From positions 686,419 to 750,418 of the forward strand of contig NZ_CP043653.1 of the NCBI RefSeq assembly GCF_014217685.1: DNA of 64,000 nt, in the 5' to 3' direction. This DNA is from Glaciihabitans sp. INWT7. GTDB lineage: Bacteria > Actinomycetota > Actinomycetes > Actinomycetales > Microbacteriaceae. This document shows, one piece after another, positions 1 to 64,000 of this stretch; within the stretch, counting starts at the first letter, position 1; the number at the start of each line of letters is the position of its first letter. The translations under genes were made by a program, and so were the position numbers. The notes beneath the pieces were generated by a model, which saw nothing but the letters and a program-made list of their open reading frames with translations, ran no database searches and was not told the origin of the DNA.

Positions 1-1
1 C

Positions 2-1096
2 CTGTCGACGCTCCGACTCGTGCCGTGGATCCCGGGCACCGCCCTCGTGATGGCCGACCTCACCTGGCTCGACGAGCGACCGGTCGACCCGGCTCCCCGT
101 GAAATCCTGAAGAAGCAGATCGCGCGCCTCACCGAGAAGGGCCTCGTGCCCTACGTCGGCACGGAACTCGAGTTCATCGTCTTCGACAACAGCTACCGGG
201 ATGCCTGGAGCAGGGGCTACGTCGGACTCACCCCGGCGAGCGATTACAACATCGACTACGCGTTGCTCGCCTCGACGCGTATGGAGCCGTTGTTGCGGGA
301 CATCCGCGTCTCGATGGAGGGTGCCGGGCTCTACTGCGAGGGCGTGAAGGGAGAGTGCAACCTGGGGCAGCAGGAGATCGCCTTCCGCTATGAGGACGCG
401 CTCACCACCTGCGACAACCATTCGATCTACAAGAACGGCGCGAAAGAGATCGCCGACAAGCACGGCAAGGCGCTCACCTTCATGGCCAAGTTCAACGAGA
501 AGGAGGGCAACTCCTGCCACATCCACATCTCGTTCCGTGGCGCGGACGGATCCGCCGTTTTCGCCGATGACACCGACACTCTCGGCATGTCGAAGATGTT
601 CCGCCACTTTCTCGCGGGGCAGTTGAAGACCATGCGCGAGCTGACTCTGTTCTTCGCGCCGAACATCAACTCCTACAAGCGCTATGTCGATGGCAGCTTC
701 GCCCCGACCGCCGTCGCCTGGGGGCTCGACAACCGCACCTGCTCACTTCGCGTGGTCGGGCACGGCCTCGGGATGCGGGTGGAGAACCGGGTGCCCGGCG
801 GAGACGTCAACCAGTACCTCGCCACAGCGGCGCTGATCGCCGGCGGGTTGTACGGCATCGAGCACGAGCTGGAGCTCGAGCCGATGTTCGAGGGCAATGC
901 CTACGGCAGCGATGCCCCGCGAGTGCCGACGACACTTCGGGAGGCGGCTGAGCTGTTCGGCCAGTCCGAGATCGCCCGTGAGGCCTTCGGGGCGGATGTC
1001 GTGGAGCACTACCTCAACAACGCGCGCATCGAGGTTCAGGCCTTCGATGCCGCCATCACGGACTGGGAGCGGGTGCGCGGCTTTGAGCGTTTCTGA
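2..1096 (+). CDS. Glutamine synthetase-like amine gamma-glutamylase (5' end missing)
   Basis: The reading frame is open to the window edge, so the first part (beta-grasp domain) is missing and 364 residues are visible. The GS catalytic fold is clear: a GTELEF glutamate motif, the NSCHIHIS histidine motif, the FAPNINSYKRY ATP loop, an R in NRTCSLRV and the ENRVPGGDVNQY motif. PuuD-like hydrolase and aldehyde dehydrogenase follow directly, so this is more likely a gamma-glutamyl-polyamine or -monoamine synthetase (GlnA3/GlnA4/PuuA type) than the housekeeping enzyme. The amine substrate is inferred from neighbours only. Confidence 0.85.
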   Translation: MSTLRLVPWIPGTALVMADLTWLDERPVDPAPREILKKQIARLTEKGLVPYVGTELEFIVFDNSYRDAWSRGYVGLTPASDYNIDYALLASTRMEPLLRDIRVSMEGAGLYCEGVKGECNLGQQEIAFRYEDALTTCDNHSIYKNGAKEIADKHGKALTFMAKFNEKEGNSCHIHISFRGADGSAVFADDTDTLGMSKMFRHFLAGQLKTMRELTLFFAPNINSYKRYVDGSFAPTAVAWGLDNRTCSLRVVGHGLGMRVENRVPGGDVNQYLATAALIAGGLYGIEHELELEPMFEGNAYGSDAPRVPTTLREAAELFGQSEIAREAFGADVVEHYLNNARIEVQAFDAAITDWERVRGFERF

Positions 1097-1910
1097 AAAC
1101 ACGGCTGATGCAAACCCGACGTCGCAGGCTCCGTCGGCGCTGGCGTCGCGTGATCGCTGGCGCGATCACCAGAGCTCCAGCGCGCCCGTGATCGGGCTCA
1201 CCACCTACCTCGAGCAGGCACAGACCGGCGTGTGGGACGTGCAGGCCGCCTTCCTGCCGAAGGTCTACTTCGAGGCGATCACCCGTGCGGGCGGCATCGC
1301 CGTGCTCCTCCCGCCGCAGCCCGTCTCCGCGGAGATCGCTGAGCGGGTGCTCGACGGGCTCGACGGCCTGCTGATCACCGGCGGTAAAGACGTCGACCCC
1401 GCCCGGTACGGCCAGGAACCGCATCCCACCACGGACACGCCGCGCACCGACCGGGACGCGTGGGAGGATGCGCTGCTCACCGCCGCGATCTCGCGCGAAC
1501 TGCCATTCCTCGGCATCTGCCGCGGCGCCCAGGTGCTCAACATTGCGCGCGGCGGCACCCTGCACCAGCACCTGCCCGAGATCATCGGCACCGACAAGTA
1601 CCAGCTCGGCGGCGGCACCTTCGGTCAGGTGGACGTGGAGGCGGAGGCCGACAGCGCGGTCGGACGACTCGTGGGCACCGATCCCCTCGAGGTAGCGGTC
1701 TACCACCACCAGGCGATCGACCGCGTGGGGGACGGGCTCCGCGTGACCGCGCGCACGGAAGACGGCGTGATCCAGGCGGTGGAACTCGAGGGAGTGCCGT
1801 TCGGGGTGGCCGTGCAGTGGCATCCGGAACAGACCGGCGATGATCTCCGGCTCTTCGCCGGCCTCGTGCAGGCTGCCCGGGACTACCATCGCGCGGAGGC
1901 CACCCGATGA
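1083..1910 (+). CDS. puuD: Gamma-glutamyl-GABA hydrolase-like class I amidotransferase (PuuD family)
   Basis: Class I glutamine-amidotransferase-like peptidase of about 275 residues. It has the nucleophile elbow GICRGAQVLN, followed by ARGGTLHQHL, and the His-Glu pair in QWHPEQ. PuuD-type enzymes release gamma-linked glutamate from oxidised gamma-glutamyl amines. The start is taken as TTG 1083, overlapping the synthetase stop by 14 nt; GTG 1188 is an alternative that would trim an unconserved leader. The stop overlaps the next start (ATGA), so translation is probably coupled. Confidence 0.85.
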   Translation: MSVSENTADANPTSQAPSALASRDRWRDHQSSSAPVIGLTTYLEQAQTGVWDVQAAFLPKVYFEAITRAGGIAVLLPPQPVSAEIAERVLDGLDGLLITGGKDVDPARYGQEPHPTTDTPRTDRDAWEDALLTAAISRELPFLGICRGAQVLNIARGGTLHQHLPEIIGTDKYQLGGGTFGQVDVEAEADSAVGRLVGTDPLEVAVYHHQAIDRVGDGLRVTARTEDGVIQAVELEGVPFGVAVQWHPEQTGDDLRLFAGLVQAARDYHRAEATR

Positions 1911-3268
1911 CCGGGATCACCCTGATCAACCCGGCGACCGAGGTAGCGCTGCAGACGGTGGAGCACAGCAGCCTCGAGCAGGTGGATGACGCGGTCGCGG
2001 CTGCGATGTCCGCCCAGCGCGCCTGGGCGGCACTACCGCCCGCCGAACGAGCCGCGGCGCTTCGACGATTCGCCCGGGCCGTCGACGGCGACCTGGAGAA
2101 TCTCGCGGGGCTGGAAGTGGCGAACTCCGGGCATCCGATCTCGCAGGCGCGCTGGGAGGCCGGGCATGTTCGCGACGTGCTCGACTACTACGCCGCCGCC
2201 CCCGAGCGGATGATCGGCAAGACCATCCCGGTGGCCGGCGGCATCGACGTGACCTTCCTCGAGCCGCTCGGCGTCGTGGGCGTGATCGTGCCGTGGAATT
2301 TCCCCATGACGATCGCGGCCTGGGGCTTCGCTCCCGCGCTCGCCGCCGGCAACGCGGTGCTGCTGAAGCCCGCGGAGTGGACCCCGCTCACCGCGATCCG
2401 CCTCGGCGCCCTGGCCCTCGAGGCCGGCCTTCCACCGGGACTCTTCCAGGTGCTGCCGGGCAAGGGCTCCGTGATCGGGGAGCGGTTCGTGACCCATCCG
2501 GATGTGCGCAAAGTGGTGTTCACCGGCTCGACCGCAGTCGGCAAGGGTGTAATGGCCGGCTGCGCCGACCAGGTGAAAGCGGTGACCCTCGAGCTCGGCG
2601 GCAAGTCGGCGAACGTGGTCTTCGCCGACTCCGACCTGGAGAAGGCCGCCGCCACCGCCCCCTCTGCGGTGTTCGAGAACGCCGGCCAGGACTGCTGCGC
2701 GCGCAGCCGCATCCTGGTGCAACGCAGTGTCTACGACCGCTTTCTCGAGTTGCTCGAGCCCGCCGTGAAGGGCGTGCGGGTGGGATCCCCGCTCGCGGAA
2801 GACACCGAGATGGGGCCCCTGGTCTCCGCCGCGCACCTGGCCAAGGTCAGGTCGTACGTACCCGACGACTCGCAGGTCGCCTTCCGCGGAAGCGCTCCGG
2901 ATGGGGCGGGCTACTGGTTCGCTCCGACGGTGCTGTTGCCCAGCTCACGCACCGACCGGGTGGTGGTGGACGAGATTTTCGGTCCGGTCGTCAGCGTGCT
3001 GCCATTCGACGATGAGGCTGACGCCATCGCCCTCGCCAACGACAGCATCTACGGCCTGAGCGGCTCGATCTGGACGAGGGACGTCGGCCGCGCCATCCGC
3101 GTCTCGCGTGCGATCGACAGCGGCAACCTCTCGGTCAACTCGCACTCCTCCGTGCGGTACTCGACGCCCTTCGGCGGGTTCAAGCAGAGCGGCCTCGGGC
3201 GCGAGCTCGGACCGGATGCCGCGGCCGCCTTCACCGAGACCAAGAACGTCTTCATCAGCACCGATTGA
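1907..3268 (+). CDS. NAD(P)-dependent aldehyde dehydrogenase
   Basis: A 453-residue ALDH superfamily enzyme. It shows the nucleotide-binding stretch VPWNFPM, the FTGSTAVGKG motif, the general-base glutamate in LELGGKS and the catalytic cysteine in GQDCCARSR. In this operon it would oxidise gamma-glutamyl-aminoaldehyde (PuuC-like) or the aldehyde formed from a monoamine. It starts at an ATG overlapping the puuD stop by 4 nt. The exact aldehyde cannot be told from sequence. Confidence 0.88.
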   Translation: MTGITLINPATEVALQTVEHSSLEQVDDAVAAAMSAQRAWAALPPAERAAALRRFARAVDGDLENLAGLEVANSGHPISQARWEAGHVRDVLDYYAAAPERMIGKTIPVAGGIDVTFLEPLGVVGVIVPWNFPMTIAAWGFAPALAAGNAVLLKPAEWTPLTAIRLGALALEAGLPPGLFQVLPGKGSVIGERFVTHPDVRKVVFTGSTAVGKGVMAGCADQVKAVTLELGGKSANVVFADSDLEKAAATAPSAVFENAGQDCCARSRILVQRSVYDRFLELLEPAVKGVRVGSPLAEDTEMGPLVSAAHLAKVRSYVPDDSQVAFRGSAPDGAGYWFAPTVLLPSSRTDRVVVDEIFGPVVSVLPFDDEADAIALANDSIYGLSGSIWTRDVGRAIRVSRAIDSGNLSVNSHSSVRYSTPFGGFKQSGLGRELGPDAAAAFTETKNVFISTD

Positions 3269-3277
3269 CCGATCCGC

Positions 3278-3317
3278 GGGTCTTGATGCGGCCGCGCGCG
3301 GCCGACTCGACCGGCAC
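3278..3317. repeat. Dispersed GGTCTCGAT/CTCGACC palindromic repeat, copy 1
   Basis: The aldehyde dehydrogenase-SDR gap holds a GC-rich stretch with GGGTCTTGATGCGGCC on the left, a perfect CGGCCGCGCGCGGCCG centre, and CTCGACCGGCAC on the right. It resembles the repeats at 15114-15253, 53691-53736 and 56129-56194. It may end or attenuate transcription between the two genes. Confidence 0.5.
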
Positions 3318-3336
3318 CAGTAAGGAGAACGACCAC

Positions 3337-4125
3337 ATGGCAGTAGCGAAGATCGACCTCACGCAGCGGCTCGCGGGAAAGGTCGCGGTCGTCACCGGGG
3401 GAGCGAGCGGCATCGGTCTCGCCACGGCTCGGCGGTTCGCGGCGGAAGGCGCGACCGTCGTGATCGCCGACTTCAACCCGGTGGCGGGTGCGGCGGCGGC
3501 CGCAGAGGTGGAGGGACTCTTCGTGCAGGTCGACGTGACCGACGAGGCCCAGGTGAATGCCCTGTTCGCGACCGCCAACGAGACCTACGGATCGGTGGAC
3601 ATCGCCTTCAACAACGCCGGCATCTCCCCGCCCGACGACGACTCGATCGAGACCACCGAACTGCCCGCCTGGCAGAACGTGCAGGATGTCAACCTCAAGT
3701 CGGTCTACCTGTGCTGCCGCGCAGCGCTCAAGTACATGGTGGCCCAGCAGTCCGGCTCGATCATCAACACGGCCTCGTTCGTGGCGGTGCTCGGATCGGC
3801 GACCAGCCAGATCTCCTACACGGCCTCCAAGGGCGGCGTGCTCGCGATGAGCCGCGAACTCGGGGTGCAGTTCGCGCGCCAGGGCATCCGGGTGAACGCC
3901 CTGTGCCCGGGACCGGTCAACACGCCTCTGCTTCAGGAGCTGTTCGCCAAGGACGAGGAACGCGCCCAGCGTCGTCTCGTGCACATTCCCAAGGGACGCT
4001 TCGCGGAGCCGGAAGAGCTCGCCGCGGCGGTCGCGTTCCTGGCGAGCGACGACTCGTCCTTCATCACCGGTTCGACGTTCCTCGTCGATGGTGGCATCAG
4101 CGCCGCCTACGTGACGCCCCTGTAA
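3337..4125 (+). CDS. SDR-family oxidoreductase
   Basis: Short-chain dehydrogenase of 262 residues. The glycine-rich NAD(P) motif TGGASGIG lies near residues 20-27, NNAGIS further on, and the catalytic serine/tyrosine/lysine in NTASF and SYTASKGG. The start is fixed by an AAGGAG ribosome site at 3322-3327 in front of ATG 3337; the open frame upstream is a repeat, not coding. It is likely co-transcribed with the amine genes and reduces or oxidises a carbonyl intermediate; substrate unknown. Confidence 0.85.
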   Translation: MAVAKIDLTQRLAGKVAVVTGGASGIGLATARRFAAEGATVVIADFNPVAGAAAAAEVEGLFVQVDVTDEAQVNALFATANETYGSVDIAFNNAGISPPDDDSIETTELPAWQNVQDVNLKSVYLCCRAALKYMVAQQSGSIINTASFVAVLGSATSQISYTASKGGVLAMSRELGVQFARQGIRVNALCPGPVNTPLLQELFAKDEERAQRRLVHIPKGRFAEPEELAAAVAFLASDDSSFITGSTFLVDGGISAAYVTPL

Positions 4126-4127
4126 CC

Positions 4128-4883
4128 ATGAGCGACGGGGGAGGGATGTTGCGGGCAGATGTCGCCGGCGATGCCCTCTTTCGACCCGTTCGCGCGGGCA
4201 ACGCCTTCGAGGAGACGGTGAGTCGCCTCCTGCAGGCCATCCGGCTCGGGATCGTGCCGCCGGGTGAGGCGCTGCCTGCCGAACGCGACCTCGCCACCCG
4301 GTTCTCGGTGAGCCGCGACACCGTCCGCGATGCCATCCGCTCACTGTCCGATGCGGGATTCCTCGTCTCGCGTCGCGGTCGTTACGGCGGCACCTTCGTC
4401 GTGGACGCTCCGCCGTCACGCGTCGCTGCCTCCGGCATCGACGGGCTCGCGGCATCCGCCCCTCCCACCGTCGAGGAGATCGAGGATGTGCTCGCACTGC
4501 GCGAGATCCTCGAGGTCGGAGCCGCGCGCTCCACGGCGACCCGCAGCCTCACGGCCGGTGATCGCGAACTGCTCTGGACCCGCCTGGGAGAGACCGCGGC
4601 CGCGACGATCGCCGACTACCGGCGGCTCGACTCGCGGCTTCACCTCACCATCGGGGAGCTCGTGGGAGCGCCATCCCTGGTTCCTCTGCTGGCGGAGAAC
4701 CGGATGCGGGTGAACGGACTTCTCGACGAAATCCCGCTGCTGCAGCCCAATATCGAACACTCGAACCGTCAGCACGAGGCGATCGTGATCGCCATCCTCA
4801 CCGGGGATGCCGAGCGGGCGGCATCCGCGATGCAGGAGCACCTCGAGGGCTCCGCCGCACTGCTGCGGGCGTTCCTCGCCTGA
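4128..4883 (+). CDS. GntR/FadR-family transcriptional regulator
   Basis: A 251-residue regulator. The N-terminal winged helix has the typical ERDLATRFSVSRDTVRDAI recognition segment and GRYGGTFV wing (about residues 50-95). The C-terminal FCD all-helical ligand domain contains the DYRRLDSRLHLTI and HEAIVIAILTGDAE stretches with metal-binding Asp/His residues. It begins 2 nt after the SDR stop and ends the amine operon, so it is probably its local regulator, responding to a small carboxylate. Operator not identified. Confidence 0.85.
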   Translation: MSDGGGMLRADVAGDALFRPVRAGNAFEETVSRLLQAIRLGIVPPGEALPAERDLATRFSVSRDTVRDAIRSLSDAGFLVSRRGRYGGTFVVDAPPSRVAASGIDGLAASAPPTVEEIEDVLALREILEVGAARSTATRSLTAGDRELLWTRLGETAAATIADYRRLDSRLHLTIGELVGAPSLVPLLAENRMRVNGLLDEIPLLQPNIEHSNRQHEAIVIAILTGDAERAASAMQEHLEGSAALLRAFLA

Positions 4884-4909
4884 AGCCGGGTGCGTGAGCT
4901 GCCGCGCCG

Positions 4910-5467
4910 CTAGAGAGTCGGCGGTGCCTTCGGGGTGCGCGGCTTGGTCGGCGCTTTGGTGACCGGAGTCTTTTCGACTGGCGACTTTTCTGGCGCTGAC
5001 TTCACGACCGGCGTCTTCGCCGACGCGACCTTCGCTTCCGGAGTGGCCCGTGCGGGGGAAGCAGCGGATGCCGGGGGAGTCGCCGGGGTGATGGTGCGGG
5101 TGGGGGTCGGGGCCGCTGCCTTCGGCAGTACGGGCGCGACCTTTGTGGTGGCCGTCGTATCAGGGGATGTCGTCGCCGGGGCCGTCGGTGCCGCGGAGGG
5201 GGCAGCAGTGGCCGGGGCAGCAGTGGCCGGGGCACTGGGTGCCGCGGGGGGCGGACCCGGCGCGGCCGGAGGCTTCGGCGGCTCGTTCTTCGCGACATAC
5301 AACTGCGCTGCACGGGTCGCAACGAGGAGGAACCGCACCAGGAGGAAGACGAGTCCGATGATGATCGCGAGAGCGAGCAGCGAGAAGAATCCCCAGACCA
5401 CCAGTCCGAGGAACCCGAGGGCCCCCGCGCCCATGTCGTACATTTCCGGAATGAGTGGATTGTGCAT
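4910..5467 (-). CDS. Membrane protein with Pro/Ala/Thr/Lys-rich tail
   Basis: A 185-residue protein of unknown function. Residues about 12-52 form one or two hydrophobic segments; the rest is a low-complexity Pro-Ala-Thr tail turning Lys-Pro rich near the end (KTPVVKSAPEKSPVEKTPV), reminiscent of histone H1-like or wall-interacting tails. The start ATG at 5467 is preceded by GAGGAG. The longer frame upstream to 5611 is rejected because that stretch is the neighbouring membrane gene in another frame. Confidence 0.65.
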   Translation of the reverse strand: MHNPLIPEMYDMGAGALGFLGLVVWGFFSLLALAIIIGLVFLLVRFLLVATRAAQLYVAKNEPPKPPAAPGPPPAAPSAPATAAPATAAPSAAPTAPATTSPDTTATTKVAPVLPKAAAPTPTRTITPATPPASAASPARATPEAKVASAKTPVVKSAPEKSPVEKTPVTKAPTKPRTPKAPPTL

Positions 5468-5469
5468 GG

Positions 5470-5661
5470 TTACTCCTCTAGCTCGTCGACCTTGCGCGAC
5501 TGCTCCAACACCGTGTCCACCGCGACTACGACGGTGATGACCCAGCTGATCCACATGAGGGCGAGCCGCCAGTCGCGCGGACCTTTTCTTGTCGTCTGGA
5601 GGGTACCCCACCCGCCGAGGACGGCGCTGATGAGGGTGCCACTGAAGATGTATTTGCGCAA
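5470..5661 (-). CDS. Small two-segment membrane protein (63 aa)
   Basis: Starts at TTG 5661, preceded by GAAAGG about 5 nt upstream, and ends 2 nt before the next gene on the same strand. It encodes 63 residues: a short hydrophobic stretch (about 4-20), a basic loop TRKGPRDWR and a second membrane span (about 32-52), then a charged EQSRKVDELEE end. Size and operon with the Pro/Lys-tailed protein suggest a small membrane partner. No family recognised. Confidence 0.6.
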   Translation of the reverse strand: MRKYIFSGTLISAVLGGWGTLQTTRKGPRDWRLALMWISWVITVVVAVDTVLEQSRKVDELEE

Positions 5662-5767
5662 CGGATGCCTTTCAAGTCGATATTTCCACGCTACTCCGCT
5701 GTGGGAAGGCCGCACAGCCCGGGATAGTGTGGAACGCCGGAACGGCGCCGAGCAGTAAAGGAACGAC

Positions 5768-6925
5768 GTGCGAACTGCGATTCTCGGGGCCGCCCTGCTC
5801 CTCGTCGGGTTCATTGCTATCGCCACCGGCATCCTCCCCGCCGCCGATGCGTTGGCCATCGGGGAGCGTGTCTGGCCGATCCTGCTGTTCGTGGTCGCGA
5901 TCACCGTCGTCACCGAGCTCGCTGCCGAGGCCGGCCTGTTCCGTCTCGTCGCAGAGCAGACCGCGCGTTGGGGGCGCGGCAGGGCGTGGCTGCTCTGGCT
6001 CCTGGTGCTTGCGCTCGCGGTGGTCGGCACGATCTTCCTCTCACTCGACACGACCGCCGTGCTCCTGACGCCCGTCGTCGTGATCCTGGCTCGCCACGCC
6101 GGGCTGTCACCGCTGCCCTTCGCCCTCACGACGGTGTGGATGGCGAACACGGCCTCGCTGCTGCTCCCGGTCTCGAATCTCACCAACCTGCTCGCCGAAC
6201 ACGAGCTGGCGGGCGTCGGTCCTCTGCAATTCGCCGCTCTCACCGCTGTGCCGGCACTCATCTCCGTGGTGGTGCCCGCGCTCATCCTTTTCCTCGTCTT
6301 CCGCCGGGACCTCCTGGTGCGCTATCGCACCGAGCCTGCCGAGAGGCAGGACGATCGCGTGCTGCTCGTCGCGAGCGGAGTGGTCGTTGCGCTGCTCATC
6401 CCCTCCCTCGTCTCTGGACTCGAGGTGTGGATCCCCACGGTGATCGCGGCCTCGGTTCTCGGAGCGTTCTTTCTCGTGAGGCGCCGTTCGGTGTTGCGGT
6501 TCGGCCTTCTCCCGTGGCAACTCGTGCTGCTGGCCTCCGGGCTGTTTCTTGTCGTTGAAGCCGCTCATTCGCTGGGCCTCGGTATGCTGCTCGCCACCAT
6601 TTCGGGCACCGGACACGATCCTCTGAGCCTGTTGCGGCTGGCGGGAGTCGCCACCCTCGGCGCCAACGCCATCGACAACCTGCCCGCGTATCTGGCTCTC
6701 GAGCCGGTGGCCGGAGACCCGGTCCGGCTCATCGCGCTGCTGATCGGCGTGAACGTCGGTTCGCTGATCACCCCCTGGGCATCGCTTGCGACGCTCCTCT
6801 GGCACGAACGCCTGAAGGCACTGGACGTCGAGATCTCGTGGGGTCGATACGCGCTGCTCGGGCTCATCGCGGCGCCGATCACGGTGACCCTCGCGACGCT
6901 CGGCCTCGCTCTTTCGCAGGGCTGA
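5768..6925 (+). CDS. SLC13/ArsB-type ion or anion transporter
   Basis: A 385-residue polytopic membrane protein (about ten hydrophobic spans) of the SLC13/ArsB-NhaD ion transporter superfamily. The repeated re-entrant motif region is seen as SLDTTAVLLTPVVV in the first half and GANAIDNLPAYL in the second; the Asn/Pro helix breaks are typical of the fold. The GTG start has AAAGGA upstream. Substrate (arsenite, organic acid, Na+/H+) cannot be assigned. It stands alone between divergent and co-directional small genes. Confidence 0.72.
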   Translation: MRTAILGAALLLVGFIAIATGILPAADALAIGERVWPILLFVVAITVVTELAAEAGLFRLVAEQTARWGRGRAWLLWLLVLALAVVGTIFLSLDTTAVLLTPVVVILARHAGLSPLPFALTTVWMANTASLLLPVSNLTNLLAEHELAGVGPLQFAALTAVPALISVVVPALILFLVFRRDLLVRYRTEPAERQDDRVLLVASGVVVALLIPSLVSGLEVWIPTVIAASVLGAFFLVRRRSVLRFGLLPWQLVLLASGLFLVVEAAHSLGLGMLLATISGTGHDPLSLLRLAGVATLGANAIDNLPAYLALEPVAGDPVRLIALLIGVNVGSLITPWASLATLLWHERLKALDVEISWGRYALLGLIAAPITVTLATLGLALSQG

Positions 6926-7073
6926 TTTCCCGGGTGTTACCCCAACCTCAAAGGGTTCGGCACATGCGGCGACTTTGCGTGTGAAAGCTCACACATAGGC
7001 CGAAATGTCAGGGAGCGCCTCCTAGCGTCGGAGATGCGTATCTCATCCGTATCGACTTTCCCAGGGGGAACCA

Positions 7074-7529
7074 ATGTCCACCACGCTCGAAGAACCCACA
7101 ACCGAGACCGTCACCGCCCACCGTCGCGTGGTCGCGTCGAGCCGCCGCGTCGCCGTGGGGCTCGGACTCGCTTCGGTCGCCGCGATCCACATCCTCGACC
7201 TGCCCGGCAAATTCGCCGAGACCCCCTACCTCGCCGCGTTCTACATCGCCCTGATCATCGCCGCCTTCGTGCTCACCGAGCGCCTCTTCATCGCGGGCAC
7301 GCGCGTCGACTTCATGGCCGCCGCCGTCCTGTCGACCGCCGTGATCGCCGGTTACGCCATCAACCGCACGGTCGGCATGCCCGGGGCCACCGGAGACATC
7401 GGCAACTGGCTCGAACCGCTCGGACTCCTCTCCCTCGTGGTCGAGGCCTTCGTGCTCTGGCAGTCGATCGCCGCGGTCATCGGACTCTCGGGTGCGTCGC
7501 GCAGCGTCAGAGCCAGTCGCGCTTCCTGA
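7074..7529 (+). CDS. Four-span hypothetical membrane protein
   Basis: 151 residues with a polar N-terminal 30 residues and about four hydrophobic spans; no catalytic motif is visible. A GGGGG run lies about 7 nt before ATG 7074. Its 3' end overlaps the 3' end of the convergent CorA-type gene by 23 nt, which leaves no room for a separate terminator. Confidence 0.65.
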   Translation: MSTTLEEPTTETVTAHRRVVASSRRVAVGLGLASVAAIHILDLPGKFAETPYLAAFYIALIIAAFVLTERLFIAGTRVDFMAAAVLSTAVIAGYAINRTVGMPGATGDIGNWLEPLGLLSLVVEAFVLWQSIAAVIGLSGASRSVRASRAS

Positions 7530-8475
7530 ACTGCAGGTAGAGCGCGAGGGATGCCGCGACGATTAGCCCGATCGAGAGCCAGACACCCCACGTCGTGCCG
7601 AACCCGGCGAACTTGAGGTTCTGACCGAAGAATCCGGTGATCGCCGTCGGTACGGCGATGATGGCCGCCCAGCTCGTGACCTTCTTCATGATCAGGTTCA
7701 TCCGGTTGCTCTGGATGCTGAGATTCGTCTCGAGAATCGTCGAGACGAGATCGCGAAGCGACTCCGTCCACTCGGTGGCGCGCAGCACATGGTCGTAGAC
7801 ATCCTGGAAGTACGGCGTCATCTCCGTGTCGAAGGCCTCGAGATCGCGACGGAGCACCGTGTTCACGACCTCGCGCATCGGCAGCACCACCCGTCGCAAC
7901 AGCACGAGGGACTTGCGGAACTCGAAGGATCGCCGCTGCACCTCCTTGTCGCGGGGGCGATCGTCGAACAGGGCGTCCTCGAGTTCGTCGGAGGCGGTGT
8001 CGAGCTGCTGCACCGTCTCGAAGTGGCCGTCGACGATCTCGTCGAGAAGCCCCCAGAGCAGGTAGGCGACGCCGTGTTTCGCCAGGTCCTTGTCGCTGTC
8101 CCAGCGCGCGACCACCTTCGACATGTCGAAATCCGGGCCATGCACGGTGACGAGCGCGTGGGGTGTGATGAAGGCCTTGATCTCATGGGTCCCGAGCTCC
8201 CCGGTCACGGTGTCGAGGGAGACGGCATAGGCGGCCAGAAACAGGTGGGTGTCGTAGCGGTCGAGCTTCGGCCGCTGGGACGAGTGCACGGCATCCTCGA
8301 CGGCGAGCGGGTGCAGCCCGAGTTCTTCGGCGATGGTCGCGAGGTCCGCCTCGCTCGGAGAGAGGAAGTCCGCCCAGACCGTGCAGCCCTTCTCCACGAT
8401 GTGGTCGGAGATGTCGTCGACGGGGAAGCCCTCGGTCTTCAGCGAGCCGTGACTGTAGAGCCGGGTAGTTGCCAT
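7507..8475 (-). CDS. corA: CorA-family divalent cation channel with GQN in place of GMN
   Basis: 322 residues with the usual CorA plan: a cytoplasmic alpha/beta N-domain, a long stalk helix (about 150-265) and two C-terminal membrane helices, ending in the basic QFRKRDWL. The signature loop after the first span reads GFFGQN (about 281-286) instead of the classical YGMN. This variant also occurs in some actinobacterial CorA-like proteins as far as I recall, so cation preference (Mg, Co, Zn) is uncertain. Confidence 0.82.
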   Translation of the reverse strand: MATTRLYSHGSLKTEGFPVDDISDHIVEKGCTVWADFLSPSEADLATIAEELGLHPLAVEDAVHSSQRPKLDRYDTHLFLAAYAVSLDTVTGELGTHEIKAFITPHALVTVHGPDFDMSKVVARWDSDKDLAKHGVAYLLWGLLDEIVDGHFETVQQLDTASDELEDALFDDRPRDKEVQRRSFEFRKSLVLLRRVVLPMREVVNTVLRRDLEAFDTEMTPYFQDVYDHVLRATEWTESLRDLVSTILETNLSIQSNRMNLIMKKVTSWAAIIAVPTAITGFFGQNLKFAGFGTTWGVWLSIGLIVAASLALYLQFRKRDWL

Positions 8476-8519
8476 CGGGCAATGCTAGTTGCGCGCCGTG
8501 CAGTAACCTTGACGGCACA

Positions 8520-10010
8520 GTGACTTCAACGACAAGCGGCACCTACGACTTCATCGTCGTGTCCAATCGCCTCCCTGTCGACCGGGTTGTCGGCGCGGAC
8601 GGCACCGACAGCTGGAGCCGTTCTCCGGGCGGTCTGGTGACCGCCCTCGAGCCGGTCATGCAGCAGAACGAGGGTGCCTGGATCGGGTGGGGCGGACAGC
8701 CGGATCTCGAGCTCGATCCGTTCGATAGCGACGGTATCCACATCATCCCGGTGGCCCTCTCGGCGCTCGAGATCGAGCAGTACTACGAGGGCTTCTCCAA
8801 CGACACCCTCTGGCCGCTCTATCACGACGTGATCGCGCCGCCCAGCTACCACCGCGAGTGGTGGGACAGCTACGTCGAGGTCAACCAGCGGTTCGCGGAT
8901 GCCGCGGCAGCCGCCAGCGCGCCCGGCGCGGTGGTCTGGATCCAGGACTACCAGCTCCAGCTCGTGCCGAAGCTGCTGCGCGAGATGCGCCAGGACCTCA
9001 CCATCGGATTCTTCAACCACATCCCCTTCCCGCCTTACGGCATCTACTCCCAGCTTCCGTGGCGCACCCAGATCATCGAGGGACTCCTCGGCGCCGACGT
9101 GATCGGGTTCCAGCGGGTCGCCGACGCGAGCAACTTCCAGCGCGCTGTGCGCCGCCTCAAGGGCTACGCCACCAAGGGCTACCAGGTCGAGGTGCCCATC
9201 GTCGACGCGTCGCCGGGGGTTCGCGTGTTCGGCGAGATCAAACGCCAGGGAAGTTTCCGCACCGTTGTCGCCCGCGCGTTCCCCATCTCGATCGACAGCG
9301 CCAGTTTCGAAGAACTCGCCCGCACTCCGGAGGTACAGGAGCGCGCGAAGCAGATCCGTGCCGAGCTCGGCAATCCCCGAACGGTGATGCTCGGGGTCGA
9401 TCGCCTCGACTACACCAAGGGCATCACCCACCGGCTGAAGGCCTACGGTGAGCTGCTCGCCGAGGGCAAGTTGAGCTCAGAGGATGTCACGCTCGTTCAG
9501 GTCGCCAACCCCAGTCGCGAGCGGGTGCAGGCCTACATGGCGCTTCGCGACGACATCGAGCTGACGGTCGGCCGCATCAACGGCGATTACGGCACGATCG
9601 CGCACGTGCCCATCAGCTATCAGCACCACGGCTTCCCCCGGCACGAGATGGTGGCGTTGTACCTGGCCGCCGATGTGATGCTCGTCACGGCGTTGAGGGA
9701 CGGCATGAACCTCGTGGCCAAGGAGTATGTGGCGTGCCGCTTCGACGACGGAGGTGTGCTCATCCTCAGCGAATTCGCCGGGGCATCCGACGAGTTGAAA
9801 CGGGCGCTGCTCGTCAACCCTCACGACATCGACGGCGTGAAAGAGGCCATCATGCAGGCCATCGCGATGCCGAAGAGTGAACGGTCCGCGCGCATGCGAT
9901 CGCTTCGCAAGCGGGTGCTCGAGCACGACGTCTCCCGCTGGTCGCGCGACTTCCTCGACGTGCTCGAAAGCCGCGCGCACCACGGATCCGAGGGGCACAA
10001 GCTCTCCTGA
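8520..10010 (+). CDS. otsA: Alpha,alpha-trehalose-phosphate synthase
   Basis: A 496-residue GT20 glycosyltransferase that makes trehalose-6-phosphate from a nucleotide-activated glucose (UDP- or GDP-glucose) and glucose-6-phosphate. Signature stretches are VSNRLPVDR and SPGGLVTAL at the N-terminus, [42 protein letters not shown] and [15 protein letters not shown] 8520 is preferred over ATG 8469 because it places the start right before the conserved strand; the longer version would run into the divergent corA start. The stop overlaps otsB (TGATG). Confidence 0.93.
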
Positions 10011-10825
10011 TGGTTGACGTCGACACCCCTCCCAACTTCTCCCGACTGCCCGAGCCGTTCATCGGAGCGCTGCGGGAACTCGCCCGCACCCGACGGCTGC
10101 TCGTGGCGCTCGACTTCGACGGAACCCTCGCGCCAGAGGTGGATGCCCCGGAGCACGCCCGTGCGCTGCCCGAGGCTCGCGCCGCCGTGCTCCGCCTCAA
10201 CGACATGCCGAACACGCGGGTGGCGCTGGTCTCCGGCCGCGCCCTCGACAGTCTCATCGAGGTGTCGGACCTGCCGGACAGCGTTCTGCTCGTCGGCTCC
10301 CACGGCATCGAGCTGCGACTCGACAACCCCGGTGACAGCGTCACCCTCAACACTACGGAGTTCGAGCGCATCGATGTTCTCGGCGAGGTGCTCAACGAGG
10401 TGGCCAACTCCTTCGACGAGGTCTGGCTGGAGGAGAAGCCGGCCGGCTTCGCTCTCCACACCCGGCTCGCGTCCGAGCGAAACAGCCGGATCGCCCACCT
10501 GGTCGCTCGCAGCGAGACCGCCGCCGAGCTCGATGACCTCACCATCCGCAGCGGCAAGAATGTGCTCGAGTTCTCGGTGCGATCCACCACCAAGGGCGAG
10601 GCCGTCGAGCATCTGCGCACCTACACGAAGGCCACGGCGGTCTTCTATGCGGGCGACGACGTGACCGACGAGGATGCCTTCGCGGCTCTCGGAGCGGACG
10701 ACGTCGGGCTCAAGAGCGGCCACGGATCCACACTCGCCAACTTCCGGGTCGCCGGACCCATCGATGTCGCCCGGGCGCTCAACCTGCTCGCCGACCTGCG
10801 TGAGGGCGACGTGCACGAGCAATAG
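10010..10825 (+). CDS. otsB: Trehalose-6-phosphate phosphatase
   Basis: 271-residue HAD-superfamily phosphatase of the OtsB group. Motif I is LVALDFDGTLAP (nucleophile and acid aspartates), with SGR in motif II, the lysine of the KGEAV stretch, and motif IV in YAGDDVTDEDAF. It hydrolyses the OtsA product to trehalose, a compatible solute and stress protectant. Its ATG shares a base with the otsA TGA, so the two are translationally coupled. Confidence 0.92.
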   Translation: MVDVDTPPNFSRLPEPFIGALRELARTRRLLVALDFDGTLAPEVDAPEHARALPEARAAVLRLNDMPNTRVALVSGRALDSLIEVSDLPDSVLLVGSHGIELRLDNPGDSVTLNTTEFERIDVLGEVLNEVANSFDEVWLEEKPAGFALHTRLASERNSRIAHLVARSETAAELDDLTIRSGKNVLEFSVRSTTKGEAVEHLRTYTKATAVFYAGDDVTDEDAFAALGADDVGLKSGHGSTLANFRVAGPIDVARALNLLADLREGDVHEQ

Positions 10826-10882
10826 CTCTGTCGCATCAGCTCTTTTCCTGTTCTGAACCGCCATTTCGGCGCGCGCCAGAGA

Positions 10883-10968
10883 CTCGCGGACGCGGGAATG
10901 TCGAGGCGGCGGGGGAAACGTCCCCCTCCCTGAGGCTGCGAGCGGTCCGCGAGCGTCGGCATTCCCGC
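10883..10968 (+). other. Interlocking inverted repeats between otsB and ilvD (candidate structured RNA)
   Basis: Two perfect 9-bp pairs are arranged A-B-A'-B': CTCGCGGAC (10883-10891) pairs with 10945-10953, and GCGGGAATG (10892-10900) pairs with 10960-10968. Between them lies a GGGGG/CCCCC hairpin (10911-10926). Such an order gives a pseudoknot or two mutually exclusive folds. It could be part of the otsB 3' end or a separate transcript; the ilvD promoter lies downstream of it. Confidence 0.4.
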
Positions 10969-11025
10969 CAAGACGGAGAGCCTGCCGTCGCTCGCGCGGG
11001 AGGAATGTGAACACGGAGGGCGTTC

Positions 11026-11031
11026 TAGACT
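11026..11031 (+). promoter_or_regulatory. -10 box of a leaderless ilvD promoter
   Basis: TAGACT ends 7 nt before the ilvD ATG at 11039, the distance expected when transcription begins at the start codon. No Shine-Dalgarno sequence lies in the usual place. The -35 region is weak. Confidence 0.5.
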
Positions 11032-11038
11032 CTGTTAC

Positions 11039-12736
11039 ATGCCCGAAACAGTCGACTGGAAGCCCCGTTCACGCACCGTCACCGACGGTATCGAAGCCAT
11101 GACCTCCCGCGGCATGCTGCGCGCGGTGGGCATGGGCGACTCCGACTGGGAGAAGCCCCAGATCGGCATCGCGAGTTCGTGGAACGAGATCACCCCCTGC
11201 AACCTCAGCCTCGACCGCCTGGCTCAGGCCGCGAAGGAGGGAGTGCACTCCGGCGGCGGCTACCCACTGCAGTTCGGCACCATCTCCGTCTCCGACGGCA
11301 TCAGCATGGGCCATGAGGGCATGCACTTCTCTCTGGTGAGCCGCGAGGTCATCGCCGACTCCGTCGAGGTCGTCATGCAGGCCGAGCGGCTCGACGGCTC
11401 CGTTCTGCTCGCCGGCTGCGACAAGTCGCTTCCCGGCATGCTCATGGCTGCCGCCCGCCTCGACCTCTCCTCCGTGTTCCTCTACGCAGGCTCGATCGCT
11501 CCGGGCTGGGTGCGGCTGAGCGACGGCACCGAGAAGGAGGTCACCATCATCGACTCCTTCGAGGCCGTCGGTGGCGTCAAGGCCGGCACGATGAGCGACG
11601 AGGATGCCTACGCCATCGAGTGCGCGATCGCGCCGGGCGAGGGTGCCTGCGGCGGCATGTACACGGCCAACACGATGGCGAGCGTGGCCGAGGCACTCGG
11701 CATGGCGCTGCCGGGCTCCACGAGTCCTGCCGCGGCCGACCGGCGACGCGACTACTTCGCCCACAAGAGCGGCGAGGCCGTCGTCAACCTGCTGCGCCTC
11801 GGCATCACCACCCGCGACATCCTCACCAAGGACGCCTTCGAGAACGCGATCGCGGTGGCCATGGCCCTCGGCGGATCGACGAACGTCGTGCTCCACCTCC
11901 TCGCCATCGCGTGGGAAGCGGATGTCGACCTCTCGCTCGACGACTTCAACCGCATCGGCGACACCATTCCCCACCTCGCCGACATGAAGCCCTTCGGCCA
12001 GTTCGTGATGAACGACCTGGATCGTCGCGGAGGCATCCCGGTGCTGATGAAGGCGCTGCTGGATGCCGGGCTGCTGCACGGCGACGCGCTCACCGTCACC
12101 GGCAAGACCCTCGCCGAGAACCTCGCCGAGCTGAACATCCCTCCGCTGGACGGGAAGGTGCTTCGCACCCTCGACAACCCGATCCACGCGACCGGGGGCC
12201 TCACCATCCTGCGCGGTTCCCTCGCACCGGAGGGTGCCGTCGTCAAGACCGCCGGCTTCGATGCCCAGGTCTTCGAAGGCCCCGCTCGGGTGTTCGAGCG
12301 GGAGCGAGCGGCGATGGACGCCCTCACCGAGGGCAAGATCGGAAAGGGCGACATCGTCGTCATCCGCTACGAGGGACCCAAGGGCGGACCGGGGATGCGC
12401 GAGATGCTCGCCATCACCGCAGCCATCAAGGGAGCAGGCCTCGGCAAGGATGTACTACTGTTGACGGACGGACGATTCTCAGGCGGCACAACCGGACTGT
12501 GTATCGGCCACATAGCACCCGAAGCGGTGGACGCAGGTCCCATCGCCTTCGTGCGCGATGGTGATCTAATACGGGTCGATATCGCCGCTCGTTCTCTCGA
12601 TCTACTTGTCGACGAGGCCGAGCTAGCCGCTCGCCGCTCTGGCTGGGCTCCGCTTCCCCCGCGCTATACCCGTGGCGTTCTCGCAAAGTACTCGAAGCTC
12701 GTGCACTCCGCCGCAGAAGGCGCGATCACGGGCTAA
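11039..12736 (+). CDS. ilvD: Dihydroxy-acid dehydratase
   Basis: 565-residue iron-sulfur dehydratase that converts dihydroxy-isovalerate and dihydroxy-methylvalerate to the 2-keto acids of valine and isoleucine. The cluster-binding cysteines are in [14 protein letters not shown] and [28 protein letters not shown] lies near the C-terminus. The transcript is probably leaderless. From about 12450 to the stop the codon choice changes sharply (CTA, ATA, TTG, ACA appear), unlike the rest of the gene. Confidence 0.95.
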
Positions 12737-12797
12737 CCCGGGGTCGGGACGTCTCGCCCCCCACCATTCGCACTCTATGTCTCGCAAGGAATATGCC

Positions 12798-14597
12798 ATG
12801 TCCACGGAAACCGCTCCCGTGCCAGCAGCACCGACCAAGAAAGCCACCGAGCCCGAGATCCTCACCGGGTCGGGCGCGATCCTCCGCTCGCTCGAGAACC
12901 TCGGCGTCACCGACGTCTTCGGCCTCCCCGGCGGGGCCATCATGCCCTTCTACGACGAGCTGATGTCCTCGACGGGAATCCGCCACATCCTGGTGCGCCA
13001 CGAGCAGGGCGCTGGCCACGCTGCCGAGGGCTACGCGTCATCCACCGGCCGCCTCGGGGTCTGCATCGCGACCTCCGGCCCCGGTGCCACCAATCTCGTG
13101 ACCGCGATAGCGGATGCCTACATGGACTCCGTCCCGCTGCTCGCGATCACCGGCCAGGTGTTCTCCACCCTGATGGGAAGCGACGCGTTCCAGGAGGTCG
13201 ACATCTCCGGAATCACGATGCCGATCACCAAGCATTCCTTCCTGGTGACCCGGCCGGAAGATGTGCCGGCGACCATCGCGGCCGCGTACCACATCGCCAC
13301 GACCGGCCGGCCCGGTCCGGTGCTGGTGGATGTCACGAAGGACTGCCAGCAGAACAGCGCGCCGTTCATCTGGCCGCCGAAAGTCGACCTTCCCGGGTAT
13401 CGCCCGGTGCTGAAGGCCCACGGCAAGCAGATCCTCGCCGCCGCCCAGCTGCTCGCCGAGGCCAAGCGCCCCGTCTTCTACGTCGGTGGCGGTGTGATCC
13501 GCGCCAAGGCATCCGCCGAGCTGCTGGAGCTCGCCGAACTGGTAGGCGCGCCGGTCGTGACCACGCTCATGGCCCGCGGTGCCTTCCCGGACTCCAACCG
13601 GCTGAACCTCGGCATGCCCGGGATGCACGGAACGGTGCCCGCGGTGCTCGCCATCCAGGAGTCCGACCTGCTCATTTCGCTGGGAGCGCGCTTCGACGAC
13701 CGGGTCACCGGCAAGCCCAGCGAATTCGCGCCGAACGCCAAGGTCGTCCATGTCGACATCGACCCGGCCGAGATCTCCAAGATCCGCCTCGCCGATGTGC
13801 CGATCGTCGGCGACGCCAAGGAGGTCATCGCCGACCTCACCACCGCCTTCCGTGATGCGGTAGCGACCACGCCATCCGACCTCACGGTGTGGTGGGAGCG
13901 TCTCGAACTTCTCCGTGCCCGCTTCCCACTCGGCTACGACGAGCCGGAAGACGGATTGCTCTCCCCCCAGTACGTGATCGAGCGCATCGGCCAGATCACC
14001 GGGCCGGAGGCCATCTACGCCTCGGGCGTCGGCCAGCACCAGATGTGGGCCGCACAGTTCATCAAGTACGAGCGCCCCAATGCCTGGCTCAACTCCGGCG
14101 GTGCGGGCACCATGGGCTACGGCGTTCCCGCGGCCATGGGTGCGAAGGTCGCCGAGCCGGAGCGCACGGTCTGGGCGATCGATGGGGACGGCTGCTTCCA
14201 GATGACCAACCAGGAGCTCGCCACCTGCACGATCAACAAGATCCCGATCAAGGTCGCGATCATCAACAACTCCTCTCTCGGCATGGTGCGACAGTGGCAG
14301 ACCCTGTTCTACGACGGCCGCCACTCGTTCACCGACCTCAACACGGGTCATGACACGGTGATGATCCCGGACTTCGTGAAGATGGCGGATGCCTACGGTG
14401 CCCTCGGTATCCGCGTGCGGAACAAGGAAGACGTGGATGCCGCGATCAAGCTGGCGAACGAGACCAACGACCGTCCGGTGGTGATCGACTTCATCGTGAG
14501 TCCGCACTCGATGGTCTGGCCGATGGTGCCGCAGGGCGTCGGCAACTCCAATGTGCAATACGCGAAAGACCACGCCCCGTCGTGGGACGAGGAGTAG
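12798..14597 (+). CDS. ilvB: Acetolactate synthase large subunit
   Basis: A 599-residue ThDP enzyme condensing pyruvate with pyruvate or 2-ketobutyrate. The N-terminal pyrimidine domain carries [13 protein letters not shown] and the catalytic glutamate in [14 protein letters not shown]; the C-terminal PP domain has the [14 protein letters not shown] metal motif and [12 protein letters not shown]. Start ATG 12798 has AAGGA upstream; ATG 12777 would be an alternative. It lies 61 nt after ilvD and is followed by the regulatory subunit. Confidence 0.95.
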
Positions 14598-14601
14598 GCC
14601 C

Positions 14602-16300
<1,699 letters not shown>

Positions 16301-16310
16301 TCGTCCCAGT

Positions 16311-16349
16311 CGAAGGGGCCCCGGTTGTCGTCGAACCGGGGCCCCTTCG
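16311..16349 (+). terminator. Strong hairpin terminator after ilvC
   Basis: A perfect 16-bp stem, CGAAGGGGCCCCGGTT (16311-16326) with its complement at 16334-16349 and a 7-nt loop, starts 10 nt after the ilvC stop. No long T run follows, as is common in high-GC actinobacteria. Confidence 0.85.
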
Positions 16350-16376
16350 CTGTGCCCGTCACCATCACTCCCTTTT

Positions 16377-16468
16377 GCGCAACTCCTGCAATGTGCGGCG
16401 GGGCCGGCGCGGGTGCCCGGATTTGCGGGTGACCATGGCCGGTGCGCAAAAATCTGCAGGAGTTATGC
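16377..16468. repeat. GCATAACTCCTGCA inverted-end element, copy 1 (92 bp)
   Basis: Left end GCGCAACTCCTGCA (two mismatches from consensus), right end TGCAGGAGTTATGC, 64-nt GC-rich interior. It lies between the ilvC terminator and a DUF998 gene in the same direction. The right end contains AGGAG and an ATG in frame with that gene. Confidence 0.85.
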
Positions 16469-16482
16469 ACGAGGCTGGGGGG

Positions 16483-17097
16483 ATGACTCCGCCGCTGGCC
16501 ACCCGGGTTCGCCGGGCATTCGCCCTCGCGGCGATGGTGCTCGTGCTGCTCTACGTGACGATAGACGTCGTGCTCCAGGTGCTGCCTCCGCACTATTCGC
16601 TGCTGAGCGACGCCGAGAGCGACCTCGCCGTCGGACCGTTCGGGTGGGCCATGAACCTCAACTTCCTGGCCCGGGCGGTGATGAGCGGATGCCTCGTCAT
16701 GGCGGTTTCAGTCACGGCTCCGGCCTCTCGGGTGCGGAGAGCCGGCTCGGCCCTCCTCGCAGTGGCGGGTCTCTGCTCCGCGGCCCTCGTGTTCTTCCCC
16801 ACAGACGTCAACCGCCCCGGCGAATTCGGCATGACCCCGCGGACGAGCATCGGGTTCGTGCACGTGCTCTTCGCGACATCCGGATTCCTCGCGGTGCTTG
16901 CGGCCATGGCGCTGCTCACCTGGTGGATCGGGCGACCCCGCGCGGTGAGGCTGTTCTTCGGGGTCGCTCTCGTCGGGCTCGTGCTGCTCGGCATGAGCCT
17001 CGTGGTGCTTCCGCACGTGGTCGGTCTCACCGAGAGGATCTGCCTGCTGGGGATCCTCGGCTGGGCTTTCGTGTTCAGCGTCCGCCTGATTCGCTAG
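16483..17097 (+). CDS. DUF998-type membrane protein
   Basis: A 204-residue membrane protein with about six spans; the segment after the first span (LLSDAESDLAVGPFGWAMNLNF) matches the conserved loop of DUF998 proteins. Function unknown. Start ATG 16483 is chosen because GAGG lies 8 nt upstream; an in-frame ATG at 16465 sits inside the preceding repeat, too close to its AGGAG. The stop TAG overlaps the convergent gene's stop in a CTAG. Confidence 0.7.
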   Translation: MTPPLATRVRRAFALAAMVLVLLYVTIDVVLQVLPPHYSLLSDAESDLAVGPFGWAMNLNFLARAVMSGCLVMAVSVTAPASRVRRAGSALLAVAGLCSAALVFFPTDVNRPGEFGMTPRTSIGFVHVLFATSGFLAVLAAMALLTWWIGRPRAVRLFFGVALVGLVLLGMSLVVLPHVVGLTERICLLGILGWAFVFSVRLIR

Positions 17098-17351
17098 CGC
17101 GGCACCTTCAGCCAGGACATCCCGCGCAGCTCGAGGCAGATGCTGTCCGGCTCCTCGACGACAACCATGAGCACGTCGTCGCACTGGGCGCAGCGCACCA
17201 CATAGCCGGTGGGATCCGGGTAGTCCATCGCGCGAGCCAGCTCCGAGACGTCTCCGCAGCCGAGGCAGCGCGCCGTCGCCAGGGTGAGATCGGCGGAGAA
17301 CAGCTCGGAGAGCGGCCCCGCCAGGGAGTTGCCGTCCACGGGTTCCGGCAT
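17094..17351 (-). CDS. DUF6510-like zinc-ribbon protein
   Basis: 85 residues with two CxxC pairs (CLGCG and CAQCD) about 30 residues apart, a small zinc ribbon. It is the last gene of a three-gene unit with a flavin reductase and a molybdenum oxidoreductase, its ATG overlapping the upstream stop by 1 nt. It could be a metal-binding accessory or electron-transfer helper. The longer frame to 17534 is rejected as a shadow of the reductase. Confidence 0.7.
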   Translation of the reverse strand: MPEPVDGNSLAGPLSELFSADLTLATARCLGCGDVSELARAMDYPDPTGYVVRCAQCDDVLMVVVEEPDSICLELRGMSWLKVPR

Positions 17352-18106
17352 CAGGCGCCTCCGAATCGTTCGGTCTTCACACGCTGCGGGTCGTGCCCGA
17401 GCGCGACGAGGTCGTTCGCGACCGTCTCGACGAATCCGGTCGGCCCACAGACGAACACCGCGGGGGCCAGCGACGCGGCGAAGGCGGATGCCTCGATGTC
17501 GGCGAGCGCGATGCGGGAGGCCGGCCGTGGCCATCCGTCCGGCGTCCGGCGGGTGTACAGCCAGGTGACGTCGAGGTGGGGATTCGGGGTGTCGAGTTCG
17601 GAACGGAAGAACGCGTCATCCGGGGTGCGCACCGAATAGAGCAGCCGGAAGGGGGCAGTGCTGCCCGACGCGGTGTGGGATCGGATCATCGCCATCAGCG
17701 GCACGATCCCTGAGCCTCCGCCGATCAGCTGCACCGATTCGGTCTGGCTTGGCCGCCAGACGAACCAGCCGCCGAGCGGGCCGCGCAGTTCCAGCTCATC
17801 TCCGGGCTGGAGTTCATCCACTAGGTACGGCGACACCTCTCCGGTGGGGAAGCGGTCGACGGCGAGCTCGACCCGGTCCCCGTCCCCCGCCGAGGCGATG
17901 GAGTACGAGCGAACGGCCTGGTACCCGTCCGGCGCGGTGAGCCGCACATCCGCGTGCTGGCCGGCGAGGTTGCCGCCCCAGCCGGGAACGTCGAGCACGA
18001 TGCTGCGTCCGGTGGGAGTCTCGGTATTGGTCGAGACGACCACACCGACATGCCAGAGTCCGACCCGGTGTGGCGGCGCATCCCGGGTCTCGCGTTCGGT
18101 CACCAA
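17351..18106 (-). CDS. FAD/NAD(P)-binding ferredoxin-reductase-type oxidoreductase
   Basis: 251 residues of the FNR fold: FAD-binding barrel with the RSYSIAS motif (Arg-x-Tyr-Ser), GGGSGIVPLMAMI for the nucleotide phosphate, and a C-terminal VFVCGPTGFVE. There is no iron-sulfur domain. It lies between a sulfite-oxidase-like Moco enzyme (7 nt upstream) and the zinc ribbon, suggesting it transfers electrons to or from that Moco enzyme. Confidence 0.85.
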   Translation of the reverse strand: MVTERETRDAPPHRVGLWHVGVVVSTNTETPTGRSIVLDVPGWGGNLAGQHADVRLTAPDGYQAVRSYSIASAGDGDRVELAVDRFPTGEVSPYLVDELQPGDELELRGPLGGWFVWRPSQTESVQLIGGGSGIVPLMAMIRSHTASGSTAPFRLLYSVRTPDDAFFRSELDTPNPHLDVTWLYTRRTPDGWPRPASRIALADIEASAFAASLAPAVFVCGPTGFVETVANDLVALGHDPQRVKTERFGGA

Positions 18107-18113
18107 CGGCCAC

Positions 18114-18707
<594 letters not shown>

Positions 18708-18743
18708 GAGAAGCTCCTTCGGTCGATCCCAAAATAGCGACCG

Positions 18744-19517
18744 TTACTGCTCCCGGTCGAGACCACCCATGCGTTCGAGTACCGCGTGCACCAGCTCGAT
18801 CTCGGCATCCGGGGTGATGTGATGATTGAGGTAGATGCCCTCCAGCCAGGAGAGCACTTCGTCGCGCTCGAGGCCGACGGCGGGCCAGTCGACGCCTTGT
18901 TCGGCGGATGTCACGGGCTCACCAGACACCGGATCGAGCCACGCACGGGCGATCGTGCGGTCGGGAGTGGCGCCATCCACCGGGTTCCAGAGCAGGGCGA
19001 TCGGATGATTCTCTCCGTCGACGTGGTCCTGGCTGACGCCGCCGGACCCGAGCCACGGCAGCGTGAGGATCTCGCCCTCGATCTCCACCTCGATCAGGTC
19101 GAGCTTGGCGGGCTCCGTCTCGCACACGTAGAGGGGATAGCCCTCCTCGTGCCACGCCGCGGCTTCCTCGATGTCTTCCATGAGCTCGGGCATCCGCTCG
19201 AAGAAGTTGGCGGCGAGAGCGCTGGACCAGGAAAGCAACACCGCAGTGTCGGGTTCGTTCCACGGGCTGTTCTCGCTCGCGTCGCCATTCGCGCCGTGGA
19301 AGTGATGCTCGCCTCCGTTGGCTCCGAGGTCGAGGTGGAGCTGCCCGTCGTCAAAGCCGACATAGAGGGACACGACATTCTCGTCGTCCTGCCATTCGGC
19401 GAAGATCTCGGGCTCGCGCAGTCTCGGCGGCAGGGCGATCTTCGCCGCACGCTTGTCGCCGAGGTCGAAGACCGCCTGGAAGATCGTATTCGGCAGTCGC
19501 AGCGTTTCGTCGGGCAT
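18744..19517 (-). CDS. Conserved-looking protein of unknown function (257 aa)
   Basis: An acidic, soluble 257-residue protein with no signal peptide and no motif I recognise. Notable are the HHFHG cluster, many Trp residues and an abundance of Asp/Glu. Codon use is normal and no good alternative frame exists, so it is real. It sits 36 nt upstream of the Moco oxidoreductase operon on the same strand, but a functional tie is not shown. Confidence 0.6.
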   Translation of the reverse strand: MPDETLRLPNTIFQAVFDLGDKRAAKIALPPRLREPEIFAEWQDDENVVSLYVGFDDGQLHLDLGANGGEHHFHGANGDASENSPWNEPDTAVLLSWSSALAANFFERMPELMEDIEEAAAWHEEGYPLYVCETEPAKLDLIEVEIEGEILTLPWLGSGGVSQDHVDGENHPIALLWNPVDGATPDRTIARAWLDPVSGEPVTSAEQGVDWPAVGLERDEVLSWLEGIYLNHHITPDAEIELVHAVLERMGGLDREQ

Positions 19518-19616
19518 GGAGTCAACTCTTCCACGTCCGGTGGTCTCCGGCGTCGTGGTGTGCAGCGCTGCGGGCGGCGAGTTGCGGCAACGGCTGCTGC
19601 CGGCGTTCGCGTTCTG

Positions 19617-19631
19617 CAGGACATGGTCCTG
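19617..19631. promoter_or_regulatory. Palindrome in the divergent region before moaA
   Basis: CAGGAC-ATG-GTCCTG is a perfect 6-bp inverted repeat in the 188-nt gap between two divergent genes, about 63 nt upstream of the moaA -10 box. It may be an operator; no regulator can be named. Confidence 0.3.
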
Positions 19632-19693
19632 AAGAACGTGGGTGCGCCGAGTAAGTGCACCGCACGCGCAGCCTTCGCCCCTACCCCGTCACG

Positions 19694-19699
19694 TAGGCT
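19694..19699 (+). promoter_or_regulatory. -10 box of a leaderless moaA promoter
   Basis: TAGGCT lies 6 nt before the moaA ATG (19706), which fits a transcript beginning at the start codon. There is no Shine-Dalgarno sequence. Confidence 0.45.
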
Positions 19700-19705
19700 G
19701 AATCC

Positions 19706-20788
19706 ATGACCTCCCTCGCGCTCGGCATCCCGGGGATCCGGCGTGACCCGGCACGTCTTCCGCCGACGGTCGGCCGCCCGGATGAGGCTGGCCTGCTCGA
19801 CACCTTCGGCCGCACGGCCCGCGACCTCCGCATCTCTATCACCGAGAAGTGCTCGCTGCGTTGCACCTACTGCATGCCGGAGGAGGGGCTTCCCGCGATC
19901 GCCCGCGACGACCTGCTCACGGCGACGGAGATCGCCCGGCTTGTCGAGATCGCGGTGCGCGACCTCGGCGTGCACGACATCCGCTTCACCGGGGGAGAGC
20001 CGCTCATGCGAGCGGACCTGGCCGAGATCATCCGTCGCTCCTCCGCAGTCGCGGGGCTGCCCGGGGGTGGCACGGCGTCGATCTCGATGACGACGAACGC
20101 CATCGGGCTCGATCACCGCATCCACGAGTTGGTGGAGGCTGGGCTCACCCGTATCAACATCTCCCTCGACACCGTCGACCGCGACCATTTCGCGCGGCTC
20201 ACCCGGCGCGACCGGCTTCCGTCGGTCTTCGCGGGCATCCAGGCCGCGAAGGATGCCGGACTCACCCCCCTCAAGATCAACGCCGTGCTCATGCGCGACA
20301 CCCTCGCCGGTGCGGCCGACCTGCTCGAGTGGTCCCTCGCCAATGGCGTGAGACTGCGCTTTATCGAGCAGATGCCCCTCGACGCCGACGAGGCTTGGGC
20401 ACGCGACAACATGGTGGACGCCGCGGAGCTGCTGGATGTACTCGGCGCACGCTACACGCTGAGCCAGCCGCACCGCGAAGATCCCTCGGCGCCCGCCGAG
20501 GAGTGGACCGTCGATGGCGGTCCAGCCACGGTGGGCATCATCGCCTCCGTGACCCGCTCGTTCTGCGAGGCCTGCGACCGCACCCGCGTCACTGCGGAGG
20601 GCACCGTGCGATCCTGTCTGTTCGGCGACGACGAAACGGACCTGCGCGCGCTGCTGCGCAACGGCTCCGACGATGCGACGATCGCGCAGTGGTGGCGGGC
20701 CGCCCAGTGGGGCAAGCAGGCCGGGCATGGAATGGACCGGAGCGACTTCGTGCGCCCGCAGCGCAGCATGGGCGCCATCGGTGGCTGA
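19706..20788 (+). CDS. moaA: GTP 3',8-cyclase (Moco biosynthesis)
   Basis: A 360-residue radical SAM enzyme catalysing the first step from GTP to cyclic pyranopterin. The N-terminal cluster is C49-x3-C53-x2-C56 (CSLRCTYC), TGGEPL follows, and the C-terminal second cluster is in [21 protein letters not shown]. It ends in the characteristic Gly-Gly (AIGG). Downstream moaD overlaps by 8 nt. Confidence 0.95.
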
Positions 20789-21032
20789 AGCCGCCGGTAT
20801 TCTCGTGCGCTACTTCGCGTCCGCGGCGGAGGCGGCCGGCCGCGAGGAGGAAGTCCTGCCCTCCGTCGCCACGGTGGGCCAGCTGCGAGCCGTGCTCTCG
20901 GAGCGCTACGGTGACGCGATGACCCGGGTGCTGGCATCCGGATCGTTCCTCGTCGACGGCGTGGTCAGTCGAGACGATGACAGATCTGTCGGCGCGCGCG
21001 TCGACGTTCTTCCGCCGTTCGCCGGGGGCTGA
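20781..21032 (+). CDS. moaD: Molybdopterin synthase sulfur carrier subunit
   Basis: 83-residue ubiquitin-fold protein ([12 protein letters not shown] at the start) with the C-terminal Gly-Gly (FAGG) that is thiocarboxylated by MoeB. Start GTG 20781 overlaps the moaA stop by 8 nt. The partner moaE lies 2.4 kb away on the other strand. Confidence 0.88.
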
Positions 21033-21049
21033 GTTCGGTCCTGGGCCCC

Positions 21050-21097
21050 GCTATTCGTCGACAGGGCTATCCGTCGGCGGGGCTACTCGTTGACGAG
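21050..21097. repeat. Three 16-bp tandem units at a gene end
   Basis: Units begin at 21050, 21066 and 21082 (GCTATTCGTCGACAGG, GCTATCCGTCGGCGGG, GCTACTCGTTGACGAG). The last overlaps the 3' codons and stop of the minus-strand gene that ends at 21083, so the gene's last codons have been duplicated beyond its stop. Confidence 0.6.
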
Positions 21098-21619
21098 AAC
21101 GGGCACCCCGAGCGACGCCGAGACCGCACGACCGGCGAACTCCGTCGGCACGGCCACCCGGAAGGGAATGGATTCGACCGGGGTGCCCGTGACCGGGTCG
21201 ACCGGGCCGTCATCGGGCGAGTGATAGACGAAGCGGGCGCTGCCGATCAACGATCCGCCGGCATCGTAGAACCCGGCGATGATCTCCAGGTCGAGCACCG
21301 CGCTCACATCGCTCGTCACCCGCAGGGCGCCGCTCGCGCTCGCGCCGTCGAACGTGAGGCCGTCGAGTGCGAACCTGTCGTCGAACGGCCCGGCCGCGCG
21401 CAGCAGCTCCCCGGGTTTCGGATGCAGCAGGCGGATGCTGTCGAGCTCCGGTGCGCCGCTGGCCGCAACAAGTCCCGGGAGAGTGCTCTTCACGGCATCC
21501 GTCGGCAGCGGGGCCGCGCCATCGGTGCGCGCCATCGCGGTCAGACCGATCGCGATCGATCCGGCGATCACGACGACTGTTGCCGTGACGGCGATGGCGA
21601 TGATCGGAGGTCTCTTCAT
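21083..21619 (-). CDS. Secreted or membrane-anchored hypothetical protein
   Basis: 178 residues with a single N-terminal hydrophobic segment (about 6-28) that acts as an anchor or signal; the rest looks like a beta-rich extracellular domain (LDLEIIAGFYDAGGSLIGSARFVYH) of FxLYD/LEA style, which is an impression only. It follows the alkaline phosphatase gene on the same strand with a 75-nt gap and may be exported with it. Confidence 0.6.
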   Translation of the reverse strand: MKRPPIIAIAVTATVVVIAGSIAIGLTAMARTDGAAPLPTDAVKSTLPGLVAASGAPELDSIRLLHPKPGELLRAAGPFDDRFALDGLTFDGASASGALRVTSDVSAVLDLEIIAGFYDAGGSLIGSARFVYHSPDDGPVDPVTGTPVESIPFRVAVPTEFAGRAVSASLGVPVLVNE

Positions 21620-21694
21620 GGGGTGTCCCTGCTGCTGTTCTGTGCGGTCCGGGCCGGGGATGCTCTCCCCGGCCCGGACTGTGGTGGGTGCTTC

Positions 21695-23212
21695 CTACTT
21701 GATGACGCGGAGCGCCTTGCCGACGATCCCGAACAGCGCGGTGTTGTCGATGGTGCCGTCCAGTTGTTCGGAGCCGGGCCCGTAGGCGTACACCGGCACA
21801 TCCGCGCCCGTGTGGTTGCCCGAGAGGTAGGTCAGCCAGAGGCCGGCCTCCGGGGATCCGTCGACGACGCTGGCCGGGTCGCTCGGAATGCGGAACGTCG
21901 CCGGGGCGAAGTTCTTCGGGTCGGCGGAACCGGCGCCGTTGATGATCCCGGTCGAGCGGGTCGCATCCTTCGCGTTGTTCGGGCGGGTCGGCGTGGAGTT
22001 GTTCGCGACGTTGCCCGAGTCGACGTTCGTCGGAGGGGCGGTGGCTTCGGCGTTCGTGAAGGTGCCCTTCTCGATGATGTTGAAGCCGGCGCATTCGTGG
22101 TCGGCCGTCACGATGACGAGGGTGTTGCCGTCCTTGGCGGCGAAGTCCTTCGCGATCTTCACCGAGTCGTCGAAGGCCTTCATCTCACCGAGGGTCTGGG
22201 CCGCATCGTTGGCGTGTGACCGCTTGTCGATGAGTGCGCCCTCGATCTGCAGGTAGAAGCCCTTGTTGGCGCTCTTGTCCTTGGAGTTCGACTTGCTCGT
22301 GAGGAGCGCGATCGCCTTCTTCGTCATCTCGGGAAGCGTCGGCTCCTGGGCCTGCACCGAGGTGGGGTTGTCCTGCTTGGACTTCTCGATGGTGAGGTTG
22401 CCCCGGTTGAAGAGGCCGAAGACCTTCTGGCCGGATGCTGCGGCGAGATCGGACTTGGTCGCGACGGTCTGGTTGGTGGGAGACCCGAGCACGGAGTATC
22501 CCTGGTCCTTCAGCGCCTTCTCGTCGGCGGCGTCGAAGCGGCTGAGCCCTCCGCCGAGGATGACGTCCGCGGTTCCGTTGCGGGCGATCTGGTCGGCGAT
22601 CGGGGTCACCCGGATGTCACTGGTCGGAAGCGCGGTGCCGGTGATGGAGAGATCCTGGCACGCGGCGTCCGAGTAGACCGGCCCCTGGCATCCGCGCGCG
22701 AGAGCGTGGCTCATCTGGCCGGCGGGAGTGGCATCCGTGATCTCCGCGGTGGAGACGTTGCCGGTGCGCAGGCCCGCCTTCTTCGCGAGCTCCATGACCG
22801 TGGGCTTGACCGTGCCGGTGGCGTCGATGCCTAGGGCCGCGTTGTAGGTCTTGACTCCGGACGACCAGGCGGTCGCAGCGGATGCCGAGTCGGTGACCGG
22901 GTTGGGGTGGAAGTTCTTGGTGCCGGGCTGGCCCGACAGCTTCTCGACCGCGTAGGTGCTGACGTAGCCCTGCGCGGGGAGGGTCTCCATGGCGAGCTTG
23001 CCATCCGAGCCGTAGAAGCGCTCCCTGGCCGCGGTGACATGGGTGCGTCCCATGCCATCCCCGAGCAGGTAGATCACGTTCTTGGCGCGCCCCCGGTCGT
23101 CGTCGGATTCGCCGTGTGCCGAGGCCGCGCCGGCGGTGCCGGCCACAACGGCGGTGGCCACGAGCGCGGTGATGAGTGTTGCGGAGGTGAGAACAGGGAT
23201 TCGTCGTCGCAT
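21695..23212 (-). CDS. phoA: Secreted alkaline phosphatase
   Basis: 505 residues with a Sec-type signal peptide (RRR, hydrophobic core, AxA before about residue 33). Metal and nucleophile motifs of the PhoA superfamily are present: YLLGDGMG, the active serine in VTDSASAATAWSSGVK, VTADHECAGFN and the C-terminal HTGADVPVYAYGPG. It releases phosphate from organic esters outside the cell. ATG 23212 has AGGAG upstream. A three-unit PHO box lies 71-103 nt upstream. Confidence 0.92.
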   Translation of the reverse strand: MRRRIPVLTSATLITALVATAVVAGTAGAASAHGESDDDRGRAKNVIYLLGDGMGRTHVTAARERFYGSDGKLAMETLPAQGYVSTYAVEKLSGQPGTKNFHPNPVTDSASAATAWSSGVKTYNAALGIDATGTVKPTVMELAKKAGLRTGNVSTAEITDATPAGQMSHALARGCQGPVYSDAACQDLSITGTALPTSDIRVTPIADQIARNGTADVILGGGLSRFDAADEKALKDQGYSVLGSPTNQTVATKSDLAAASGQKVFGLFNRGNLTIEKSKQDNPTSVQAQEPTLPEMTKKAIALLTSKSNSKDKSANKGFYLQIEGALIDKRSHANDAAQTLGEMKAFDDSVKIAKDFAAKDGNTLVIVTADHECAGFNIIEKGTFTNAEATAPPTNVDSGNVANNSTPTRPNNAKDATRSTGIINGAGSADPKNFAPATFRIPSDPASVVDGSPEAGLWLTYLSGNHTGADVPVYAYGPGSEQLDGTIDNTALFGIVGKALRVIK

Positions 23213-23282
23213 GAGTATTCTCCTGAGGTCTGCTGGTGCGCGACAGCGCAGGTGTGCGCAGCCACGCCTGCACAGTAGAAGG

Positions 23283-23315
23283 CCCGGATGACCCCCGAAT
23301 GGCCGGAAGGTTAAC
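23283..23315 (-). promoter_or_regulatory. PHO box (PhoP binding site) upstream of phoA
   Basis: Three head-to-tail 11-nt units on the minus strand: GTTAACCTTCC, GGCCATTCGGG and GGTCATCCGGG. The unit nearest the gene matches the actinobacterial consensus G(G/T)TCAYYYR(G/C)G at all 11 positions, the middle at 10 and the far one at 8. This predicts phosphate-starvation induction of the alkaline phosphatase. Confidence 0.75.
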
Positions 23316-23349
23316 GACGGTCGACGCCGGCTGCCGCCCGATCCACGCG

Positions 23350-23441
23350 GCATATCTCCTGCAACCCGAGCCCGGCCGCGGGGTCGCGCCCGGGAATCCG
23401 GGGTGCGCCGCACTGCCACGAGCAATCTGCAGGAGTTATGC
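23350..23441. repeat. GCATAACTCCTGCA inverted-end element, copy 2 (92 bp)
   Basis: Left end GCATATCTCCTGCA (one mismatch), right end TGCAGGAGTTATGC (perfect), interior 64 nt. It lies between the phoA PHO box and the 3' end of moaE. Confidence 0.88.
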
Positions 23442-23461
23442 GCGCAGGGGGAGAGCCGGGG

Positions 23462-23878
23462 TCAGAGGGCGACCCACTCGGTGGCGCCGTCGGCGAGGTG
23501 CTGGCGCTTCCAGATCGGCACCGTCAGTTTGATGAGGTCGACCAGACGCTCGCACGCCGCGAAGGCCTCTCCGCGGTGGGCGGCGGCCACGGCGGCGACG
23601 AGCGCGATATCACCGACGACGAGCGCACCGACACGGTGGGCGGCGGCCACGCGGAGGCCGGTCTCGGCGGCGATCTTCTCGCAGCACTCCGTCAAGAACC
23701 GGGCGGCATCCGGATGCGCGGAATACTCGAGCGACGTGACCGCGAGCCCGTGATCGTGGTTGCGAACGACCCCGCGGAAGGTCACGAGAGCGCCCTGCTG
23801 GGCGTCCATCACGAAGTCTTCGATGGCGGCGGCGTCGATGGGCTCGGCCGAGATCAGGGCACGCACAACGTCACTCAT
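23462..23878 (-). CDS. moaE: Molybdopterin synthase catalytic subunit
   Basis: 138 residues with the MoaE hallmarks: GALVTFRGVVRNHDHG, LEYSAHPDAA, HRVGALVVGD, AAAHRGEAFAACERLVDLIKLTVPIWKRQ (conserved Arg and Lys of the active site). It transfers sulfur from thiocarboxylated MoaD to precursor Z. Start ATG 23878 overlaps the end of the moaC-mogA fusion by 8 nt. Confidence 0.93.
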   Translation of the reverse strand: MSDVVRALISAEPIDAAAIEDFVMDAQQGALVTFRGVVRNHDHGLAVTSLEYSAHPDAARFLTECCEKIAAETGLRVAAAHRVGALVVGDIALVAAVAAAHRGEAFAACERLVDLIKLTVPIWKRQHLADGATEWVAL

Positions 23879-24839
23879 GGGCGCCTCCGCCAGCGACCTG
23901 CGCCACGAGGTGTTCGAGCAGCCCGTCGAGAACGGCGAGCCCGTCTCGCACACCGCCGCTGCTGCCCGGCAGGTTGACGACGACGGTGCCGCCTGCCGTG
24001 CCGGCGACCGCGCGGCTGAGGGCCGCGGTCGGTGTCGCGGCGAGTCCACGGGCGCGAATCGCCTCCGCCACGCCGGGCAGTTCGCGATCGAGCAGGGCGA
24101 TGGTGGCCTCCGGGGTGCGGTCGGTGGGGCTGAGGCCTGTGCCGCCCGTCGTGATGATCACAGCGGGGGCGGATGCCGCCACTCGCGCCAACTCGGAGGC
24201 GATGTCGGCGTCGGCGACGACCGTGACCGCATCGACCGCGAAGCCGTGCTCGGCGAGCCAGGCGGCGATCACCGGCCCGGTGGTGTCCTCCCGCGTTCCC
24301 GCCGCACCGGCGGTGGATGCGACGACGACGGCCGCAGTGCCGGATCGAACGGCGGCGGGCGCTATGACGCCATGCCGGGTCCAGTGGCCGCGCTTGCCGC
24401 CGGTCTTCGACTCGAGCCGGATCTCCCCGAGTACCGCCGCCGGGTCCACCGCCTTGACCATGTCGTGCAGGGTGAGCCCGGCGATCGCCACCGCGGTGAG
24501 CGCTTCCATCTCGACCCCGGTCCGGCCGACGGTCTTGGCCGTCGCCGACACCAGGATCGCGTCATCCGTGAACTGGAAGTCGATGCTGACCGACGAGAGC
24601 GGCACCTGGTGGCAGAGCGGGATGAGCTCGCTCGTCTTCTTGGCGCCCGAGATGCCGGCGATGCGAGCGGTGGCGAGCACATCGGCCTTCGGCAGGTCGT
24701 CGGCGCGCACGAGGGCCACCACATCCGGGGTGGTGACCAGTCGCCCGGTGGCGGTGGCGGTGCGGGCCGTGATCGCCTTGTCGCCGACATCCACCATGCG
24801 GGCGCGCCCGTCTTCGTCGAGATGGCTCAGATTGCTCAC
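23871..24839 (-). CDS. moaC: Fused cyclic pyranopterin monophosphate synthase and molybdopterin adenylyltransferase
   Basis: 322 residues with two Moco enzymes in one chain. Residues 1 to about 155 are MoaC (SHLDEDGRARMVDVGDKAITAR, IPLCHQVPLSSV, GVEMEALTAV, HDMVKAVD, the terminal KTGGK). Residues about 165-322 are a MogA/MoaB domain (VIITTGGTGLSPTDRTPEAT, NLPGSSGGV). Such fusions occur in Actinobacteria. It overlaps moeA upstream by 4 nt and moaE downstream by 8 nt. Confidence 0.93.
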   Translation of the reverse strand: MSNLSHLDEDGRARMVDVGDKAITARTATATGRLVTTPDVVALVRADDLPKADVLATARIAGISGAKKTSELIPLCHQVPLSSVSIDFQFTDDAILVSATAKTVGRTGVEMEALTAVAIAGLTLHDMVKAVDPAAVLGEIRLESKTGGKRGHWTRHGVIAPAAVRSGTAAVVVASTAGAAGTREDTTGPVIAAWLAEHGFAVDAVTVVADADIASELARVAASAPAVIITTGGTGLSPTDRTPEATIALLDRELPGVAEAIRARGLAATPTAALSRAVAGTAGGTVVVNLPGSSGGVRDGLAVLDGLLEHLVAQVAGGGAHE

Positions 24840-26026
24840 AGGTCGATCGTTTCCACGGGGTCGCCCTCTTTCAGCTGGATGGTGTCTTGGGGGATGTCGA
24901 TGAGCAGGTCGGCTGCCGCGAGCCCGGCCACCAGATGAGAGCTCGGGCCGCCCACCACCTCGACTCGTCCATCGGGCAGTGCCCGGCCGCGCAGGAACTG
25001 TCGTCTGCCGGGCGCCGAGCGCACATCGGCGGAGAGGTCACGCTGCTGGCGCTGAGCCGCGGGCAGGCCCGCCGCCTCCCGCAGGATCGGCGCGACGAAG
25101 ACCTCGAAGGAGAGCTGCGTGCTCACCGGGTTGCCCGGAAAGCTGATCACCGGCACACCGTTGAACACCCCGGTCGCCTGCGGCCCGCCGGGCTGCATGG
25201 CGATGTGTCCGACCTCGCCGCCGATGGTCTGCAGGAAATCGCGAACCACCTCGTGCTCACCCATCGAGATGCCACCGGAGGTGAGGATGATGTCGGCGTT
25301 GGCGACGCCCATCAGCATGGCACCGCGCAATTGGGAGAGCTCGTCGTTGGAGGACACGATCGCGAGGGTGACCTCGGCACCGCAGGCCGTGACCGCCGCA
25401 GTGAGCGCAGTGCCGTTGGAGTCGTAGATCTCGCCCGGACCAGCACGCCTCCCCGTTTCGGTCAGTTCCGCGCCCGTGCTGATCACGGCGAGACGCGCCC
25501 GGCGCCGCACCACTACCTCATCGATGCCGGCGGCGGCCAGGGCTGCGAGGTGACGCGAGGCGAGCCGGAGGCCGGCCGGCAGAAGAGGATCCCCGGTGCG
25601 GAGGTCGCTGCCGCGCTCGCGCACGAACTCGCCGGTGGTGCGTGCGCGCGTGATCGTCACCGAGTCGCCGGTCGCGGTCGTGTCCTCGACCGGCACCACG
25701 GCATCCGCTCCCTCCGGCACCACAGCGCCGGTCATTATTCGCACTGCGGTGCCCGCGGCAAGCGGCCGCGGAGTTCCGGGTTGCGCGGCGACCTCGCCGA
25801 CCACGGGAAGGGTCACCGGCAGCTTCGCGAGGTCTGCCGCGACGACCGCGAAGCCGTCCATCTGCGAATTGCGGAAGAGGGGCAGATCCACCGGCGAGAG
25901 GATGGCCGCGGCGGTCATGCGCCCGAGGGCGGCGCCGAGCTCCACGGTCTCGGAACCGGTGGGGATGGCCGGCGCGATGAGGGCACGCACATGAGCGACG
26001 TACTCCTCGACCGAGCGGTGAGTCAT
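24836..26026 (-). CDS. moeA: Molybdopterin molybdenumtransferase
   Basis: 396 residues. MoeA features are the N-terminal SQMDGFAV-like motif (RNSQMDGFAVVA), IMTGAVVPEGADAVVPVE, the domain with TGAEL and YDSNGTALTA, TSGGISMGEHEVV and SFPGNPVSTQLSF, then the C-terminal barrel. It inserts molybdate into adenylylated molybdopterin. Its ATG shares the ATGA junction with moeB upstream. Confidence 0.94.
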   Translation of the reverse strand: MTHRSVEEYVAHVRALIAPAIPTGSETVELGAALGRMTAAAILSPVDLPLFRNSQMDGFAVVAADLAKLPVTLPVVGEVAAQPGTPRPLAAGTAVRIMTGAVVPEGADAVVPVEDTTATGDSVTITRARTTGEFVRERGSDLRTGDPLLPAGLRLASRHLAALAAAGIDEVVVRRRARLAVISTGAELTETGRRAGPGEIYDSNGTALTAAVTACGAEVTLAIVSSNDELSQLRGAMLMGVANADIILTSGGISMGEHEVVRDFLQTIGGEVGHIAMQPGGPQATGVFNGVPVISFPGNPVSTQLSFEVFVAPILREAAGLPAAQRQQRDLSADVRSAPGRRQFLRGRALPDGRVEVVGGPSSHLVAGLAAADLLIDIPQDTIQLKEGDPVETIDL

Positions 26027-27102
26027 CAGTACCTCGCGACGCTGGGGTCGATGCGGCGGGACCAGGCGTCGATTCCTCCGACGAGGCTGCGGGCCGGGAT
26101 GTCGCGCTCGCCGAGCATCGCGACGGCGCTCGCAGAGCGGATGCCCGAGTGGCAGTAGACGACCACCGGTTTCGAGCGGTCTATCTCCCCGAGCCTCGAT
26201 TCGATCGATCCGAGGGGCAGCAGGGTCGACCCGGGGAGGCTGGCGATCTCCGCCTCCCAGAGCTCGCGCACGTCGATGAGTGTCACTCCGTCGAGAGAAC
26301 TCGCGAGCTCGTCGACGTCGATGGTGTCGCGGATGCCGCAGAACAGCTCGTAGTCCACGAGGGCGGTGATGGGGGCGGCATCCGGATCCGGGGCGTAGGC
26401 GAGCTCGCGGAATCCGCCGGTGAGGGCGTCGAAAGTGGTGACGCGCCCGATGAGGGGCCGCCCGACGCCGGTGAGGAGCTTCAGCGCCTCGCCGGCCATG
26501 ATGGATCCGATCACGGCGACGACAGTGGGGAGCACCCCGCCGGCCTCGCAGGAGAGCACGGATCCGGGCGGCGGGGGAGCGGGGAACAGGTCGCGGTATT
26601 GCGGACCCTTCGATGCCCACGCGACCCCGGCCTGTCCGGCGAACTGGGAGACCGCGCCCCACACCACAGGGATACCGGTGAGCGCCGCGGCGTCGTTGGC
26701 GAGGTACCGGGTGGGGAAGTTGTCGCTGCCGTCGACCACGAGGTCGTAGTCGACGAAGAGCTCGAGGGCATTGCCCGCGGTCAGGCGGGCCTCGACCGCG
26801 TTCACCGTGACCGCCGGATCGATGGCGGCCACCGTTTCGGCTGCGGAGAGCGCCTTCGCGCGACCGACATCCGCGAGGCCGTGAGCGAGTTGGCGATGCA
26901 GGTTGCTGAGCTCCACGGTGTCGTCGTCGATGATGCCGATCGTGCCGACACCCGCCGCGGCAAGAGCCGGAATCACGCTGCTGCCGAGCCCGCCGGCGCC
27001 GATCACGAGCACGCGGGCATCCGCCAGTCGCTGCTGAGCCTCCGGCCCGAAGCCGGGGAGGGCGAGCTGGCGGGAATATCTCGCGCCCGGGGATGCCTGC
27101 AT
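26026..27102 (-). CDS. moeB: MoeB/ThiF-type adenylyltransferase with C-terminal rhodanese
   Basis: 358 residues. The E1-like domain (about 1-240) has the ATP motif GAGGLGSSVIPALAAAGVG, DDDTVELSNLHRQ and the D in VDGSDNFPTRYL. Zinc cysteines are largely absent from the usual CxxC positions. The C-terminal rhodanese domain (about 265-355) has the active cysteine in VYCHSGIRSAS. It adenylates and thiocarboxylates MoaD, the rhodanese supplying sulfur, similar to MOCS3. First gene of the moeB-moeA-moaC-moaE unit. Confidence 0.88.
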   Translation of the reverse strand: MQASPGARYSRQLALPGFGPEAQQRLADARVLVIGAGGLGSSVIPALAAAGVGTIGIIDDDTVELSNLHRQLAHGLADVGRAKALSAAETVAAIDPAVTVNAVEARLTAGNALELFVDYDLVVDGSDNFPTRYLANDAAALTGIPVVWGAVSQFAGQAGVAWASKGPQYRDLFPAPPPPGSVLSCEAGGVLPTVVAVIGSIMAGEALKLLTGVGRPLIGRVTTFDALTGGFRELAYAPDPDAAPITALVDYELFCGIRDTIDVDELASSLDGVTLIDVRELWEAEIASLPGSTLLPLGSIESRLGEIDRSKPVVVYCHSGIRSASAVAMLGERDIPARSLVGGIDAWSRRIDPSVARY

Positions 27103-27230
27103 CCTTCGATTCTCGCAGGTGTGATCGGGCGCGGGCGCAGGTCGACGAGCGGTTCGCCCCACCCGTCCGTCGCACTGTGTCGGCAGGCAGGGCTCCCGGG
27201 GCGAATTGTGACGGTGGGAGCGGTCGCGGC

Positions 27231-27839
27231 CTAGCGCGCCGACCGCCACATCGTGGTGACGACGTGCCCCGTCGCCGTGGTGAATGCGCCCCTCGGTTCG
27301 AATCCGACCCGCCGGTAACGGGCGTTGTTCGCCGGGTTCGTCGATTCGAGGTAGGCGGCGGCTCCGAGGGCGTCGACGCGGTCGAGGTTCTGTCGCAGGA
27401 GGGCCATGCCGAGGCCGTGCCCGCGGTGATCGTCGTGGGTGGCGAGGAAGTTGAGGTAGTAGTGGGGCTCCGTCGGGCGCAGCTCCTCGAACTGGGCGGA
27501 GACGACCCCGATCCGGTGGGCGGCCTCGGCGCCGACCAGGTCGACGAGAAAGGCGTCGTACCCGCGCGCCTCGTCCTCCGTGAGGTCTTCGCCGCCCGGT
27601 GGCAGCCAGATCGAGAGCGAGGCGCACTCCTCGGTGACGAAGCTCCAGGGGTATCGCAGCGCCGAGGTGGCGAAGAGCCGCCAGAAGGCCGACATCTGCT
27701 CCACCCGGTGCGCGTCATCCGGAAAGGAGGGTCCCCAGAGCGGATCGCGGAGAAAGGCGGAGGTGAGCGTGCGCACCATGCCGTCGAGGTCTGCCGCCGT
27801 GGCGATCCGGACTGTCGGGGGTTCGCCGCTCTGCTCCAT
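27231..27839 (-). CDS. GNAT-family N-acetyltransferase
   Basis: 202 residues of the GNAT fold; the acetyl-CoA pyrophosphate loop is seen in HDDHRGHGLGMALLRQNL (Arg/Gln-x-x-Gly-x-Gly/Ala type) and ESTNPANNARYRRVGFEPRG is the usual C-terminal strand. Substrate unknown. ATG 27839 is chosen over the upstream ATG 27914, which would overlap the divergent ModE-like promoter. Confidence 0.8.
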   Translation of the reverse strand: MEQSGEPPTVRIATAADLDGMVRTLTSAFLRDPLWGPSFPDDAHRVEQMSAFWRLFATSALRYPWSFVTEECASLSIWLPPGGEDLTEDEARGYDAFLVDLVGAEAAHRIGVVSAQFEELRPTEPHYYLNFLATHDDHRGHGLGMALLRQNLDRVDALGAAAYLESTNPANNARYRRVGFEPRGAFTTATGHVVTTMWRSAR

Positions 27840-27881
27840 AGGGCAAGCGTAGACGCGACCTCGAATCCGCGAAAACGGAAG

Positions 27882-27887
27882 TAATAT
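27882..27887 (+). promoter_or_regulatory. -10 box of a leaderless promoter before the ModE-like gene
   Basis: TAATAT ends 7 nt before ATG 27895. This supports ATG 27895 as a leaderless start, although ATG 27886 (with GGAAG upstream) cannot be ruled out. Confidence 0.4.
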
Positions 27888-27894
27888 GTCATCC

Positions 27895-28299
27895 ATGCCG
27901 CAGATACGGATCAAAGACGCCGCCCTCTACCTGGGTGTGAGCGACGACACGGTGCGCCGCTGGGTCGACAACGGCACCCTCGTCGCGGAGAAGGACGAGT
28001 CGGGGCGAGCTGTCGTCGACGGCCTCGCCCTCGCGACGTTGGCGCGCGACCATGCGGTGCTGCCGGATGACCCCTCCGGCGTCTCCCGGTCCGCCCGCAA
28101 CAGCTTCGTCGGCCTGGTCACGAACATCGTGATGGATACCGTCATGGCCCAGGTCGAGCTGCAGTGTGGACCGCACCGCGTGGTCTCGCTCATGAGCAGC
28201 GAGGCCGTTCGGGACCTCGGGCTCGAGCCGGGATCCGTCGCCATCGCGGTCGTGAAAGCCACGACGGTGATCATCGAGACACCCGGGGGGAAACAGTGA
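27895..28299 (+). CDS. ModE-like regulator: excisionase-type HTH plus molybdate-binding TOBE domain
   Basis: 134 residues. The N-terminus is a MerR/excisionase-like helix-turn-helix (DAALYLGVSDDTVRRWVDNG); the C-terminal half is a single TOBE/Mop domain (ARNSFVGLVTNIVMD, LGLEPGSVAIAVVKATTVIIE). It heads the modABC operon, its stop overlapping modA by 4 nt, so it probably senses molybdate and regulates uptake. The start could also be 27886. Confidence 0.85.
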   Translation: MPQIRIKDAALYLGVSDDTVRRWVDNGTLVAEKDESGRAVVDGLALATLARDHAVLPDDPSGVSRSARNSFVGLVTNIVMDTVMAQVELQCGPHRVVSLMSSEAVRDLGLEPGSVAIAVVKATTVIIETPGGKQ

Positions 28300-29072
28300 G
28301 GAAACGGCTGCTCACGCTCCTCGCTCTCGGCATCCTTCTGACCACGGCCGGATGCGCCGCCGCCGCGGCGCCCGCGCCCTCGGCGACGCCGAAGAAAGAC
28401 AGTCTCAGCGGGTCGATCACGGTCTTCGCCGCCGCATCCCTCACCAAGACCTTCGGCGAACTCGCTGCCAAGTTCGAGGCCGCACACCCCGGCGTGACCG
28501 TCGCGACGAGCTTCGCAGGCTCTGCCGACCTCGTCTCGCAGATCACCGCCGGAGCGCCCGCCGACGTGTTCGCCTCGGCCGACACGAGGAACATGGCCAA
28601 GGTGTCGACCCTGGTGGGCACCCCGGTGAACTTCGCCACCAACGTGCTGGAGATCGCGGTGCCACCGGGCAACCCGGCGAAGATCGCGACTCTCGCCGAC
28701 CTCGCGGGCCCCGGCGTCAAGACCGTTGTCTGCGCGCCGGCCGTGCCCTGCGGAGCCGCGACGGTGACAGTCGAGACGGCGAGTGGCGTGAAACTCAACC
28801 CGGTGAGCGAGGAGAACGCGGTCACGGACGTGCTCGGCAAGGTCTCATCCGGTGAGGCGGATGCCGGCCTGGTCTACGTGACCGACGTGAAGGGTGCCGG
28901 CTCGAGCGTGGAGGGCATCCCGTTCCCCGAATCGGGCGCGGCCGTCAACACCTACCCGATCGCCACTGTGAAGGCCGGAACGCACCAGGCGCTCGCCACG
29001 GCCTTCGTGACCTTCGTGACCGGTGCAGTCGGCCGGTCCGTGCTCGCGGCGGCGGGCTTCGGCGCCCCCTGA
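28296..29072 (+). CDS. modA: Molybdate ABC transporter substrate-binding lipoprotein
   Basis: 258 residues with a lipoprotein signal (RKRLL, hydrophobic core, TAGC with the lipid cysteine near residue 20). The mature domain follows the ModA pattern: [17 protein letters not shown] at the start, [34 protein letters not shown]. It captures molybdate outside the membrane. GTG start overlaps the regulator stop. Confidence 0.93.
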
Positions 29073-29074
29073 GC

Positions 29075-29881
29075 ATGCACCGCACAGCCTTTTCCGGAGT
29101 GCCGCGCTGGGTCGTCGCGATCGCGATCGTCGGCGCGGCGTTCGTGCTGCTGCCGCTTGTCGCGATGGGGACCCGGGTGAACTGGGGTGGATTCGTCGCT
29201 CTGGTGACGAGTGCGTCATCCGTCGATGCCCTGCTGCTGAGTCTGCGCACCTCGCTCGCCGCGACCGCTCTCTGCGTACTGTTCGGCGTGCCGATGGCGC
29301 TCCTGCTGGCGCGCACCACCTTTCCCGGCCAGCGGGTGGTGCGCACGATCGTGCTGCTGCCCCTGGTGCTGCCCCCGGTGATCGGCGGGATCGCGCTGCT
29401 CGCTGCCTTCGGAAGGCAGGGTCTGCTCGGGCGCCCGCTCGAGGCGCTCGGGGTGAGCATCGCATTCTCCACGGTGGCGGTCGTGATCGCCCAGACCTTC
29501 GTGGCGCTGCCGTTCCTCGTCCTGAGTCTGGAGGGCGCCATCCGCCTCGCCGGCACGCGCTATGAAGCGGTGGCGGCCACGCTGGGGGCGCGGCCGAGCA
29601 CCGTGCTGAGGCGCATCACGCTGCCTCTCGTGCTGCCCGCACTGCTCTCCGGCGCCGTGCTGTCATTCGCGCGCGCCCTCGGCGAATTCGGCGCCACCCT
29701 CACCTTCGCCGGCAGCCTGCAGGGGGTCACGCGCACGCTGCCGCTGGAGATCTACCTGCAGCGGGAGACGGATCCGGATGCCGCGGTGGCCCTCTCGCTC
29801 GTGCTGGTCGTCGTCTCCCTCGTGGTGGTCGGCCTCACCCTGCGCACCGCCCCTGCCACCCGGGCGCGGTTCACCGCATGA
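29075..29881 (+). CDS. modB: Molybdate ABC transporter permease
   Basis: 268 residues with about six membrane spans; the cytoplasmic EAA loop that contacts the ATPase is [22 protein letters not shown]. The gene lies 2 nt after modA and overlaps modC by 4 nt. Confidence 0.92.
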
Positions 29882-30909
29882 CGCTGCACCTGCAGGCGAC
29901 GGTCGCCGAACGCGGCTTCGACCTATCCCTCGACGTGGCAGAGGGGCAGACCCTCGCCGTGCTCGGGCCGAACGGGGCGGGCAAATCGACCCTGCTGTCG
30001 ATCCTCGCCGGACTCCTGCGGCCCGACTCCGGCCGGGCGGATCTCCACGGCGAGTCGCTGTTCGACCTGTCCCGCGGCCACTGGTTGCCTCCCCATCGAA
30101 GGGGGATCTCGCTGCTCGCCCAGGAAGCACTGCTCTTCCCGCACCTCACCGCTCTGGAGAACGTGGCCTTCGGGCCGCGAAGCGCCGGCCGGCCGCGTGC
30201 GGAAGCACGGGCATCCGCCCACCGGTGGCTCGCCGCGGTCGAGGCCGCGGAACTCGGCGAAAGCCGCCCGGCTCAGCTGTCTGGCGGACAAGCCCAGCGG
30301 GTGGCGATCGCGCGCGCCCTGGCACCGGAGCCGAGGCTGCTGCTGCTCGATGAGCCGCTCGCCGCCCTCGACGTGGCCGTCGCTCCCACCCTGCGGCATA
30401 TGTTCCGCACGGTGCTCGCCGGCCGCACCGCAATCGTTGTCACGCACGAGGTGCTCGATGCCCTCACCCTCGCCGACCGCGTCGTGGTGCTCGGTGAGGG
30501 CAAGATCGTGGAGCAGGGGGTGACGGCAGAGGTGCTGCAGCGGCCGCGTCATCCCTTCACCGCCGGTCTCGCCGGACTCAATCTGCTCACCGGGATACGC
30601 ACCGCCACCGGGCTGCGGATGGCGGACGGCACCGTGGTCACCGGTGCGGGCACCGGCACGCTCGGGGCGCCCGCCGCGGCAGCGGTGCGACCTTCCGCGA
30701 TCTCCGTGCAACTCGACCGCCCCGCCGGCGCCAATGCGCTCAACGTGACGGTGCAGGATCTCGAACCCCGCGGCGACAGCGTGCGGGTGCGGTCGGCGAC
30801 GATGGTCGCCGACATCTCGCCGGGTCGGGCGGCGGCGCTCGGGCTCAGCCCGGGACTGCCGGTCTGGTTCCGGCTGCCGGAGGACGAAGTGGCCCTCTAC
30901 GCACGCTGA
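29878..30909 (+). CDS. modC: Molybdate ABC transporter ATP-binding protein
   Basis: 343 residues. Walker [10 protein letters not shown], signature [15 protein letters not shown], Walker [13 protein letters not shown] and H-loop VVTHE are intact in the first 235 residues. The C-terminal part is a TOBE-like regulatory domain ([21 protein letters not shown]). Last gene of the mod operon. Confidence 0.93.
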
Positions 30910-31028
30910 GTGCCCCCGGCCGATCTGCGCCCCCACCGCATGGCGTCGCCGCCCCCGTTGGGCCTCTCTGTAGGGTTCAGAAAGCACGGATCGCCCGTGC
31001 CGCCCACCGAGCCGAAAGCGAGCGCGCG

Positions 31029-32096
31029 ATGTCCGATGCCGTACTCCAGCCCGGCGTCGGTGCGATCCGCGCGGCGCACTACCTGCCGGCCGATCCCTCT
31101 GCCGTGCTCTGGGGGCGCCTTCCCTGCGCCGCCGACAGCCCCGTGCTCACGATCGATGCGGGCGACGAGGTCACGATCGACACGATCAGTCACGAGGGCA
31201 TCCACGAAGACCAGGGGCGCGATCCGCTCGCCTTCTTCGTCGGCTTCGGGGTCGATGCCGACAGCGTGCTGACGGATTCTGTGGCGCTCGCCGCCTCCGA
31301 CTATCCGCGTGACCCGGCGGTCGACGGTCCTCACGTGGTCAGCGGTCCGGTGCGTATCCGTGGCGCCCGACCCGGCGATCTGCTCAAGATCACCGTTCTC
31401 GAGACCCTGCAGCGGGTGCCCTACGGCATCGTGTCGAACCGGCACGGTCGCGGGGCTCTTCCCGTCGAGTACCCCGTCGACGGCGAGCGCGTCAGTGTCT
31501 TCGCGGGCGTCTCGGAGGGCTTCGGGACCATGCCGCGCGTGCTCGGCGGCGAGCACAGCATCCGCTTTCCCCTCGCGCCGTTTCTCGGGATCATGGGGAT
31601 CGCCGTCGCGGGAGACGCCCGCCCGCACTCGGTGCCGCCCGGGCCGCACGGCGGCAACATCGATATCAACCTGCTGACAGTCGGGAGCAGTCTCTACCTG
31701 CCGATCCAGGCAGAGGGCGCGCTCGCCTACGTCGGAGACCCGCACTTCGCACAGGGCGACGGCGAAGTCGCCCTCACCGCGATGGAGGCCTCGCTGCGGG
31801 CGACACTGCGCTTCGACGTGCTCACCCAGAACGACGCACTCGACGCTTTCGGCGCCCTGGTCGGGCCGCTGGTGGAGACCACCGACTACCTCGTGCCGAC
31901 CGGCATGGACGAAGACCTGGATGAGGCGGTCAAGGCGTGCGTCCGCGCCGCGATCGCCCTGTTGCAGGCCCGATTCTCACTCGACGCCGCGCACGCCTAC
32001 GCGTATCTCAGCGCGGCGACGGACTTCAACATCTCGCAGGTCGTGGATATCGTGAAAGGCGTTCACGCAAAGATTAGGGTGGCAGATTTTGACTGA
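31029..32096 (+). CDS. Acetamidase/formamidase family amidohydrolase
   Basis: 355 residues of the FmdA/AmdA family. Visible family segments are the N-terminal acidic GDEVTIDTISHEG, the His-rich HGRGALP and LGGEHSIRFPLAPFLGIMGIA, and the PPGPHGGNIDINLL motif. It hydrolyses short amides such as formamide to ammonia and acid. It is coupled to the next amidase gene by an 8-nt overlap. Confidence 0.9.
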   Translation: MSDAVLQPGVGAIRAAHYLPADPSAVLWGRLPCAADSPVLTIDAGDEVTIDTISHEGIHEDQGRDPLAFFVGFGVDADSVLTDSVALAASDYPRDPAVDGPHVVSGPVRIRGARPGDLLKITVLETLQRVPYGIVSNRHGRGALPVEYPVDGERVSVFAGVSEGFGTMPRVLGGEHSIRFPLAPFLGIMGIAVAGDARPHSVPPGPHGGNIDINLLTVGSSLYLPIQAEGALAYVGDPHFAQGDGEVALTAMEASLRATLRFDVLTQNDALDAFGALVGPLVETTDYLVPTGMDEDLDEAVKACVRAAIALLQARFSLDAAHAYAYLSAATDFNISQVVDIVKGVHAKIRVADFD

Positions 32097-33639
32097 CAGC
32101 AGAGTAGAAGGAGCCGCTCCAGACGGCCTCCTCGACGCATTCTGGGAGTACGAGCGGGCCCTCATGGCCAACGATCTCGCCGCTCTCGACCGGCTCTTCG
32201 CCCCCGGCGACGGGACGCTGCGCGGCGATGCCGGCGGCGTGCTGGTGGGCCACGACGCGATCAGCGCCTTCCGGCAGGGTCGCGGCGGAGCTCCCGCCCG
32301 CAGCATCGGCGACATCCACGTGCGCGACCTCGGCAACGATCGTGCGCTCGTCGTGGCAGTGACCCTCCCCGCCACCGGCGGCCGGGGGCAGCAGACCCAG
32401 CTCTGGCACCGCAGCTCCACGAACGATGGCGATGCCGACTGGCTCGTCGAGGCCGCCCACGTGAGCGTTCCGACGCCCGCGATCGCGGCATCCGTCTGGC
32501 GGGTCGTCGGCAGCCCGCTGGTCACCGGTGCCGCGGAGGGGCCGCTCGTCGGGGAGACTGTCGCGGTCAAGGACCTCTTCGACGTCGCGGGATTCGCCGT
32601 GGGCGCCGGGGTGCCCGCCTACCTGGCCGAAGCGCCTCGCACCGTCGCCCACGCCTCCGCGGTCACCGCGCTACTCGCGGCAGGCGCGACGGTGCAGGGA
32701 ATCGCCCAGACCGACGAATTCGCCTACAGTGTCGCCGGACAGAACTCTCACTACGGCACTCCGCCGAACGCCGCCGTCGCCGGCGCGATCCCCGGTGGCT
32801 CCTCGAGTGGTCCGGCCACGGCGGTCGCCTCCGGGCAGGTCTCGATCGGGCTCGGCACCGACACCGGCGGATCGATCCGGGTGCCCGCGTCGTATCAGGG
32901 CCTCTGGGGGCTCCGCACGACCCACGACGCGGTGGCGCGCGATGGCCTGCTCGGGCTCGCGCCCTCGTTCGACACCGTGGGCTGGATGACGCGCGATGCG
33001 GCCACCCTTCGCGCCGCGGCATCCGCCTCTCTCGGCGGTGCCGGCCGTGCCGATATCTCCGCGGGCTTCGCCGTCGCCCCTGCGCTCGTCGCGCTCGCGA
33101 CCCCGGAGGTGCAGGATGCTTTCGCCGCGACCCTCGCCCGGCTCGCGGAGGCTGGCCTCACCGACGATCTGGTCGAGGTGACCCTTCCCGATGTCGACGA
33201 CCTGCACGAGATCTTCCGAACGGTGCAGTCCGCCGAAGCGTGGGCGACCCATGGGGAGTGGATCATCGCGCATCCCGACGCCCTCGGCGAGGAGATCGCC
33301 GCCCGGTTCGCATTCGGCGCGACGATCGACGCCGAAACCGAGTCTTTCGCCCGGCAGGCTCTCGAGCTCGCCCGCGAGCGCATCGAATCGATCGTCAGTG
33401 ACTGGGTGCTGCTGTTGCCGTCGGCGCCATCCGTCGCGCCGTCGACGACCGCGGATGCCGGGACGATCGAGCAGGTGCGCCAGAGCACTCTGCGCCTCAC
33501 CTGTGTCGCCGGGATCGCCGGCCGCCCGGCCTTGAGCGTGCCGCTGCTGGCTGTGGAAGGTGCGCCGGTCGGACTCAGCCTCGTCGGGCCGACGAACACC
33601 GACTTGGCACTCATCGCGCTGGGGGAATCGCTGGCGTAG
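32089..33639 (+). CDS. Amidase with N-terminal AtzH-like (DUF3225) domain
   Basis: 516 residues in two parts. Residues 1 to about 125 are an AtzH/NTF2-like domain (LLDAFWEYERALMANDLAALDRLF, GHDAISAFRQGR). Residues about 140-516 are an amidase-signature enzyme with the Ser-cisSer-Lys triad: lysine in ETVAVKDLFDVAG, cis-serine in GGSSSGPA, nucleophile in GTDTGGSIRVPAS. The TTG start overlaps the formamidase stop by 8 nt. In AtzE systems an AtzH-like domain accompanies the hydrolase; here it is fused. Substrate unknown. Confidence 0.85.
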   Translation: MTDSRVEGAAPDGLLDAFWEYERALMANDLAALDRLFAPGDGTLRGDAGGVLVGHDAISAFRQGRGGAPARSIGDIHVRDLGNDRALVVAVTLPATGGRGQQTQLWHRSSTNDGDADWLVEAAHVSVPTPAIAASVWRVVGSPLVTGAAEGPLVGETVAVKDLFDVAGFAVGAGVPAYLAEAPRTVAHASAVTALLAAGATVQGIAQTDEFAYSVAGQNSHYGTPPNAAVAGAIPGGSSSGPATAVASGQVSIGLGTDTGGSIRVPASYQGLWGLRTTHDAVARDGLLGLAPSFDTVGWMTRDAATLRAAASASLGGAGRADISAGFAVAPALVALATPEVQDAFAATLARLAEAGLTDDLVEVTLPDVDDLHEIFRTVQSAEAWATHGEWIIAHPDALGEEIAARFAFGATIDAETESFARQALELARERIESIVSDWVLLLPSAPSVAPSTTADAGTIEQVRQSTLRLTCVAGIAGRPALSVPLLAVEGAPVGLSLVGPTNTDLALIALGESLA

Positions 33640-34201
33640 CGGAGTGGGGGCTCTGACTCCTTTGGGCTCTCGCGCCGCTGCGTTCTCCCGCTGCTGCTCG
33701 CCCGCTGAAGCGCCCGCCCGCTGCTGCGCCCGCCCGCTGAAGCGCCCGCCCGCTGCTGCGCTCGCCCGCTGCTGCGCTCGCCCGCCAGAAACTGCTCTCT
33801 CGGCGGCCCGAGGCGACCGTTTGTGCCGGTTCGCGCGGGATTGCCGGCGGCCGGCGGGGGCTGTCTGTCAGAAACTGTCTTCTCGGCGGGCCGGGGCGAC
33901 CGTTTGTGACGGTTGACGGGGGTGGTCCTCGGCGGGGTCTTGTCGCGCGCGGGGACGGTCGGCGTGGGCTTGGTCGAGCGCTGGGGGATTTTCCCTGCGG
34001 GCCGCAACCTGGTCTGGGCCCGCCCGTCAGAAACTGTCCCCTCGGCGGGCCAGGGCGACCGTTTGTGACGGTCGACGTGGGGTGGCCGGCGCGTGACGGC
34101 TGGCGCGGGCGGCCGGTGGGCCGGCGAGCGGACGGCCGTAGCGGCGGCCCCGGGCGACCGCCCGTGACGGGGAGCACCCGGGATAGCCACGAGAAAGCCG
34201 A
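33640..34201. repeat. 562-bp gap filled with short tandem and interspersed repeats
   Basis: No convincing gene. 33690-33785 is a low-complexity run of CCCGCTGCTGCGC-type units. Three 45-bp copies (33786-33830, 33869-33913, 34028-34072) share CAGAAACTG, CTCGGCGG and a palindrome CGACCGTTTGTGACGGTCG; a weaker fourth remnant is near 34145-34170. Open frames through it are repetitive Arg/Pro-rich translations and are not believed. Confidence 0.75.
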
Positions 34202-34960
34202 TCAGTCGCGGGTCGGCAGCTCGACCGGCTGCAGACTCGCGATCTTCGGCTCACGGTTGTCGCCGGAGGAGCGGCCGGTGAGGCGACGTCCGATCCAGGG
34301 CAGCACGTAGCGGCGCCAATACGCGGAGGTGCGCTCATGCGTTTCGGCGGGGGCACCGGGGTCCGAGGCATCCGCGATCGGAACACCGAGTGCCGCGAGC
34401 ACGTTCCCGGCGACCCGGGCGTGCCCCACCGGATTGAGGTGCAGCTTGTCGCGAGACCAGTACGGCAGCTGCCCGAGCTCGGCGTCGGCCCAGTTGTCGA
34501 CGAAGGTCACGTTCTCCTTGGGCAGCCGACCGCGAACGGATGCTGCGAGCAGCTCTCCCCGCGCACGCACGAAGGATCCGAGGGGGATGTGCCGGGTGGG
34601 GTCCGCGCCGCTGACCAGGATCACGTGCACCCCGCTGGCGACCGCTTTGTCGACAGCGGCCTCCAGCTGGTCGGCGATCGATCCGATCGAGACCCGCGGA
34701 CGCAGGATGTCGTTGCCGCCCCCGTTGATGCTCATCAGCGCGGGGGAGAGCGCGATCGCGGCGTCGAGCTGGTCGGTCACGATCGGGGCGAGCAGCCGGC
34801 CCCGGATGGCGAGGTTCGCGTAGCTGACCGGCTCCGGGGATGCCGCGGCGAGGCCGAGGGCGACCAGGTCGGCCCACCCTCGCACCCGTCCATCGGGCAG
34901 GTCGTCCCCGACGCCCTCGGTGAAGCTGTCGCCGATGGCCACATAGCTGGAGAAATTCAT
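34202..34960 (-). CDS. SGNH/GDSL-family hydrolase
   Basis: 252 residues with block I AIGDSFTEGVGD (serine nucleophile), block III NGGGNDI and block V DKLHLNPVGH (Asp-His). An esterase or lipase without signal peptide, so intracellular. ATG 34960 has GGAGG upstream and is right before the first strand. It is divergent from pucG. Confidence 0.88.
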   Translation of the reverse strand: MNFSSYVAIGDSFTEGVGDDLPDGRVRGWADLVALGLAAASPEPVSYANLAIRGRLLAPIVTDQLDAAIALSPALMSINGGGNDILRPRVSIGSIADQLEAAVDKAVASGVHVILVSGADPTRHIPLGSFVRARGELLAASVRGRLPKENVTFVDNWADAELGQLPYWSRDKLHLNPVGHARVAGNVLAALGVPIADASDPGAPAETHERTSAYWRRYVLPWIGRRLTGRSSGDNREPKIASLQPVELPTRD

Positions 34961-35016
34961 CGTCACGCCTCCGAGTCCATCACACTTCGCGAAACCCGTC
35001 TGAAACGCCCATTCCG

Positions 35017-35022
35017 TAGGCT
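35017..35022 (+). promoter_or_regulatory. Candidate -10 box for pucG
   Basis: TAGGCT lies 42 nt before the pucG ATG. Two GAAAC words 11 nt apart lie just upstream (34991-35006), over the expected -35 position, which lacks a good consensus and may need an activator. Confidence 0.35.
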
Positions 35023-35064
35023 TGACCTCTCGAACAGCAGTTTCATCCACCCCGCGAGGACACC

Positions 35065-36282
35065 ATGCAGAGCTACCCGATCGATCCCCCGCAGCGGCTG
35101 CTGATGGGCCCCGGCCCCATCAATGCCGATCCGCGCGTGCTCCGGGCGATGTCCGCCCAGCTGGTTGGCCAGTACGACCCCGCGATGACGGCCTACATGA
35201 CCGAGACCATGGAGCTCTATCGGGGCGTATTCCGCACCGAGAATGAAGCCACCCTGCTGGTCGATGGAACCTCTCGCGCCGGTATCGAGGCCGCGCTCGT
35301 CTCTCTCATCGAGCCGGGCGATCGCGTGCTCGTGCCGATCTTCGGACGCTTCGGCCACCTCCTTCGCGAGATCGCCCAGCGTTGCGGAGCCGAGGTGCAC
35401 GCGATCGAACGCGAGTGGGGCACGGTCTTCACCCCGGCAGAGATCGAAGCCGCGATCCTTTCCACGAAGCCGAAGATCCTCGCCATCGTGCACGGTGACA
35501 CCTCCACGACCCTCGCCCAGCCCCTCGACGAGGTCGGCGCGATCTGTGCCAAGCACGGGGTGCTCCTCTACACCGACACGACGGCATCCCTCGGCGGCAA
35601 CGAGTTCGAGACCGATGCCTGGGGAGTGGATGTCGCGACCGCCGGCCTGCAGAAGTGCCTCGCCGGCCCCTCCGGCAGTGCACCGATCACGCTCTCGGCG
35701 GCGGCGGTGGACGTGATCGACCGCCGCAAGAGCATCGAGGCGGGCATCCGATCCGAGGGGGATGCGGTGCTGGCGAGCCCGATCCGCTCCAACTATTTCG
35801 ACCTCGCGATGATCATGGACTACTGGGGCCCCAAGAGGCTCAACCACCACACCGAGGCCACGACGATGCTCTACGGCGCCCGGGAGTGCGCGCGGATCCT
35901 CATCGAGGAGGGCATTCCCGAGGCGATCGAGCGTCACCGTCTGCACGGCTCGGCGATGGTCGCCGGTCTCGTGGGGCTCGGATTCGACCTGTTCGGTGAC
36001 CAATCGGTGCGCATGAACAACGTGGTCGGTGTCGAGATCCCCTCCGGGATCGACGGAGACGGCGCGCGCGCGACCATGCTCAGTGACTACGGTATCGAGA
36101 TCGGCACCTCCTTCGGTCCGTTGCTCGGCCGGGTCTGGCGCATCGGCACAATGGGCTACAACGCCCGGCGCGACACCGTGCTCACCACCCTCGCGGCTCT
36201 CGAGCAGGTGCTCCGCCGCGGTGGTGTCGCGGTCACGGCGGGCAGCGGAGTCGGCTCCGCCCTCGACTTCTACGGTTCATGA
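35065..36282 (+). CDS. pucG: (S)-ureidoglycine-glyoxylate aminotransferase-like PLP enzyme
   Basis: 405 residues of the class V aminotransferase (AGXT) family. N-terminal LLMGPGPINADPRVLRAM, DTTASLGG for the cofactor aspartate region, and the PLP lysine in GLQKCLAGPSG. Next to allC and urate-pathway genes it most likely takes ureidoglycine plus glyoxylate to glycine and oxalurate, as in Bacillus PucG; serine-glyoxylate aminotransferase is the alternative. CGAGGA precedes ATG. Confidence 0.85.
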   Translation: MQSYPIDPPQRLLMGPGPINADPRVLRAMSAQLVGQYDPAMTAYMTETMELYRGVFRTENEATLLVDGTSRAGIEAALVSLIEPGDRVLVPIFGRFGHLLREIAQRCGAEVHAIEREWGTVFTPAEIEAAILSTKPKILAIVHGDTSTTLAQPLDEVGAICAKHGVLLYTDTTASLGGNEFETDAWGVDVATAGLQKCLAGPSGSAPITLSAAAVDVIDRRKSIEAGIRSEGDAVLASPIRSNYFDLAMIMDYWGPKRLNHHTEATTMLYGARECARILIEEGIPEAIERHRLHGSAMVAGLVGLGFDLFGDQSVRMNNVVGVEIPSGIDGDGARATMLSDYGIEIGTSFGPLLGRVWRIGTMGYNARRDTVLTTLAALEQVLRRGGVAVTAGSGVGSALDFYGS

Positions 36283-37511
36283 GCGCCCCGGAGGCCGCCC
36301 TCATCCTCGAGCGATGCAACGACCTCGCGGGGCTGTCGAGCCAGCCGGACAGGCTCGAGCGGGTGCACCTCTCGCCCGAGCATCGTGCCGCCAACGACCT
36401 CGTCGCCCGCTGGATGACCGAGGCCGGCCTGTCGACCTGGCAGGATGCCGCCGGCAACCAGTGCGGCCGCCTGGAGGGCTCGACGCCAGGACTGCCCGCG
36501 CTGCTGCTCGGTTCGCACATCGACACGGTTCCGGATGCCGGCCGCTACGACGGCATGCTCGGCGTGCTTCTGGCGATCGCCGTCGTCGACCGGTTGCGCG
36601 GATCCGGCATCGTGCTGCCCTTCGCGCTCGAGGTGGTGGCCTTCAGTGACGAGGAAGGAACCCGCTTCGGCACCGCGCTGCTCGGCAGCCGCGCCCTGGC
36701 CGGCACCTGGAACGAGGAGTGGTGGCAACTCACTGACAAGGACGGCATCACTCTCGCCGAGGCCTTCCAGGACTTCGGGCTCGACCCCGCGCGCCTGCCG
36801 GGAGCTTTCCGCCGCTCGGAGTCGGTCATCGGCTACCTCGAAGCGCATATCGAGCAGGGTATGCAACTCGAGGACGCCGATCGGCGGCTCGCCGTCGTCA
36901 CCTCGATCGCCGGCGCTCGGCGCTTCGCACTCACGGTCACCGGCACGGCGGGGCATGCCGGCGGCACGCCGTTCGACCGTCGCCGGGACGCCCTGGTCGG
37001 CGCGAGCGAACTGGTCGTGGCCATCGAGCGGCTCTCGAAGGAGACGGGAACTATCGGCACTGTCGGGCGCCTGCAGGCGTTCCCGGGTGGGGTGAACGTG
37101 ATCCCCGGCAGGGTGGAGCTGAGCCTCGACCTCCGGGCAGAATTCGACGCCGACCGCGACGACTGTCTCGAACGCATCCGCACCGCTGCCGAAGAGATCT
37201 GCACCCGGCGCCGGCTCAGTTTCGCCGCGACCGAGACGTACCGGGCCGATGCCGTCACCTGCGATCCCGGCCTGCAGGCGGCAATCGGCGCGGGCATCCG
37301 CTCCACCGGCGATGCCGACCCGCTGGCCTTCTGGAGTCGTGCGGGCCACGACGGTGTCGCCGTTTCGGCGCTCACCCGATTCGCCATGCTGTTCCTGCGC
37401 TGTCGTGGGGGTGTGAGTCATCATCCGGATGAGCACGTGACGGCGGCCGATGTCGCGGCGGCGCTCGACGCCTACGAGGCCGCGGTGCGACAGCTTGTGT
37501 CAGAGTACTGA
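36279..37511 (+). CDS. allC: Allantoate amidohydrolase
   Basis: 410 residues of the M20 amidohydrolase family. Metal ligands are visible in GSHIDTVPDAGRYDGMLGV, the bridging glutamates in SDEEGTRF, HIEQG further on, and the C-terminal RAGHDGV and GGVSHHPDEH. It removes ammonia and CO2 from allantoate to give ureidoglycine. It starts inside the pucG stop (ATGA). Confidence 0.92.
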   Translation: MSAPEAALILERCNDLAGLSSQPDRLERVHLSPEHRAANDLVARWMTEAGLSTWQDAAGNQCGRLEGSTPGLPALLLGSHIDTVPDAGRYDGMLGVLLAIAVVDRLRGSGIVLPFALEVVAFSDEEGTRFGTALLGSRALAGTWNEEWWQLTDKDGITLAEAFQDFGLDPARLPGAFRRSESVIGYLEAHIEQGMQLEDADRRLAVVTSIAGARRFALTVTGTAGHAGGTPFDRRRDALVGASELVVAIERLSKETGTIGTVGRLQAFPGGVNVIPGRVELSLDLRAEFDADRDDCLERIRTAAEEICTRRRLSFAATETYRADAVTCDPGLQAAIGAGIRSTGDADPLAFWSRAGHDGVAVSALTRFAMLFLRCRGGVSHHPDEHVTAADVAAALDAYEAAVRQLVSEY

Positions 37512-37539
37512 CATCCCGAGACTGCGGGCCGGTAGCGGG

Positions 37540-38088
37540 CTACAGCCGGTCGACATCGTGCCCATCGAAGAGGTCCCCGCACTCCACTTGCTGCACGTCA
37601 TGGGCCACGAGGTAGTCGCGCGCTCCCCGGTCACCGACGAGGGTCGAGGCCACAGCCGCCCAGTGCGCGTTGCCGATCAGCACTGGATGCCCCGGACGAC
37701 CGTCGAAGGCCGCCTGCCTCAGGGTGTGGCGGGTCACCGGCCGCTCGAGCGTCCGATTCACGACGGCGACGGGCAGCTCCGGAAGGTCGACGAGAGTGAT
37801 GAGGGCCGCGTCCCCGCTGGCCGCGCCGAGCCCCACCCGCAGAGACTCGCCCATGCCCTCGGCCCAGTTCTGCGCGATCAGGATCTCGCATCCCGCCGGC
37901 ACGAGGCCCTCGGCCTCCTCGGCGGCCGCTCCGAGCACCACGACCACGCGGTCGCAACCGGCGGCATGAAGCAGGCCAGCGGCCCGGGCGACCCAGGGCT
38001 CGCCATCCGCGGTGCGCAGCAGTGCCTTCGGCCGACCGAGCCGGGTGCCTCCGCCCGCCGCGAGCACGATTCCGGTGAGCGTGGTCAT
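37540..38088 (-). CDS. mocA: MocA/MobA-like nucleotidyltransferase (Moco cytidylyltransferase type)
   Basis: 182 residues with the glycine-rich nucleotide motif LAAGGGTRLGRPKALL, VVVLGAAAEE, NWAEGMGESLRVGL and LVDLPELP. These fit MocA-type enzymes that make molybdopterin cytosine dinucleotide for the xanthine dehydrogenase family. Its place inside the purine cluster supports this role for the xdh genes at 56-60 kb. Starts 16 nt from the divergent uraD start. Confidence 0.8.
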   Translation of the reverse strand: MTTLTGIVLAAGGGTRLGRPKALLRTADGEPWVARAAGLLHAAGCDRVVVVLGAAAEEAEGLVPAGCEILIAQNWAEGMGESLRVGLGAASGDAALITLVDLPELPVAVVNRTLERPVTRHTLRQAAFDGRPGHPVLIGNAHWAAVASTLVGDRGARDYLVAHDVQQVECGDLFDGHDVDRL

Positions 38089-38104
38089 GGGTAATGTTAG
38101 GCAG

Positions 38105-38608
38105 ATGATCGAGCTGCCCCTCACCGAACTCCGCGCCGGATTGATGGCGAGTCTCGCGGTGCCCCGCTGGGTCGACGACGTGGTGCGGGTTGCTCCCTTC
38201 GAGTCGGTCTCGCAGCTGCTGGACGTGGCGAGCGCGGCAGCGACCCCGCTCAGTGCGAGCGAGATCGACGAAGCGATCGCGCACCATCCGCGCATCGGTG
38301 AGAAGCCGGTAGGGGATGGCGCGGCGCAGGCCTTCAGCCGCAACGAGCAGGCCGGACTCGGTTCGGACGAGGAAGATCTCGCCGCCGAGATCGCCGCCGG
38401 CAACGTCGCCTACGAGCAGCGCTTCGGCCGCGTGTTCATCATCCGTGCCGCCGGACGGTCCCGGGCGGAGATCCTCACCGAACTGGAGAGGCGTCTCGAG
38501 TTGCCGAACAGCTCGGAGCTCGAGATCGTCGGAGAGCAATTGCGCGACATCGCCCTGTTGCGCATCGAGAGACTGTGGGCCACTCCCGCCGAGGACGACC
38601 TGTCGTGA
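38105..38608 (+). CDS. uraD: 2-oxo-4-hydroxy-4-carboxy-5-ureidoimidazoline decarboxylase
   Basis: 167 residues of the OHCU decarboxylase family: catalytic His in AIAHHPRIGE, SRNEQAGL, NVAYEQRFGRVFIIRAAGRS and the ILTELERRL helix. It converts OHCU to (S)-allantoin. ATG 38105 is chosen by the family N-terminus. The stop overlaps uraH. Confidence 0.92.
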   Translation: MIELPLTELRAGLMASLAVPRWVDDVVRVAPFESVSQLLDVASAAATPLSASEIDEAIAHHPRIGEKPVGDGAAQAFSRNEQAGLGSDEEDLAAEIAAGNVAYEQRFGRVFIIRAAGRSRAEILTELERRLELPNSSELEIVGEQLRDIALLRIERLWATPAEDDLS

Positions 38609-38922
38609 GCCACGTCACCACCCATGTGCTCGACACCGCGACGGGGCGACCCGCCGTCGATGTGTCGGTCACGCTGTCCACCGCTGAGGGATCTGCCATC
38701 GCGACGGGATCGACCGACACCGACGGTCGTATCTCCGCCCTCGGACCGGATGCCCTCCCGCCCGGCCACTATCGATTGGCCTTCGATACCGGCGCCTGGT
38801 TCGGCGAGGCTCCGCATTTCTTCCCGGTCGTGACTATCGACTTCATCCTCGGAAGCGCCGCCCACCTCCACGTGCCGCTGCTGCTGAGCCCCTTCGCGTA
38901 TTCGACCTATCGCGGCAGCTGA
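38605..38922 (+). CDS. uraH: 5-hydroxyisourate hydrolase
   Basis: 105-residue transthyretin-like protein with the N-terminal HVTTHVLDTATGRPA, central HYRLAFDTGAWF and HLHVPLLLSPFAYSTYRGS; the final YRGS is the diagnostic C-terminus of the hydrolase rather than transthyretin. It acts between urate oxidase and UraD. GTG start overlaps the uraD stop (GTGA). Confidence 0.95.
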   Translation: MSHVTTHVLDTATGRPAVDVSVTLSTAEGSAIATGSTDTDGRISALGPDALPPGHYRLAFDTGAWFGEAPHFFPVVTIDFILGSAAHLHVPLLLSPFAYSTYRGS

Positions 38923-38968
38923 GCGCCGGGTTGGTGCCGGCCGCCTCAGCGCTGCACCACGACGTCGT

Positions 38969-39060
38969 GCATAACTCCTGCAATCCGGGGCCTTCACGGC
39001 GACGTTCCCCGTAATCTCGGGGTCGTGCCGAGAACCGGCGCCGCATTGCAGGAGTTATGC
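38969..39060. repeat. GCATAACTCCTGCA inverted-end element, copy 3 (92 bp)
   Basis: Both ends perfect (38969-38982 and 39047-39060), interior 64 nt with an internal CCCC/GGGG hairpin near its centre. It lies between the convergent uraH and guaD 3' ends. Confidence 0.92.
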
Positions 39061-39118
39061 ACGCGGGAGGTCGGGGAGGTCGATGCCGCACTGCAGAGCA
39101 GCTCCGCCCGCCGACGCC

Positions 39119-39601
39119 TCAGTAGTCGGTGCGCGCCTCATTCGCCAGCCAGGCGTCGAACGGCGCCGGGGACTGCGGGATGCGCACGGAGTCCACTGGG
39201 ATGTGCCAGGTGCTGCGGTCGCGCGCGAACAACTCGTAGAACTCGAGGTCGTCGAACCCCCCGCGGGCGGCGTCGTGCCGGTCGGCGGCGAAGACCACCC
39301 GGTCGACCCGCGCCCAGAGGGCCGCGGAGAGGCAGAGCGGGCACGGCTCGCAGGACGTGTACAGGGTCGCCCCGGCCAGAGAGAACGACTGCTCCACTGT
39401 GCAGGCGGCCCGGATCGCCATCACCTCGGCGTGGGCGGTGGGATCGAGATCGGCGGTCACCCGATTCTGTCCCTCGGCGACCAGCGCGCCGTCGCGCACG
39501 ATGACCGCGCCGAAAGGTCCGCCGCCGTTGGCGATATTCCGCGTGGCGAGCTCGACGGTGCGTTCGAGCCAGCGGGTATCATCCGCAGCCGAGGCGTTCA
39601 C
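39119..39601 (-). CDS. guaD: Guanine deaminase (cytidine deaminase-fold type)
   Basis: 160 residues. Zinc motifs are HAEVMAI and SCEPCPLCLSA (His plus two Cys), as in Bacillus GuaD, which has about this length; WARVDRVVFAADRHDAARGGFDD follows. It converts guanine to xanthine. The GTG start overlaps the urate oxidase stop. A tRNA-adenosine or cytidine deaminase is the alternative, but the purine cluster favours GuaD. Confidence 0.85.
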   Translation of the reverse strand: MNASAADDTRWLERTVELATRNIANGGGPFGAVIVRDGALVAEGQNRVTADLDPTAHAEVMAIRAACTVEQSFSLAGATLYTSCEPCPLCLSAALWARVDRVVFAADRHDAARGGFDDLEFYELFARDRSTWHIPVDSVRIPQSPAPFDAWLANEARTDY

Positions 39602-40491
39602 GCGAGGCCCGCCGATGCACGCCAGGCCTCGCCGGCATCCGGGGCGTCGTCTCGCAGGATGGTGGCCTCGATCAGCCCGTAGGGCCGGTCGGCGGCGATG
39701 AATACCTCGTTGCTGTTGTCGAGGCCGAACTGGCCGATGTCGTAGCTGAAGTGGTGTCGGTTGGGTGCCTTGAGCCGCACCTCGGCGATGCACGGGTAGG
39801 CCTCGAGCAGCGCCTTGCCCATGTGCCAGAGCGTCTGCTGCAGGGCGAGCGACTGCAGCGTCGCGAACTCCCGCACGAGGATGCTCTTGATGCCGCGGTA
39901 GACATCGTCCCACGCGACATCCGTCGTGGTGAACCGCCACTTGGCATCGAGGGCCGTCGCCATGACCCGGTCGTGGGTCTCGCTGAGGGTCGTGTAGTCG
40001 TCGGTGAGGAATCCGGCGAACTCCGAGCCCGTGGACTTGAGGATGACGAGGTCCTTGAAGCCGCCGATGACGTGTTCGCCCGAGGCATCCACGGTCACCG
40101 CGGCGGTGCGGATCTCCTGGCCTTTGCGCAACCAGGTGTGGTCGTGCTCTGCGCCGTCGACGACGGCACGTTCCCAGGCGTATTCCTCGATCTCGATGCG
40201 GGCGCCCTCCACCGGGTCGACGTCGCGCACGAAATGGCGGGCGAGCTCGAGGCCGAAGCTCTCGATCGAGTCGATGCCCTTCGACTTGGCGAAGGCGAAA
40301 GCAGTGTTCTTCTGGGTGTCGGTGGGGAGCACGTTCGACTGGTCACCCACCAGATAGGCCGGCTCGAACGGACCGCGGAGCGCGGTGGACACATTGAGGT
40401 CGCGGATCTCGTGCCGCTTCGAATCGCGATAGATGCGCACGAGCCGACACTCGGCTTTGCCGTACTGGTTGTCGCCAAGGATGATTGCCAT
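39598..40491 (-). CDS. pucL: Urate oxidase
   Basis: 297 residues of cofactor-free uricase with two T-fold domains. Conserved segments are LPTDTQKNTAFAFAK (active-site Thr), FVRDVDPVEGARIEIEEYAW, HDHTWLRKG, VLKSTGSEFAGFLTDDYTTL and NRHHFSYDIGQFGLDN. It oxidises urate to 5-hydroxyisourate. A 65-nt gap separates it from allB on the same strand. Confidence 0.95.
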   Translation of the reverse strand: MAIILGDNQYGKAECRLVRIYRDSKRHEIRDLNVSTALRGPFEPAYLVGDQSNVLPTDTQKNTAFAFAKSKGIDSIESFGLELARHFVRDVDPVEGARIEIEEYAWERAVVDGAEHDHTWLRKGQEIRTAAVTVDASGEHVIGGFKDLVILKSTGSEFAGFLTDDYTTLSETHDRVMATALDAKWRFTTTDVAWDDVYRGIKSILVREFATLQSLALQQTLWHMGKALLEAYPCIAEVRLKAPNRHHFSYDIGQFGLDNSNEVFIAADRPYGLIEATILRDDAPDAGEAWRASAGLA

Positions 40492-40513
40492 TGTGGGATC
40501 CTCGCAAACTCGT

Positions 40514-40551
40514 GTGACCGCGATGTTTCCGTGGTCAACATTCTTTGTAAC
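40514..40551 (-). promoter_or_regulatory. 11-nt-phased GTTAC/GAAAC/GTCAC words before pucL (possible nitrogen-regulator site)
   Basis: On the minus strand the order is GTTAC-n6-TGTTG-n6-GAAAC-n6-GTCAC, ending 22 nt before the start codon. The words and 11-nt phase resemble a GlnR box, but the a/b alternation is imperfect. Confidence 0.3.
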
Positions 40552-40556
40552 GGCGT

Positions 40557-41894
40557 TCACGGCCGACTGAGTAGGGTGCCGCCGCTCGCTGCGTCCGCGG
40601 AGACGGAGAGCGGATGCCCCGCCAGCCAGGTCTGCCGCACGATCCCGCGCAGTTCGCGCCCGTCGTACGCGCTCACGGGGTTCTTGTGCAGGAGCTCGGA
40701 GGCGTGCACCGTGAAGGTCGCCTGGGGCGCGAAGGAGATCAGATCCGCGGTCGCCCCGACCGCGATGCGGCCCTTTGTGCCGAGTCCCGCGAAGTCTGCC
40801 GGCCCCGTCGCCATCCATCCGATCACCCGTTCGAGAGGGATGCCGCGGCGCGCAGCCTCCGTCCACACGGCGGCGAGTCCCGTCTGCAACCCGGCGATGC
40901 CTCCCCAGGCGAGCGCGAAGTCGCCGTTGTGCGCGAACTTGAGGGCGGCGGTGCTCGGGCTGTGGTCGGTGACCACGATGTCGATGTCGCCGTCGAGCAT
41001 GGCCTGCCAGAGGGCGTCCCGGTTCGCGTCCCCACGGATGGGCGGGCAGCACTTGAACTGGGTGCCGCCGTTGGGCACCTGCTCCTCGCTGATGGAGAGG
41101 TAGTGCGGACAGGTCTCCACCGTGATCGGCAGTCCCTCCGCCCGCGCCTCTCGCAACGCGGGGAGGGCCGCCGCGGACGACAGGTGCAGGATGTGCGCTC
41201 TCGCCCCCGTGCGCCGCACTCCCGCGATGACCCGCTCGATCGCCGTCACCTCCGCCTCGTCCGGCCGGGACTCGACGAAGCGGTTGTAGTCGGTGCCCCC
41301 TGCGTTGACATGCGCGTCGAGCACGCCCGGGTCCTCGGCGTGCACGATGAGCAGTCCACCGAACCCGGCGATCTCCTCGAGGGCCCGTTCCAGTTGGGCC
41401 GCATCGAGGTGATCGAATTCGTCCACTCCGGATGGCGCGAGAAAGGCCTTGAACCCGAAGACGCCGGCGTCGTGCAGCTCACGAAGCCGACCGAGGTTCT
41501 GCGGAACGGCACCGCCCCAGAATCCGACGTCGACGATCGACGTGTCCGCCGCGCTGCGTCTCTTGATCTCGAGTGCCTCGACGGTCGTGGTGGCGGGGAT
41601 GCTGTTGAGGGGCATGTCGATCAGCGTGGTCACGCCCCCGGCGGCCGCCGCGCGGGTGGCGCTGGCGAAGCCCTCCCACTCGGTGCGGCCGGGCTCGTTG
41701 ATGTGTACGTGGGTGTCGACCAGTCCGGGAAGCAGCACCTCATCCTCTGCGAGAGTGACCTCGGTCGCGCCCTCGAGCGGCCGGTCAGAGATTGCGGCGA
41801 CCACGCCCCCGCTGATGCCGACCCACGCCGGGCGGAAGACCCCCTCGATGAGCGCGGATGCTGCCCCCACGACCAACTCGAACCGTGCGGTCAT
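40557..41894 (-). CDS. allB: Allantoinase
   Basis: 445 residues of the cyclic amidohydrolase family with the metal motif GLVDTHVHINEPGRTEWEG, further His in VHAEDPGV and HILHLSS, and the aspartate in VVTDHSPS; PPIRGDANRDALW is typical of allantoinases. It opens the hydantoin ring of allantoin. It is divergent from the MTHFR-like gene across a 103-bp palindromic element. Confidence 0.92.
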   Translation of the reverse strand: MTARFELVVGAASALIEGVFRPAWVGISGGVVAAISDRPLEGATEVTLAEDEVLLPGLVDTHVHINEPGRTEWEGFASATRAAAAGGVTTLIDMPLNSIPATTTVEALEIKRRSAADTSIVDVGFWGGAVPQNLGRLRELHDAGVFGFKAFLAPSGVDEFDHLDAAQLERALEEIAGFGGLLIVHAEDPGVLDAHVNAGGTDYNRFVESRPDEAEVTAIERVIAGVRRTGARAHILHLSSAAALPALREARAEGLPITVETCPHYLSISEEQVPNGGTQFKCCPPIRGDANRDALWQAMLDGDIDIVVTDHSPSTAALKFAHNGDFALAWGGIAGLQTGLAAVWTEAARRGIPLERVIGWMATGPADFAGLGTKGRIAVGATADLISFAPQATFTVHASELLHKNPVSAYDGRELRGIVRQTWLAGHPLSVSADAASGGTLLSRP

Positions 41895-41918
41895 CCGCGT
41901 CCCCCTCGTCTGGTCCTT

Positions 41919-42021
41919 TCATTATTCAGGAACCTGTGGGGCGGGAGGGACGACTGTTCACCGGAGGAACTCCGGTAGGCGACATCCGCCCTCTTTGGCC
42001 CCACAGGTTCCTGAATAATGA
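41919..42021. repeat. 103-bp element with 24-bp inverted ends
   Basis: TCATTATTCAGGAACCTG begins the left arm (41919-41942) and the right arm (41998-42021) is its complete complement over 24 bp. The 55-nt interior contains a CCGGAG-GAA-CTCCGG hairpin. It fills the divergent gap between allB and the MTHFR-like gene. Unrelated in sequence to the six GCATAACTCCTGCA elements. Confidence 0.85.
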
Positions 42022-42025
42022 GGGG

Positions 42026-43078
42026 ATGACGATCGCAGCGCTCGACGCGTGCCCCAAGCACATGGAGTACGGCCCGTGCGGCGGGGTCGAGTTCGACGGC
42101 AGTTGTGAGGTGTCCCCGGCCCCGTGCGTGTTCCTCGCGCTGCCGACGGTGCGCTGGCACGGCATCGAACGCGAGGCGGAGCCCGGTGCGGCCGACCCGC
42201 TTCCCCAGCCCGTGGCATCCGCCGGAGCGGAGCGGATGCGAGCGCTGCTGCAGACTCGGGCGATCGTCGTGGCCGACTTCCCGGCACGCGCCCTCGACGC
42301 CGCCTCGATCGCCGAGTGCGCTGACCTCCTCTCCGGTCGGGTGGATGCCGTGCTCGCGGGGGACGCGGGGGCGGCGCGCGTGCAGTTCCCGCCCTCCTAC
42401 CGTGCGCACCTGATCCAGTCCGCCGGCCTTGCGGTGTGGACCGGATTCAACTGCCGCGATCGCAACCGCGTCGCGCTCGAGGGCGAGCTCGCGGGCCTGG
42501 CGCATGTCGGCGTCGCGGGTGTGCACTGCGTCACCGGCGACCACACTCTCACCGGCAGCAGACCGGATGCCGCGCCAGTCTTCGACCTCGACTCGACCGA
42601 GACCGCCGCACTCGCCCGTGCCGCCGGGCACCTGGTGTCGGTGGGAGAGTCCCCGGCCACGCCTCCCGTCGACCGGCGCCCGGCCCGACTGCGGGAGAAG
42701 ATGCACGCGGGCGCGGAGGTCTGTTTCGTCAATCACGCGGGCGGCGCGGCGCCCGTCGCCGAGTTCGTGGATTCCGCGCAGCAGCTCGGCGCCACGATGA
42801 TGTTCATCCCGTGCGTTCCCGTCGTGGTCGATCATGAGAGCGCTGCGCTTCTGCGCAGCTTCACGACCCTCGTGCTGCCCGAGGGCTATCTCGACCGCAT
42901 CCTCGCGGCGCGCGATCCCTTCGCCGAGGGAATCGCCGCCGCTGTCGAGCTCGGGCGAGAGCTGCTGCAGATCGACGGGGTCCGTGGCATCAACCTGTCG
43001 GGCGGCACCGGTCCGGGGCGTGAAGCCTCATTCGCCGAAGCCCTCGCCCGCATCTCCGACGAAGTGGATGGCTCATGA
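42026..43078 (+). CDS. Methylenetetrahydrofolate reductase-like protein with N-terminal MetV-type cysteine motif
   Basis: 350 residues. The first 40 carry a cysteine motif, CPKHMEYGPCGG then GSCEV then PCVF, as in the MTHFR C-terminal (MetV) family. The remainder looks like a divergent MTHFR/TIM-barrel (VWTGFNCRDRNRVALEGELAG, GVHCVTGDH, FDLDSTE, FIPCVPVV, RGINLSGGTGPGRE). Role in C1 metabolism is inferred; its place in the purine cluster is unexplained. AGGGG lies before ATG. Confidence 0.7.
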   Translation: MTIAALDACPKHMEYGPCGGVEFDGSCEVSPAPCVFLALPTVRWHGIEREAEPGAADPLPQPVASAGAERMRALLQTRAIVVADFPARALDAASIAECADLLSGRVDAVLAGDAGAARVQFPPSYRAHLIQSAGLAVWTGFNCRDRNRVALEGELAGLAHVGVAGVHCVTGDHTLTGSRPDAAPVFDLDSTETAALARAAGHLVSVGESPATPPVDRRPARLREKMHAGAEVCFVNHAGGAAPVAEFVDSAQQLGATMMFIPCVPVVVDHESAALLRSFTTLVLPEGYLDRILAARDPFAEGIAAAVELGRELLQIDGVRGINLSGGTGPGREASFAEALARISDEVDGS

Positions 43079-43674
43079 GCGACGTGTTCTGGAATGACCG
43101 CTATGCCGCCGCCGCGGCAGCCGGCGAACCGGTGTGGTCGATAGAACCGAACGCCTGGATCGAGCAGGTCACCGGCACTCTCCCCGCCGGGTCGGCGATC
43201 GACCTCGCCGCCGGAGAGGGGCGAAACGCCCTGTGGCTGGCCTCGCGCGGCTGGAGTGTCACGGCCGTCGACTTCGCTTCGGCGGGTCTCGCGATCGGGC
43301 GCCAGCGCGCCGCCTCCGCCGGTCTCGAATTGCACTGGGTGACGGCGGATGCCACCACCTGGGTGTCACCGACCCCCGCCGACCTCGTGGTGTTCGCCTA
43401 CCTCCAGCTGCCCACGGCAGAGCTCACCGCGGCGATCTCGAACGCGATAGCCTCCCTCGCTGCCGGAGGCACCCTTGCCATGATCGGCCACGACAGCGAG
43501 AACCTCGAGCACGGGGCGGGCGGCCCGAAGGATCCCGCGATGCTCTGGGGCCTCGAGGCTGTGCGTTCCGCCGCAGCCGGTCTCGACATCGCGGAGTGCC
43601 GCCGCTACGACCGTATGACGGCAGATGGCTCGGTGGCCATCGACACGATCCTGCTGGCGACGAAGCCCGCCTGA
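43075..43674 (+). CDS. Class I SAM-dependent methyltransferase
   Basis: 199 residues of the Methyltransferase_25/thiopurine-like group. SAM motif I is AIDLAAGEGRNALWLASRGW, motif II VTAVDFASAGL, motif IV PADLVVFAYLQL. No DNA or RNA specificity signs. It overlaps the MTHFR-like gene by 4 nt, hinting at a shared one-carbon or metal/metalloid theme. Confidence 0.82.
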   Translation: MSDVFWNDRYAAAAAAGEPVWSIEPNAWIEQVTGTLPAGSAIDLAAGEGRNALWLASRGWSVTAVDFASAGLAIGRQRAASAGLELHWVTADATTWVSPTPADLVVFAYLQLPTAELTAAISNAIASLAAGGTLAMIGHDSENLEHGAGGPKDPAMLWGLEAVRSAAAGLDIAECRRYDRMTADGSVAIDTILLATKPA

Positions 43675-43687
43675 CCCGGCAGTACAC

Positions 43688-44080
43688 CTAGCGTTCGACG
43701 AACCCGGAGGATCCGAGAATCCGCTCCACGCGCACGGCAATGGCGACCCGCTCGGGATTCACCCGCGGCTGCCGGTAGCGCTCGGCATAGCGGCTCACGG
43801 CGAGGGCGATGCTCTCGGCATCTTCCAGCACCTCCGCCTGGCCGACGAGGGTGACCCAGCCCGCACCCTCCACCTGGCAGAGGGTGGCATGGCCAGAGCG
43901 ACGCGCGTTCAGCACCTTCTGCGAGGAGCGCGAGGTGATGATGAACGCGGTGCCGTCATGAAGCGTGAAGCCGACCGGCACCGTGTGGATGGATCCGTTG
44001 CGGGAGAGAGTCGAGAGCGTGGCGAGGTGCCGCTCGGTCACGAATCGGATTCCCTCATCGGTGAGCTGTGGTGCGGGCAT
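43688..44080 (-). CDS. PPOX-class F420/FMN-dependent protein
   Basis: 130 residues, split-barrel flavin-binding fold: HLATLSTLSRNGSIHTVPVGF, AFIITSRSSQKVLNARR, GWVTLVGQAEVLEDAE. The SRSSQK/NARR phosphate-binding pattern is like F420-binding members of the family. Substrate unknown. It lies last in the minus-strand run that begins at 51.9 kb, separated from it by a repeat element. Confidence 0.78.
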   Translation of the reverse strand: MPAPQLTDEGIRFVTERHLATLSTLSRNGSIHTVPVGFTLHDGTAFIITSRSSQKVLNARRSGHATLCQVEGAGWVTLVGQAEVLEDAESIALAVSRYAERYRQPRVNPERVAIAVRVERILGSSGFVER

Positions 44081-44121
44081 TGCTCGATCATCTCACCCCG
44101 GCGGTCCCCGACTCTCCGGTT

Positions 44122-44212
44122 GCATAACTCCTGCAGTGTGCCCCGGGCCGCGAGAAGTGCCCCGTGTCTGCGGGCACCCCTGCTGGCTGCCCCCAGATTG
44201 CAGGAGTTATGC
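44122..44212. repeat. GCATAACTCCTGCA inverted-end element, copy 4 (91 bp)
   Basis: Both 14-bp ends perfect, interior 63 nt. An extra GGAGTTATGC copy of the outer right end follows at 44217-44226. It sits between two minus-strand PPOX genes. Confidence 0.92.
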
Positions 44213-44241
44213 AGAAGGAGTTATGCGGAGAAGGGCGCAGC

Positions 44242-44829
44242 TCAGCCCGGGAGGTAGGCGACGGTCCAGCCGCCGGAGGTCGCGCGGTATTCGACCCGGC
44301 GACTCGGGGCATCCGATCCACTCGACCAGAAGGTCATACGGGTGGGTCGCACCAGGAAGCCGATCCAGGTCTCGGGCTGGGAGAAGATGGGCTCGGATGC
44401 CCCGTCGGTGTGCGCCTCGGTGAAAGTCGCCCAGCGGTCGCGACGCTCGTCATCCGGCAACTGTGCGAACTCGAAGGTGTTCTGCCAGGCCAACTGCTGG
44501 AGGAAGGGCGAGCGTGCCTGATAGGCGGCGGCGATCTCGGGCGCCGGGGCGACCTCAGCGCGCCCCTGCACCACGAGTTGCTTGGTGAACCCCGGCCAGA
44601 GGAAGGTGAGGGCGACGGCGGGGTTCGCGACGATCGCGGCCGCTTTGCGCGAGAGCGCGTCGGTGTGGAAGTAGAAGCCCTGGGAGTCCCACTCGCTCAA
44701 CAGCACCGTGCGGGCATCCGGTTCCCCGGTGATGCTCACGGTCGAGAGGTTCATCTGCGGGCGTTCGGGCTCGTCGTTGCCGGGCAGCCACTCTTCGACC
44801 ACCTGCCAGGGGCTCTGCGGCTCACTCAT
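44242..44829 (-). CDS. Pyridoxamine 5'-phosphate oxidase-like flavoprotein
   Basis: 195 residues similar in plan to PdxH: PQMNLSTVSITGEPDARTVLLSEWDSQGFYFHTDALSRKAAAI, WPGFTKQLVVQGRAE, and a C-terminal RVEYRATSGGW segment. The usual PdxH C-terminal RL-P motif is replaced by AYLPG. It may oxidise another amine; true PNPO is possible. Its start overlaps the creatininase stop by 4 nt. Confidence 0.78.
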   Translation of the reverse strand: MSEPQSPWQVVEEWLPGNDEPERPQMNLSTVSITGEPDARTVLLSEWDSQGFYFHTDALSRKAAAIVANPAVALTFLWPGFTKQLVVQGRAEVAPAPEIAAAYQARSPFLQQLAWQNTFEFAQLPDDERRDRWATFTEAHTDGASEPIFSQPETWIGFLVRPTRMTFWSSGSDAPSRRVEYRATSGGWTVAYLPG

Positions 44830-45608
44830 GGTCGGTGCCGGAATCGGGCGATCTCATCGAGCGCCGAGACGCCGTTCGCTACGGCACGGTCGAAGATCAC
44901 CCGACCGTGCTCCGCGGTGGCACCGGTCGCGTCGCCGATGACGCCTACGGGCCCGAAGTCGTTCGACAGCCAGCCGAAGCTCACGGGGCCGCCGTTGAAC
45001 TTGATGTGCTTCAGGTCAGCCATGTGGTCGGGAACCCACCGGTCGGCCTGCGTCATGTCCACGAGGTCGGGCCGCAGGTGCAGGATCATCGACGTCTCCT
45101 CGTGGCCCCCATGGATGCCGAAGCCGCGTTCGTCCGGACCCACGTCGCCGTCTCCCGCGATGATTCCGGTGCCCATGAGGAAGGTGCGCAGGCCGAAGCG
45201 TCGCCGCAGCTCGCGGAGGGCCACCTGAAGGAGGGCGATGTTTCCGCCGTGCCCGTTGTAGAACACGAGGGTCTTCGCGGGGGTCGCGGCCACCGAGCGT
45301 CCGATGTCGACTACCGTCTGCATGAGGGTGTCCCAGGTGAGCCACACGGTGCCGGGCGCCCAGTGGTGTTCGTCCGACTTCGTGTAGGCGAGTGGCGGAA
45401 GCAACCAGACATCCTGGCCGGCGGATGCCGCGGACTCGACGACCGCCCGCCCGATCAGGTCGGCCATCAGGAAGTCGGTCGAGAGCGGCAGGTGTGGACC
45501 GTGGTGTTCGATCGCTCCGGTCGGCAGCACGAGGATGGAGTCCTCGGTGAGCGCGGCACTGGCGGCCGGCCCGGACAGGTTGACCAGGTCACGGGACGAG
45601 ACGCTCAT
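44826..45608 (-). CDS. Creatininase-family amidohydrolase
   Basis: 260 residues with the metal-binding signature of the family: LPTGAIEHHGPHLPLSTDF (Glu-His and Asp), NGHGGNIALLQ, and IHGGHEETSMIL (His/Glu). Members hydrolyse creatinine, formamidopyrimidines or related cyclic amides, or act as peptidases. Here it is operon-linked to an ABC transporter and a cytosine-deaminase-like enzyme, pointing to an N-heterocycle ring opener. Confidence 0.88.
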   Translation of the reverse strand: MSVSSRDLVNLSGPAASAALTEDSILVLPTGAIEHHGPHLPLSTDFLMADLIGRAVVESAASAGQDVWLLPPLAYTKSDEHHWAPGTVWLTWDTLMQTVVDIGRSVAATPAKTLVFYNGHGGNIALLQVALRELRRRFGLRTFLMGTGIIAGDGDVGPDERGFGIHGGHEETSMILHLRPDLVDMTQADRWVPDHMADLKHIKFNGGPVSFGWLSNDFGPVGVIGDATGATAEHGRVIFDRAVANGVSALDEIARFRHRP

Positions 45609-46924
45609 GAGACCTTGGCTCCGGTGGACACCGACGGGGCGACGAGCTTGCCCGGGTTCAGCAGCCGCTGCGGGTCGGTCGTCGCCGCGAGGGCCGCGGT
45701 GCGCTCCGGCTCGAAGTCCACGAACCACTGGTGCGGATTGTGGTATCCGACGCCCAGTTCGGTGAGCTTCTCGAAGCCCGCGAAGACCTCCTCGGCGCTG
45801 GAGTAGACGCCGGCGAGCATGCCGATCGGGCGCTCGTGCTGCGCCTCGATGTGCAGCATGCCGCCGGGGTACACCGCGTGCACCTCGTCGATGCGATCGA
45901 CGAGCGCGTCGCCGCTGACCTCCACGTGGAAGTAGCGGTCGGGGTAGACCTTCTGCAGAAACTCGATCGGGTGGTTGTAGGACATCATGCTGATCCTCAT
46001 CGTGGCCTGCGCGCCTTCACGCACGTCCTCGACCCGGCCCGCGGCCGATTCGACCAGGGCCGTCGCCGCGGCGACCGTCGAGAGATCGAGGATCGCCCGC
46101 AGGCTCGCCCGGTCGGCGGGAATGGCCGGATCCGGCGGCAAGGCGTTGGCCAGGGTCGCCAGGTCCGCCGAGACCAGGCGGGGCGTGGGTTCGAGCGCGC
46201 CGATCTCCCGGATCACGGAGATCGCCTGCTCGAAGGTGTCGAAGCTCGCGAAGAATCCGCGCCAGTCCTGCAGCGGTTCGGTGACGACGGTGGCCCGGGC
46301 GATGATCCCGGCGGTGCCGTAGTTGTGCACGTAGGGCTGGGCGGCCTCACCGGCGACGTGCACGAGCGAGGCATCCTCCACCGCGTGCACCACGTCGAGG
46401 GCGGCGACGAAGCCCTGACTGTTGGAGCCGTGCTTGATCGATCCGGTGCCGCCGGAGCCCCCGGAGAGGAAGCCACCGAGCGAGGAATTGGCCGTGGACG
46501 GATACATCAGGATCTGCTGGCCGGCCTTGTTTGCCGCCTGTTCGAGCGCTGCCATCGATGCGCCGGCCTCCGCGGTGATGAACCCGTCGCCGACCTCGGT
46601 GATCGCCCGGGCGCGGGACATATCGAGCACGAGTCCGCCGGCCATCGGGATGGCCTGGCCGTAGTTGCCGGTGCCCTTGCCGCGCGGGGTGATCGGGATG
46701 CCGTGGCGCACGGCAGCCGCGACGGTCGCGGCGATCAGCTCCGCGCTGGCCGGGTAGGCCACGAGCTCCGCGAGCCCGAGAGGCAGCTGCTCCTTGATCA
46801 CGGGGGAGAGGTGTGCGCCGTCGGTGGAGGCCCGCTGCCGTGCGGCCAGTTCGACGCTGACGCCGCGGTCGCCGAGCAGTTCGCGCAACTCGGCCTCGAG
46901 TGCGGCGATGGGGGAGTCGTTCAT
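45605..46924 (-). CDS. FAD-binding (GlcD/VAO-type) oxidoreductase
   Basis: 439 residues with a PCMH-type FAD domain: PRGKGTGNYGQAIPMAGGLVLDMSR, the ITAEAG and YPSTANSSLGGFLSGGSGGTGSIKHG loops, and the C-terminal STDPQRLLNPGKLV of the glycolate oxidase group. Oxidises an alcohol, hydroxyacid or amine; substrate unknown. It overlaps the creatininase start by 4 nt. Confidence 0.85.
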   Translation of the reverse strand: MNDSPIAALEAELRELLGDRGVSVELAARQRASTDGAHLSPVIKEQLPLGLAELVAYPASAELIAATVAAAVRHGIPITPRGKGTGNYGQAIPMAGGLVLDMSRARAITEVGDGFITAEAGASMAALEQAANKAGQQILMYPSTANSSLGGFLSGGSGGTGSIKHGSNSQGFVAALDVVHAVEDASLVHVAGEAAQPYVHNYGTAGIIARATVVTEPLQDWRGFFASFDTFEQAISVIREIGALEPTPRLVSADLATLANALPPDPAIPADRASLRAILDLSTVAAATALVESAAGRVEDVREGAQATMRISMMSYNHPIEFLQKVYPDRYFHVEVSGDALVDRIDEVHAVYPGGMLHIEAQHERPIGMLAGVYSSAEEVFAGFEKLTELGVGYHNPHQWFVDFEPERTAALAATTDPQRLLNPGKLVAPSVSTGAKVS

Positions 46925-46963
46925 CAGTGGTCCTTCGGATCGAATGTCAGTGCAGGTTCACAG

Positions 46964-47752
46964 TCAGTGCATGACCATTCCGCCGGTGACGTTGATCGCC
47001 TGTCCGGTGAGATAGTCGGCGTCGGGGGACGCGAGGAACAGGGCGACGCCCGCGACATCCGCGGGCTCGCCGAGTCGGCCGAGCGGGGAGTATCCGCACC
47101 AGGTGGCGATGTCCTCGTCGGTGCGGGTGGCGGCACCCATGTCGGTGAGCACGTAGCCGGGGCAGAGGGAGTTGACCGTGATGCCGTGGGTTCCCCACTC
47201 CAGCGCGGCCACGCGGGTCAGCGCGACGACAGCGGCCTTCGAGGCGGCGTAGTGACCTTCGCCGGCTCCGCCGGTCTTCGCTGCCATGCTGGCGAGGTTG
47301 ATGATCTTGCCCCCGCAACCGGCCGCGATCATCGCCCGGGTGGCCACCTGCATGGTGGTGAGCATGGCGCGGGCGTTGACCGAGAACATCTCGTTCCAGT
47401 CGGTCACGGTCACCTCGAGCAACGGGGAGAAGCGCAGGATGCCGGCGCTGTTGACGAGGATGTCGACGCCGCCGAGGTGGTCGATCGCGCGGGCGGTGGC
47501 GTCTGCCGTGTCCAGGGGGTCGACCAGATCGACCGGGATGAAGGTGCCGCCGACCTCGGAGGCCAGCCGGGTGCCCTCCTCGACCAACCGGTCGAGAACG
47601 ACGATCCGCGCACCCTCCGAGGCGAAGCGGCGCGCGATCTCGCCGCCGATTCCCCGAGCGCCACCGGTGACGACGACACGCTTCGTGAGAAGTCGCTGTC
47701 CGGCGAGCCGCGCGGGGCGGGCCAGGGTCGTCGTCACCAGTGGATCACTCAT
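46964..47752 (-). CDS. SDR-family oxidoreductase (FabG-like)
   Basis: 262 residues: VTGGARGIGGEIARRFA for NAD(P), NSAGILRF, catalytic serine in NLASMAA, YAASKAA for Tyr/Lys, and the C-terminal TGQAINVTGGMVMH. Part of the unknown catabolic operon, 7 nt after the substrate-binding protein gene. Confidence 0.87.
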   Translation of the reverse strand: MSDPLVTTTLARPARLAGQRLLTKRVVVTGGARGIGGEIARRFASEGARIVVLDRLVEEGTRLASEVGGTFIPVDLVDPLDTADATARAIDHLGGVDILVNSAGILRFSPLLEVTVTDWNEMFSVNARAMLTTMQVATRAMIAAGCGGKIINLASMAAKTGGAGEGHYAASKAAVVALTRVAALEWGTHGITVNSLCPGYVLTDMGAATRTDEDIATWCGYSPLGRLGEPADVAGVALFLASPDADYLTGQAINVTGGMVMH

Positions 47753-47759
47753 GGGTGGT

Positions 47760-48935
47760 TCAGAATCCGATCGATGTGTCGAGGAATTCGTTGGTGAAGA
47801 GGTCGGCCGCCTTGAGGCCGGTCTTCGGCGCGGAACCCGAGGCGGTGAACAGCGGGGTGTCGATGTCGATGACCTTCTGCACGCGGGCCTCATCCATGTC
47901 GCCGACATAGGCGTTGGATCCGTTCGAGGCGATCTTGAGCTTCTTCATCTGGCTCACGCCGAAGTCCGCGACCTTCTCGGAGTAGACCCAGCCGTTGTTG
48001 AACGCCGTCACGAGGTCGGTGACCAGCTTGTTGGTGGCGGCAGGCTTGGAGATGTAGTCCACATCGGCCTGCTGCAGCACCGGCACGAGCTTCTTGAGGC
48101 ACGGGCTGAGGGTGGAGAGCTCCGACGAACGAACCGACATCGCCTCGGGATAGATGGGGTATCCGGTGTCGTTGATCAACTGGAAGTTGACGGGCTTGCC
48201 CCAGGCCGAGACCTCGTTCTGGTAGATGTACGGCTCGGCGGTGGCGAAGCCCTGCTGGCCGTCCTTGCCCTTGGCGGTGACGAACTTCGCCGGGGTGCCG
48301 TCGTAGGCGCCATCGGTCTGGGCCTCGGGAAGGATGCCCGATCCCTGCAGGTAGCCCATGTACGCCGCGCCCTGGAAGTAACGCACGACTCCGCCGTCAT
48401 CCTTCAGCGCGGTGGCGAGATCCTTGATGGTCTTGACCTTGGGGTAGGTCGCCGGGTCCCACATGATCATCTGCGGGGAGATGTCGTTCTCGGCGAAGAC
48501 CGCGGTCGTCGGCAGGCTCGCGGACAGCTGCACGGCCTCGTCGGTGGAGACGTAGCCGAGGGTGATGTCCTTGTCCTTGTACATCTCCGAGCTCACCGTC
48601 GAGAATCCGATGGCCGGTCCGCCGGACCGGATCTCCACCTTCACGCCGGTGGACTTGCCACTGGCGTACAGGTCGCCGCTCACGGACTTCTTGTCGGCGT
48701 TGATCACCGGGTTCGGTCCGAGCAGCTGGTAGAGGTGACCGTGGTCGGCCTCCGGGTTCCAGTCGGTCTGGATGGTGACGGTGGCCGGGCAGACACCGGA
48801 GAGGTCGACGGCGCCTGCTGCGGCGGTCGGGGCTGTACTGCTGCTCGGCGACGCACTGGCACAGCCGGCCAGGGCGATTCCTGCAGCGAACACCATGCCG
48901 ACGGCGATGGTGGAGCGGACTGCTGTTTTGTGCAT
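47760..48935 (-). CDS. ABC transporter substrate-binding lipoprotein (NMT1/THI5-like)
   Basis: 391 residues with a lipoprotein signal: hydrophobic core then LAGC (lipid Cys near residue 25). The mature start, VTIQTDWNPEADHGHLYQLLG, resembles THI5/NMT1-type proteins that bind thiamine-precursor pyrimidines, riboflavin or other small N-compounds. It is paired with the permease and ATPase upstream. The ligand is probably the feedstock of this operon. Confidence 0.85.
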   Translation of the reverse strand: MHKTAVRSTIAVGMVFAAGIALAGCASASPSSSTAPTAAAGAVDLSGVCPATVTIQTDWNPEADHGHLYQLLGPNPVINADKKSVSGDLYASGKSTGVKVEIRSGGPAIGFSTVSSEMYKDKDITLGYVSTDEAVQLSASLPTTAVFAENDISPQMIMWDPATYPKVKTIKDLATALKDDGGVVRYFQGAAYMGYLQGSGILPEAQTDGAYDGTPAKFVTAKGKDGQQGFATAEPYIYQNEVSAWGKPVNFQLINDTGYPIYPEAMSVRSSELSTLSPCLKKLVPVLQQADVDYISKPAATNKLVTDLVTAFNNGWVYSEKVADFGVSQMKKLKIASNGSNAYVGDMDEARVQKVIDIDTPLFTASGSAPKTGLKAADLFTNEFLDTSIGF

Positions 48936-49008
48936 TGGGACTCCTCGTGTGCTGTGTGATTCTGCGGGTGATTGCGAACGGTGGTGCGGGTGGAAATCTG
49001 TGGGCGGA

Positions 49009-49881
49009 TCAGCCGAAGTCGTACCACTTGCCGATGGCCAGTCGGCTGAGCCATCCGAAGAGCAGGAAGACGGCGACGCCGAGCAGCGATGCGGTGAGGA
49101 TGGCCGCGTAGGTGCCCGCGCCGTTCAGTCGGGAGGTCGAGACCTGGATCAATACGCCGAGCCCGGGCGTTCCCCGCTGGAAGAACTGGTCCCCGACGAT
49201 CGCGCCGATGACCGAGAGCCCCGCGGCGTTGCGCAGCCCAACGAAGATCGACGGGAGGGCCGCCGGAAACTGCAGCTTGGTGAGGGTGGTCCACTTGCTC
49301 GCGCCCTGGAGCTTGAACAGTTCGCGCTGGGCGAGATCCGTCGACTGAAGTCCGAAGAGCGTGTTCGACACCATCGGGAAGATCGAGATCATCACTGTCA
49401 CGATCACGCGGGAGAGGAATTCGTAGCCGAACAGTGCGCCGATCAGCGGCACCAGCGCGAGGATCGGGATGCACTGCAGGATCACCGCATAGGGGAACAG
49501 GGATCGCTCGACCCACTTGGCTTGCGCCATCAACGTCGCCCAGACGACACCGATCACGATCGCGATCACGAGCCCGGTGAGGGCGACCTGGGTGGAGTTG
49601 CCGAGGTCGGCCACGAGCTGCGGGGTGAACAGTGGGTCCGCGAACGCGGCCTTCACCACGAGGTGCGGGTAGGGCACGAGGAAGGCGAGCTGCTGGCTGG
49701 CGTAGTAGTTCGCCACGAGATACCAGAGCCCGACCAGCACCGCGAGAACGGCGAGCGGCGGCCACCATTGATTGGCGCGCCGGGCGTAGACCCGGTTGAT
49801 GCGCGCCTGCCGGAGCGCACGAGGGGAGAGAGAATTTCCGGCGCCCGCGCCGGAAGCGATTCCCGAGCCTGCGACAGACAT
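49009..49881 (-). CDS. ABC transporter permease (SsuC/ThiX type)
   Basis: 290 residues, about six spans, with the EAA loop KLQGASKWTTLTKLQFPAALPSIFVGLRNAAG (Gly-containing contact helix). N-terminal 35 residues are polar. It shares a base with the stop/start junction of the ATPase gene. Confidence 0.88.
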   Translation of the reverse strand: MSVAGSGIASGAGAGNSLSPRALRQARINRVYARRANQWWPPLAVLAVLVGLWYLVANYYASQQLAFLVPYPHLVVKAAFADPLFTPQLVADLGNSTQVALTGLVIAIVIGVVWATLMAQAKWVERSLFPYAVILQCIPILALVPLIGALFGYEFLSRVIVTVMISIFPMVSNTLFGLQSTDLAQRELFKLQGASKWTTLTKLQFPAALPSIFVGLRNAAGLSVIGAIVGDQFFQRGTPGLGVLIQVSTSRLNGAGTYAAILTASLLGVAVFLLFGWLSRLAIGKWYDFG

Positions 49882-50672
49882 CAGTGGTGCCCCTCTCGCA
49901 GCGCGTGGGACACTTCGCCGACCAGCTCCGCGAACTCCGCGGTGAAGCGGATGTCCGGATCCCGCGGCATCGGGAACGGCACGTCGAAGGTGCCGACGAT
50001 CGATCCGGGGCGGCCGGACATCACGATGACCTTGGTGGAGAGGTAGACGGCTTCTGAGACCGAGTGGGTGATGAAGAGGCCGGCGAACTGCTTCTCGACG
50101 AAGAGCTTGAGAAGCTCGTCGTTCAGTCGCTCGCGGGTGATCTCGTCGAGGGCGCCGAATGGCTCGTCGAAGAGGAACAGCTCCGGCTCGAGGGTGAGAG
50201 AGCGGGCGAGCGAGGTGCGCATCTTCATCCCGCCGGAGAGCTGCTTGGGCAGGTTCTTCTCGAAGCCAGAGAGGCCGACCAGTTCGATCGCCTCTTTCGC
50301 CTTCGCCTGACGTTCTTTCGGCTTCACGCCGTTGAGTTCGGCGAGAAGCTCGACGTTGTCCTGCACCGTGCGCCAGGGAAGCAGCGTCGCGTCCTGGAAG
50401 ACATAGCCGATGCGCTTCGTGTCGACCTCTGCCGTGCCCTCAGAGGCGGTTTCGAGACCGGAGGCGATTCGCAGGAGGGTGGATTTTCCGCAGCCGGAGG
50501 GTCCGACGACGGTGACGAACTCCCCCCGGTTCACGGTGAGGTCGATGCCGCTGAGGGCGACGGTGCCGTTGGGGAACTGCATCGCGACATTGCGGAAGTC
50601 GAGCAGTGTGCCACTGGATGCAGCGCTGCGAGACGGTTTCATGAGTGCTGGGGCGGACATGCTCAGCATCAC
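49881..50672 (-). CDS. ABC transporter ATP-binding protein (SsuB/TauB type)
   Basis: 263 residues with Walker A GPSGCGKST, Q-loop FQDATLLPW, signature LSGGMKMRTSLARSL, Walker B LFLFDEPFGALDE and H-loop ITHSVSEA. Start taken as ATG 50672, overlapping the deaminase-like stop; ATG 50660 is also possible. Confidence 0.9.
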   Translation of the reverse strand: MMLSMSAPALMKPSRSAASSGTLLDFRNVAMQFPNGTVALSGIDLTVNRGEFVTVVGPSGCGKSTLLRIASGLETASEGTAEVDTKRIGYVFQDATLLPWRTVQDNVELLAELNGVKPKERQAKAKEAIELVGLSGFEKNLPKQLSGGMKMRTSLARSLTLEPELFLFDEPFGALDEITRERLNDELLKLFVEKQFAGLFITHSVSEAVYLSTKVIVMSGRPGSIVGTFDVPFPMPRDPDIRFTAEFAELVGEVSHALREGHH

Positions 50673-51943
50673 CTCGTTTCGGCTAGGGAGGGGGCGGGGG
50701 AATCTACGGCGACGCGAGGCGCGGCAACGTCGTAACTGACGGTGCTCTGCGCCACGAGACGGCCGGCGTGGATGACGAAGCGGTCCGCTGAGGCGTTGGC
50801 GATGACATCCGAGAGGTTGGTCCCGCGCACGGCGAGGAGCTCGGCCGCTGCGCCGACCTCGACCCCGGCGAGAGGAAGCGACATCACCGAGCGAGCCCCG
50901 GAGCTCACGGCCGCGTACGCCTCGTCGAGCGTGAGGTGCCCGGCGGAGACGAGCAGTGAGGCGGTCTCCAGCGCATCGCTGCGCCCCACCGGGTTGAACG
51001 GATCGCGCACGTTGTCGGCTCCGGCCGCGACGCGCACCCCGGCATCGAGCAGTGCCCGCAGCGCGGTGAGCCCGCGCGGGGTGCCGACCGGATGCTGCCA
51101 GCCCTGCAGGTAGAGGTTGGTGATGGGCAGCGAGATGATGCCGAGATCGCTCGCGAGCACCTCGGTGATGACGGCGGCGAGTTTTGTCGGTTCGAGAGTG
51201 CCCAGGCGCACGCAGTGGCCCGCGGATGCCGGCACCGTCCAGTCGCGAACGAGCCGCGCGTACTCTCCGAGGGTCGGTGCGCCGGTGAGGCTCTCGTCGG
51301 TGTGGATGTCGCTGCCGACACCGCGTCGCTCGGCGATGGCGATGAGGCGGCGGAGGTCGGCGAGCGGATCTTCGGCCAGGTGCGGGGCGCCGCCCACCAG
51401 GTCCACGCCGAGGTCGAGGGCTTCATCGACGAGTTCGCTTGGCACGAACGGCCCGGCGAGCGCGACGAGTTCGATGTCCATCAGGTCGCGGAGTTCCTCG
51501 CGCACGCGCACGAGCGCGCGCACTCCGCGCATCGGGTTGTCGCCCACGAGCATGTCAACATGCGTGCGCACCGCGGTGGTACCCTGTCGCAGAAGCAGCA
51601 TCGCCGCCTGGCGAGCCCGCTCGGCGATGCTCTCGACCGTCATCACCGCGGTGTAGTCACGCCAGGATTCGATCGCGAGCTCCAGGTCACCCATCGGCGG
51701 ATCGATGAGATCCCACGACAGGGCCTTGTCGAGGTGTGCGTGGGGTTCGGCGGGAGCCGTCAGCAGCAGGAAGCCGGTCAGGTCGAGTGTCGAGCCGTCA
51801 TTCTGGATCTCGGTGCTGTCGGCGAGAGTCGCCGCGGGGAACACGCCGCTCACCGTGCCGCCCTCGAGCGTGACATCCACTCGCGAGCCATCGGGAAGAG
51901 TTGCATTCGTCAGCTGGCGGATGCTGCGGGGCAGGGATGACAC
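50669..51943 (-). CDS. Cytosine-deaminase-like amidohydrolase
   Basis: 424 residues of the CodA branch of metal-dependent hydrolases: PAEPHAHLDKALSW for the first His pair, GTTAVRTHVDM, DIHTDE and SAGHCVRLG for later His, and AAGADNVRDPFNPVG for the catalytic aspartate. It would deaminate a cytosine-like ring or hydrolyse a related heterocycle. GTG 51943 has GAGGAAGG upstream. First gene of the operon, divergent from the XRE-cupin regulator. Confidence 0.85.
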   Translation of the reverse strand: MSSLPRSIRQLTNATLPDGSRVDVTLEGGTVSGVFPAATLADSTEIQNDGSTLDLTGFLLLTAPAEPHAHLDKALSWDLIDPPMGDLELAIESWRDYTAVMTVESIAERARQAAMLLLRQGTTAVRTHVDMLVGDNPMRGVRALVRVREELRDLMDIELVALAGPFVPSELVDEALDLGVDLVGGAPHLAEDPLADLRRLIAIAERRGVGSDIHTDESLTGAPTLGEYARLVRDWTVPASAGHCVRLGTLEPTKLAAVITEVLASDLGIISLPITNLYLQGWQHPVGTPRGLTALRALLDAGVRVAAGADNVRDPFNPVGRSDALETASLLVSAGHLTLDEAYAAVSSGARSVMSLPLAGVEVGAAAELLAVRGTNLSDVIANASADRFVIHAGRLVAQSTVSYDVAAPRVAVDSPAPSLAETR

Positions 51944-52009
51944 GGTGCGGCACCTTCCTCGAACGACGGGGGTGGGCGACCATCGCACCGGTGAGTTGGT
52001 CGCTGAAAA

Positions 52010-52028
52010 ATGTTGATATCGTCAACAT
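52010..52028. promoter_or_regulatory. Inverted repeat in the XRE/deaminase divergent region (candidate operator)
   Basis: ATGTTGATATCGTCAACAT: perfect 7-bp arms and a 5-nt spacer, AT-rich compared with its surroundings, 66 nt from the deaminase-like start and 133 nt from the regulator. A likely binding site for the adjacent XRE-cupin protein. Confidence 0.55.
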
Positions 52029-52049
52029 CATCGAATCTAGGGATGCCCC

Positions 52050-52087
52050 GTTTCCGACATGTAACGGCATCGTTTCCATCTATTAAG
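52050..52087 (-). promoter_or_regulatory. GlnR-type nitrogen box
   Basis: On the minus strand the words CTTAA-n6-GAAAC-n6-GTTAC-n6-GAAAC repeat every 11 nt, matching the actinobacterial GlnR pattern gTnAC-n6-GaAAC-n6-gTnAC-n6-GaAAC in three of four words exactly. It points toward the deaminase/ABC operon, 107 nt from its start. Confidence 0.65.
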
Positions 52088-52161
52088 CCTGAGTCCGTCG
52101 GGTTGCCCGGGCCGCTCCCGTCCTGCAAGATCGCTAGCGCTCTCACAGTGAGGAGGACCCC

Positions 52162-52746
52162 GTCACTACCGTCGATTCCGCGATTGACCTGCAAGCCGAA
52201 CGAATCGGCATCCGCATCCGTCAACTGCGTCGAGCCAGAGGACTAACTTTAGTCCAGCTCGCGGTGAGCGCAGACCTGTCGCACCCCTTCCTGAGCCAGC
52301 TGGAGCGCGGCCGGGCGCGTCCGAGCATGACCTCGCTGGAGAAGATCGCCCGCGCCCTCGGCAGCAGCCAGCTCGAGCTCATGGCCGCGGCGGAGGATGA
52401 CGCGGCCGACCAGTCGGACATCGTGGTGGTGCACGCCGACCAGGGCACGCGAGGCCCCTACGGCGACGGGGAGGGACGCCTGCTCGTGCACGGCCGGCGA
52501 CGGTTCCACCCCATGGAGTTCCGCGGCTCCAACCAGGTGCCCGGCGAGTTCTACGAGCACGAGGGCGACGAATTCCTTCATGTGGTCTCCGGGGTCGTGA
52601 TCGTGGATTTCGAGGGTCGCGAATCTTCGGTGCTGAGCGCCGGCGACTCCGTCTACTTCGCGGGCGGCATCCGTCATCGGTGGCATGCCGCCGAACCGGG
52701 CGGCTACCGGCTGTTCGTCGTGAAAGAGAAGCCGGAGTCGCGATGA
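52162..52746 (+). CDS. XRE-family regulator with cupin domain; no normal start codon
   Basis: About 194 residues. The HTH (AERIGIRIRQLRRARGLTL, SHPFLSQLERGRARPS) is followed by a cupin (VPGEFYEHEGDEFLHVVSG, GDSVYFAGGIRHRWHA) that senses a small molecule. The frame is open from 52138 but has no ATG, GTG or TTG before GTG 52264, which would delete the first HTH helix. AGGAGG (52151-52156) sits 5 nt before a GTC codon (52162) exactly where the family would begin with GTG-Thr-Thr. Either the start has mutated or a rare start is used. A TTA codon is also present. Confidence 0.7.
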   Translation, partial: VTTVDSAIDLQAERIGIRIRQLRRARGLTLVQLAVSADLSHPFLSQLERGRARPSMTSLEKIARALGSSQLELMAAAEDDAADQSDIVVVHADQGTRGPYGDGEGRLLVHGRRRFHPMEFRGSNQVPGEFYEHEGDEFLHVVSGVVIVDFEGRESSVLSAGDSVYFAGGIRHRWHAAEPGGYRLFVVKEKPESR

Positions 52747-53684
52747 GTTCGCACGAGACAGAGTTCGACGCCATCGTGGTCGCCCGCACGCAGGTCGCCG
52801 ACTCGATCGACGTCTTCGAAATCGCGCGCTCCGATGCCTCATCGCTGCCGCACTGGCAACCGGGCGCGCACATCGACCTCGTGCTGCCCTCGGGCGACGA
52901 ACGCCAGTACTCGCTGCTTCCTGCGCCGGTGCCGGATGCCCCGACGTGGCGCATCGCCGTATTGCGGGAGCCGACGGGCCGGGGCGGTTCGGTGTGGCTT
53001 CACGACGCGCTCGCGGTGGGTGACACGATCCGGGTTCGGGGTCCGCGCAATCACTTCGAATTCTCGCCGTTCCCCGGCTCTCCCGTGCTGCTGCTTGCGG
53101 CCGGGGTGGGCATCACGCCGATCGCGTCGATGGCACGCGCGGCTGCGGCCTCCGGCATCCGCTACGAGCTGCACTACTCGGGGCGATCCCGGTCTGCCCT
53201 CGCACTGCTCGACGAGATCGGGGAGGCGACGCTCCATCTCAGCGACGAGGGCACGCGCGTGGATCTCGCGGAGCTGCTCGGCTCGCTCGACCCGATGGCC
53301 ACGATCTACGCGTGCGGGCCCACCCGGTTCATCGAGGCTGTCGAGGCCGCCGCGGGCGGGCATCCGCTGCACGTCGAGCGCTTCGAAGCCAAACCGCTGG
53401 CGGCTCCGGTGTTCGAGGGCGCCTTCGAGGTGGAGCTTGCCCTCAGCGGCGAGACCCTCACCGTGCCGCCGGACCGGAGCATCCTCGAGGTGGTGGAGGA
53501 GGCTGGCGTGTTCGTGCTGTCGAGCTGCCGCGAGGGCACCTGCGGCACCTGTGAGACGCCGGTTCTGGAGGGCGAGGTCGACCATCGCGACTCGATCCTC
53601 ACGCCCCTCGAGCAGGAGCAGAATTCCGTGATGTACATCTGCGTCTCGCGGGCGGCCTGCCCGAGGCTGGTGCTGGAGCTCTAG
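52743..53684 (+). CDS. PDR/VanB-type flavin reductase with C-terminal 2Fe-2S ferredoxin
   Basis: 313 residues: FMN/FAD barrel (RQYSLLPAPV), NAD site (LLAAGVGITPIASM, YACGPTRFIEAV) and a C-terminal plant-type ferredoxin with cysteines in SSCREGTCGTC and one near YICVSRAAC. Such reductases feed Rieske or other oxygenases, but no oxygenase lies in the window. It overlaps the XRE-cupin stop by 4 nt. Confidence 0.9.
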   Translation: MSSHETEFDAIVVARTQVADSIDVFEIARSDASSLPHWQPGAHIDLVLPSGDERQYSLLPAPVPDAPTWRIAVLREPTGRGGSVWLHDALAVGDTIRVRGPRNHFEFSPFPGSPVLLLAAGVGITPIASMARAAAASGIRYELHYSGRSRSALALLDEIGEATLHLSDEGTRVDLAELLGSLDPMATIYACGPTRFIEAVEAAAGGHPLHVERFEAKPLAAPVFEGAFEVELALSGETLTVPPDRSILEVVEEAGVFVLSSCREGTCGTCETPVLEGEVDHRDSILTPLEQEQNSVMYICVSRAACPRLVLEL

Positions 53685-53690
53685 CCTCCG

Positions 53691-53736
53691 CTGGTCGAGT
53701 AGGTCGCTTTCGCGAGAGTGGGCCTACGCGACCGGC
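53691..53736. repeat. CTGGTCGAGTAGG palindromic repeat, between convergent genes
   Basis: Left arm CTGGTCGAGTAGG (53691-53703), right arm GGCCTACGCGACCGGC (53721-53736). The right arm contains the stop and last codons (PVA) of the minus-strand deaminase gene. A bidirectional terminator role is plausible. Confidence 0.65.
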
Positions 53737-55010
53737 ACCCGCTCTGCCAGCGCCGCCACTAGTTCGCGTTCGTCGGCATCGACCAGTTGGTAGTCCCTAA
53801 CGACCACCCGTCCGGCCACGACCACGTGTTTCGGGCGGCGCCCGGGATTCGCCCACAGCAGGCCGGCCACGGGATCCGCGACGCCGGAATCGGCGACCCC
53901 CGACACGTCCCAGACGCACAGATCCGCGGCGGATCCGGCACGGAGGGTGCCGAGCTCGGCACGGCCGAGCCCGGCGGCTGAGCCAGCCATCGCCATGGCC
54001 AGCACCTCTCGCGCCGCGATCGGCGGCCCGACGAGGGGCGCGACCTGCATGGCGAGCCGGGCATCCGCCAGCAGGTGTCCCGCATCGTTGCTCCCGCCGC
54101 CGCTGGTGCCGAGGCCCACGACGATGCCGGCGGACCTCAGCGCCGCGACCGGCGCGATCCCCCACCCCATCGGAAGGTCGCAGCCGGGCGCGTGGGTGGC
54201 CGTGATGCCGGATGCCGCGAGCCGCCGGATCTCCTCGCCGGTCACGTCGCAGAGGTGGGCGAGTGTCACGCCCGGCTCGAGCCAACCCCAGTCCTCGAGC
54301 AGGTCGATCGGTCTTCTGCCGTACTTCTCCAGGGCGATCGCGACATCCACCTGCTCGTTGGCTTGCGTGCGCCGCCGCAGCCCGTGCTTCGCGGCGACCT
54401 CGGCGAACAGCTCGAAGGTCTCCCGACTGTCGCTGTGCACTCCGGCCGGACCGACGGCGAGCTGCAGCATCCCTTCGCCGGTGCGGGGGAGCAGCGCCTG
54501 CACGATGGCCTCGGCCGAGCTCGCGGCCTCCTGCGGATCGTCCCGCGCGGATCCCCGCACGAAGACCAGCCGGCCGCCGAGGGCGCGTGCGGCGTCCGCT
54601 GTCGCGGTGGCGATGGCCACCGAATCTGCGCCGCTCGGCCAGGTGAGGTGATGATCCGCGACCGTCGTGACGCCGCAGAGCAATCCTTCGGCAACGCCCA
54701 CGGACGCCGCGACCGCTGCGAGCTCGGCGTCGACGCCCGCTCGGCCGTAGGCCGCTGCCATGGTGGGCAGCCAGTCGCGCATCGCCACCCCACGCGTGCC
54801 GGGCAGGGTGCGGAAGGCGGACTGCAGCAGGTGGTGGTGCGCATTGACGAGTCCCGGCGTGACGACGCATCCGCTCGCATCGAGGGTCTGGGCGTTCTCG
54901 CCCGGCATCGGTTCATCGGTCGCGACCACGCCGTCTCGCAGCACCAGGTCGCCATGACGTTCGGTCGCTTCGTCGACGAGGATCCGGGTCGCGCCGGTGA
55001 TTGTGAGCAT
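53724..55010 (-). CDS. 8-oxoguanine deaminase-like amidohydrolase
   Basis: 428 residues of the ATZ/TRZ-like amidohydrolase group: GLVNAHHHLLQSAFRTLPG for the first metal His pair, GVTTVADHHL, HAHLCD-like LAHLCDVTGEE for the later His, and GTSGGGSNDAGHLLADAR where related deaminases have DGSASND. Beside xdhC, 8-oxoguanine to urate is the best guess. The gene's last codons are repeat-derived. Confidence 0.78.
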   Translation of the reverse strand: MLTITGATRILVDEATERHGDLVLRDGVVATDEPMPGENAQTLDASGCVVTPGLVNAHHHLLQSAFRTLPGTRGVAMRDWLPTMAAAYGRAGVDAELAAVAASVGVAEGLLCGVTTVADHHLTWPSGADSVAIATATADAARALGGRLVFVRGSARDDPQEAASSAEAIVQALLPRTGEGMLQLAVGPAGVHSDSRETFELFAEVAAKHGLRRRTQANEQVDVAIALEKYGRRPIDLLEDWGWLEPGVTLAHLCDVTGEEIRRLAASGITATHAPGCDLPMGWGIAPVAALRSAGIVVGLGTSGGGSNDAGHLLADARLAMQVAPLVGPPIAAREVLAMAMAGSAAGLGRAELGTLRAGSAADLCVWDVSGVADSGVADPVAGLLWANPGRRPKHVVVAGRVVVRDYQLVDADERELVAALAERVPVA

Positions 55011-55075
55011 GGTGATTTTCTAGCACCCGCGTGTGTCCGGCACGTGACATCCCGCCGGCACCGCCGTGCCCTGTG

Positions 55076-55156
55076 GCATAACTCCTGCAATCTGCCTCCC
55101 GGCGAGGAGGATTGGGTCGGAATCGGCCCTGTGCCGGTCAATTGCAGGAGTTATGC
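55076..55156. repeat. GCATAACTCCTGCA inverted-end element, copy 5 (81 bp)
   Basis: Both 14-bp ends perfect, interior 53 nt. It lies in the divergent control region between the deaminase and xdhC genes. Confidence 0.92.
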
Positions 55157-55202
55157 GGCGGAAGTGGGGCAGACCATACCGGCGGCGGACGCCCAGCCCG
55201 CC

Positions 55203-55239
55203 GTAACCGGCGCGTCACGCGGCTGTGTCATCCTGAAAC
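55203..55239 (+). promoter_or_regulatory. 11-nt-phased GTNAC-like words next to the xdhC start
   Basis: GTAAC-n6-GTCAC-n6-GTGTC-n5-GAAAC ends 1 nt before ATG. The words and spacing are GlnR-like, but the last spacing is one short. Weak prediction. Confidence 0.25.
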
Positions 55240-55240
55240 C

Positions 55241-56140
55241 ATGTTCGAGATCGCGGATCGCCTGCTCGCCGCCGTGGCCGCCGGGAGTCGGCTGGCCGTG
55301 GCGACGGCCGTCTCGATCGACGGCAGCGCGCCCCGCACCGTCGGCACCTCGATGGCGTTCGACGGCATGTCCGTCATCGGCAGCATCGCGGGTGGATGCG
55401 TCGAGGGCGCGGTCGTCGACACCTGCGAGCTCGTCCTCGCCGACGGCGTCACGCGCACCGTCGAGTATGGCGTGAGCGACGAGACCGCCTACTCGGTCGG
55501 GCTCACCTGCGGGGGCCGGCTGCGCATCCAGGTGCAGCTGCTCACCGACGATCTCGTGGAGGCGCTGCGAACCCGGCGAGAGATCGAGGTCTGCTCGGGA
55601 TTCACCGAACGGCCACCGGTCGAACGCCACCTGATCGTGTTCGGTGCGATGGAGTTCTCCGCCGCCCTGTCGACGGCCGCGCAGGTGCTCGGCTACCGGG
55701 TGACGGTCTGCGACCCCCGACCTCTCTTCATGACGCCGGAGCGATTTCCGGGAGCCGACGTCATCGTCGCCTGGCCCACGGCCTGGTTCGAGACCGCGGA
55801 GGTCGATGCCCGAACCGTGATCTGCGTTCTCAGCCACGATGCCCGGTTCGATGCCGAGCTCGTCGCGCTCGCGCTCGCATCGCCCGCGGGATTCGTCGGG
55901 GCCATGGGCTCCCGCCGCACGCACGACCGCCGCGTCGCCTCGCTGCGCGAGCGCGGGGTCGCCGAGGAATCGATCGCGCGACTACGCTCGCCGATCGGTC
56001 TCGATCTCGGCGGCAGCACAGTGGAAGAGACCGCTGTGGCGATCCTCGCCGAGGTGATCGCGGCCCGGTCCGGGGCATCCGCGCTGCCGCTGTCTGCGAC
56101 CTCGGGCACGATCCACCGCCTAAGTCTGCTGGTCGAGTAG
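55241..56140 (+). CDS. xdhC: XdhC-family Moco maturation factor
   Basis: 299 residues: N-terminal VATAVSIDGSAPRTVGTSMAF, GSIAGGCVEGAVV (the conserved Gly-Gly-Cys), GLTCGGRLRIQV, then a Rossmann-like C-domain (HLIVFGAMEFSAAL, GFVGAMGSRRTHDRR, PIGLDLGGSTVEETAVAILAE). It inserts sulfurated molybdenum cofactor into xanthine dehydrogenase. Its last residues LLVE and stop are encoded by a palindromic repeat. Confidence 0.9.
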   Translation: MFEIADRLLAAVAAGSRLAVATAVSIDGSAPRTVGTSMAFDGMSVIGSIAGGCVEGAVVDTCELVLADGVTRTVEYGVSDETAYSVGLTCGGRLRIQVQLLTDDLVEALRTRREIEVCSGFTERPPVERHLIVFGAMEFSAALSTAAQVLGYRVTVCDPRPLFMTPERFPGADVIVAWPTAWFETAEVDARTVICVLSHDARFDAELVALALASPAGFVGAMGSRRTHDRRVASLRERGVAEESIARLRSPIGLDLGGSTVEETAVAILAEVIAARSGASALPLSATSGTIHRLSLLVE

Positions 56141-56194
56141 GCCGCCCGCGGCCGTGTCGAGACTGTGCGGCGAGTCTCGCTACTCGACCGGCAG
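56129..56194. repeat. CTGGTCGAGTAG palindromic repeat supplying both stop codons
   Basis: Arms CTGGTCGAGTAG (56129-56140) and CTACTCGACCGG (56180-56191), with inner hairpins including GAGACT/AGTCTC. The plus-strand TAG is the xdhC stop and the minus-strand TAG is the xanthine dehydrogenase stop; each gene ends in Val-Glu read from the repeat. Confidence 0.75.
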
Positions 56195-58876
56195 CGACCC
56201 CGCCAGCCGCCAGAGCCGTTCGCGCGACATCGGCAGTTCGTGCGGCCGCACGCCGAGGGCATCCCGGATCGCGTTGGCCAGCGCCGGCGCAACCGGGTTA
56301 TATGGCGCTTCGCTCATCGATTTCGCTCCGAGCGGCCCGAGTGCATCGAAGGTCTCGGCGAAGAACACCTCGGTGTCGGGGATGTCCGCGAAGCGCGGCA
56401 CGTGATAATTGCGGAACGCTGTGGTCGTGACTCGCCCGGCGCCATCGAGACGCATCTCTTCGTAGAGCGCTGTGCCGATGGCCTGGGCTGTTGCTCCCTC
56501 GATCTGACCGCGCAGCTGCTCGGGGTTGAGCACCGTGCCGGCGTCCGCCGCCTGCACGGACTGCAGGATGCGTACCTCACCGGTGGCCGGATTCACCGCG
56601 ACACGGAAGCCGTGCACGTTGAACGCCACCGACCGAGGAGTGCCATCGTGACGCCCGGTGGCCGTGAGGGCACCCTCCGCGAGGAGCTCTGAGGCTGACA
56701 CGACGTGCTCTTCGAAACGAACGCCGCCGTGCTCGACGACTCCCTCGGAGAGCGAGGTCATCGAATATGCCCGCTCGAGCATGAGCTGCTGAAGCGCCGA
56801 TGCGGCGGCGAGCAGGGCCTTGCCGGCGACGACCACCCCGGCAGACCCGAAGGCCCCGGTGTCGTAGGCCACGACGTCCGTGTCCGACTGGCGGATGCGC
56901 ACCCGATCGACGGTCGTGCCGAGGGCGGATGCCACCAGCTGCGCGTGCACGGTGGTGGTGCCGTTGCCGAACTCGACGGTCCCCACCCCGATCTCGATGT
57001 CGCCGGAGCGAAGCAGGGTGACCGTGGCATCCGCATAGTGTCCACGGGGAGGGAGGGACGCGATCATTGCGAGGGCCATCCCCGAGCCGATGGCCCAGCC
57101 GGGATCGGCATGGGGCGGTGGGACGGCGAGTGCCCCCTGCACCAGGTCGAGGCACTGGTCCAGCCCGTACGAGCCGTAGATGAGGTCGGTTTCGGCGTGC
57201 GGCTCGACGACAACCATGTCGTCTCCCGGCACGACGACATTGCGTCGACGAAGCTCGAACGGATCAATGCCGAGGGTGCGCGCGAGCTCGTCCATCGCCG
57301 ATTCGATGGCGAAGATCACCTGGCCGAGGCCGTAGCCGCGGAAGGCTCCTGAGGGCAGGTTGTTCGTGTAGACCGACTCGGCGTCCACCCGCTTGTTCGC
57401 GCAGCGATACACACTGATCGACTCGTGGACGCTGTGGAACATCACGCCGATGCCGTGATTGCCGTAGGCGCCGGTGTCCATGAGTTCGTCGATCGCCATG
57501 GCGGTGAGGGTGCCGTCGGCGGTCGCCGCGAGCGTCACCGACACGCGCATCGGATGCCGCGGAGCAGCAAGCGTGAACTCGTCCTCCCGAGTGAACTCGT
57601 ATTGCACCGGCCGCCCGGTGTGCAGCACTGCGAGGGTCACGAGATCCTCGGTGAAGAGCTCCTGCTTGCCGCCGAAGCCGCCGCCCACCCGGGCGGTGAA
57701 CACACGCAGTCGGTCGGGCGACAGGTCGAAGATGTGGCAGAGCTCGTCCCGCACCAGGTAGGGGACCTGGGAGGAGGTGCGCAGCACCAGCCGCCCGTCG
57801 GAGTCGAGCCAGCCGCGCGTCGCGTGGGTCTCGAGGGCGGCGTGGTTCACCCGTTGCGTGCGCCAGGTGCCGGTGGCGACCGCATCCGCTGCGGCGATCG
57901 CCGCATCGACGTCGCCCATCTCCCCGTGCATCTGGGCGAGCACGTTCCGTTCGGGAGCCGACACGCGCTGCTCTGCCCCCTTCTCCGCGTGCAGCAGGGG
58001 GGCGCCGGGTTGGCGCGCGAGCTCCGGATCGAAGACGCCGGCAAGCACCTCGTACTCCACCTCGATGAGAGCGAGCGCGCGCTGGGCGATCGCGACCGTG
58101 TCTGCGACGACGGCGGCGACCCGCTGTCCGATGAACCGCAGCACCGGATCGAGCACCAGGGTGTCATCCGGATCGTCGGTGCGCATCTCGTGACGTCCGG
58201 TCGAGAACAGCGTCGTGGGGGAGTCGCGGTGGGTGAGGACGGCGTGCACGCCTTCGGCGGCGAGCGCGCGGGAGGTGTCGATGGAGAGGATGCGCGCATG
58301 GGCGTGCGGACTCTTCAGCACCGCGAGATGCAGCAGCCCGGTGGTGCGGAAGTCGAGGGTGAATTGCTCCTCACCGGTGGCGATGCGCATCCCGGCCGGA
58401 GCTCGCACCGACTGCCCGGCGGCCTGGCCAGGGGCAGGGGTCTGGGTATTCGAGGTGCCGCAGATGGCATCCCGGATCGACCGGTAGCCGGTGCAGCGGC
58501 AGATGTTGCCCTTGAGCAGGCGCGGAAGGTCGTCGAGGTCTTCCTCATCGAAGGTCGACGCCGTCACGATCATGCCGGCGGTGCAGAATCCGCACTGGAA
58601 TCCCGCGGCATCGACGAAGGACTGTTGCAGGGGATGCGGATGCTCCGCGGTCCCGAGACCCGCAACCGTCGTGATCTCGGCCCCCTCGAGGCGGTGGGCC
58701 GGGTAGAGGCACGAGTGGATCGGGTCGCCGTCGAGAAGCACCGTGCAGGCACCGCAGTCGCCGCTGTCGCAGCCCTTCTTCACATCGAACTCATCCAGGT
58801 CGCGCAGCACAGTGCGCAACACCTGCCCGGCAGCCGGGGTCGCCTCGACCGGGGAGCCGTTCACCGAGAACTTCAT
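56180..58876 (-). CDS. Xanthine dehydrogenase, 2Fe-2S and molybdenum domains in one chain
   Basis: 898 residues. Residues 1 to about 150 hold two 2Fe-2S clusters: C36, C41, C44, C56, then QCGFC and CRCTGY. From about 165 on comes the large Moco subunit (GQRVAAVVADT, GGGFGGKQELFTEDLV, AFRGYGLGQ, EFGNGTTTVHAQ, GAFGSAGV, GAKSMSEAPYNPVAPALANAI with the catalytic glutamate region). The FAD domain is a separate gene, overlapping by 4 nt. It oxidises hypoxanthine/xanthine to urate; another heterocycle is possible. Confidence 0.9.
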   Translation of the reverse strand: MKFSVNGSPVEATPAAGQVLRTVLRDLDEFDVKKGCDSGDCGACTVLLDGDPIHSCLYPAHRLEGAEITTVAGLGTAEHPHPLQQSFVDAAGFQCGFCTAGMIVTASTFDEEDLDDLPRLLKGNICRCTGYRSIRDAICGTSNTQTPAPGQAAGQSVRAPAGMRIATGEEQFTLDFRTTGLLHLAVLKSPHAHARILSIDTSRALAAEGVHAVLTHRDSPTTLFSTGRHEMRTDDPDDTLVLDPVLRFIGQRVAAVVADTVAIAQRALALIEVEYEVLAGVFDPELARQPGAPLLHAEKGAEQRVSAPERNVLAQMHGEMGDVDAAIAAADAVATGTWRTQRVNHAALETHATRGWLDSDGRLVLRTSSQVPYLVRDELCHIFDLSPDRLRVFTARVGGGFGGKQELFTEDLVTLAVLHTGRPVQYEFTREDEFTLAAPRHPMRVSVTLAATADGTLTAMAIDELMDTGAYGNHGIGVMFHSVHESISVYRCANKRVDAESVYTNNLPSGAFRGYGLGQVIFAIESAMDELARTLGIDPFELRRRNVVVPGDDMVVVEPHAETDLIYGSYGLDQCLDLVQGALAVPPPHADPGWAIGSGMALAMIASLPPRGHYADATVTLLRSGDIEIGVGTVEFGNGTTTVHAQLVASALGTTVDRVRIRQSDTDVVAYDTGAFGSAGVVVAGKALLAAASALQQLMLERAYSMTSLSEGVVEHGGVRFEEHVVSASELLAEGALTATGRHDGTPRSVAFNVHGFRVAVNPATGEVRILQSVQAADAGTVLNPEQLRGQIEGATAQAIGTALYEEMRLDGAGRVTTTAFRNYHVPRFADIPDTEVFFAETFDALGPLGAKSMSEAPYNPVAPALANAIRDALGVRPHELPMSRERLWRLAGSLPVE

Positions 58877-59715
58877 GCCAACTCCTGCCGCAGCTGCTCC
58901 GCGAATCGCCCGCTCATGGCGCGCCTCCAGTCCGATGACCCGTGCGCGTCGTCATACCAGCAGTCGATCGCGCTCACGCCGTCGCGCAGCAGAGCCGCGG
59001 TCGGCGGCTGGGCGAACCTCAGCTGCACGGGATGCGAGGTGCCCCCGGTCACGGTGAACACCGTTTCCCCGGTCGCGGTGCGCCTCGCGATCACGAGCGT
59101 CCCGGTGCGGCCGAGGTCGTTGAGCGCGATACGACGGAATCCGGTGCGCGACTCGAGCGAGGTGAGGGGGATGACGACCTCGCGCAGCACCTCGCCGGGC
59201 ATGAGCGCGGTCTTCATGACACCGGTGACGAGCTCGGCGACGGGCATCCGGCGCTCACCGCCCCCGGGCATCCAGATCACCGCCTCAGCGTCGAGGCTCG
59301 CGGCGAGAGAGATCATCGGGCCGGCGGGAAGGGCGAGGGCGATGTTGCCGCCGACCGTCGCGACATTCCAGATCTTGAACGAGGCGAGAAAGGAATTCGC
59401 GCACTGCCAGAACAGCGCGAGCGGATCGGAGTGCGACTCCAGCCCGCGACCGGCACGCACCGGGTCGGTGCGCAGGGCTGGCGGGGTCAGCCGGGAGAGC
59501 TCCGCGACCGTGCAGGTCGCCGCGATCACGAGGGCGGAGTCGGTGCGGGTCACCGGCGGCCAGCCGAGGCGGGTGATGTCGATGAGGCCGGTGAGACCGG
59601 TCTCCAGAACGGAGAAGAGCCAGGTTCCGCCGGCGAGGATCTTCTCGCTCGGCCCCACGGAGATATCCGACCGGGTCGCAGGCACCCGGATCTCCTGCAC
59701 GTCGATGAGATCCAT
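58873..59715 (-). CDS. Xanthine dehydrogenase FAD-binding subunit
   Basis: 280 residues of the CO dehydrogenase/xanthine dehydrogenase FAD family: ILAGGTWLFSVLE, ITRLGWP, the IWNVATVGGNIALALPAGPMISLAASLDAEAVI region that holds FAD, and a C-terminal CO_deh_flav_C domain. It passes electrons to NAD+. First gene of the two-gene xdh operon; divergent from mtlD with 80 nt between. Confidence 0.88.
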   Translation of the reverse strand: MDLIDVQEIRVPATRSDISVGPSEKILAGGTWLFSVLETGLTGLIDITRLGWPPVTRTDSALVIAATCTVAELSRLTPPALRTDPVRAGRGLESHSDPLALFWQCANSFLASFKIWNVATVGGNIALALPAGPMISLAASLDAEAVIWMPGGGERRMPVAELVTGVMKTALMPGEVLREVVIPLTSLESRTGFRRIALNDLGRTGTLVIARRTATGETVFTVTGGTSHPVQLRFAQPPTAALLRDGVSAIDCWYDDAHGSSDWRRAMSGRFAEQLRQELA

Positions 59716-59781
59716 TGTCTACTCAGTAAACCGCACGAATGTGACAGGTATATGACAACGCCACGGCGGTAGACACCCCGG

Positions 59782-59787
59782 TACAAT
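59782..59787 (+). promoter_or_regulatory. -10 box before mtlD (leaderless or nearly so)
   Basis: TACAAT lies 8 nt before the mtlD ATG; no Shine-Dalgarno sequence lies between. The -35 region is not convincing. Confidence 0.5.
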
Positions 59788-59795
59788 CGCTAGAC

Positions 59796-60944
59796 ATGAG
59801 CAACAAGACCGCTGTCCATTTCGGAGCCGGCAACATCGGCCGCGGTTTCGTCGCCCAGTTCCTCCACGCGAGCGGTTACGAAGTGATCTTCGCCGACGTC
59901 AACGACGACATCATCGCGGAGCTGCAGGCCGCAGACAGCTACCACGTGCACGAGGTAGGGGAGAACTCGAAGTCGAGCGTCGTCGACAACTTCCGAGCCA
60001 TCAACAGTCGCACGCATGAGGCTGATGTCGTCGCCGCCATCGCTTCGGCCGACGTGGTGACCACGGCCGTCGGTGCACGAATCCTGCAGTTCATCGCCCC
60101 GGTGATCGCCAAGGGACTCGATTCACGCCACAGGGATGCGCCCAAACTCACGGTCATCGCCTGCGAGAACGCGCTGGGTGGCACCGACATCCTTGCCGAG
60201 CACGTGCGCAAGCACGCACCGGCCCACAACGCCGTCTTCGCCAACTGCGCGATCGACCGCATCGTGCCGGAGCAGGACGGCGGGCTGGATGTCACGATCG
60301 AATCGTTCTTCGAGTGGGTCGTCGACCGCACGCCGTTCCTCGGCCGCGACGGTACCGGCTCGACTCCCGAGATCTATGGCATCACCTGGGTGGACGACCT
60401 CGCGCCCTATATCGAACGCAAGCTGTTCACCGTGAACACCGCGCACGCCGCCGCCGCCTATCACGGCATCGATCGCGGCTGGGTGTCCATCCGCGAGGCG
60501 CTCGCCACTCCGGAGCTGCAGGCCGAGGTGCGGGCTGCGCTCGCCGAGACCAAGGCGCTCATGGTGGTCAAGCACGAATTCGACGCCGACGAGCAGCAGG
60601 CGTACATCGAGAAGACCCTCGTGCGGATCTCCAACCCGCACCTTCCCGACACCTGCGAGCGGGTCGGCCGAAACCCCATGCGCAAGCTGAGTCGCAATGA
60701 ACGATTCATCGGGCCAGCGGCCGAGCTCGCCGAACGCGGGATGCCCGCCTGGGACCTGCTCAATGCCGTCGGCGCCGCTCTGCGCTTCGATGTGCCGGCA
60801 GACGAAGAGAGCGTGCAACTGCAAGAGCTGCTCTCCAGCGGCCTCCCGGCCGACGAACTCGCGGTGGCGATCACCGGCGTCGAGCCGGATCATCCCCTGT
60901 TCCCGCACCTCGTCGAGGTCATCCAGCTGCGACTGAATCGCTGA
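59796..60944 (+). CDS. mtlD: Mannitol-1-phosphate 5-dehydrogenase
   Basis: 382 residues of the long-chain polyol dehydrogenase family: N-terminal VHFGAGNIGRGFVAQFLHASGYEVIFADVN for NAD, the VIACENALGGTD stretch, KLFTVNTAHAAAAYHG (catalytic Lys region) and RNPMRKLSRNERFIGPA. It interconverts mannitol-1-phosphate and fructose-6-phosphate. No mannitol PTS lies alongside in the window. Confidence 0.92.
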   Translation: MSNKTAVHFGAGNIGRGFVAQFLHASGYEVIFADVNDDIIAELQAADSYHVHEVGENSKSSVVDNFRAINSRTHEADVVAAIASADVVTTAVGARILQFIAPVIAKGLDSRHRDAPKLTVIACENALGGTDILAEHVRKHAPAHNAVFANCAIDRIVPEQDGGLDVTIESFFEWVVDRTPFLGRDGTGSTPEIYGITWVDDLAPYIERKLFTVNTAHAAAAYHGIDRGWVSIREALATPELQAEVRAALAETKALMVVKHEFDADEQQAYIEKTLVRISNPHLPDTCERVGRNPMRKLSRNERFIGPAAELAERGMPAWDLLNAVGAALRFDVPADEESVQLQELLSSGLPADELAVAITGVEPDHPLFPHLVEVIQLRLNR

Positions 60945-60948
60945 GCCC

Positions 60949-61353
60949 ATGGCGACAGAACCGGATGACGCAGGCCTCAGTTGGGGCGATGAGACCGACC
61001 CGACCCATGTCGACGCTCCCGTCGTCGACGAACCCGGAGACGGCACCTCGCCCGGCGAACCGGGAACGAGTTCGGCTCTGCTCGTGACGCTTGGCGTGTT
61101 CGGCGGAATCTTCCTTCTTTTCACCGTGGGTTGGATCATCGGCGTGCAGCGCAGCACCGTGCCATCCACCGGCCTGTTCTTCGTCTTCATGTACCGGCTC
61201 GGCCAGGTGCTCGCCGTCCTGGCACCGGCGGCCTGGTTCGTCGGCGTGCTCGTGCTGGCCCGCGATCGCCGGTCCGGGGTGCGCATCCTCTTGCTCCTGC
61301 TCGGAGTGGTGCTGCTCGCGCCGTGGCCCTTCATTCTCGGACTGGGAGCCTGA
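60949..61353 (+). CDS. Hypothetical membrane protein, acidic N-terminus
   Basis: 134 residues: an acidic disordered start of about 43 residues, then three hydrophobic spans with a basic loop RDRRSG. It begins 4 nt after mtlD and shares a base with the next start (TGATG), so the three genes may form one operon. Unknown function. Confidence 0.65.
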   Translation: MATEPDDAGLSWGDETDPTHVDAPVVDEPGDGTSPGEPGTSSALLVTLGVFGGIFLLFTVGWIIGVQRSTVPSTGLFFVFMYRLGQVLAVLAPAAWFVGVLVLARDRRSGVRILLLLLGVVLLAPWPFILGLGA

Positions 61354-61757
61354 TGACCGACCCGACCCCCGTAGACCCCGTGTCGCCGGCCCCGGAACCG
61401 GATGCCGCCCCGCGTCCGGCCGCCACATCGGGCCGCGCGCGCATCGGGTGGCTCAGCCTCAGTATCGCGATCCTGTTCGGACTCTTCTACGTCTACGACC
61501 TCTTCGAGGCGATCTCGAACGTCGTGGGCGTGACGTCGCAGATCAACCTCTACAACGAGGCGCGTGCCGTCGTGAAGCTCGACCCGGTGCCGATCCCCTG
61601 GGGATGGCTTGTCATCGACGTGCTGCTGGCGCCGGTGGTGTTCGCCATCGCCTTCATCATCGGGCGACGCAAGTCCGTGTTGCTCAAGGTGCTGCTCTTC
61701 GTGATCGGGCTCACCCTCGTGGCCGCGACGACCCTGTCGGTGGAAGCCCTCGCCTGA
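61353..61757 (+). CDS. Hypothetical membrane protein, paired with the upstream gene
   Basis: 134 residues: a Pro/Ala-rich 27-residue start, then three hydrophobic spans separated by an Asn/Glu-containing loop and IIGRRKS. Same size and plan as its neighbour, so the two may interact. Start ATG 61353 overlaps the upstream stop. Confidence 0.65.
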   Translation: MTDPTPVDPVSPAPEPDAAPRPAATSGRARIGWLSLSIAILFGLFYVYDLFEAISNVVGVTSQINLYNEARAVVKLDPVPIPWGWLVIDVLLAPVVFAIAFIIGRRKSVLLKVLLFVIGLTLVAATTLSVEALA

Positions 61758-61769
61758 GGTGGCCTCCCG

Positions 61770-62171
61770 CTAGCGGGGAACGGTCACGATCGAGACCAGG
61801 ATTATCGCGATGAGGACCAGCTGGGCGATGTAGCGCGGCCAGAACGGAATGGCTGCCGCGCCGAACTTCTCCGGATGCTCCGAGGCGAGGTGATTCGCGG
61901 GGAACACCGCGACGAGAAACACCACGAGCATGATTCCGGCGAGAAATGTCGTCACCGGCACGAGCAACCCGATCCCTCCCGCGATCTCGCAGACGCCCGT
62001 GAACCGCACGAGGGTCTTCCCGCTGATCAGGCCGCCCCGGGTGAAGTACTCCGGAATCATCGCCGCCATGCCTCGGGCCGGTCCCGGGCGGAAGTGGTTG
62101 ATGCCCATCCCCACGAAGACGATCGCCAGGAGGATGCGGAACACGAGCTGCACGGTCTCGAAGGCGGTCAT
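61770..62171 (-). CDS. DoxX-family membrane protein
   Basis: 133 residues with four spans and the DoxX pattern: RILLAIVFVGMGINHF, KTLVRFTGVCEIAGGIGLLVP, and a C-terminal WPRYIAQLVLIAIILVS. DoxX-like proteins are linked to redox or detoxification complexes, but the role here is unknown. Divergent from serA across an inverted-end element. Confidence 0.82.
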   Translation of the reverse strand: MTAFETVQLVFRILLAIVFVGMGINHFRPGPARGMAAMIPEYFTRGGLISGKTLVRFTGVCEIAGGIGLLVPVTTFLAGIMLVVFLVAVFPANHLASEHPEKFGAAAIPFWPRYIAQLVLIAIILVSIVTVPR

Positions 62172-62198
62172 CCGTCCATTGTCCCAGCCGTCGGCTTC

Positions 62199-62279
62199 GC
62201 ATAACTCCTGCAGAATCCCGGCCAGAGCCCCTTCCGCCGGGATTCTGCCCCCACAGCCGGCGGGCTGCAGGAGTTATGC
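62199..62279. repeat. GCATAACTCCTGCA inverted-end element, copy 6 (81 bp)
   Basis: Both 14-bp ends perfect, interior 53 nt. A second, inner inverted repeat AGAATCCCGGC/GCCGGGATTCT adds 11 bp near the left end. It lies in the doxX-serA divergent region. Confidence 0.93.
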
Positions 62280-62420
62280 AGGCAGGCGACGGCGGTTCTG
62301 GTCGGTTCGCCGCGCGGCGTCACACGGCGGAGCGGGCCGCAGGCGGTGGGATAAAGTTCAAGGGCCGAAGCGTCCCTCGCGACGCGGCATCTCCCCTTTC
62401 CCAACCGAAGGATCCGATTC

Positions 62421-64000
62421 GTGGCAAAGCCGATCGTTGTGATCGCTGAAGAGCTCTCTCCCGCTACCGTCGAGGCCCTCGGCCCCGACTTCGACGTGCG
62501 TTCCGTCGATGGCACCGACCGGCCGGCTCTGCTCGCCGCTCTCGCCGAGGCCAGCGCCGTGCTCATCCGCTCCGCCACCCAGGTGGATGCCGAGGCGATC
62601 GCCGCCGCGAAGCAGCTGAAGGTCGTGGCCCGCGCGGGCGTCGGACTCGACAACGTCGACATCAAGGCGGCCACGGAGGCGGGTGTCATGGTCGTCAATG
62701 CGCCGACCTCGAACATCATCTCCGCCGCGGAGCTCACCGTCGGCCACATCCTGAGCCTCGCCAGGCACATCCCGGCCGCCCACGGTGCTCTCGCCGACGG
62801 CCAGTGGAAGCGCTCCAAGTACACCGGCGTCGAGCTGTTCGAGAAGACCATCGGCATCATCGGGCTCGGCCGCATCGGCGCCCTCATCACCGCGCGAATG
62901 CAGGCTTTCGGCACCAACATCGTGGCCTACGACCCCTACGTCACCGCCGCGCGGGCCCAGCAGCTCGGAGTCACCCTCCTCAGCCTCGACGAACTGCTCG
63001 CCCAGAGCGACTTCGTCACCATCCACATGCCCAAGACGCCGGAGACCACCGGCATGATCGGCGACGCCCAGTTCGCCCTCATGAAAGATACGGCGTTCAT
63101 CGTCAACGTCGCCCGCGGCGGACTCATCGACGAGGATGCCCTCTATCGTGCCCTCACGACCGGCACGATCGCCGGGGCCGGCCTCGATGTCTTCGTGCAC
63201 GAGCCGCCGGTGGGTTCTCCGCTGCTCGCGCTGCCGAACATCGTCGTCACCCCCCACCTCGGCGCCTCGACCGACGAGGCTCAGGAGAAGGCCGGGGTCT
63301 CGGTCGCGAAGTCGGTGCGGCTCGCCCTCTCGGGCGAACTCGTGCCCGACGCCGTCAACGTGGCCGGTGGCGTCATCGATCCGACGGTGCGCCCGGGTAT
63401 CCCGCTCATGGAGAAGCTCGGGCAGGTCTTCGCGGGCCTCGCTTCGAGTCCGATCACTGCCGTCGATGTCGAGATCCGTGGCGAGATCGTCGAGTTCGAC
63501 GTGAAGGTATTGAAGCTCGCCGCTCTCAAGGGCATCTTCACCAATGTGGTGAGCGAATCCGTGAGCTACGTCAACGCACCGCTGCTCGCCGAGCAGCGTG
63601 GCATCACCGTGCGCCTGACGACGGATGGCGTGAGCGACGAATACCGCAACCTGCTGACCATCCGTGGCACGCTCAGCGACGGCAGCCAGGTCTCCGTGTC
63701 GGGCACCCTCACCGGACCGAAGCAGACGCAGAAGATCGTCGAGATCAACGGCTACGACGTCGAGGTGCCGGTCGCCCAACATCTCATCGTGATGGTCTAC
63801 ACCGACCGCCCGGGAATCGTTGCCGTCTACGGCAAGGAATTTGGGGAGGCCGGCATCAACATCGCGGGCATGCAGATCAGCCGTCGCGAAGCGGGCGGCC
63901 AGGCGCTGAGCGTGCTCACCGTCGACTCCCCGGCTCCCGACGGCCTGCTCGAGACGGTGCGCGTCGCCATCCAGGCCGACCTGCTCTGCGAGATCGACAT
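62421..64000 (+). CDS. serA: D-3-phosphoglycerate dehydrogenase (3' end missing)
   Basis: 526 residues are visible and no stop is reached, so only the last few of about 530 are missing. Catalytic domain with RAGVGLDNVDIKAATEAG, NAD motif IGIIGLGRIGALI, VNVARGGLIDEDAL (Arg) and NIVVTPHLGASTDEAQ (His), then the intervening (ASB) domain and a C-terminal ACT domain (HLIVMVYTDRPGIVAVYG). First step of serine synthesis; long actinobacterial form. GTG 62421 has GAAGGA upstream. Confidence 0.95.
   Translation, partial: MAKPIVVIAEELSPATVEALGPDFDVRSVDGTDRPALLAALAEASAVLIRSATQVDAEAIAAAKQLKVVARAGVGLDNVDIKAATEAGVMVVNAPTSNIISAAELTVGHILSLARHIPAAHGALADGQWKRSKYTGVELFEKTIGIIGLGRIGALITARMQAFGTNIVAYDPYVTAARAQQLGVTLLSLDELLAQSDFVTIHMPKTPETTGMIGDAQFALMKDTAFIVNVARGGLIDEDALYRALTTGTIAGAGLDVFVHEPPVGSPLLALPNIVVTPHLGASTDEAQEKAGVSVAKSVRLALSGELVPDAVNVAGGVIDPTVRPGIPLMEKLGQVFAGLASSPITAVDVEIRGEIVEFDVKVLKLAALKGIFTNVVSESVSYVNAPLLAEQRGITVRLTTDGVSDEYRNLLTIRGTLSDGSQVSVSGTLTGPKQTQKIVEINGYDVEVPVAQHLIVMVYTDRPGIVAVYGKEFGEAGINIAGMQISRREAGGQALSVLTVDSPAPDGLLETVRVAIQADLLCEID

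What the first reader, a model, noticed from the sequence alone, without database searches (positions are those of the whole stretch)
16377..62279. Six-copy family of small elements with GCATAACTCCTGCA inverted ends and two fixed lengths
Copies at 16377-16468, 23350-23441, 38969-39060, 44122-44212, 55076-55156 and 62199-62279 share 14-bp inverted ends (four copies perfect, two with 1-2 mismatches in the left arm). Interiors are unrelated in sequence, yet lengths are 92, 92, 92, 91, 81 and 81 bp, a step of about one helical turn. All are intergenic; both 81-bp copies lie in divergent promoter regions. Length under constraint with sequence free suggests protein-bound ends at a set phase, or a structured RNA with a conserved base stem, rather than a simple transposon remnant. 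I know of no named family with these ends.
Basis: partly seen in the sequence, partly recalled or inferred. Interest (0 to 1): 0.85.

Follow-up and report, generated by a model that had tools for sequence, protein, structure and literature searches.

The report
Nuclease-linked mobile DNA elements, fixed length
Six short DNA segments with matching inverted ends belong to a family of small mobile elements in actinobacteria that appears tied to one nuclease gene bracketed by the same elements, much as REPIN elements depend on an unrelated enzyme in other bacteria.

Summary
The host genome holds 24 such elements of 81, 91-93 and (one) 102 bp; 13 genomes of its genus and of Cryobacterium hold 152. 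Interiors are mostly free, but the 92-bp class has a central palindrome and the 81-bp class has AT-rich steps every 10.1 bp. Nothing inside covaries convincingly, so duplex DNA rather than folded RNA seems to be recognised.

The key lies outside the window. One gene for a putative winged-helix plus Vsr-like nuclease (MTES_1575/DUF559) sits between these elements. Paralogs and homologs sit between elements with other end sequences and usually one length per locus (26 of 32 loci; controls 0 of 128 and 0 of 300). Three families predicted from such flanks were found dispersed in their genomes. Element number follows the gene (6-23 with, 0-4 without). Copies with similar interiors but unrelated flanks, and occupied versus empty sites, show movement.

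It works like REPIN-RAYT but fails that membership test: different enzyme, no palindromic REP ends. Binding and cutting by the nuclease are inferred, not shown.

The parts
16377..16468 (.). family-1 element, 92 bp (left arm 2 mismatches)
23350..23441 (.). family-1 element, 92 bp (left arm 1 mismatch)
38969..39060 (.). family-1 element, 92 bp, centre CCCCGTAATCTCGGGG; interior 70% identical to the element at C1:2296650, with unrelated flanks
44122..44212 (.). family-1 element, 91 bp
44213..44226 (-). extra family-1 end (2 mismatches) abutting the previous element
55076..55156 (.). family-1 element, 81-bp class
62199..62279 (.). family-1 element, 81-bp class
41920..42020 (.). element of a second family (ends CATTATTCAGGAA, 101 bp) whose nuclease gene lies at C1:583729-584535, outside the window

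Best explanation
The elements are non-autonomous, dispersed DNA units that depend on a single-copy gene for a putative winged-helix plus Vsr-like PD-(D/E)XK nuclease. In this genome that gene is at C1:551825-552643, about 134 kb outside the window, and it sits between copies of the element. I infer that a variable DNA-binding part of the nuclease recognises the 14-20 bp ends, and that a dimer or larger assembly joins the two inverted ends of one element over a sharply bent piece of DNA. This would fix the length and helical phase while leaving most interior sequence free. Bending would be helped by 10-bp AT phasing in the short class and by a central palindrome, perhaps a shared contact or a host-protein site, in the long class. 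Cutting at or near such a complex would let elements spread in trans between genes, as REPINs are thought to do with RAYTs. Shown by sequence: the gene-element linkage, family-specific ends and lengths, dispersal, number following the gene, past movement. Inferred: binding, bridging, cutting and the route of copying.
For: (1) Linkage: elements flank the gene in the own genome and in Cryobacterium. Of 34 loci fetched by protein search, 2 had short flanks; 26 of the other 32 have an element with the same 12-mer ends on both sides (at most 4 mismatches in all). Left and right spans agree within 2 bp in 22 of 26 and differ by 11-12 bp, about one helical turn, in the other 4. Shuffled flanks: 0 of 128 below 7. 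300 random 880-bp segments: none at 4 or less, two at 5. (2) Prediction tests: ends read from the flanks of two own-genome paralogs gave 9 elements of 76-77 bp and 15 elements, 13 of them 99-101 bp, two of each set being the flanking ones; a genome of another family of the class gave 4 elements, all 73 bp, two of them away from the gene. Reversed-pattern controls for these single-end searches were zero. (3) Dosage: in the two main genera, 10 genomes with the gene have 6-23 elements and 9 without have 0-4 (Mann-Whitney p 1e-4). (4) Movement: paralogous elements 86, 70 and 69% alike inside with unrelated flanks; one orthologous site has an element or at least one core end in 10 of 30 loci and none in 20. 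(5) Architecture: fixed lengths, AT phase, centre motif shared by families with different ends (16 of 18 strong hits within 4 bp of the centre, 3.0 expected). (6) Enzyme: DUF559 30.2 bits, over its cut-off; PF18741 E 5.5e-9 and AbiEi_4 E 6e-4, both a little under their cut-offs; E, D and E-x-D residues kept; best fold matches 3hrl and homing endonuclease I-Bth0305I.
Against: No binding, cutting or transposition was measured. The own-genome protein matches Pfam only weakly (PF18741 E 0.23) and neither protein matches NCBIfam. The AlphaFold model is poor (mean pLDDT 47.5); the two fold matches have E 0.098 and 0.33 and rest on the C-terminal part. 6 of 32 homolog loci lack a clear pair, among them an own-genome paralog (L190). 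Three genomes with elements have no homolog at E<=1e-40 (G076, G193, G392), though only six candidates per genome were scored. No target-site duplication. The occupied site differs from the empty one by about 150 bp, not exactly the element. Weak extra mirror symmetry (p 0.02-0.04 in three of ten tests) is unexplained. The co-occurrence tests do not correct for shared ancestry, and some genomes without the gene are incomplete (four at 78-90%).
Confidence: 0.68

Rival explanations
1. Operator model. The protein is mainly an autoregulator and DNA-architecture factor; the elements are its binding sites, kept by selection as regulatory or nucleoid-organising sites, and nuclease activity is lost or incidental.
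For: Ends, phase and centre are conserved at orthologous sites while interiors drift like the flanks. Fixed phase and AT steps fit a bridging protein. The N-terminus weakly resembles AbiEi-type regulators.
Against: Catalytic residues are kept in the homologs aligned, two mistranslated rows aside. Whole elements were copied to sites with unrelated flanks. Elements sit in convergent, tandem and divergent gaps alike (33, 59, 18 of 135).
Confidence: 0.2
2. MITE-like remnants of a classical DDE or HUH transposon whose terminal repeats are GCATAACTCCTGCA; the nuclease gene is a passenger.
For: Terminal inverted repeats, small size, intergenic dispersal and unrelated flanks.
Against: In the own genome the facing ends pair at 81-102 bp and the longer spans looked into held no transposase. 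The same bracketing recurs for homologs with different ends. No target-site duplication. Transposase genes were not searched for genome-wide.
Confidence: 0.06
3. Structured RNA with a conserved base stem, transcribed from the elements.
For: The ends could pair; a few single copies contain an inner hairpin, for example the window copy at 62199.
Against: No convincing covariation inside: centre pairs 230 observed against 230.3 in shuffles for the 92-bp class. No Rfam match over gathering score in the window. A 10.1-bp AT phase is a feature of duplex DNA.
Confidence: 0.03

Closest known systems
REPINs and RAYTs (REP-associated tyrosine transposases)
   Same: Pairs of inverted conserved ends with a spacer, extragenic, characteristic spacings (71 and 110 bp in P. 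fluorescens SBW25), tied to a gene flanked by the same repeat (PMC3116915, abstract and passages seen).
   Different: Enzyme is a putative winged-helix plus Vsr-like nuclease, not a tyrosine transposase; ends are not palindromic REPs; no covariation pointing to hairpins; a central motif shared across families or a 10-bp AT phase; actinobacteria.
MITEs of insertion sequences
   Same: Short, non-autonomous, terminal inverted repeats, dispersed (recalled definition).
   Different: No transposase with matching ends seen in the own genome, no target-site duplication, length held within 1-2 bp per class while interiors diverge.
Vsr-like homing endonucleases (I-Bth0305I) and DUF559 proteins (3hrl)
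   Same: C-terminal domain resembles them by fold search and profile.
   Different: Homing endonucleases are not known to me to be bracketed by copies of a short inverted-end element with dispersed relatives (recalled, not tested here).
Integron attC sites
   Same: Short sites with inverted ends and variable interior (recalled).
   Different: Dispersed between ordinary genes rather than in cassette arrays; fixed length; tied to a nuclease gene. No integrase search was run.

Membership tests
REPIN-RAYT | cognate tyrosine (Y1/HUH) transposase gene flanked by the repeat | tested here: not met
   the flanked gene matches DUF559/PF18741 with an AbiEi_4-like N-terminus and no transposase model in Pfam
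REPIN-RAYT | each end an imperfectly palindromic REP | tested here: not met
   GCATAACTCCTGCA has at most a 3-bp self-pairing; by inspection
REPIN-RAYT | two inverted ends at characteristic spacing, extragenic, dispersed in the genome | tested here: met
   (11 of 135 fell inside a called ORF, caller rough)
REPIN-RAYT | mobilised by the flanked gene's product | not testable with these tools
   needs experiment; the dosage link is indirect
MITE | autonomous element with the same terminal repeats and a known transposase | tested here: inconclusive
   none seen among paired ends of the own genome; unpaired ends and other genomes not examined
MITE | target-site duplication | tested here: not met
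   159 flank pairs, k=2-10, none clearly above shuffles
Vsr-like PD-(D/E)XK nuclease | catalytic E, D, E-x-D core on an alpha-beta fold | tested here: met
   residues; order of helices and strands in a low-confidence model
structured RNA family | compensatory base changes or Rfam match | tested here: not met
integron attC | cassette array next to an integron integrase | not tested
   dispersed placement argues against; no integrase search was run

The most novel reading that the evidence does not exclude
A previously unrecognised class of bacterial mobile DNA, present in several actinobacterial families, in which a Vsr-like restriction-fold nuclease with a winged-helix domain acts as the transposase. 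It recognises family-specific ends, in many families together with a shared central site, bridges a bent 60-105 bp duplex at fixed helical phase, and copies elements without target-site duplication. One genome can host several such gene-element families side by side.
Probability: 0.4. Interest if true: 0.92.

Novelty: new variant of a known kind. Interest (0 to 1): 0.85.

Why it matters
It would give a job to a poorly understood group of proteins, annotated on plasmids as AbiEi-family antitoxin domain proteins, of which one genome can hold five or six. It would also show that the REPIN way of life, small elements living on a resident single-copy enzyme, arose again with an unrelated nuclease. 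Because each family has its own end sequence and length, and at least three families coexist in this genome, specificity can be tested directly by swapping ends between families.

Tried and rejected
RNA structure: Rfam scan of the window at gathering scores found nothing; pair covariation and mirror-pair tests found no convincing stem beyond the ends, apart from weak symmetry (p 0.02-0.04 in three of ten tests). Pfam DUF559 alone missed the key gene in the own genome; it was found by reading the ORF between three clustered elements and by protein search. The nuclease model was poor (pLDDT 47.5), so the fold search is used only for the C-terminal part. In one search my script read two of 36 homologs (L201, L210) in a wrong frame; those rows are disregarded. 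Target-site duplication: none. The seven IMG/VR stretches and five genome-contig loci (L084, L118, L148, L156, L173) match the short search pattern but lack the GCAT...ATGC outer ends, so I count them as chance matches. Promoter or terminator role: of 135 elements 33 lay in convergent, 59 in tandem and 18 in divergent gaps, 11 inside a called ORF, 2 far from genes and 12 without a called neighbour on one side, against 76, 176 and 84 for all gaps of 100 bp or more (rough gene caller); only a slight convergent excess. Plasmid and phage collections: four plasmid records and one phage record with weak matches; of three plasmid loci fetched, the Actinomyces oris one has a clean 106-bp pair, the two Tsukamurella ones are doubtful. 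Site A (81 bp in three species, 91-92 bp in two) may hold independent elements, since the near flanks align poorly. Rows left out before counts: one search used 7 of 9 family-2 and 10 of 15 family-3 elements, one search used 12 of 15 family-3 elements (equal or near-equal lengths only), and one search used 56 chosen elements (12 of 15 of family 3; families under 73 bp left out). AT period of the other classes: best fits 13.9 (92 bp), 9.2 (93 bp) and 9.4 (family 3, 3 of 300 shuffles as strong), so the clean 10-bp phase is a feature of the short classes only. Literature: ten full-text searches (DUF559 with inverted repeat; DUF559; Cryobacterium with palindromic; MTES_1575; REPIN with RAYT and Actinobacteria; REPIN with RAYT and spacer; AbiEi with palindromic, repeat elements and Actinobacteria; interspersed with Vsr and homing endonuclease; miniature inverted-repeat with Microbacteriaceae; REPINs with nuclease and Microbacterium) gave listings in which I saw no report of this linkage; I saw passages of PMC3710099 and PMC3116915 only.
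Full report
Observation. All six copies exist as described. The window is C1:686419-750418 of a 3.48-Mb genome. Its GTDB genus seems to contain Lacisediminihabitans profunda: genome G139 of that genus has contigs of the same lengths (304069 and 207506) as records of that species. A search for single ends, without a length limit, gave 29 forward and 29 reverse matches against 6 and 4 for the reversed control. Pairing them by hand gives 24 elements of 81, 91, 92, 93 and 102 bp; five forward and five reverse ends stay unpaired, for example beside the element at C1:433049 and in the window at 44213.

Spread. With exact ends, 10 of 398 genomes of the family have pairs, in 2 of 85 genera. With the 10-bp core, 17 of 396 genomes and 4 of 85 genera have pairs, reversed control zero; 152 of the 162 pairs are in 13 genomes of the two main genera. 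Of 174 distinct end pairs in everything then held, 160 are 78-105 bp long and 147 of those are 80-82 or 91-93 bp. That set includes orthologs and is limited by the gap ranges of the scans; the own-genome list is not so limited.

Anatomy. In the 92-bp class the ends continue as A-W-T-Y and the centre is a near-palindrome CC(C/G)CG-N-R-A-T-T-N-CGGGG. In the 81-bp class (20 copies) AT content swings between roughly 10% and 90% with a period of 10.1 bp over the interior, and none of 300 shuffles is as strong. A family of 77-bp elements shows the same (7 of its 9 copies; period 9.7, 0 of 300). No pair of interior positions covaries convincingly, and mirror pairing at the centre of the 92-bp class equals shuffles. 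This points to recognition of duplex DNA at a fixed helical phase.

The gene. Three elements cluster around one ORF in the own genome (C1:551423, 551617, 552713) and in Cryobacterium. The Cryobacterium product (313 residues as called) matches DUF559 over its cut-off, and PF18741 (REase_MTES_1575) and AbiEi_4 a little under theirs; the own-genome product matches PF18741 only at E 0.23. PF18741 is named after a Vsr-type nuclease domain described in PMC3710099 (passages seen). The own-genome gene is 48% identical to the Cryobacterium one. In ten genome-contig loci that encode the protein, elements were present, but those loci had been fetched for their elements, so the unbiased test is the one that starts from the protein.

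Generality. Homologs at E<=1e-40 occur in 55 of 396 genomes. For the 30 best loci of that search and the four own-genome paralogs (34 in all), I asked whether one 12-mer forms an inverted pair 62-116 bp long on each side of the gene. Two loci had flanks too short. Of the other 32, 26 do with at most 4 mismatches in total; shuffled flanks gave nothing below 7 in 128 trials. Left and right spans agree within 2 bp in 22 of the 26; in the other four they differ by 11-12 bp, about one helical turn. These loci are not independent: nine are the Cryobacterium and own-genus family. The six misses are L190, L200, L204, L211 (left side only), L215 and L219. A second set of 28 loci from a phylum-wide sample (7 of 296 genomes with E<=1e-12) and from plasmids gave 18 at score 5 or less against 0 of 112 shuffles; without five repeats of own-genome loci it is 14 of 23. 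Random 880-bp segments gave 0 of 300 at 4 or less and 2 at 5. One hit of the second set, on a Tsukamurella plasmid, is a GC-rich word and doubtful.

Related ends. Written side by side many of the ends look like one diverging half-site: CATAACTCCTGCA, CATAACTCATGCAG, CATAACTCAGCCTGC, GCTAACTCAGGCTG, TTCGCAATTCAGGC, CATCATTCAGGAA, CGAAATGCAGGAA, AAAACGCAGGAG. More distant homologs have ends with no visible likeness, such as GATCGTACTGACCCGTAT or GGGAACACATTC. This comparison is by eye.

Prediction tests. The ends beside the own-genome paralog at C1:639025 were searched in the genome: 9 elements of 76-77 bp, seven of them away from the gene. The ends beside the paralog at C1:583729 gave 15 elements (ends with up to 3 mismatches), 13 of them 99-101 bp, two flanking the gene and one in the window at 41920-42020. 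In genome G682 of another family: 4 elements, all 73 bp, two away from the gene. The reversed-pattern controls of the three single-end searches were zero.

Dependence on the gene. Of 17 genomes with pairs 14 have a homolog at E<=1e-40, against 41 of 379 without pairs (Fisher p 1e-10, not corrected for ancestry). Within the two main genera, ten genomes with the gene hold 6-23 elements and nine without hold 0-4 (p 1e-4). Only six candidates per genome were scored, and four of the nine genomes without the gene are 78-90% complete.

Movement and age. Three within-genome pairs have interiors 86, 70 and 69% identical with unrelated flanks on both sides, one being the window copy at 38969 and the copy at C1:2296650; the 86% pair is 1.6 kb apart. 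Other similar pairs are close tandem copies. At one convergent intergenic site in Cryobacterium, all 57 genomes searched have a match; among the 30 best loci, 10 have the element or at least one core end between the flanks and 20 have neither, with both neighbours in place. The extra DNA in occupied sites is about 150 bp. Among occupied orthologs the ends, the centre and the length mostly stay while the rest drifts. Left and right elements of some genes are nearly or fully identical and in direct orientation (L189, L302, L242).

Shared centre. A matrix from the 92-bp class was run over 56 chosen elements of other families. Of 18 with a strong hit, 16 have it within 4 bp of the centre, where 3.0 are expected. 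The Actinomyces oris plasmid elements, with unrelated ends, carry CCGCGTGATTCCGCGG (one copy exactly, one with a change) at the centre. The 99-bp family and the short families examined gave no strong hit.

Mechanism. I take the nuclease to bind the ends with a variable part, to bridge them over bent DNA, and to cut, so that elements spread in trans. Linkage, specificity of ends, dosage and movement are shown by sequence; binding, bridging and cutting are inferred. The closest working model is REPIN-RAYT (PMC3116915, abstract and passages seen); the enzyme and the ends differ, so it is an analogue and not a member.

Limits. The structure model is weak. Three element-bearing genomes lack the gene at the threshold used. 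Six of 32 homolog loci lack a clear pair. Insertion boundaries and copying route remain open, and there is no target-site duplication.

Noticed in passing
window 41920-42020: A 101-bp element of another nuclease-linked family (ends CATTATTCAGGAA) with a 23-bp perfect outer stem and an inner CCGGAG/CTCCGG hairpin.
   Followed up: yes
window 40557-56140: By eye, genes of purine breakdown (an allantoinase-like, an amidohydrolase and an XdhC-like product) lie around the elements at 41920 and 55076.
   Followed up: no
L302:1375-1437 and 2430-2492: The 63-bp elements left and right of a nuclease homolog are identical, including 10 bp beyond the left end; looks like recent duplication or conversion, and would allow loss of the gene by direct-repeat recombination.
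   Followed up: partly
L004 (C1:551213-554304): Beside the nuclease gene the own genome has what looks by eye like a fragment of the HAD-type hydrolase gene that lies next to it in Cryobacterium (L086:670-1419), suggesting an old shared location.
   Followed up: no
C1:2296475 and 2296650; L127:7621 and 7815: Tandem pairs of elements about 170-195 bp apart recur in several genomes.
   Followed up: partly

Follow-up and report, generated by a model that had tools for sequence, protein, structure and literature searches.

A conserved GlnR box and a local operator-like palindrome form a predicted two-input promoter of an amidohydrolase/ABC transporter operon in Glaciihabitans sp. INWT7

Results

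The upstream DNA of an uncharacterised catabolic operon in the 64-kb window (the whole stretch of Glaciihabitans sp. INWT7 DNA that was analysed) contains an array of four GlnR words at positions 52050–52087 on the minus strand, recognised by pattern, matrix and ortholog alignment. As a whole, the explanation that we consider very likely from the sequence is that GlnR activates a leftward promoter from this box, that an XRE-cupin protein represses the same promoter at a nearby palindrome, and that the operon probably serves nitrogen supply. The minus-strand sequence of the box (52087–52050) is CTTAATAGATGGAAACGATGCCGTTACATGTCGGAAAC. Its second, third and fourth words, GAAAC (52072–52076), GTTAC (52061–52065) and GAAAC (52050–52054), match the GlnR pattern perfectly, and the first word, read as CTTAA (52083–52087), has two mismatches. 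The earlier note had placed a box with three of four matching words at this position, which is confirmed by position, mismatch count and statistics. It had also read the first word as CTTAA followed by a 6-nt spacer, a register in which every spacing is 6 nt. These letters are present, but the reading is one base off, because the first word conserved in the family is TTAAC with a 5-nt spacer, corresponding to TTAAT (52082–52086) in the window.

A chance resemblance in intergenic DNA would be conceivable given the poor first word, and also given the behaviour of single boxes genome-wide. GTNAC-n6-GAAAC occurs 23 times in the genome compared with 8 for a control pattern, and since many of these matches fall within open reading frames, a single box will often be a chance match. 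The statistics of the double box argue against such a resemblance. With up to three mismatches allowed, the box is the sole match to the four-word pattern in the window, where 0.20 matches are expected by shuffling. A pattern search of the 3.48-Mb genome for double sites with at most two mismatches returned three, and the reversed control pattern at the same threshold returned no match in the whole genome. The best of the three lies upstream of glnA, the gene for type I glutamine synthetase, and our box ranks second. The third, in L017, is flanked by genes for a LacI regulator and a sugar-binding protein and may be a chance match. Scoring with a GlnR matrix had been set beforehand as a possible refutation of the site. 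The matrix has ten columns and was built from 39 sixteen-base sites of a ChIP study in S. venezuelae (PMC3087709); it was applied to the window and to simulated sequences, with pattern searches used for the genome-wide comparison. The downstream half of the box, GTTACATGTCGGAAAC, scores 15.0 compared with a median of 12.9 for the training sites. The double score of the box is 21.7, a 9-bit lead over the next-best double site in the window (12.8), and it also exceeds the top double score of 16.3 found in twenty simulated 64-kb first-order Markov sequences. Together with the presence of an exact box in 51 of 79 orthologous promoters (see below), these values make chance an extremely improbable explanation.

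The genome encodes a GlnR ortholog at L001:1054–1770, which matches the solved chains 8hih (E=1.5e-81) and 8hig (E=4e-77) and has the known recognition-helix stretch FGGTRTVDVHVRRLRAKLG in common with both. Within the family Microbacteriaceae, to which the window belongs, a close GlnR relative is encoded in 376 of 400 genomes, and all 74 genomes bearing the amidohydrolase belong to these 376 GlnR-positive ones, as judged by comparing the lists by eye. The known core targets of GlnR carry the words of the box in the same genome. The glnA promoter has TAGCGT exactly 10 nt downstream of its last GAAAC, and amtB has GTAAC-n6-GAAAC about 140 nt before the gene start. GlnR-like words, including a promoter-type match, are found on both strands at L157:1426–1566, a region from which a glutamine amidotransferase gene and a glutamine-synthetase-like gene diverge. 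The box could in principle be used mainly by another OmpR-family regulator of the MtrA, PhoP or AfsQ1 type, with GlnR playing a minor part. In Streptomyces nitrogen genes MtrA competes with GlnR, PhoP sites overlap GlnR sites and AfsQ1 also binds nitrogen promoters. Matches to the OmpR-type DNA-binding domain number 14 in the present genome, and one of them resembles MtrA by inspection. These regulators may bind the box in addition to GlnR. As the main user of the box such a regulator is improbable, since the promoter of glnA in this genome likewise has GAAAC as its second words and an array with the 10-nt gap, and a review calls GlnR decisive at nitrogen genes.

The predicted −10 element of the operon, TAGATT (52034–52039, minus strand), lies exactly 10 nt past the last GAAAC, the same geometry as in glnA. 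To follow this arrangement across species, orthologs of the gene that opens the operon were taken from 80 contigs of named species and whole genomes of the family, giving 79 usable upstream regions. An exact GTNAC-n6-GAAAC is found within 300 nt upstream and on the same strand in 51 of the 79 (related loci, so that the counts are not independent), whereas the opposite strand and the reversed pattern each gave no exact match in these regions, and only 0.3% (10 of 3264) of the remaining 300-nt windows from these loci contain the pattern. GAAAC and the first TANNNT after it are 10 nt apart in 50 of 50 orthologous promoters, again from related loci. As a guard against circularity, a second alignment of 29 promoters with less than 75% mutual identity was anchored on the downstream palindrome alone. 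Its consensus reads tTaACAc..gGaAAcgg.cgCGTtAC..G.cGGAAACg.G.c.tcCgTAG.tTc....A, then TGTTGA...cATCAACATT; the GlnR words are conserved while the spacers are variable, and this alignment defines the TTAAC register with its 5-nt spacer. The conservation has exceptions: the promoters of L107, L136 and L149 contain no recognisable box and score poorly, and the a-words, which are the first and third of the array, are degenerate in Agreia and Curtobacterium.

Because the box sits between divergent genes, GlnR might instead act on the divergent XRE-reductase unit or repress the leftward operon; GlnR is able to repress as well as activate, and exceptions to the usual orientation are known. The direction in which the GAAAC words point and their constant distance of 10 nt from a conserved −10 element favor leftward activation, which leaves this alternative with only a small probability. 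We therefore infer a positive sign of regulation for the leftward operon.

A perfect palindrome, TGTTGA-n5-TCAACA (52011–52027), lies over the predicted start site, some 7 nt past the −10 element. It occurs without mismatch once in the whole genome. This second, local control site and its XRE-cupin regulator were overlooked in the earlier note. The regulator gene is divergent (52162–52746, plus strand) and is followed by a ferredoxin/FAD/NAD reductase gene (52743–53684, plus strand). In its reading frame before the helix-turn-helix there is no ATG, GTG or TTG, and a GTC with Shine-Dalgarno spacing at 52162 is the likely, non-canonical start predicted from the sequence. At the aligned start position the XRE-cupin orthologs (L071–L150) have GTC, GTT, ATC or ATT, with ATG in the Subtercola loci. 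Across the 80 loci, palindrome and divergent XRE-cupin gene are both present in 58 and both absent in 16, with the gene alone in five and the palindrome alone in one. In L071–L073 (contigs titled Frigoribacterium, with amidohydrolases 85–87% identical to ours) the GlnR words are kept in the absence of both the XRE gene and the palindrome. The co-occurrence of palindrome and gene, together with these three loci, indicates that the palindrome is probably the XRE-cupin operator and that the GlnR box is distinct from it. The words of the box could otherwise be seen as part of the local XRE-cupin operator, as the two elements adjoin at a near-constant distance. The palindrome tracks the XRE gene and the box does not, and the persistence of the box where gene and palindrome are absent led us to reject this very improbable reading. 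In the upstream region of L126 (Arthrobacter) the palindrome is present twice in tandem.

The operon lies entirely on the minus strand. Its first gene (50669–51943, with a GTG start at 51943 that appears preferable to one at 51988) encodes a cytosine-deaminase-like amidohydrolase and is followed by genes for an ABC transporter ATPase (49881–50669), an ABC transporter permease (49009–49881) and the probable substrate-binding protein of the transporter (47760–48935). The last of these has no Pfam or NCBIfam match; its assignment relies on gene position and on a lipoprotein-like signal at the N terminus. Further downstream are a short-chain dehydrogenase (46964–47758), an FAD-binding oxidoreductase (FAD_binding_4; 45605–46924), a creatininase-family amidohydrolase (44826–45620) and a PNPOx-family flavoprotein (44242–44829), which is probably the last gene of the unit. 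The first amidohydrolase bears only a distant likeness to cytosine deaminase (best solved relative at E=1.9e-29) and falls under every NCBIfam cut-off, so that its family matches do not name a substrate.

The surrounding DNA offers context for the function of the operon. The neighborhood holds an 8-oxoguanine-deaminase-like gene and an XdhC-family factor, together with genes at approximately 35–42 kb that we take, from reading their translations, to be ureide and uric-acid genes, and genes at 56–60 kb that in the same way we take to be xanthine-dehydrogenase-like. A second GlnR-like promoter, GAAAC-n6-GAAAC-n10-TAGGCT (34991–35022, plus strand), is placed approximately 43 nt ahead of the start of the ureide operon at 35065. 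The earlier note had regarded the box as support for use of the operon's substrate as a nitrogen source. Such use is plausible from context because of the C–N hydrolases of the operon, the neighboring purine and ureide genes, the second GlnR-like promoter, and the purine, hydantoin and allantoin genes among the GlnR targets of M. smegmatis.

Two other features of the window were observed. The sequence GTCACGTGCCGGACAC-n10-TAGAAA (55017–55048, minus strand) directly precedes the 8-oxoguanine-deaminase-like gene that starts at 55010; if this promoter is real, the transcript of that gene would be leaderless. The sequence TTGCAGGAGTTATGC forms six inverted pairs in the window with arms approximately 50–62 nt apart (16377–16468, 23350–23441, 38969–39060, 44122–44212, 55076–55156 and 62199–62279), amounting to 12 copies compared with 0.04 expected.

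Discussion

The earlier note placed the operon under nitrogen-starvation control by GlnR, and such control is supported, at the level of sequence, by the matrix score, the GlnR ortholog, the same words at glnA, amtB and the glutamine-synthetase-like gene, the conservation of the words and the fixed gap to the −10 element. In the mechanism that we propose, the four words would stand in for a −35 element and would each take up one GlnR DNA-binding domain, the domains following one another head to tail as far as the last word, which ends 10 nt short of the −10 element TAGATT; GlnR would recruit RNA polymerase under nitrogen limitation. Transcription would then proceed leftwards through the amidohydrolase/ABC transporter operon from 51943 to approximately 44242. 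The XRE-cupin protein, bound to the palindrome at the start site, would repress until its presumed ligand is present, and the operon would probably draw on a purine- or pyrimidine-like compound to supply nitrogen. Activation by GlnR combined with repression by the XRE-cupin protein would thus have the operon expressed when nitrogen is short and the substrate is present. Since the upstream DNA of the operon holds both a conserved GlnR site and a probable local repressor site, nitrogen scarcity most likely turns the operon on.

In PhoB-type promoters the regulator box replaces the −35 element, and direct repeats with an 11-nt period end about 10 nt before the −10 element; the promoter described here differs in its words, GAAAC and GTTAC, and in its regulator. 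A closer likeness is to GlnR-activated actinomycete promoters such as glnA, amtB, nas and ure, with which it shares the a-b-a-b order of four words, the 11-nt period, an OmpR-type GlnR whose recognition helix contains the same stretch and, with glnA of this genome, a gap of 10 nt ahead of the −10 element. Unlike these promoters, it has a first spacer of 5 nt in the family and a putative local repressor operator over the predicted start site. The arrangement of the words fits the GlnR activation complex described in a review (PMC10704036), in which four sites are occupied by four GlnR DNA-binding domains that are arranged head to tail and touch RNA polymerase. The operon is absent from the listed GlnR targets of S. 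venezuelae. In M. smegmatis, GlnR sites lie upstream of purine and allantoin permeases, hydantoin-type genes and a putative allantoicase (PMC3662644); here, in contrast, the genes are those of a cytosine-deaminase-like amidohydrolase, an ABC transporter and a partner of XRE-cupin type, and searches of the M. smegmatis regulon paper turned up neither a creatininase nor a cytosine deaminase. A literature search for GlnR control in Microbacteriaceae returned no relevant study.

The operon is a probable new target of the known GlnR regulon with a predicted two-input promoter, and not a new kind of system. In a wider and tentative reading, to which we give slightly less than an even chance, a conserved two-input promoter, with GlnR activating in place of a −35 element, the XRE-cupin protein repressing at the start site, a first spacer of 5 nt and a regulator with non-canonical starts, controls an undescribed pathway for uptake and hydrolysis of nitrogen heterocycles across Microbacteriaceae and neighboring actinobacterial families. 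With glnA for internal comparison, the precise geometry of the promoter is usable for regulon prediction in Microbacteriaceae, and nitrogen limitation provides a named condition under which the function of this uncharacterised catabolic operon can be tested.
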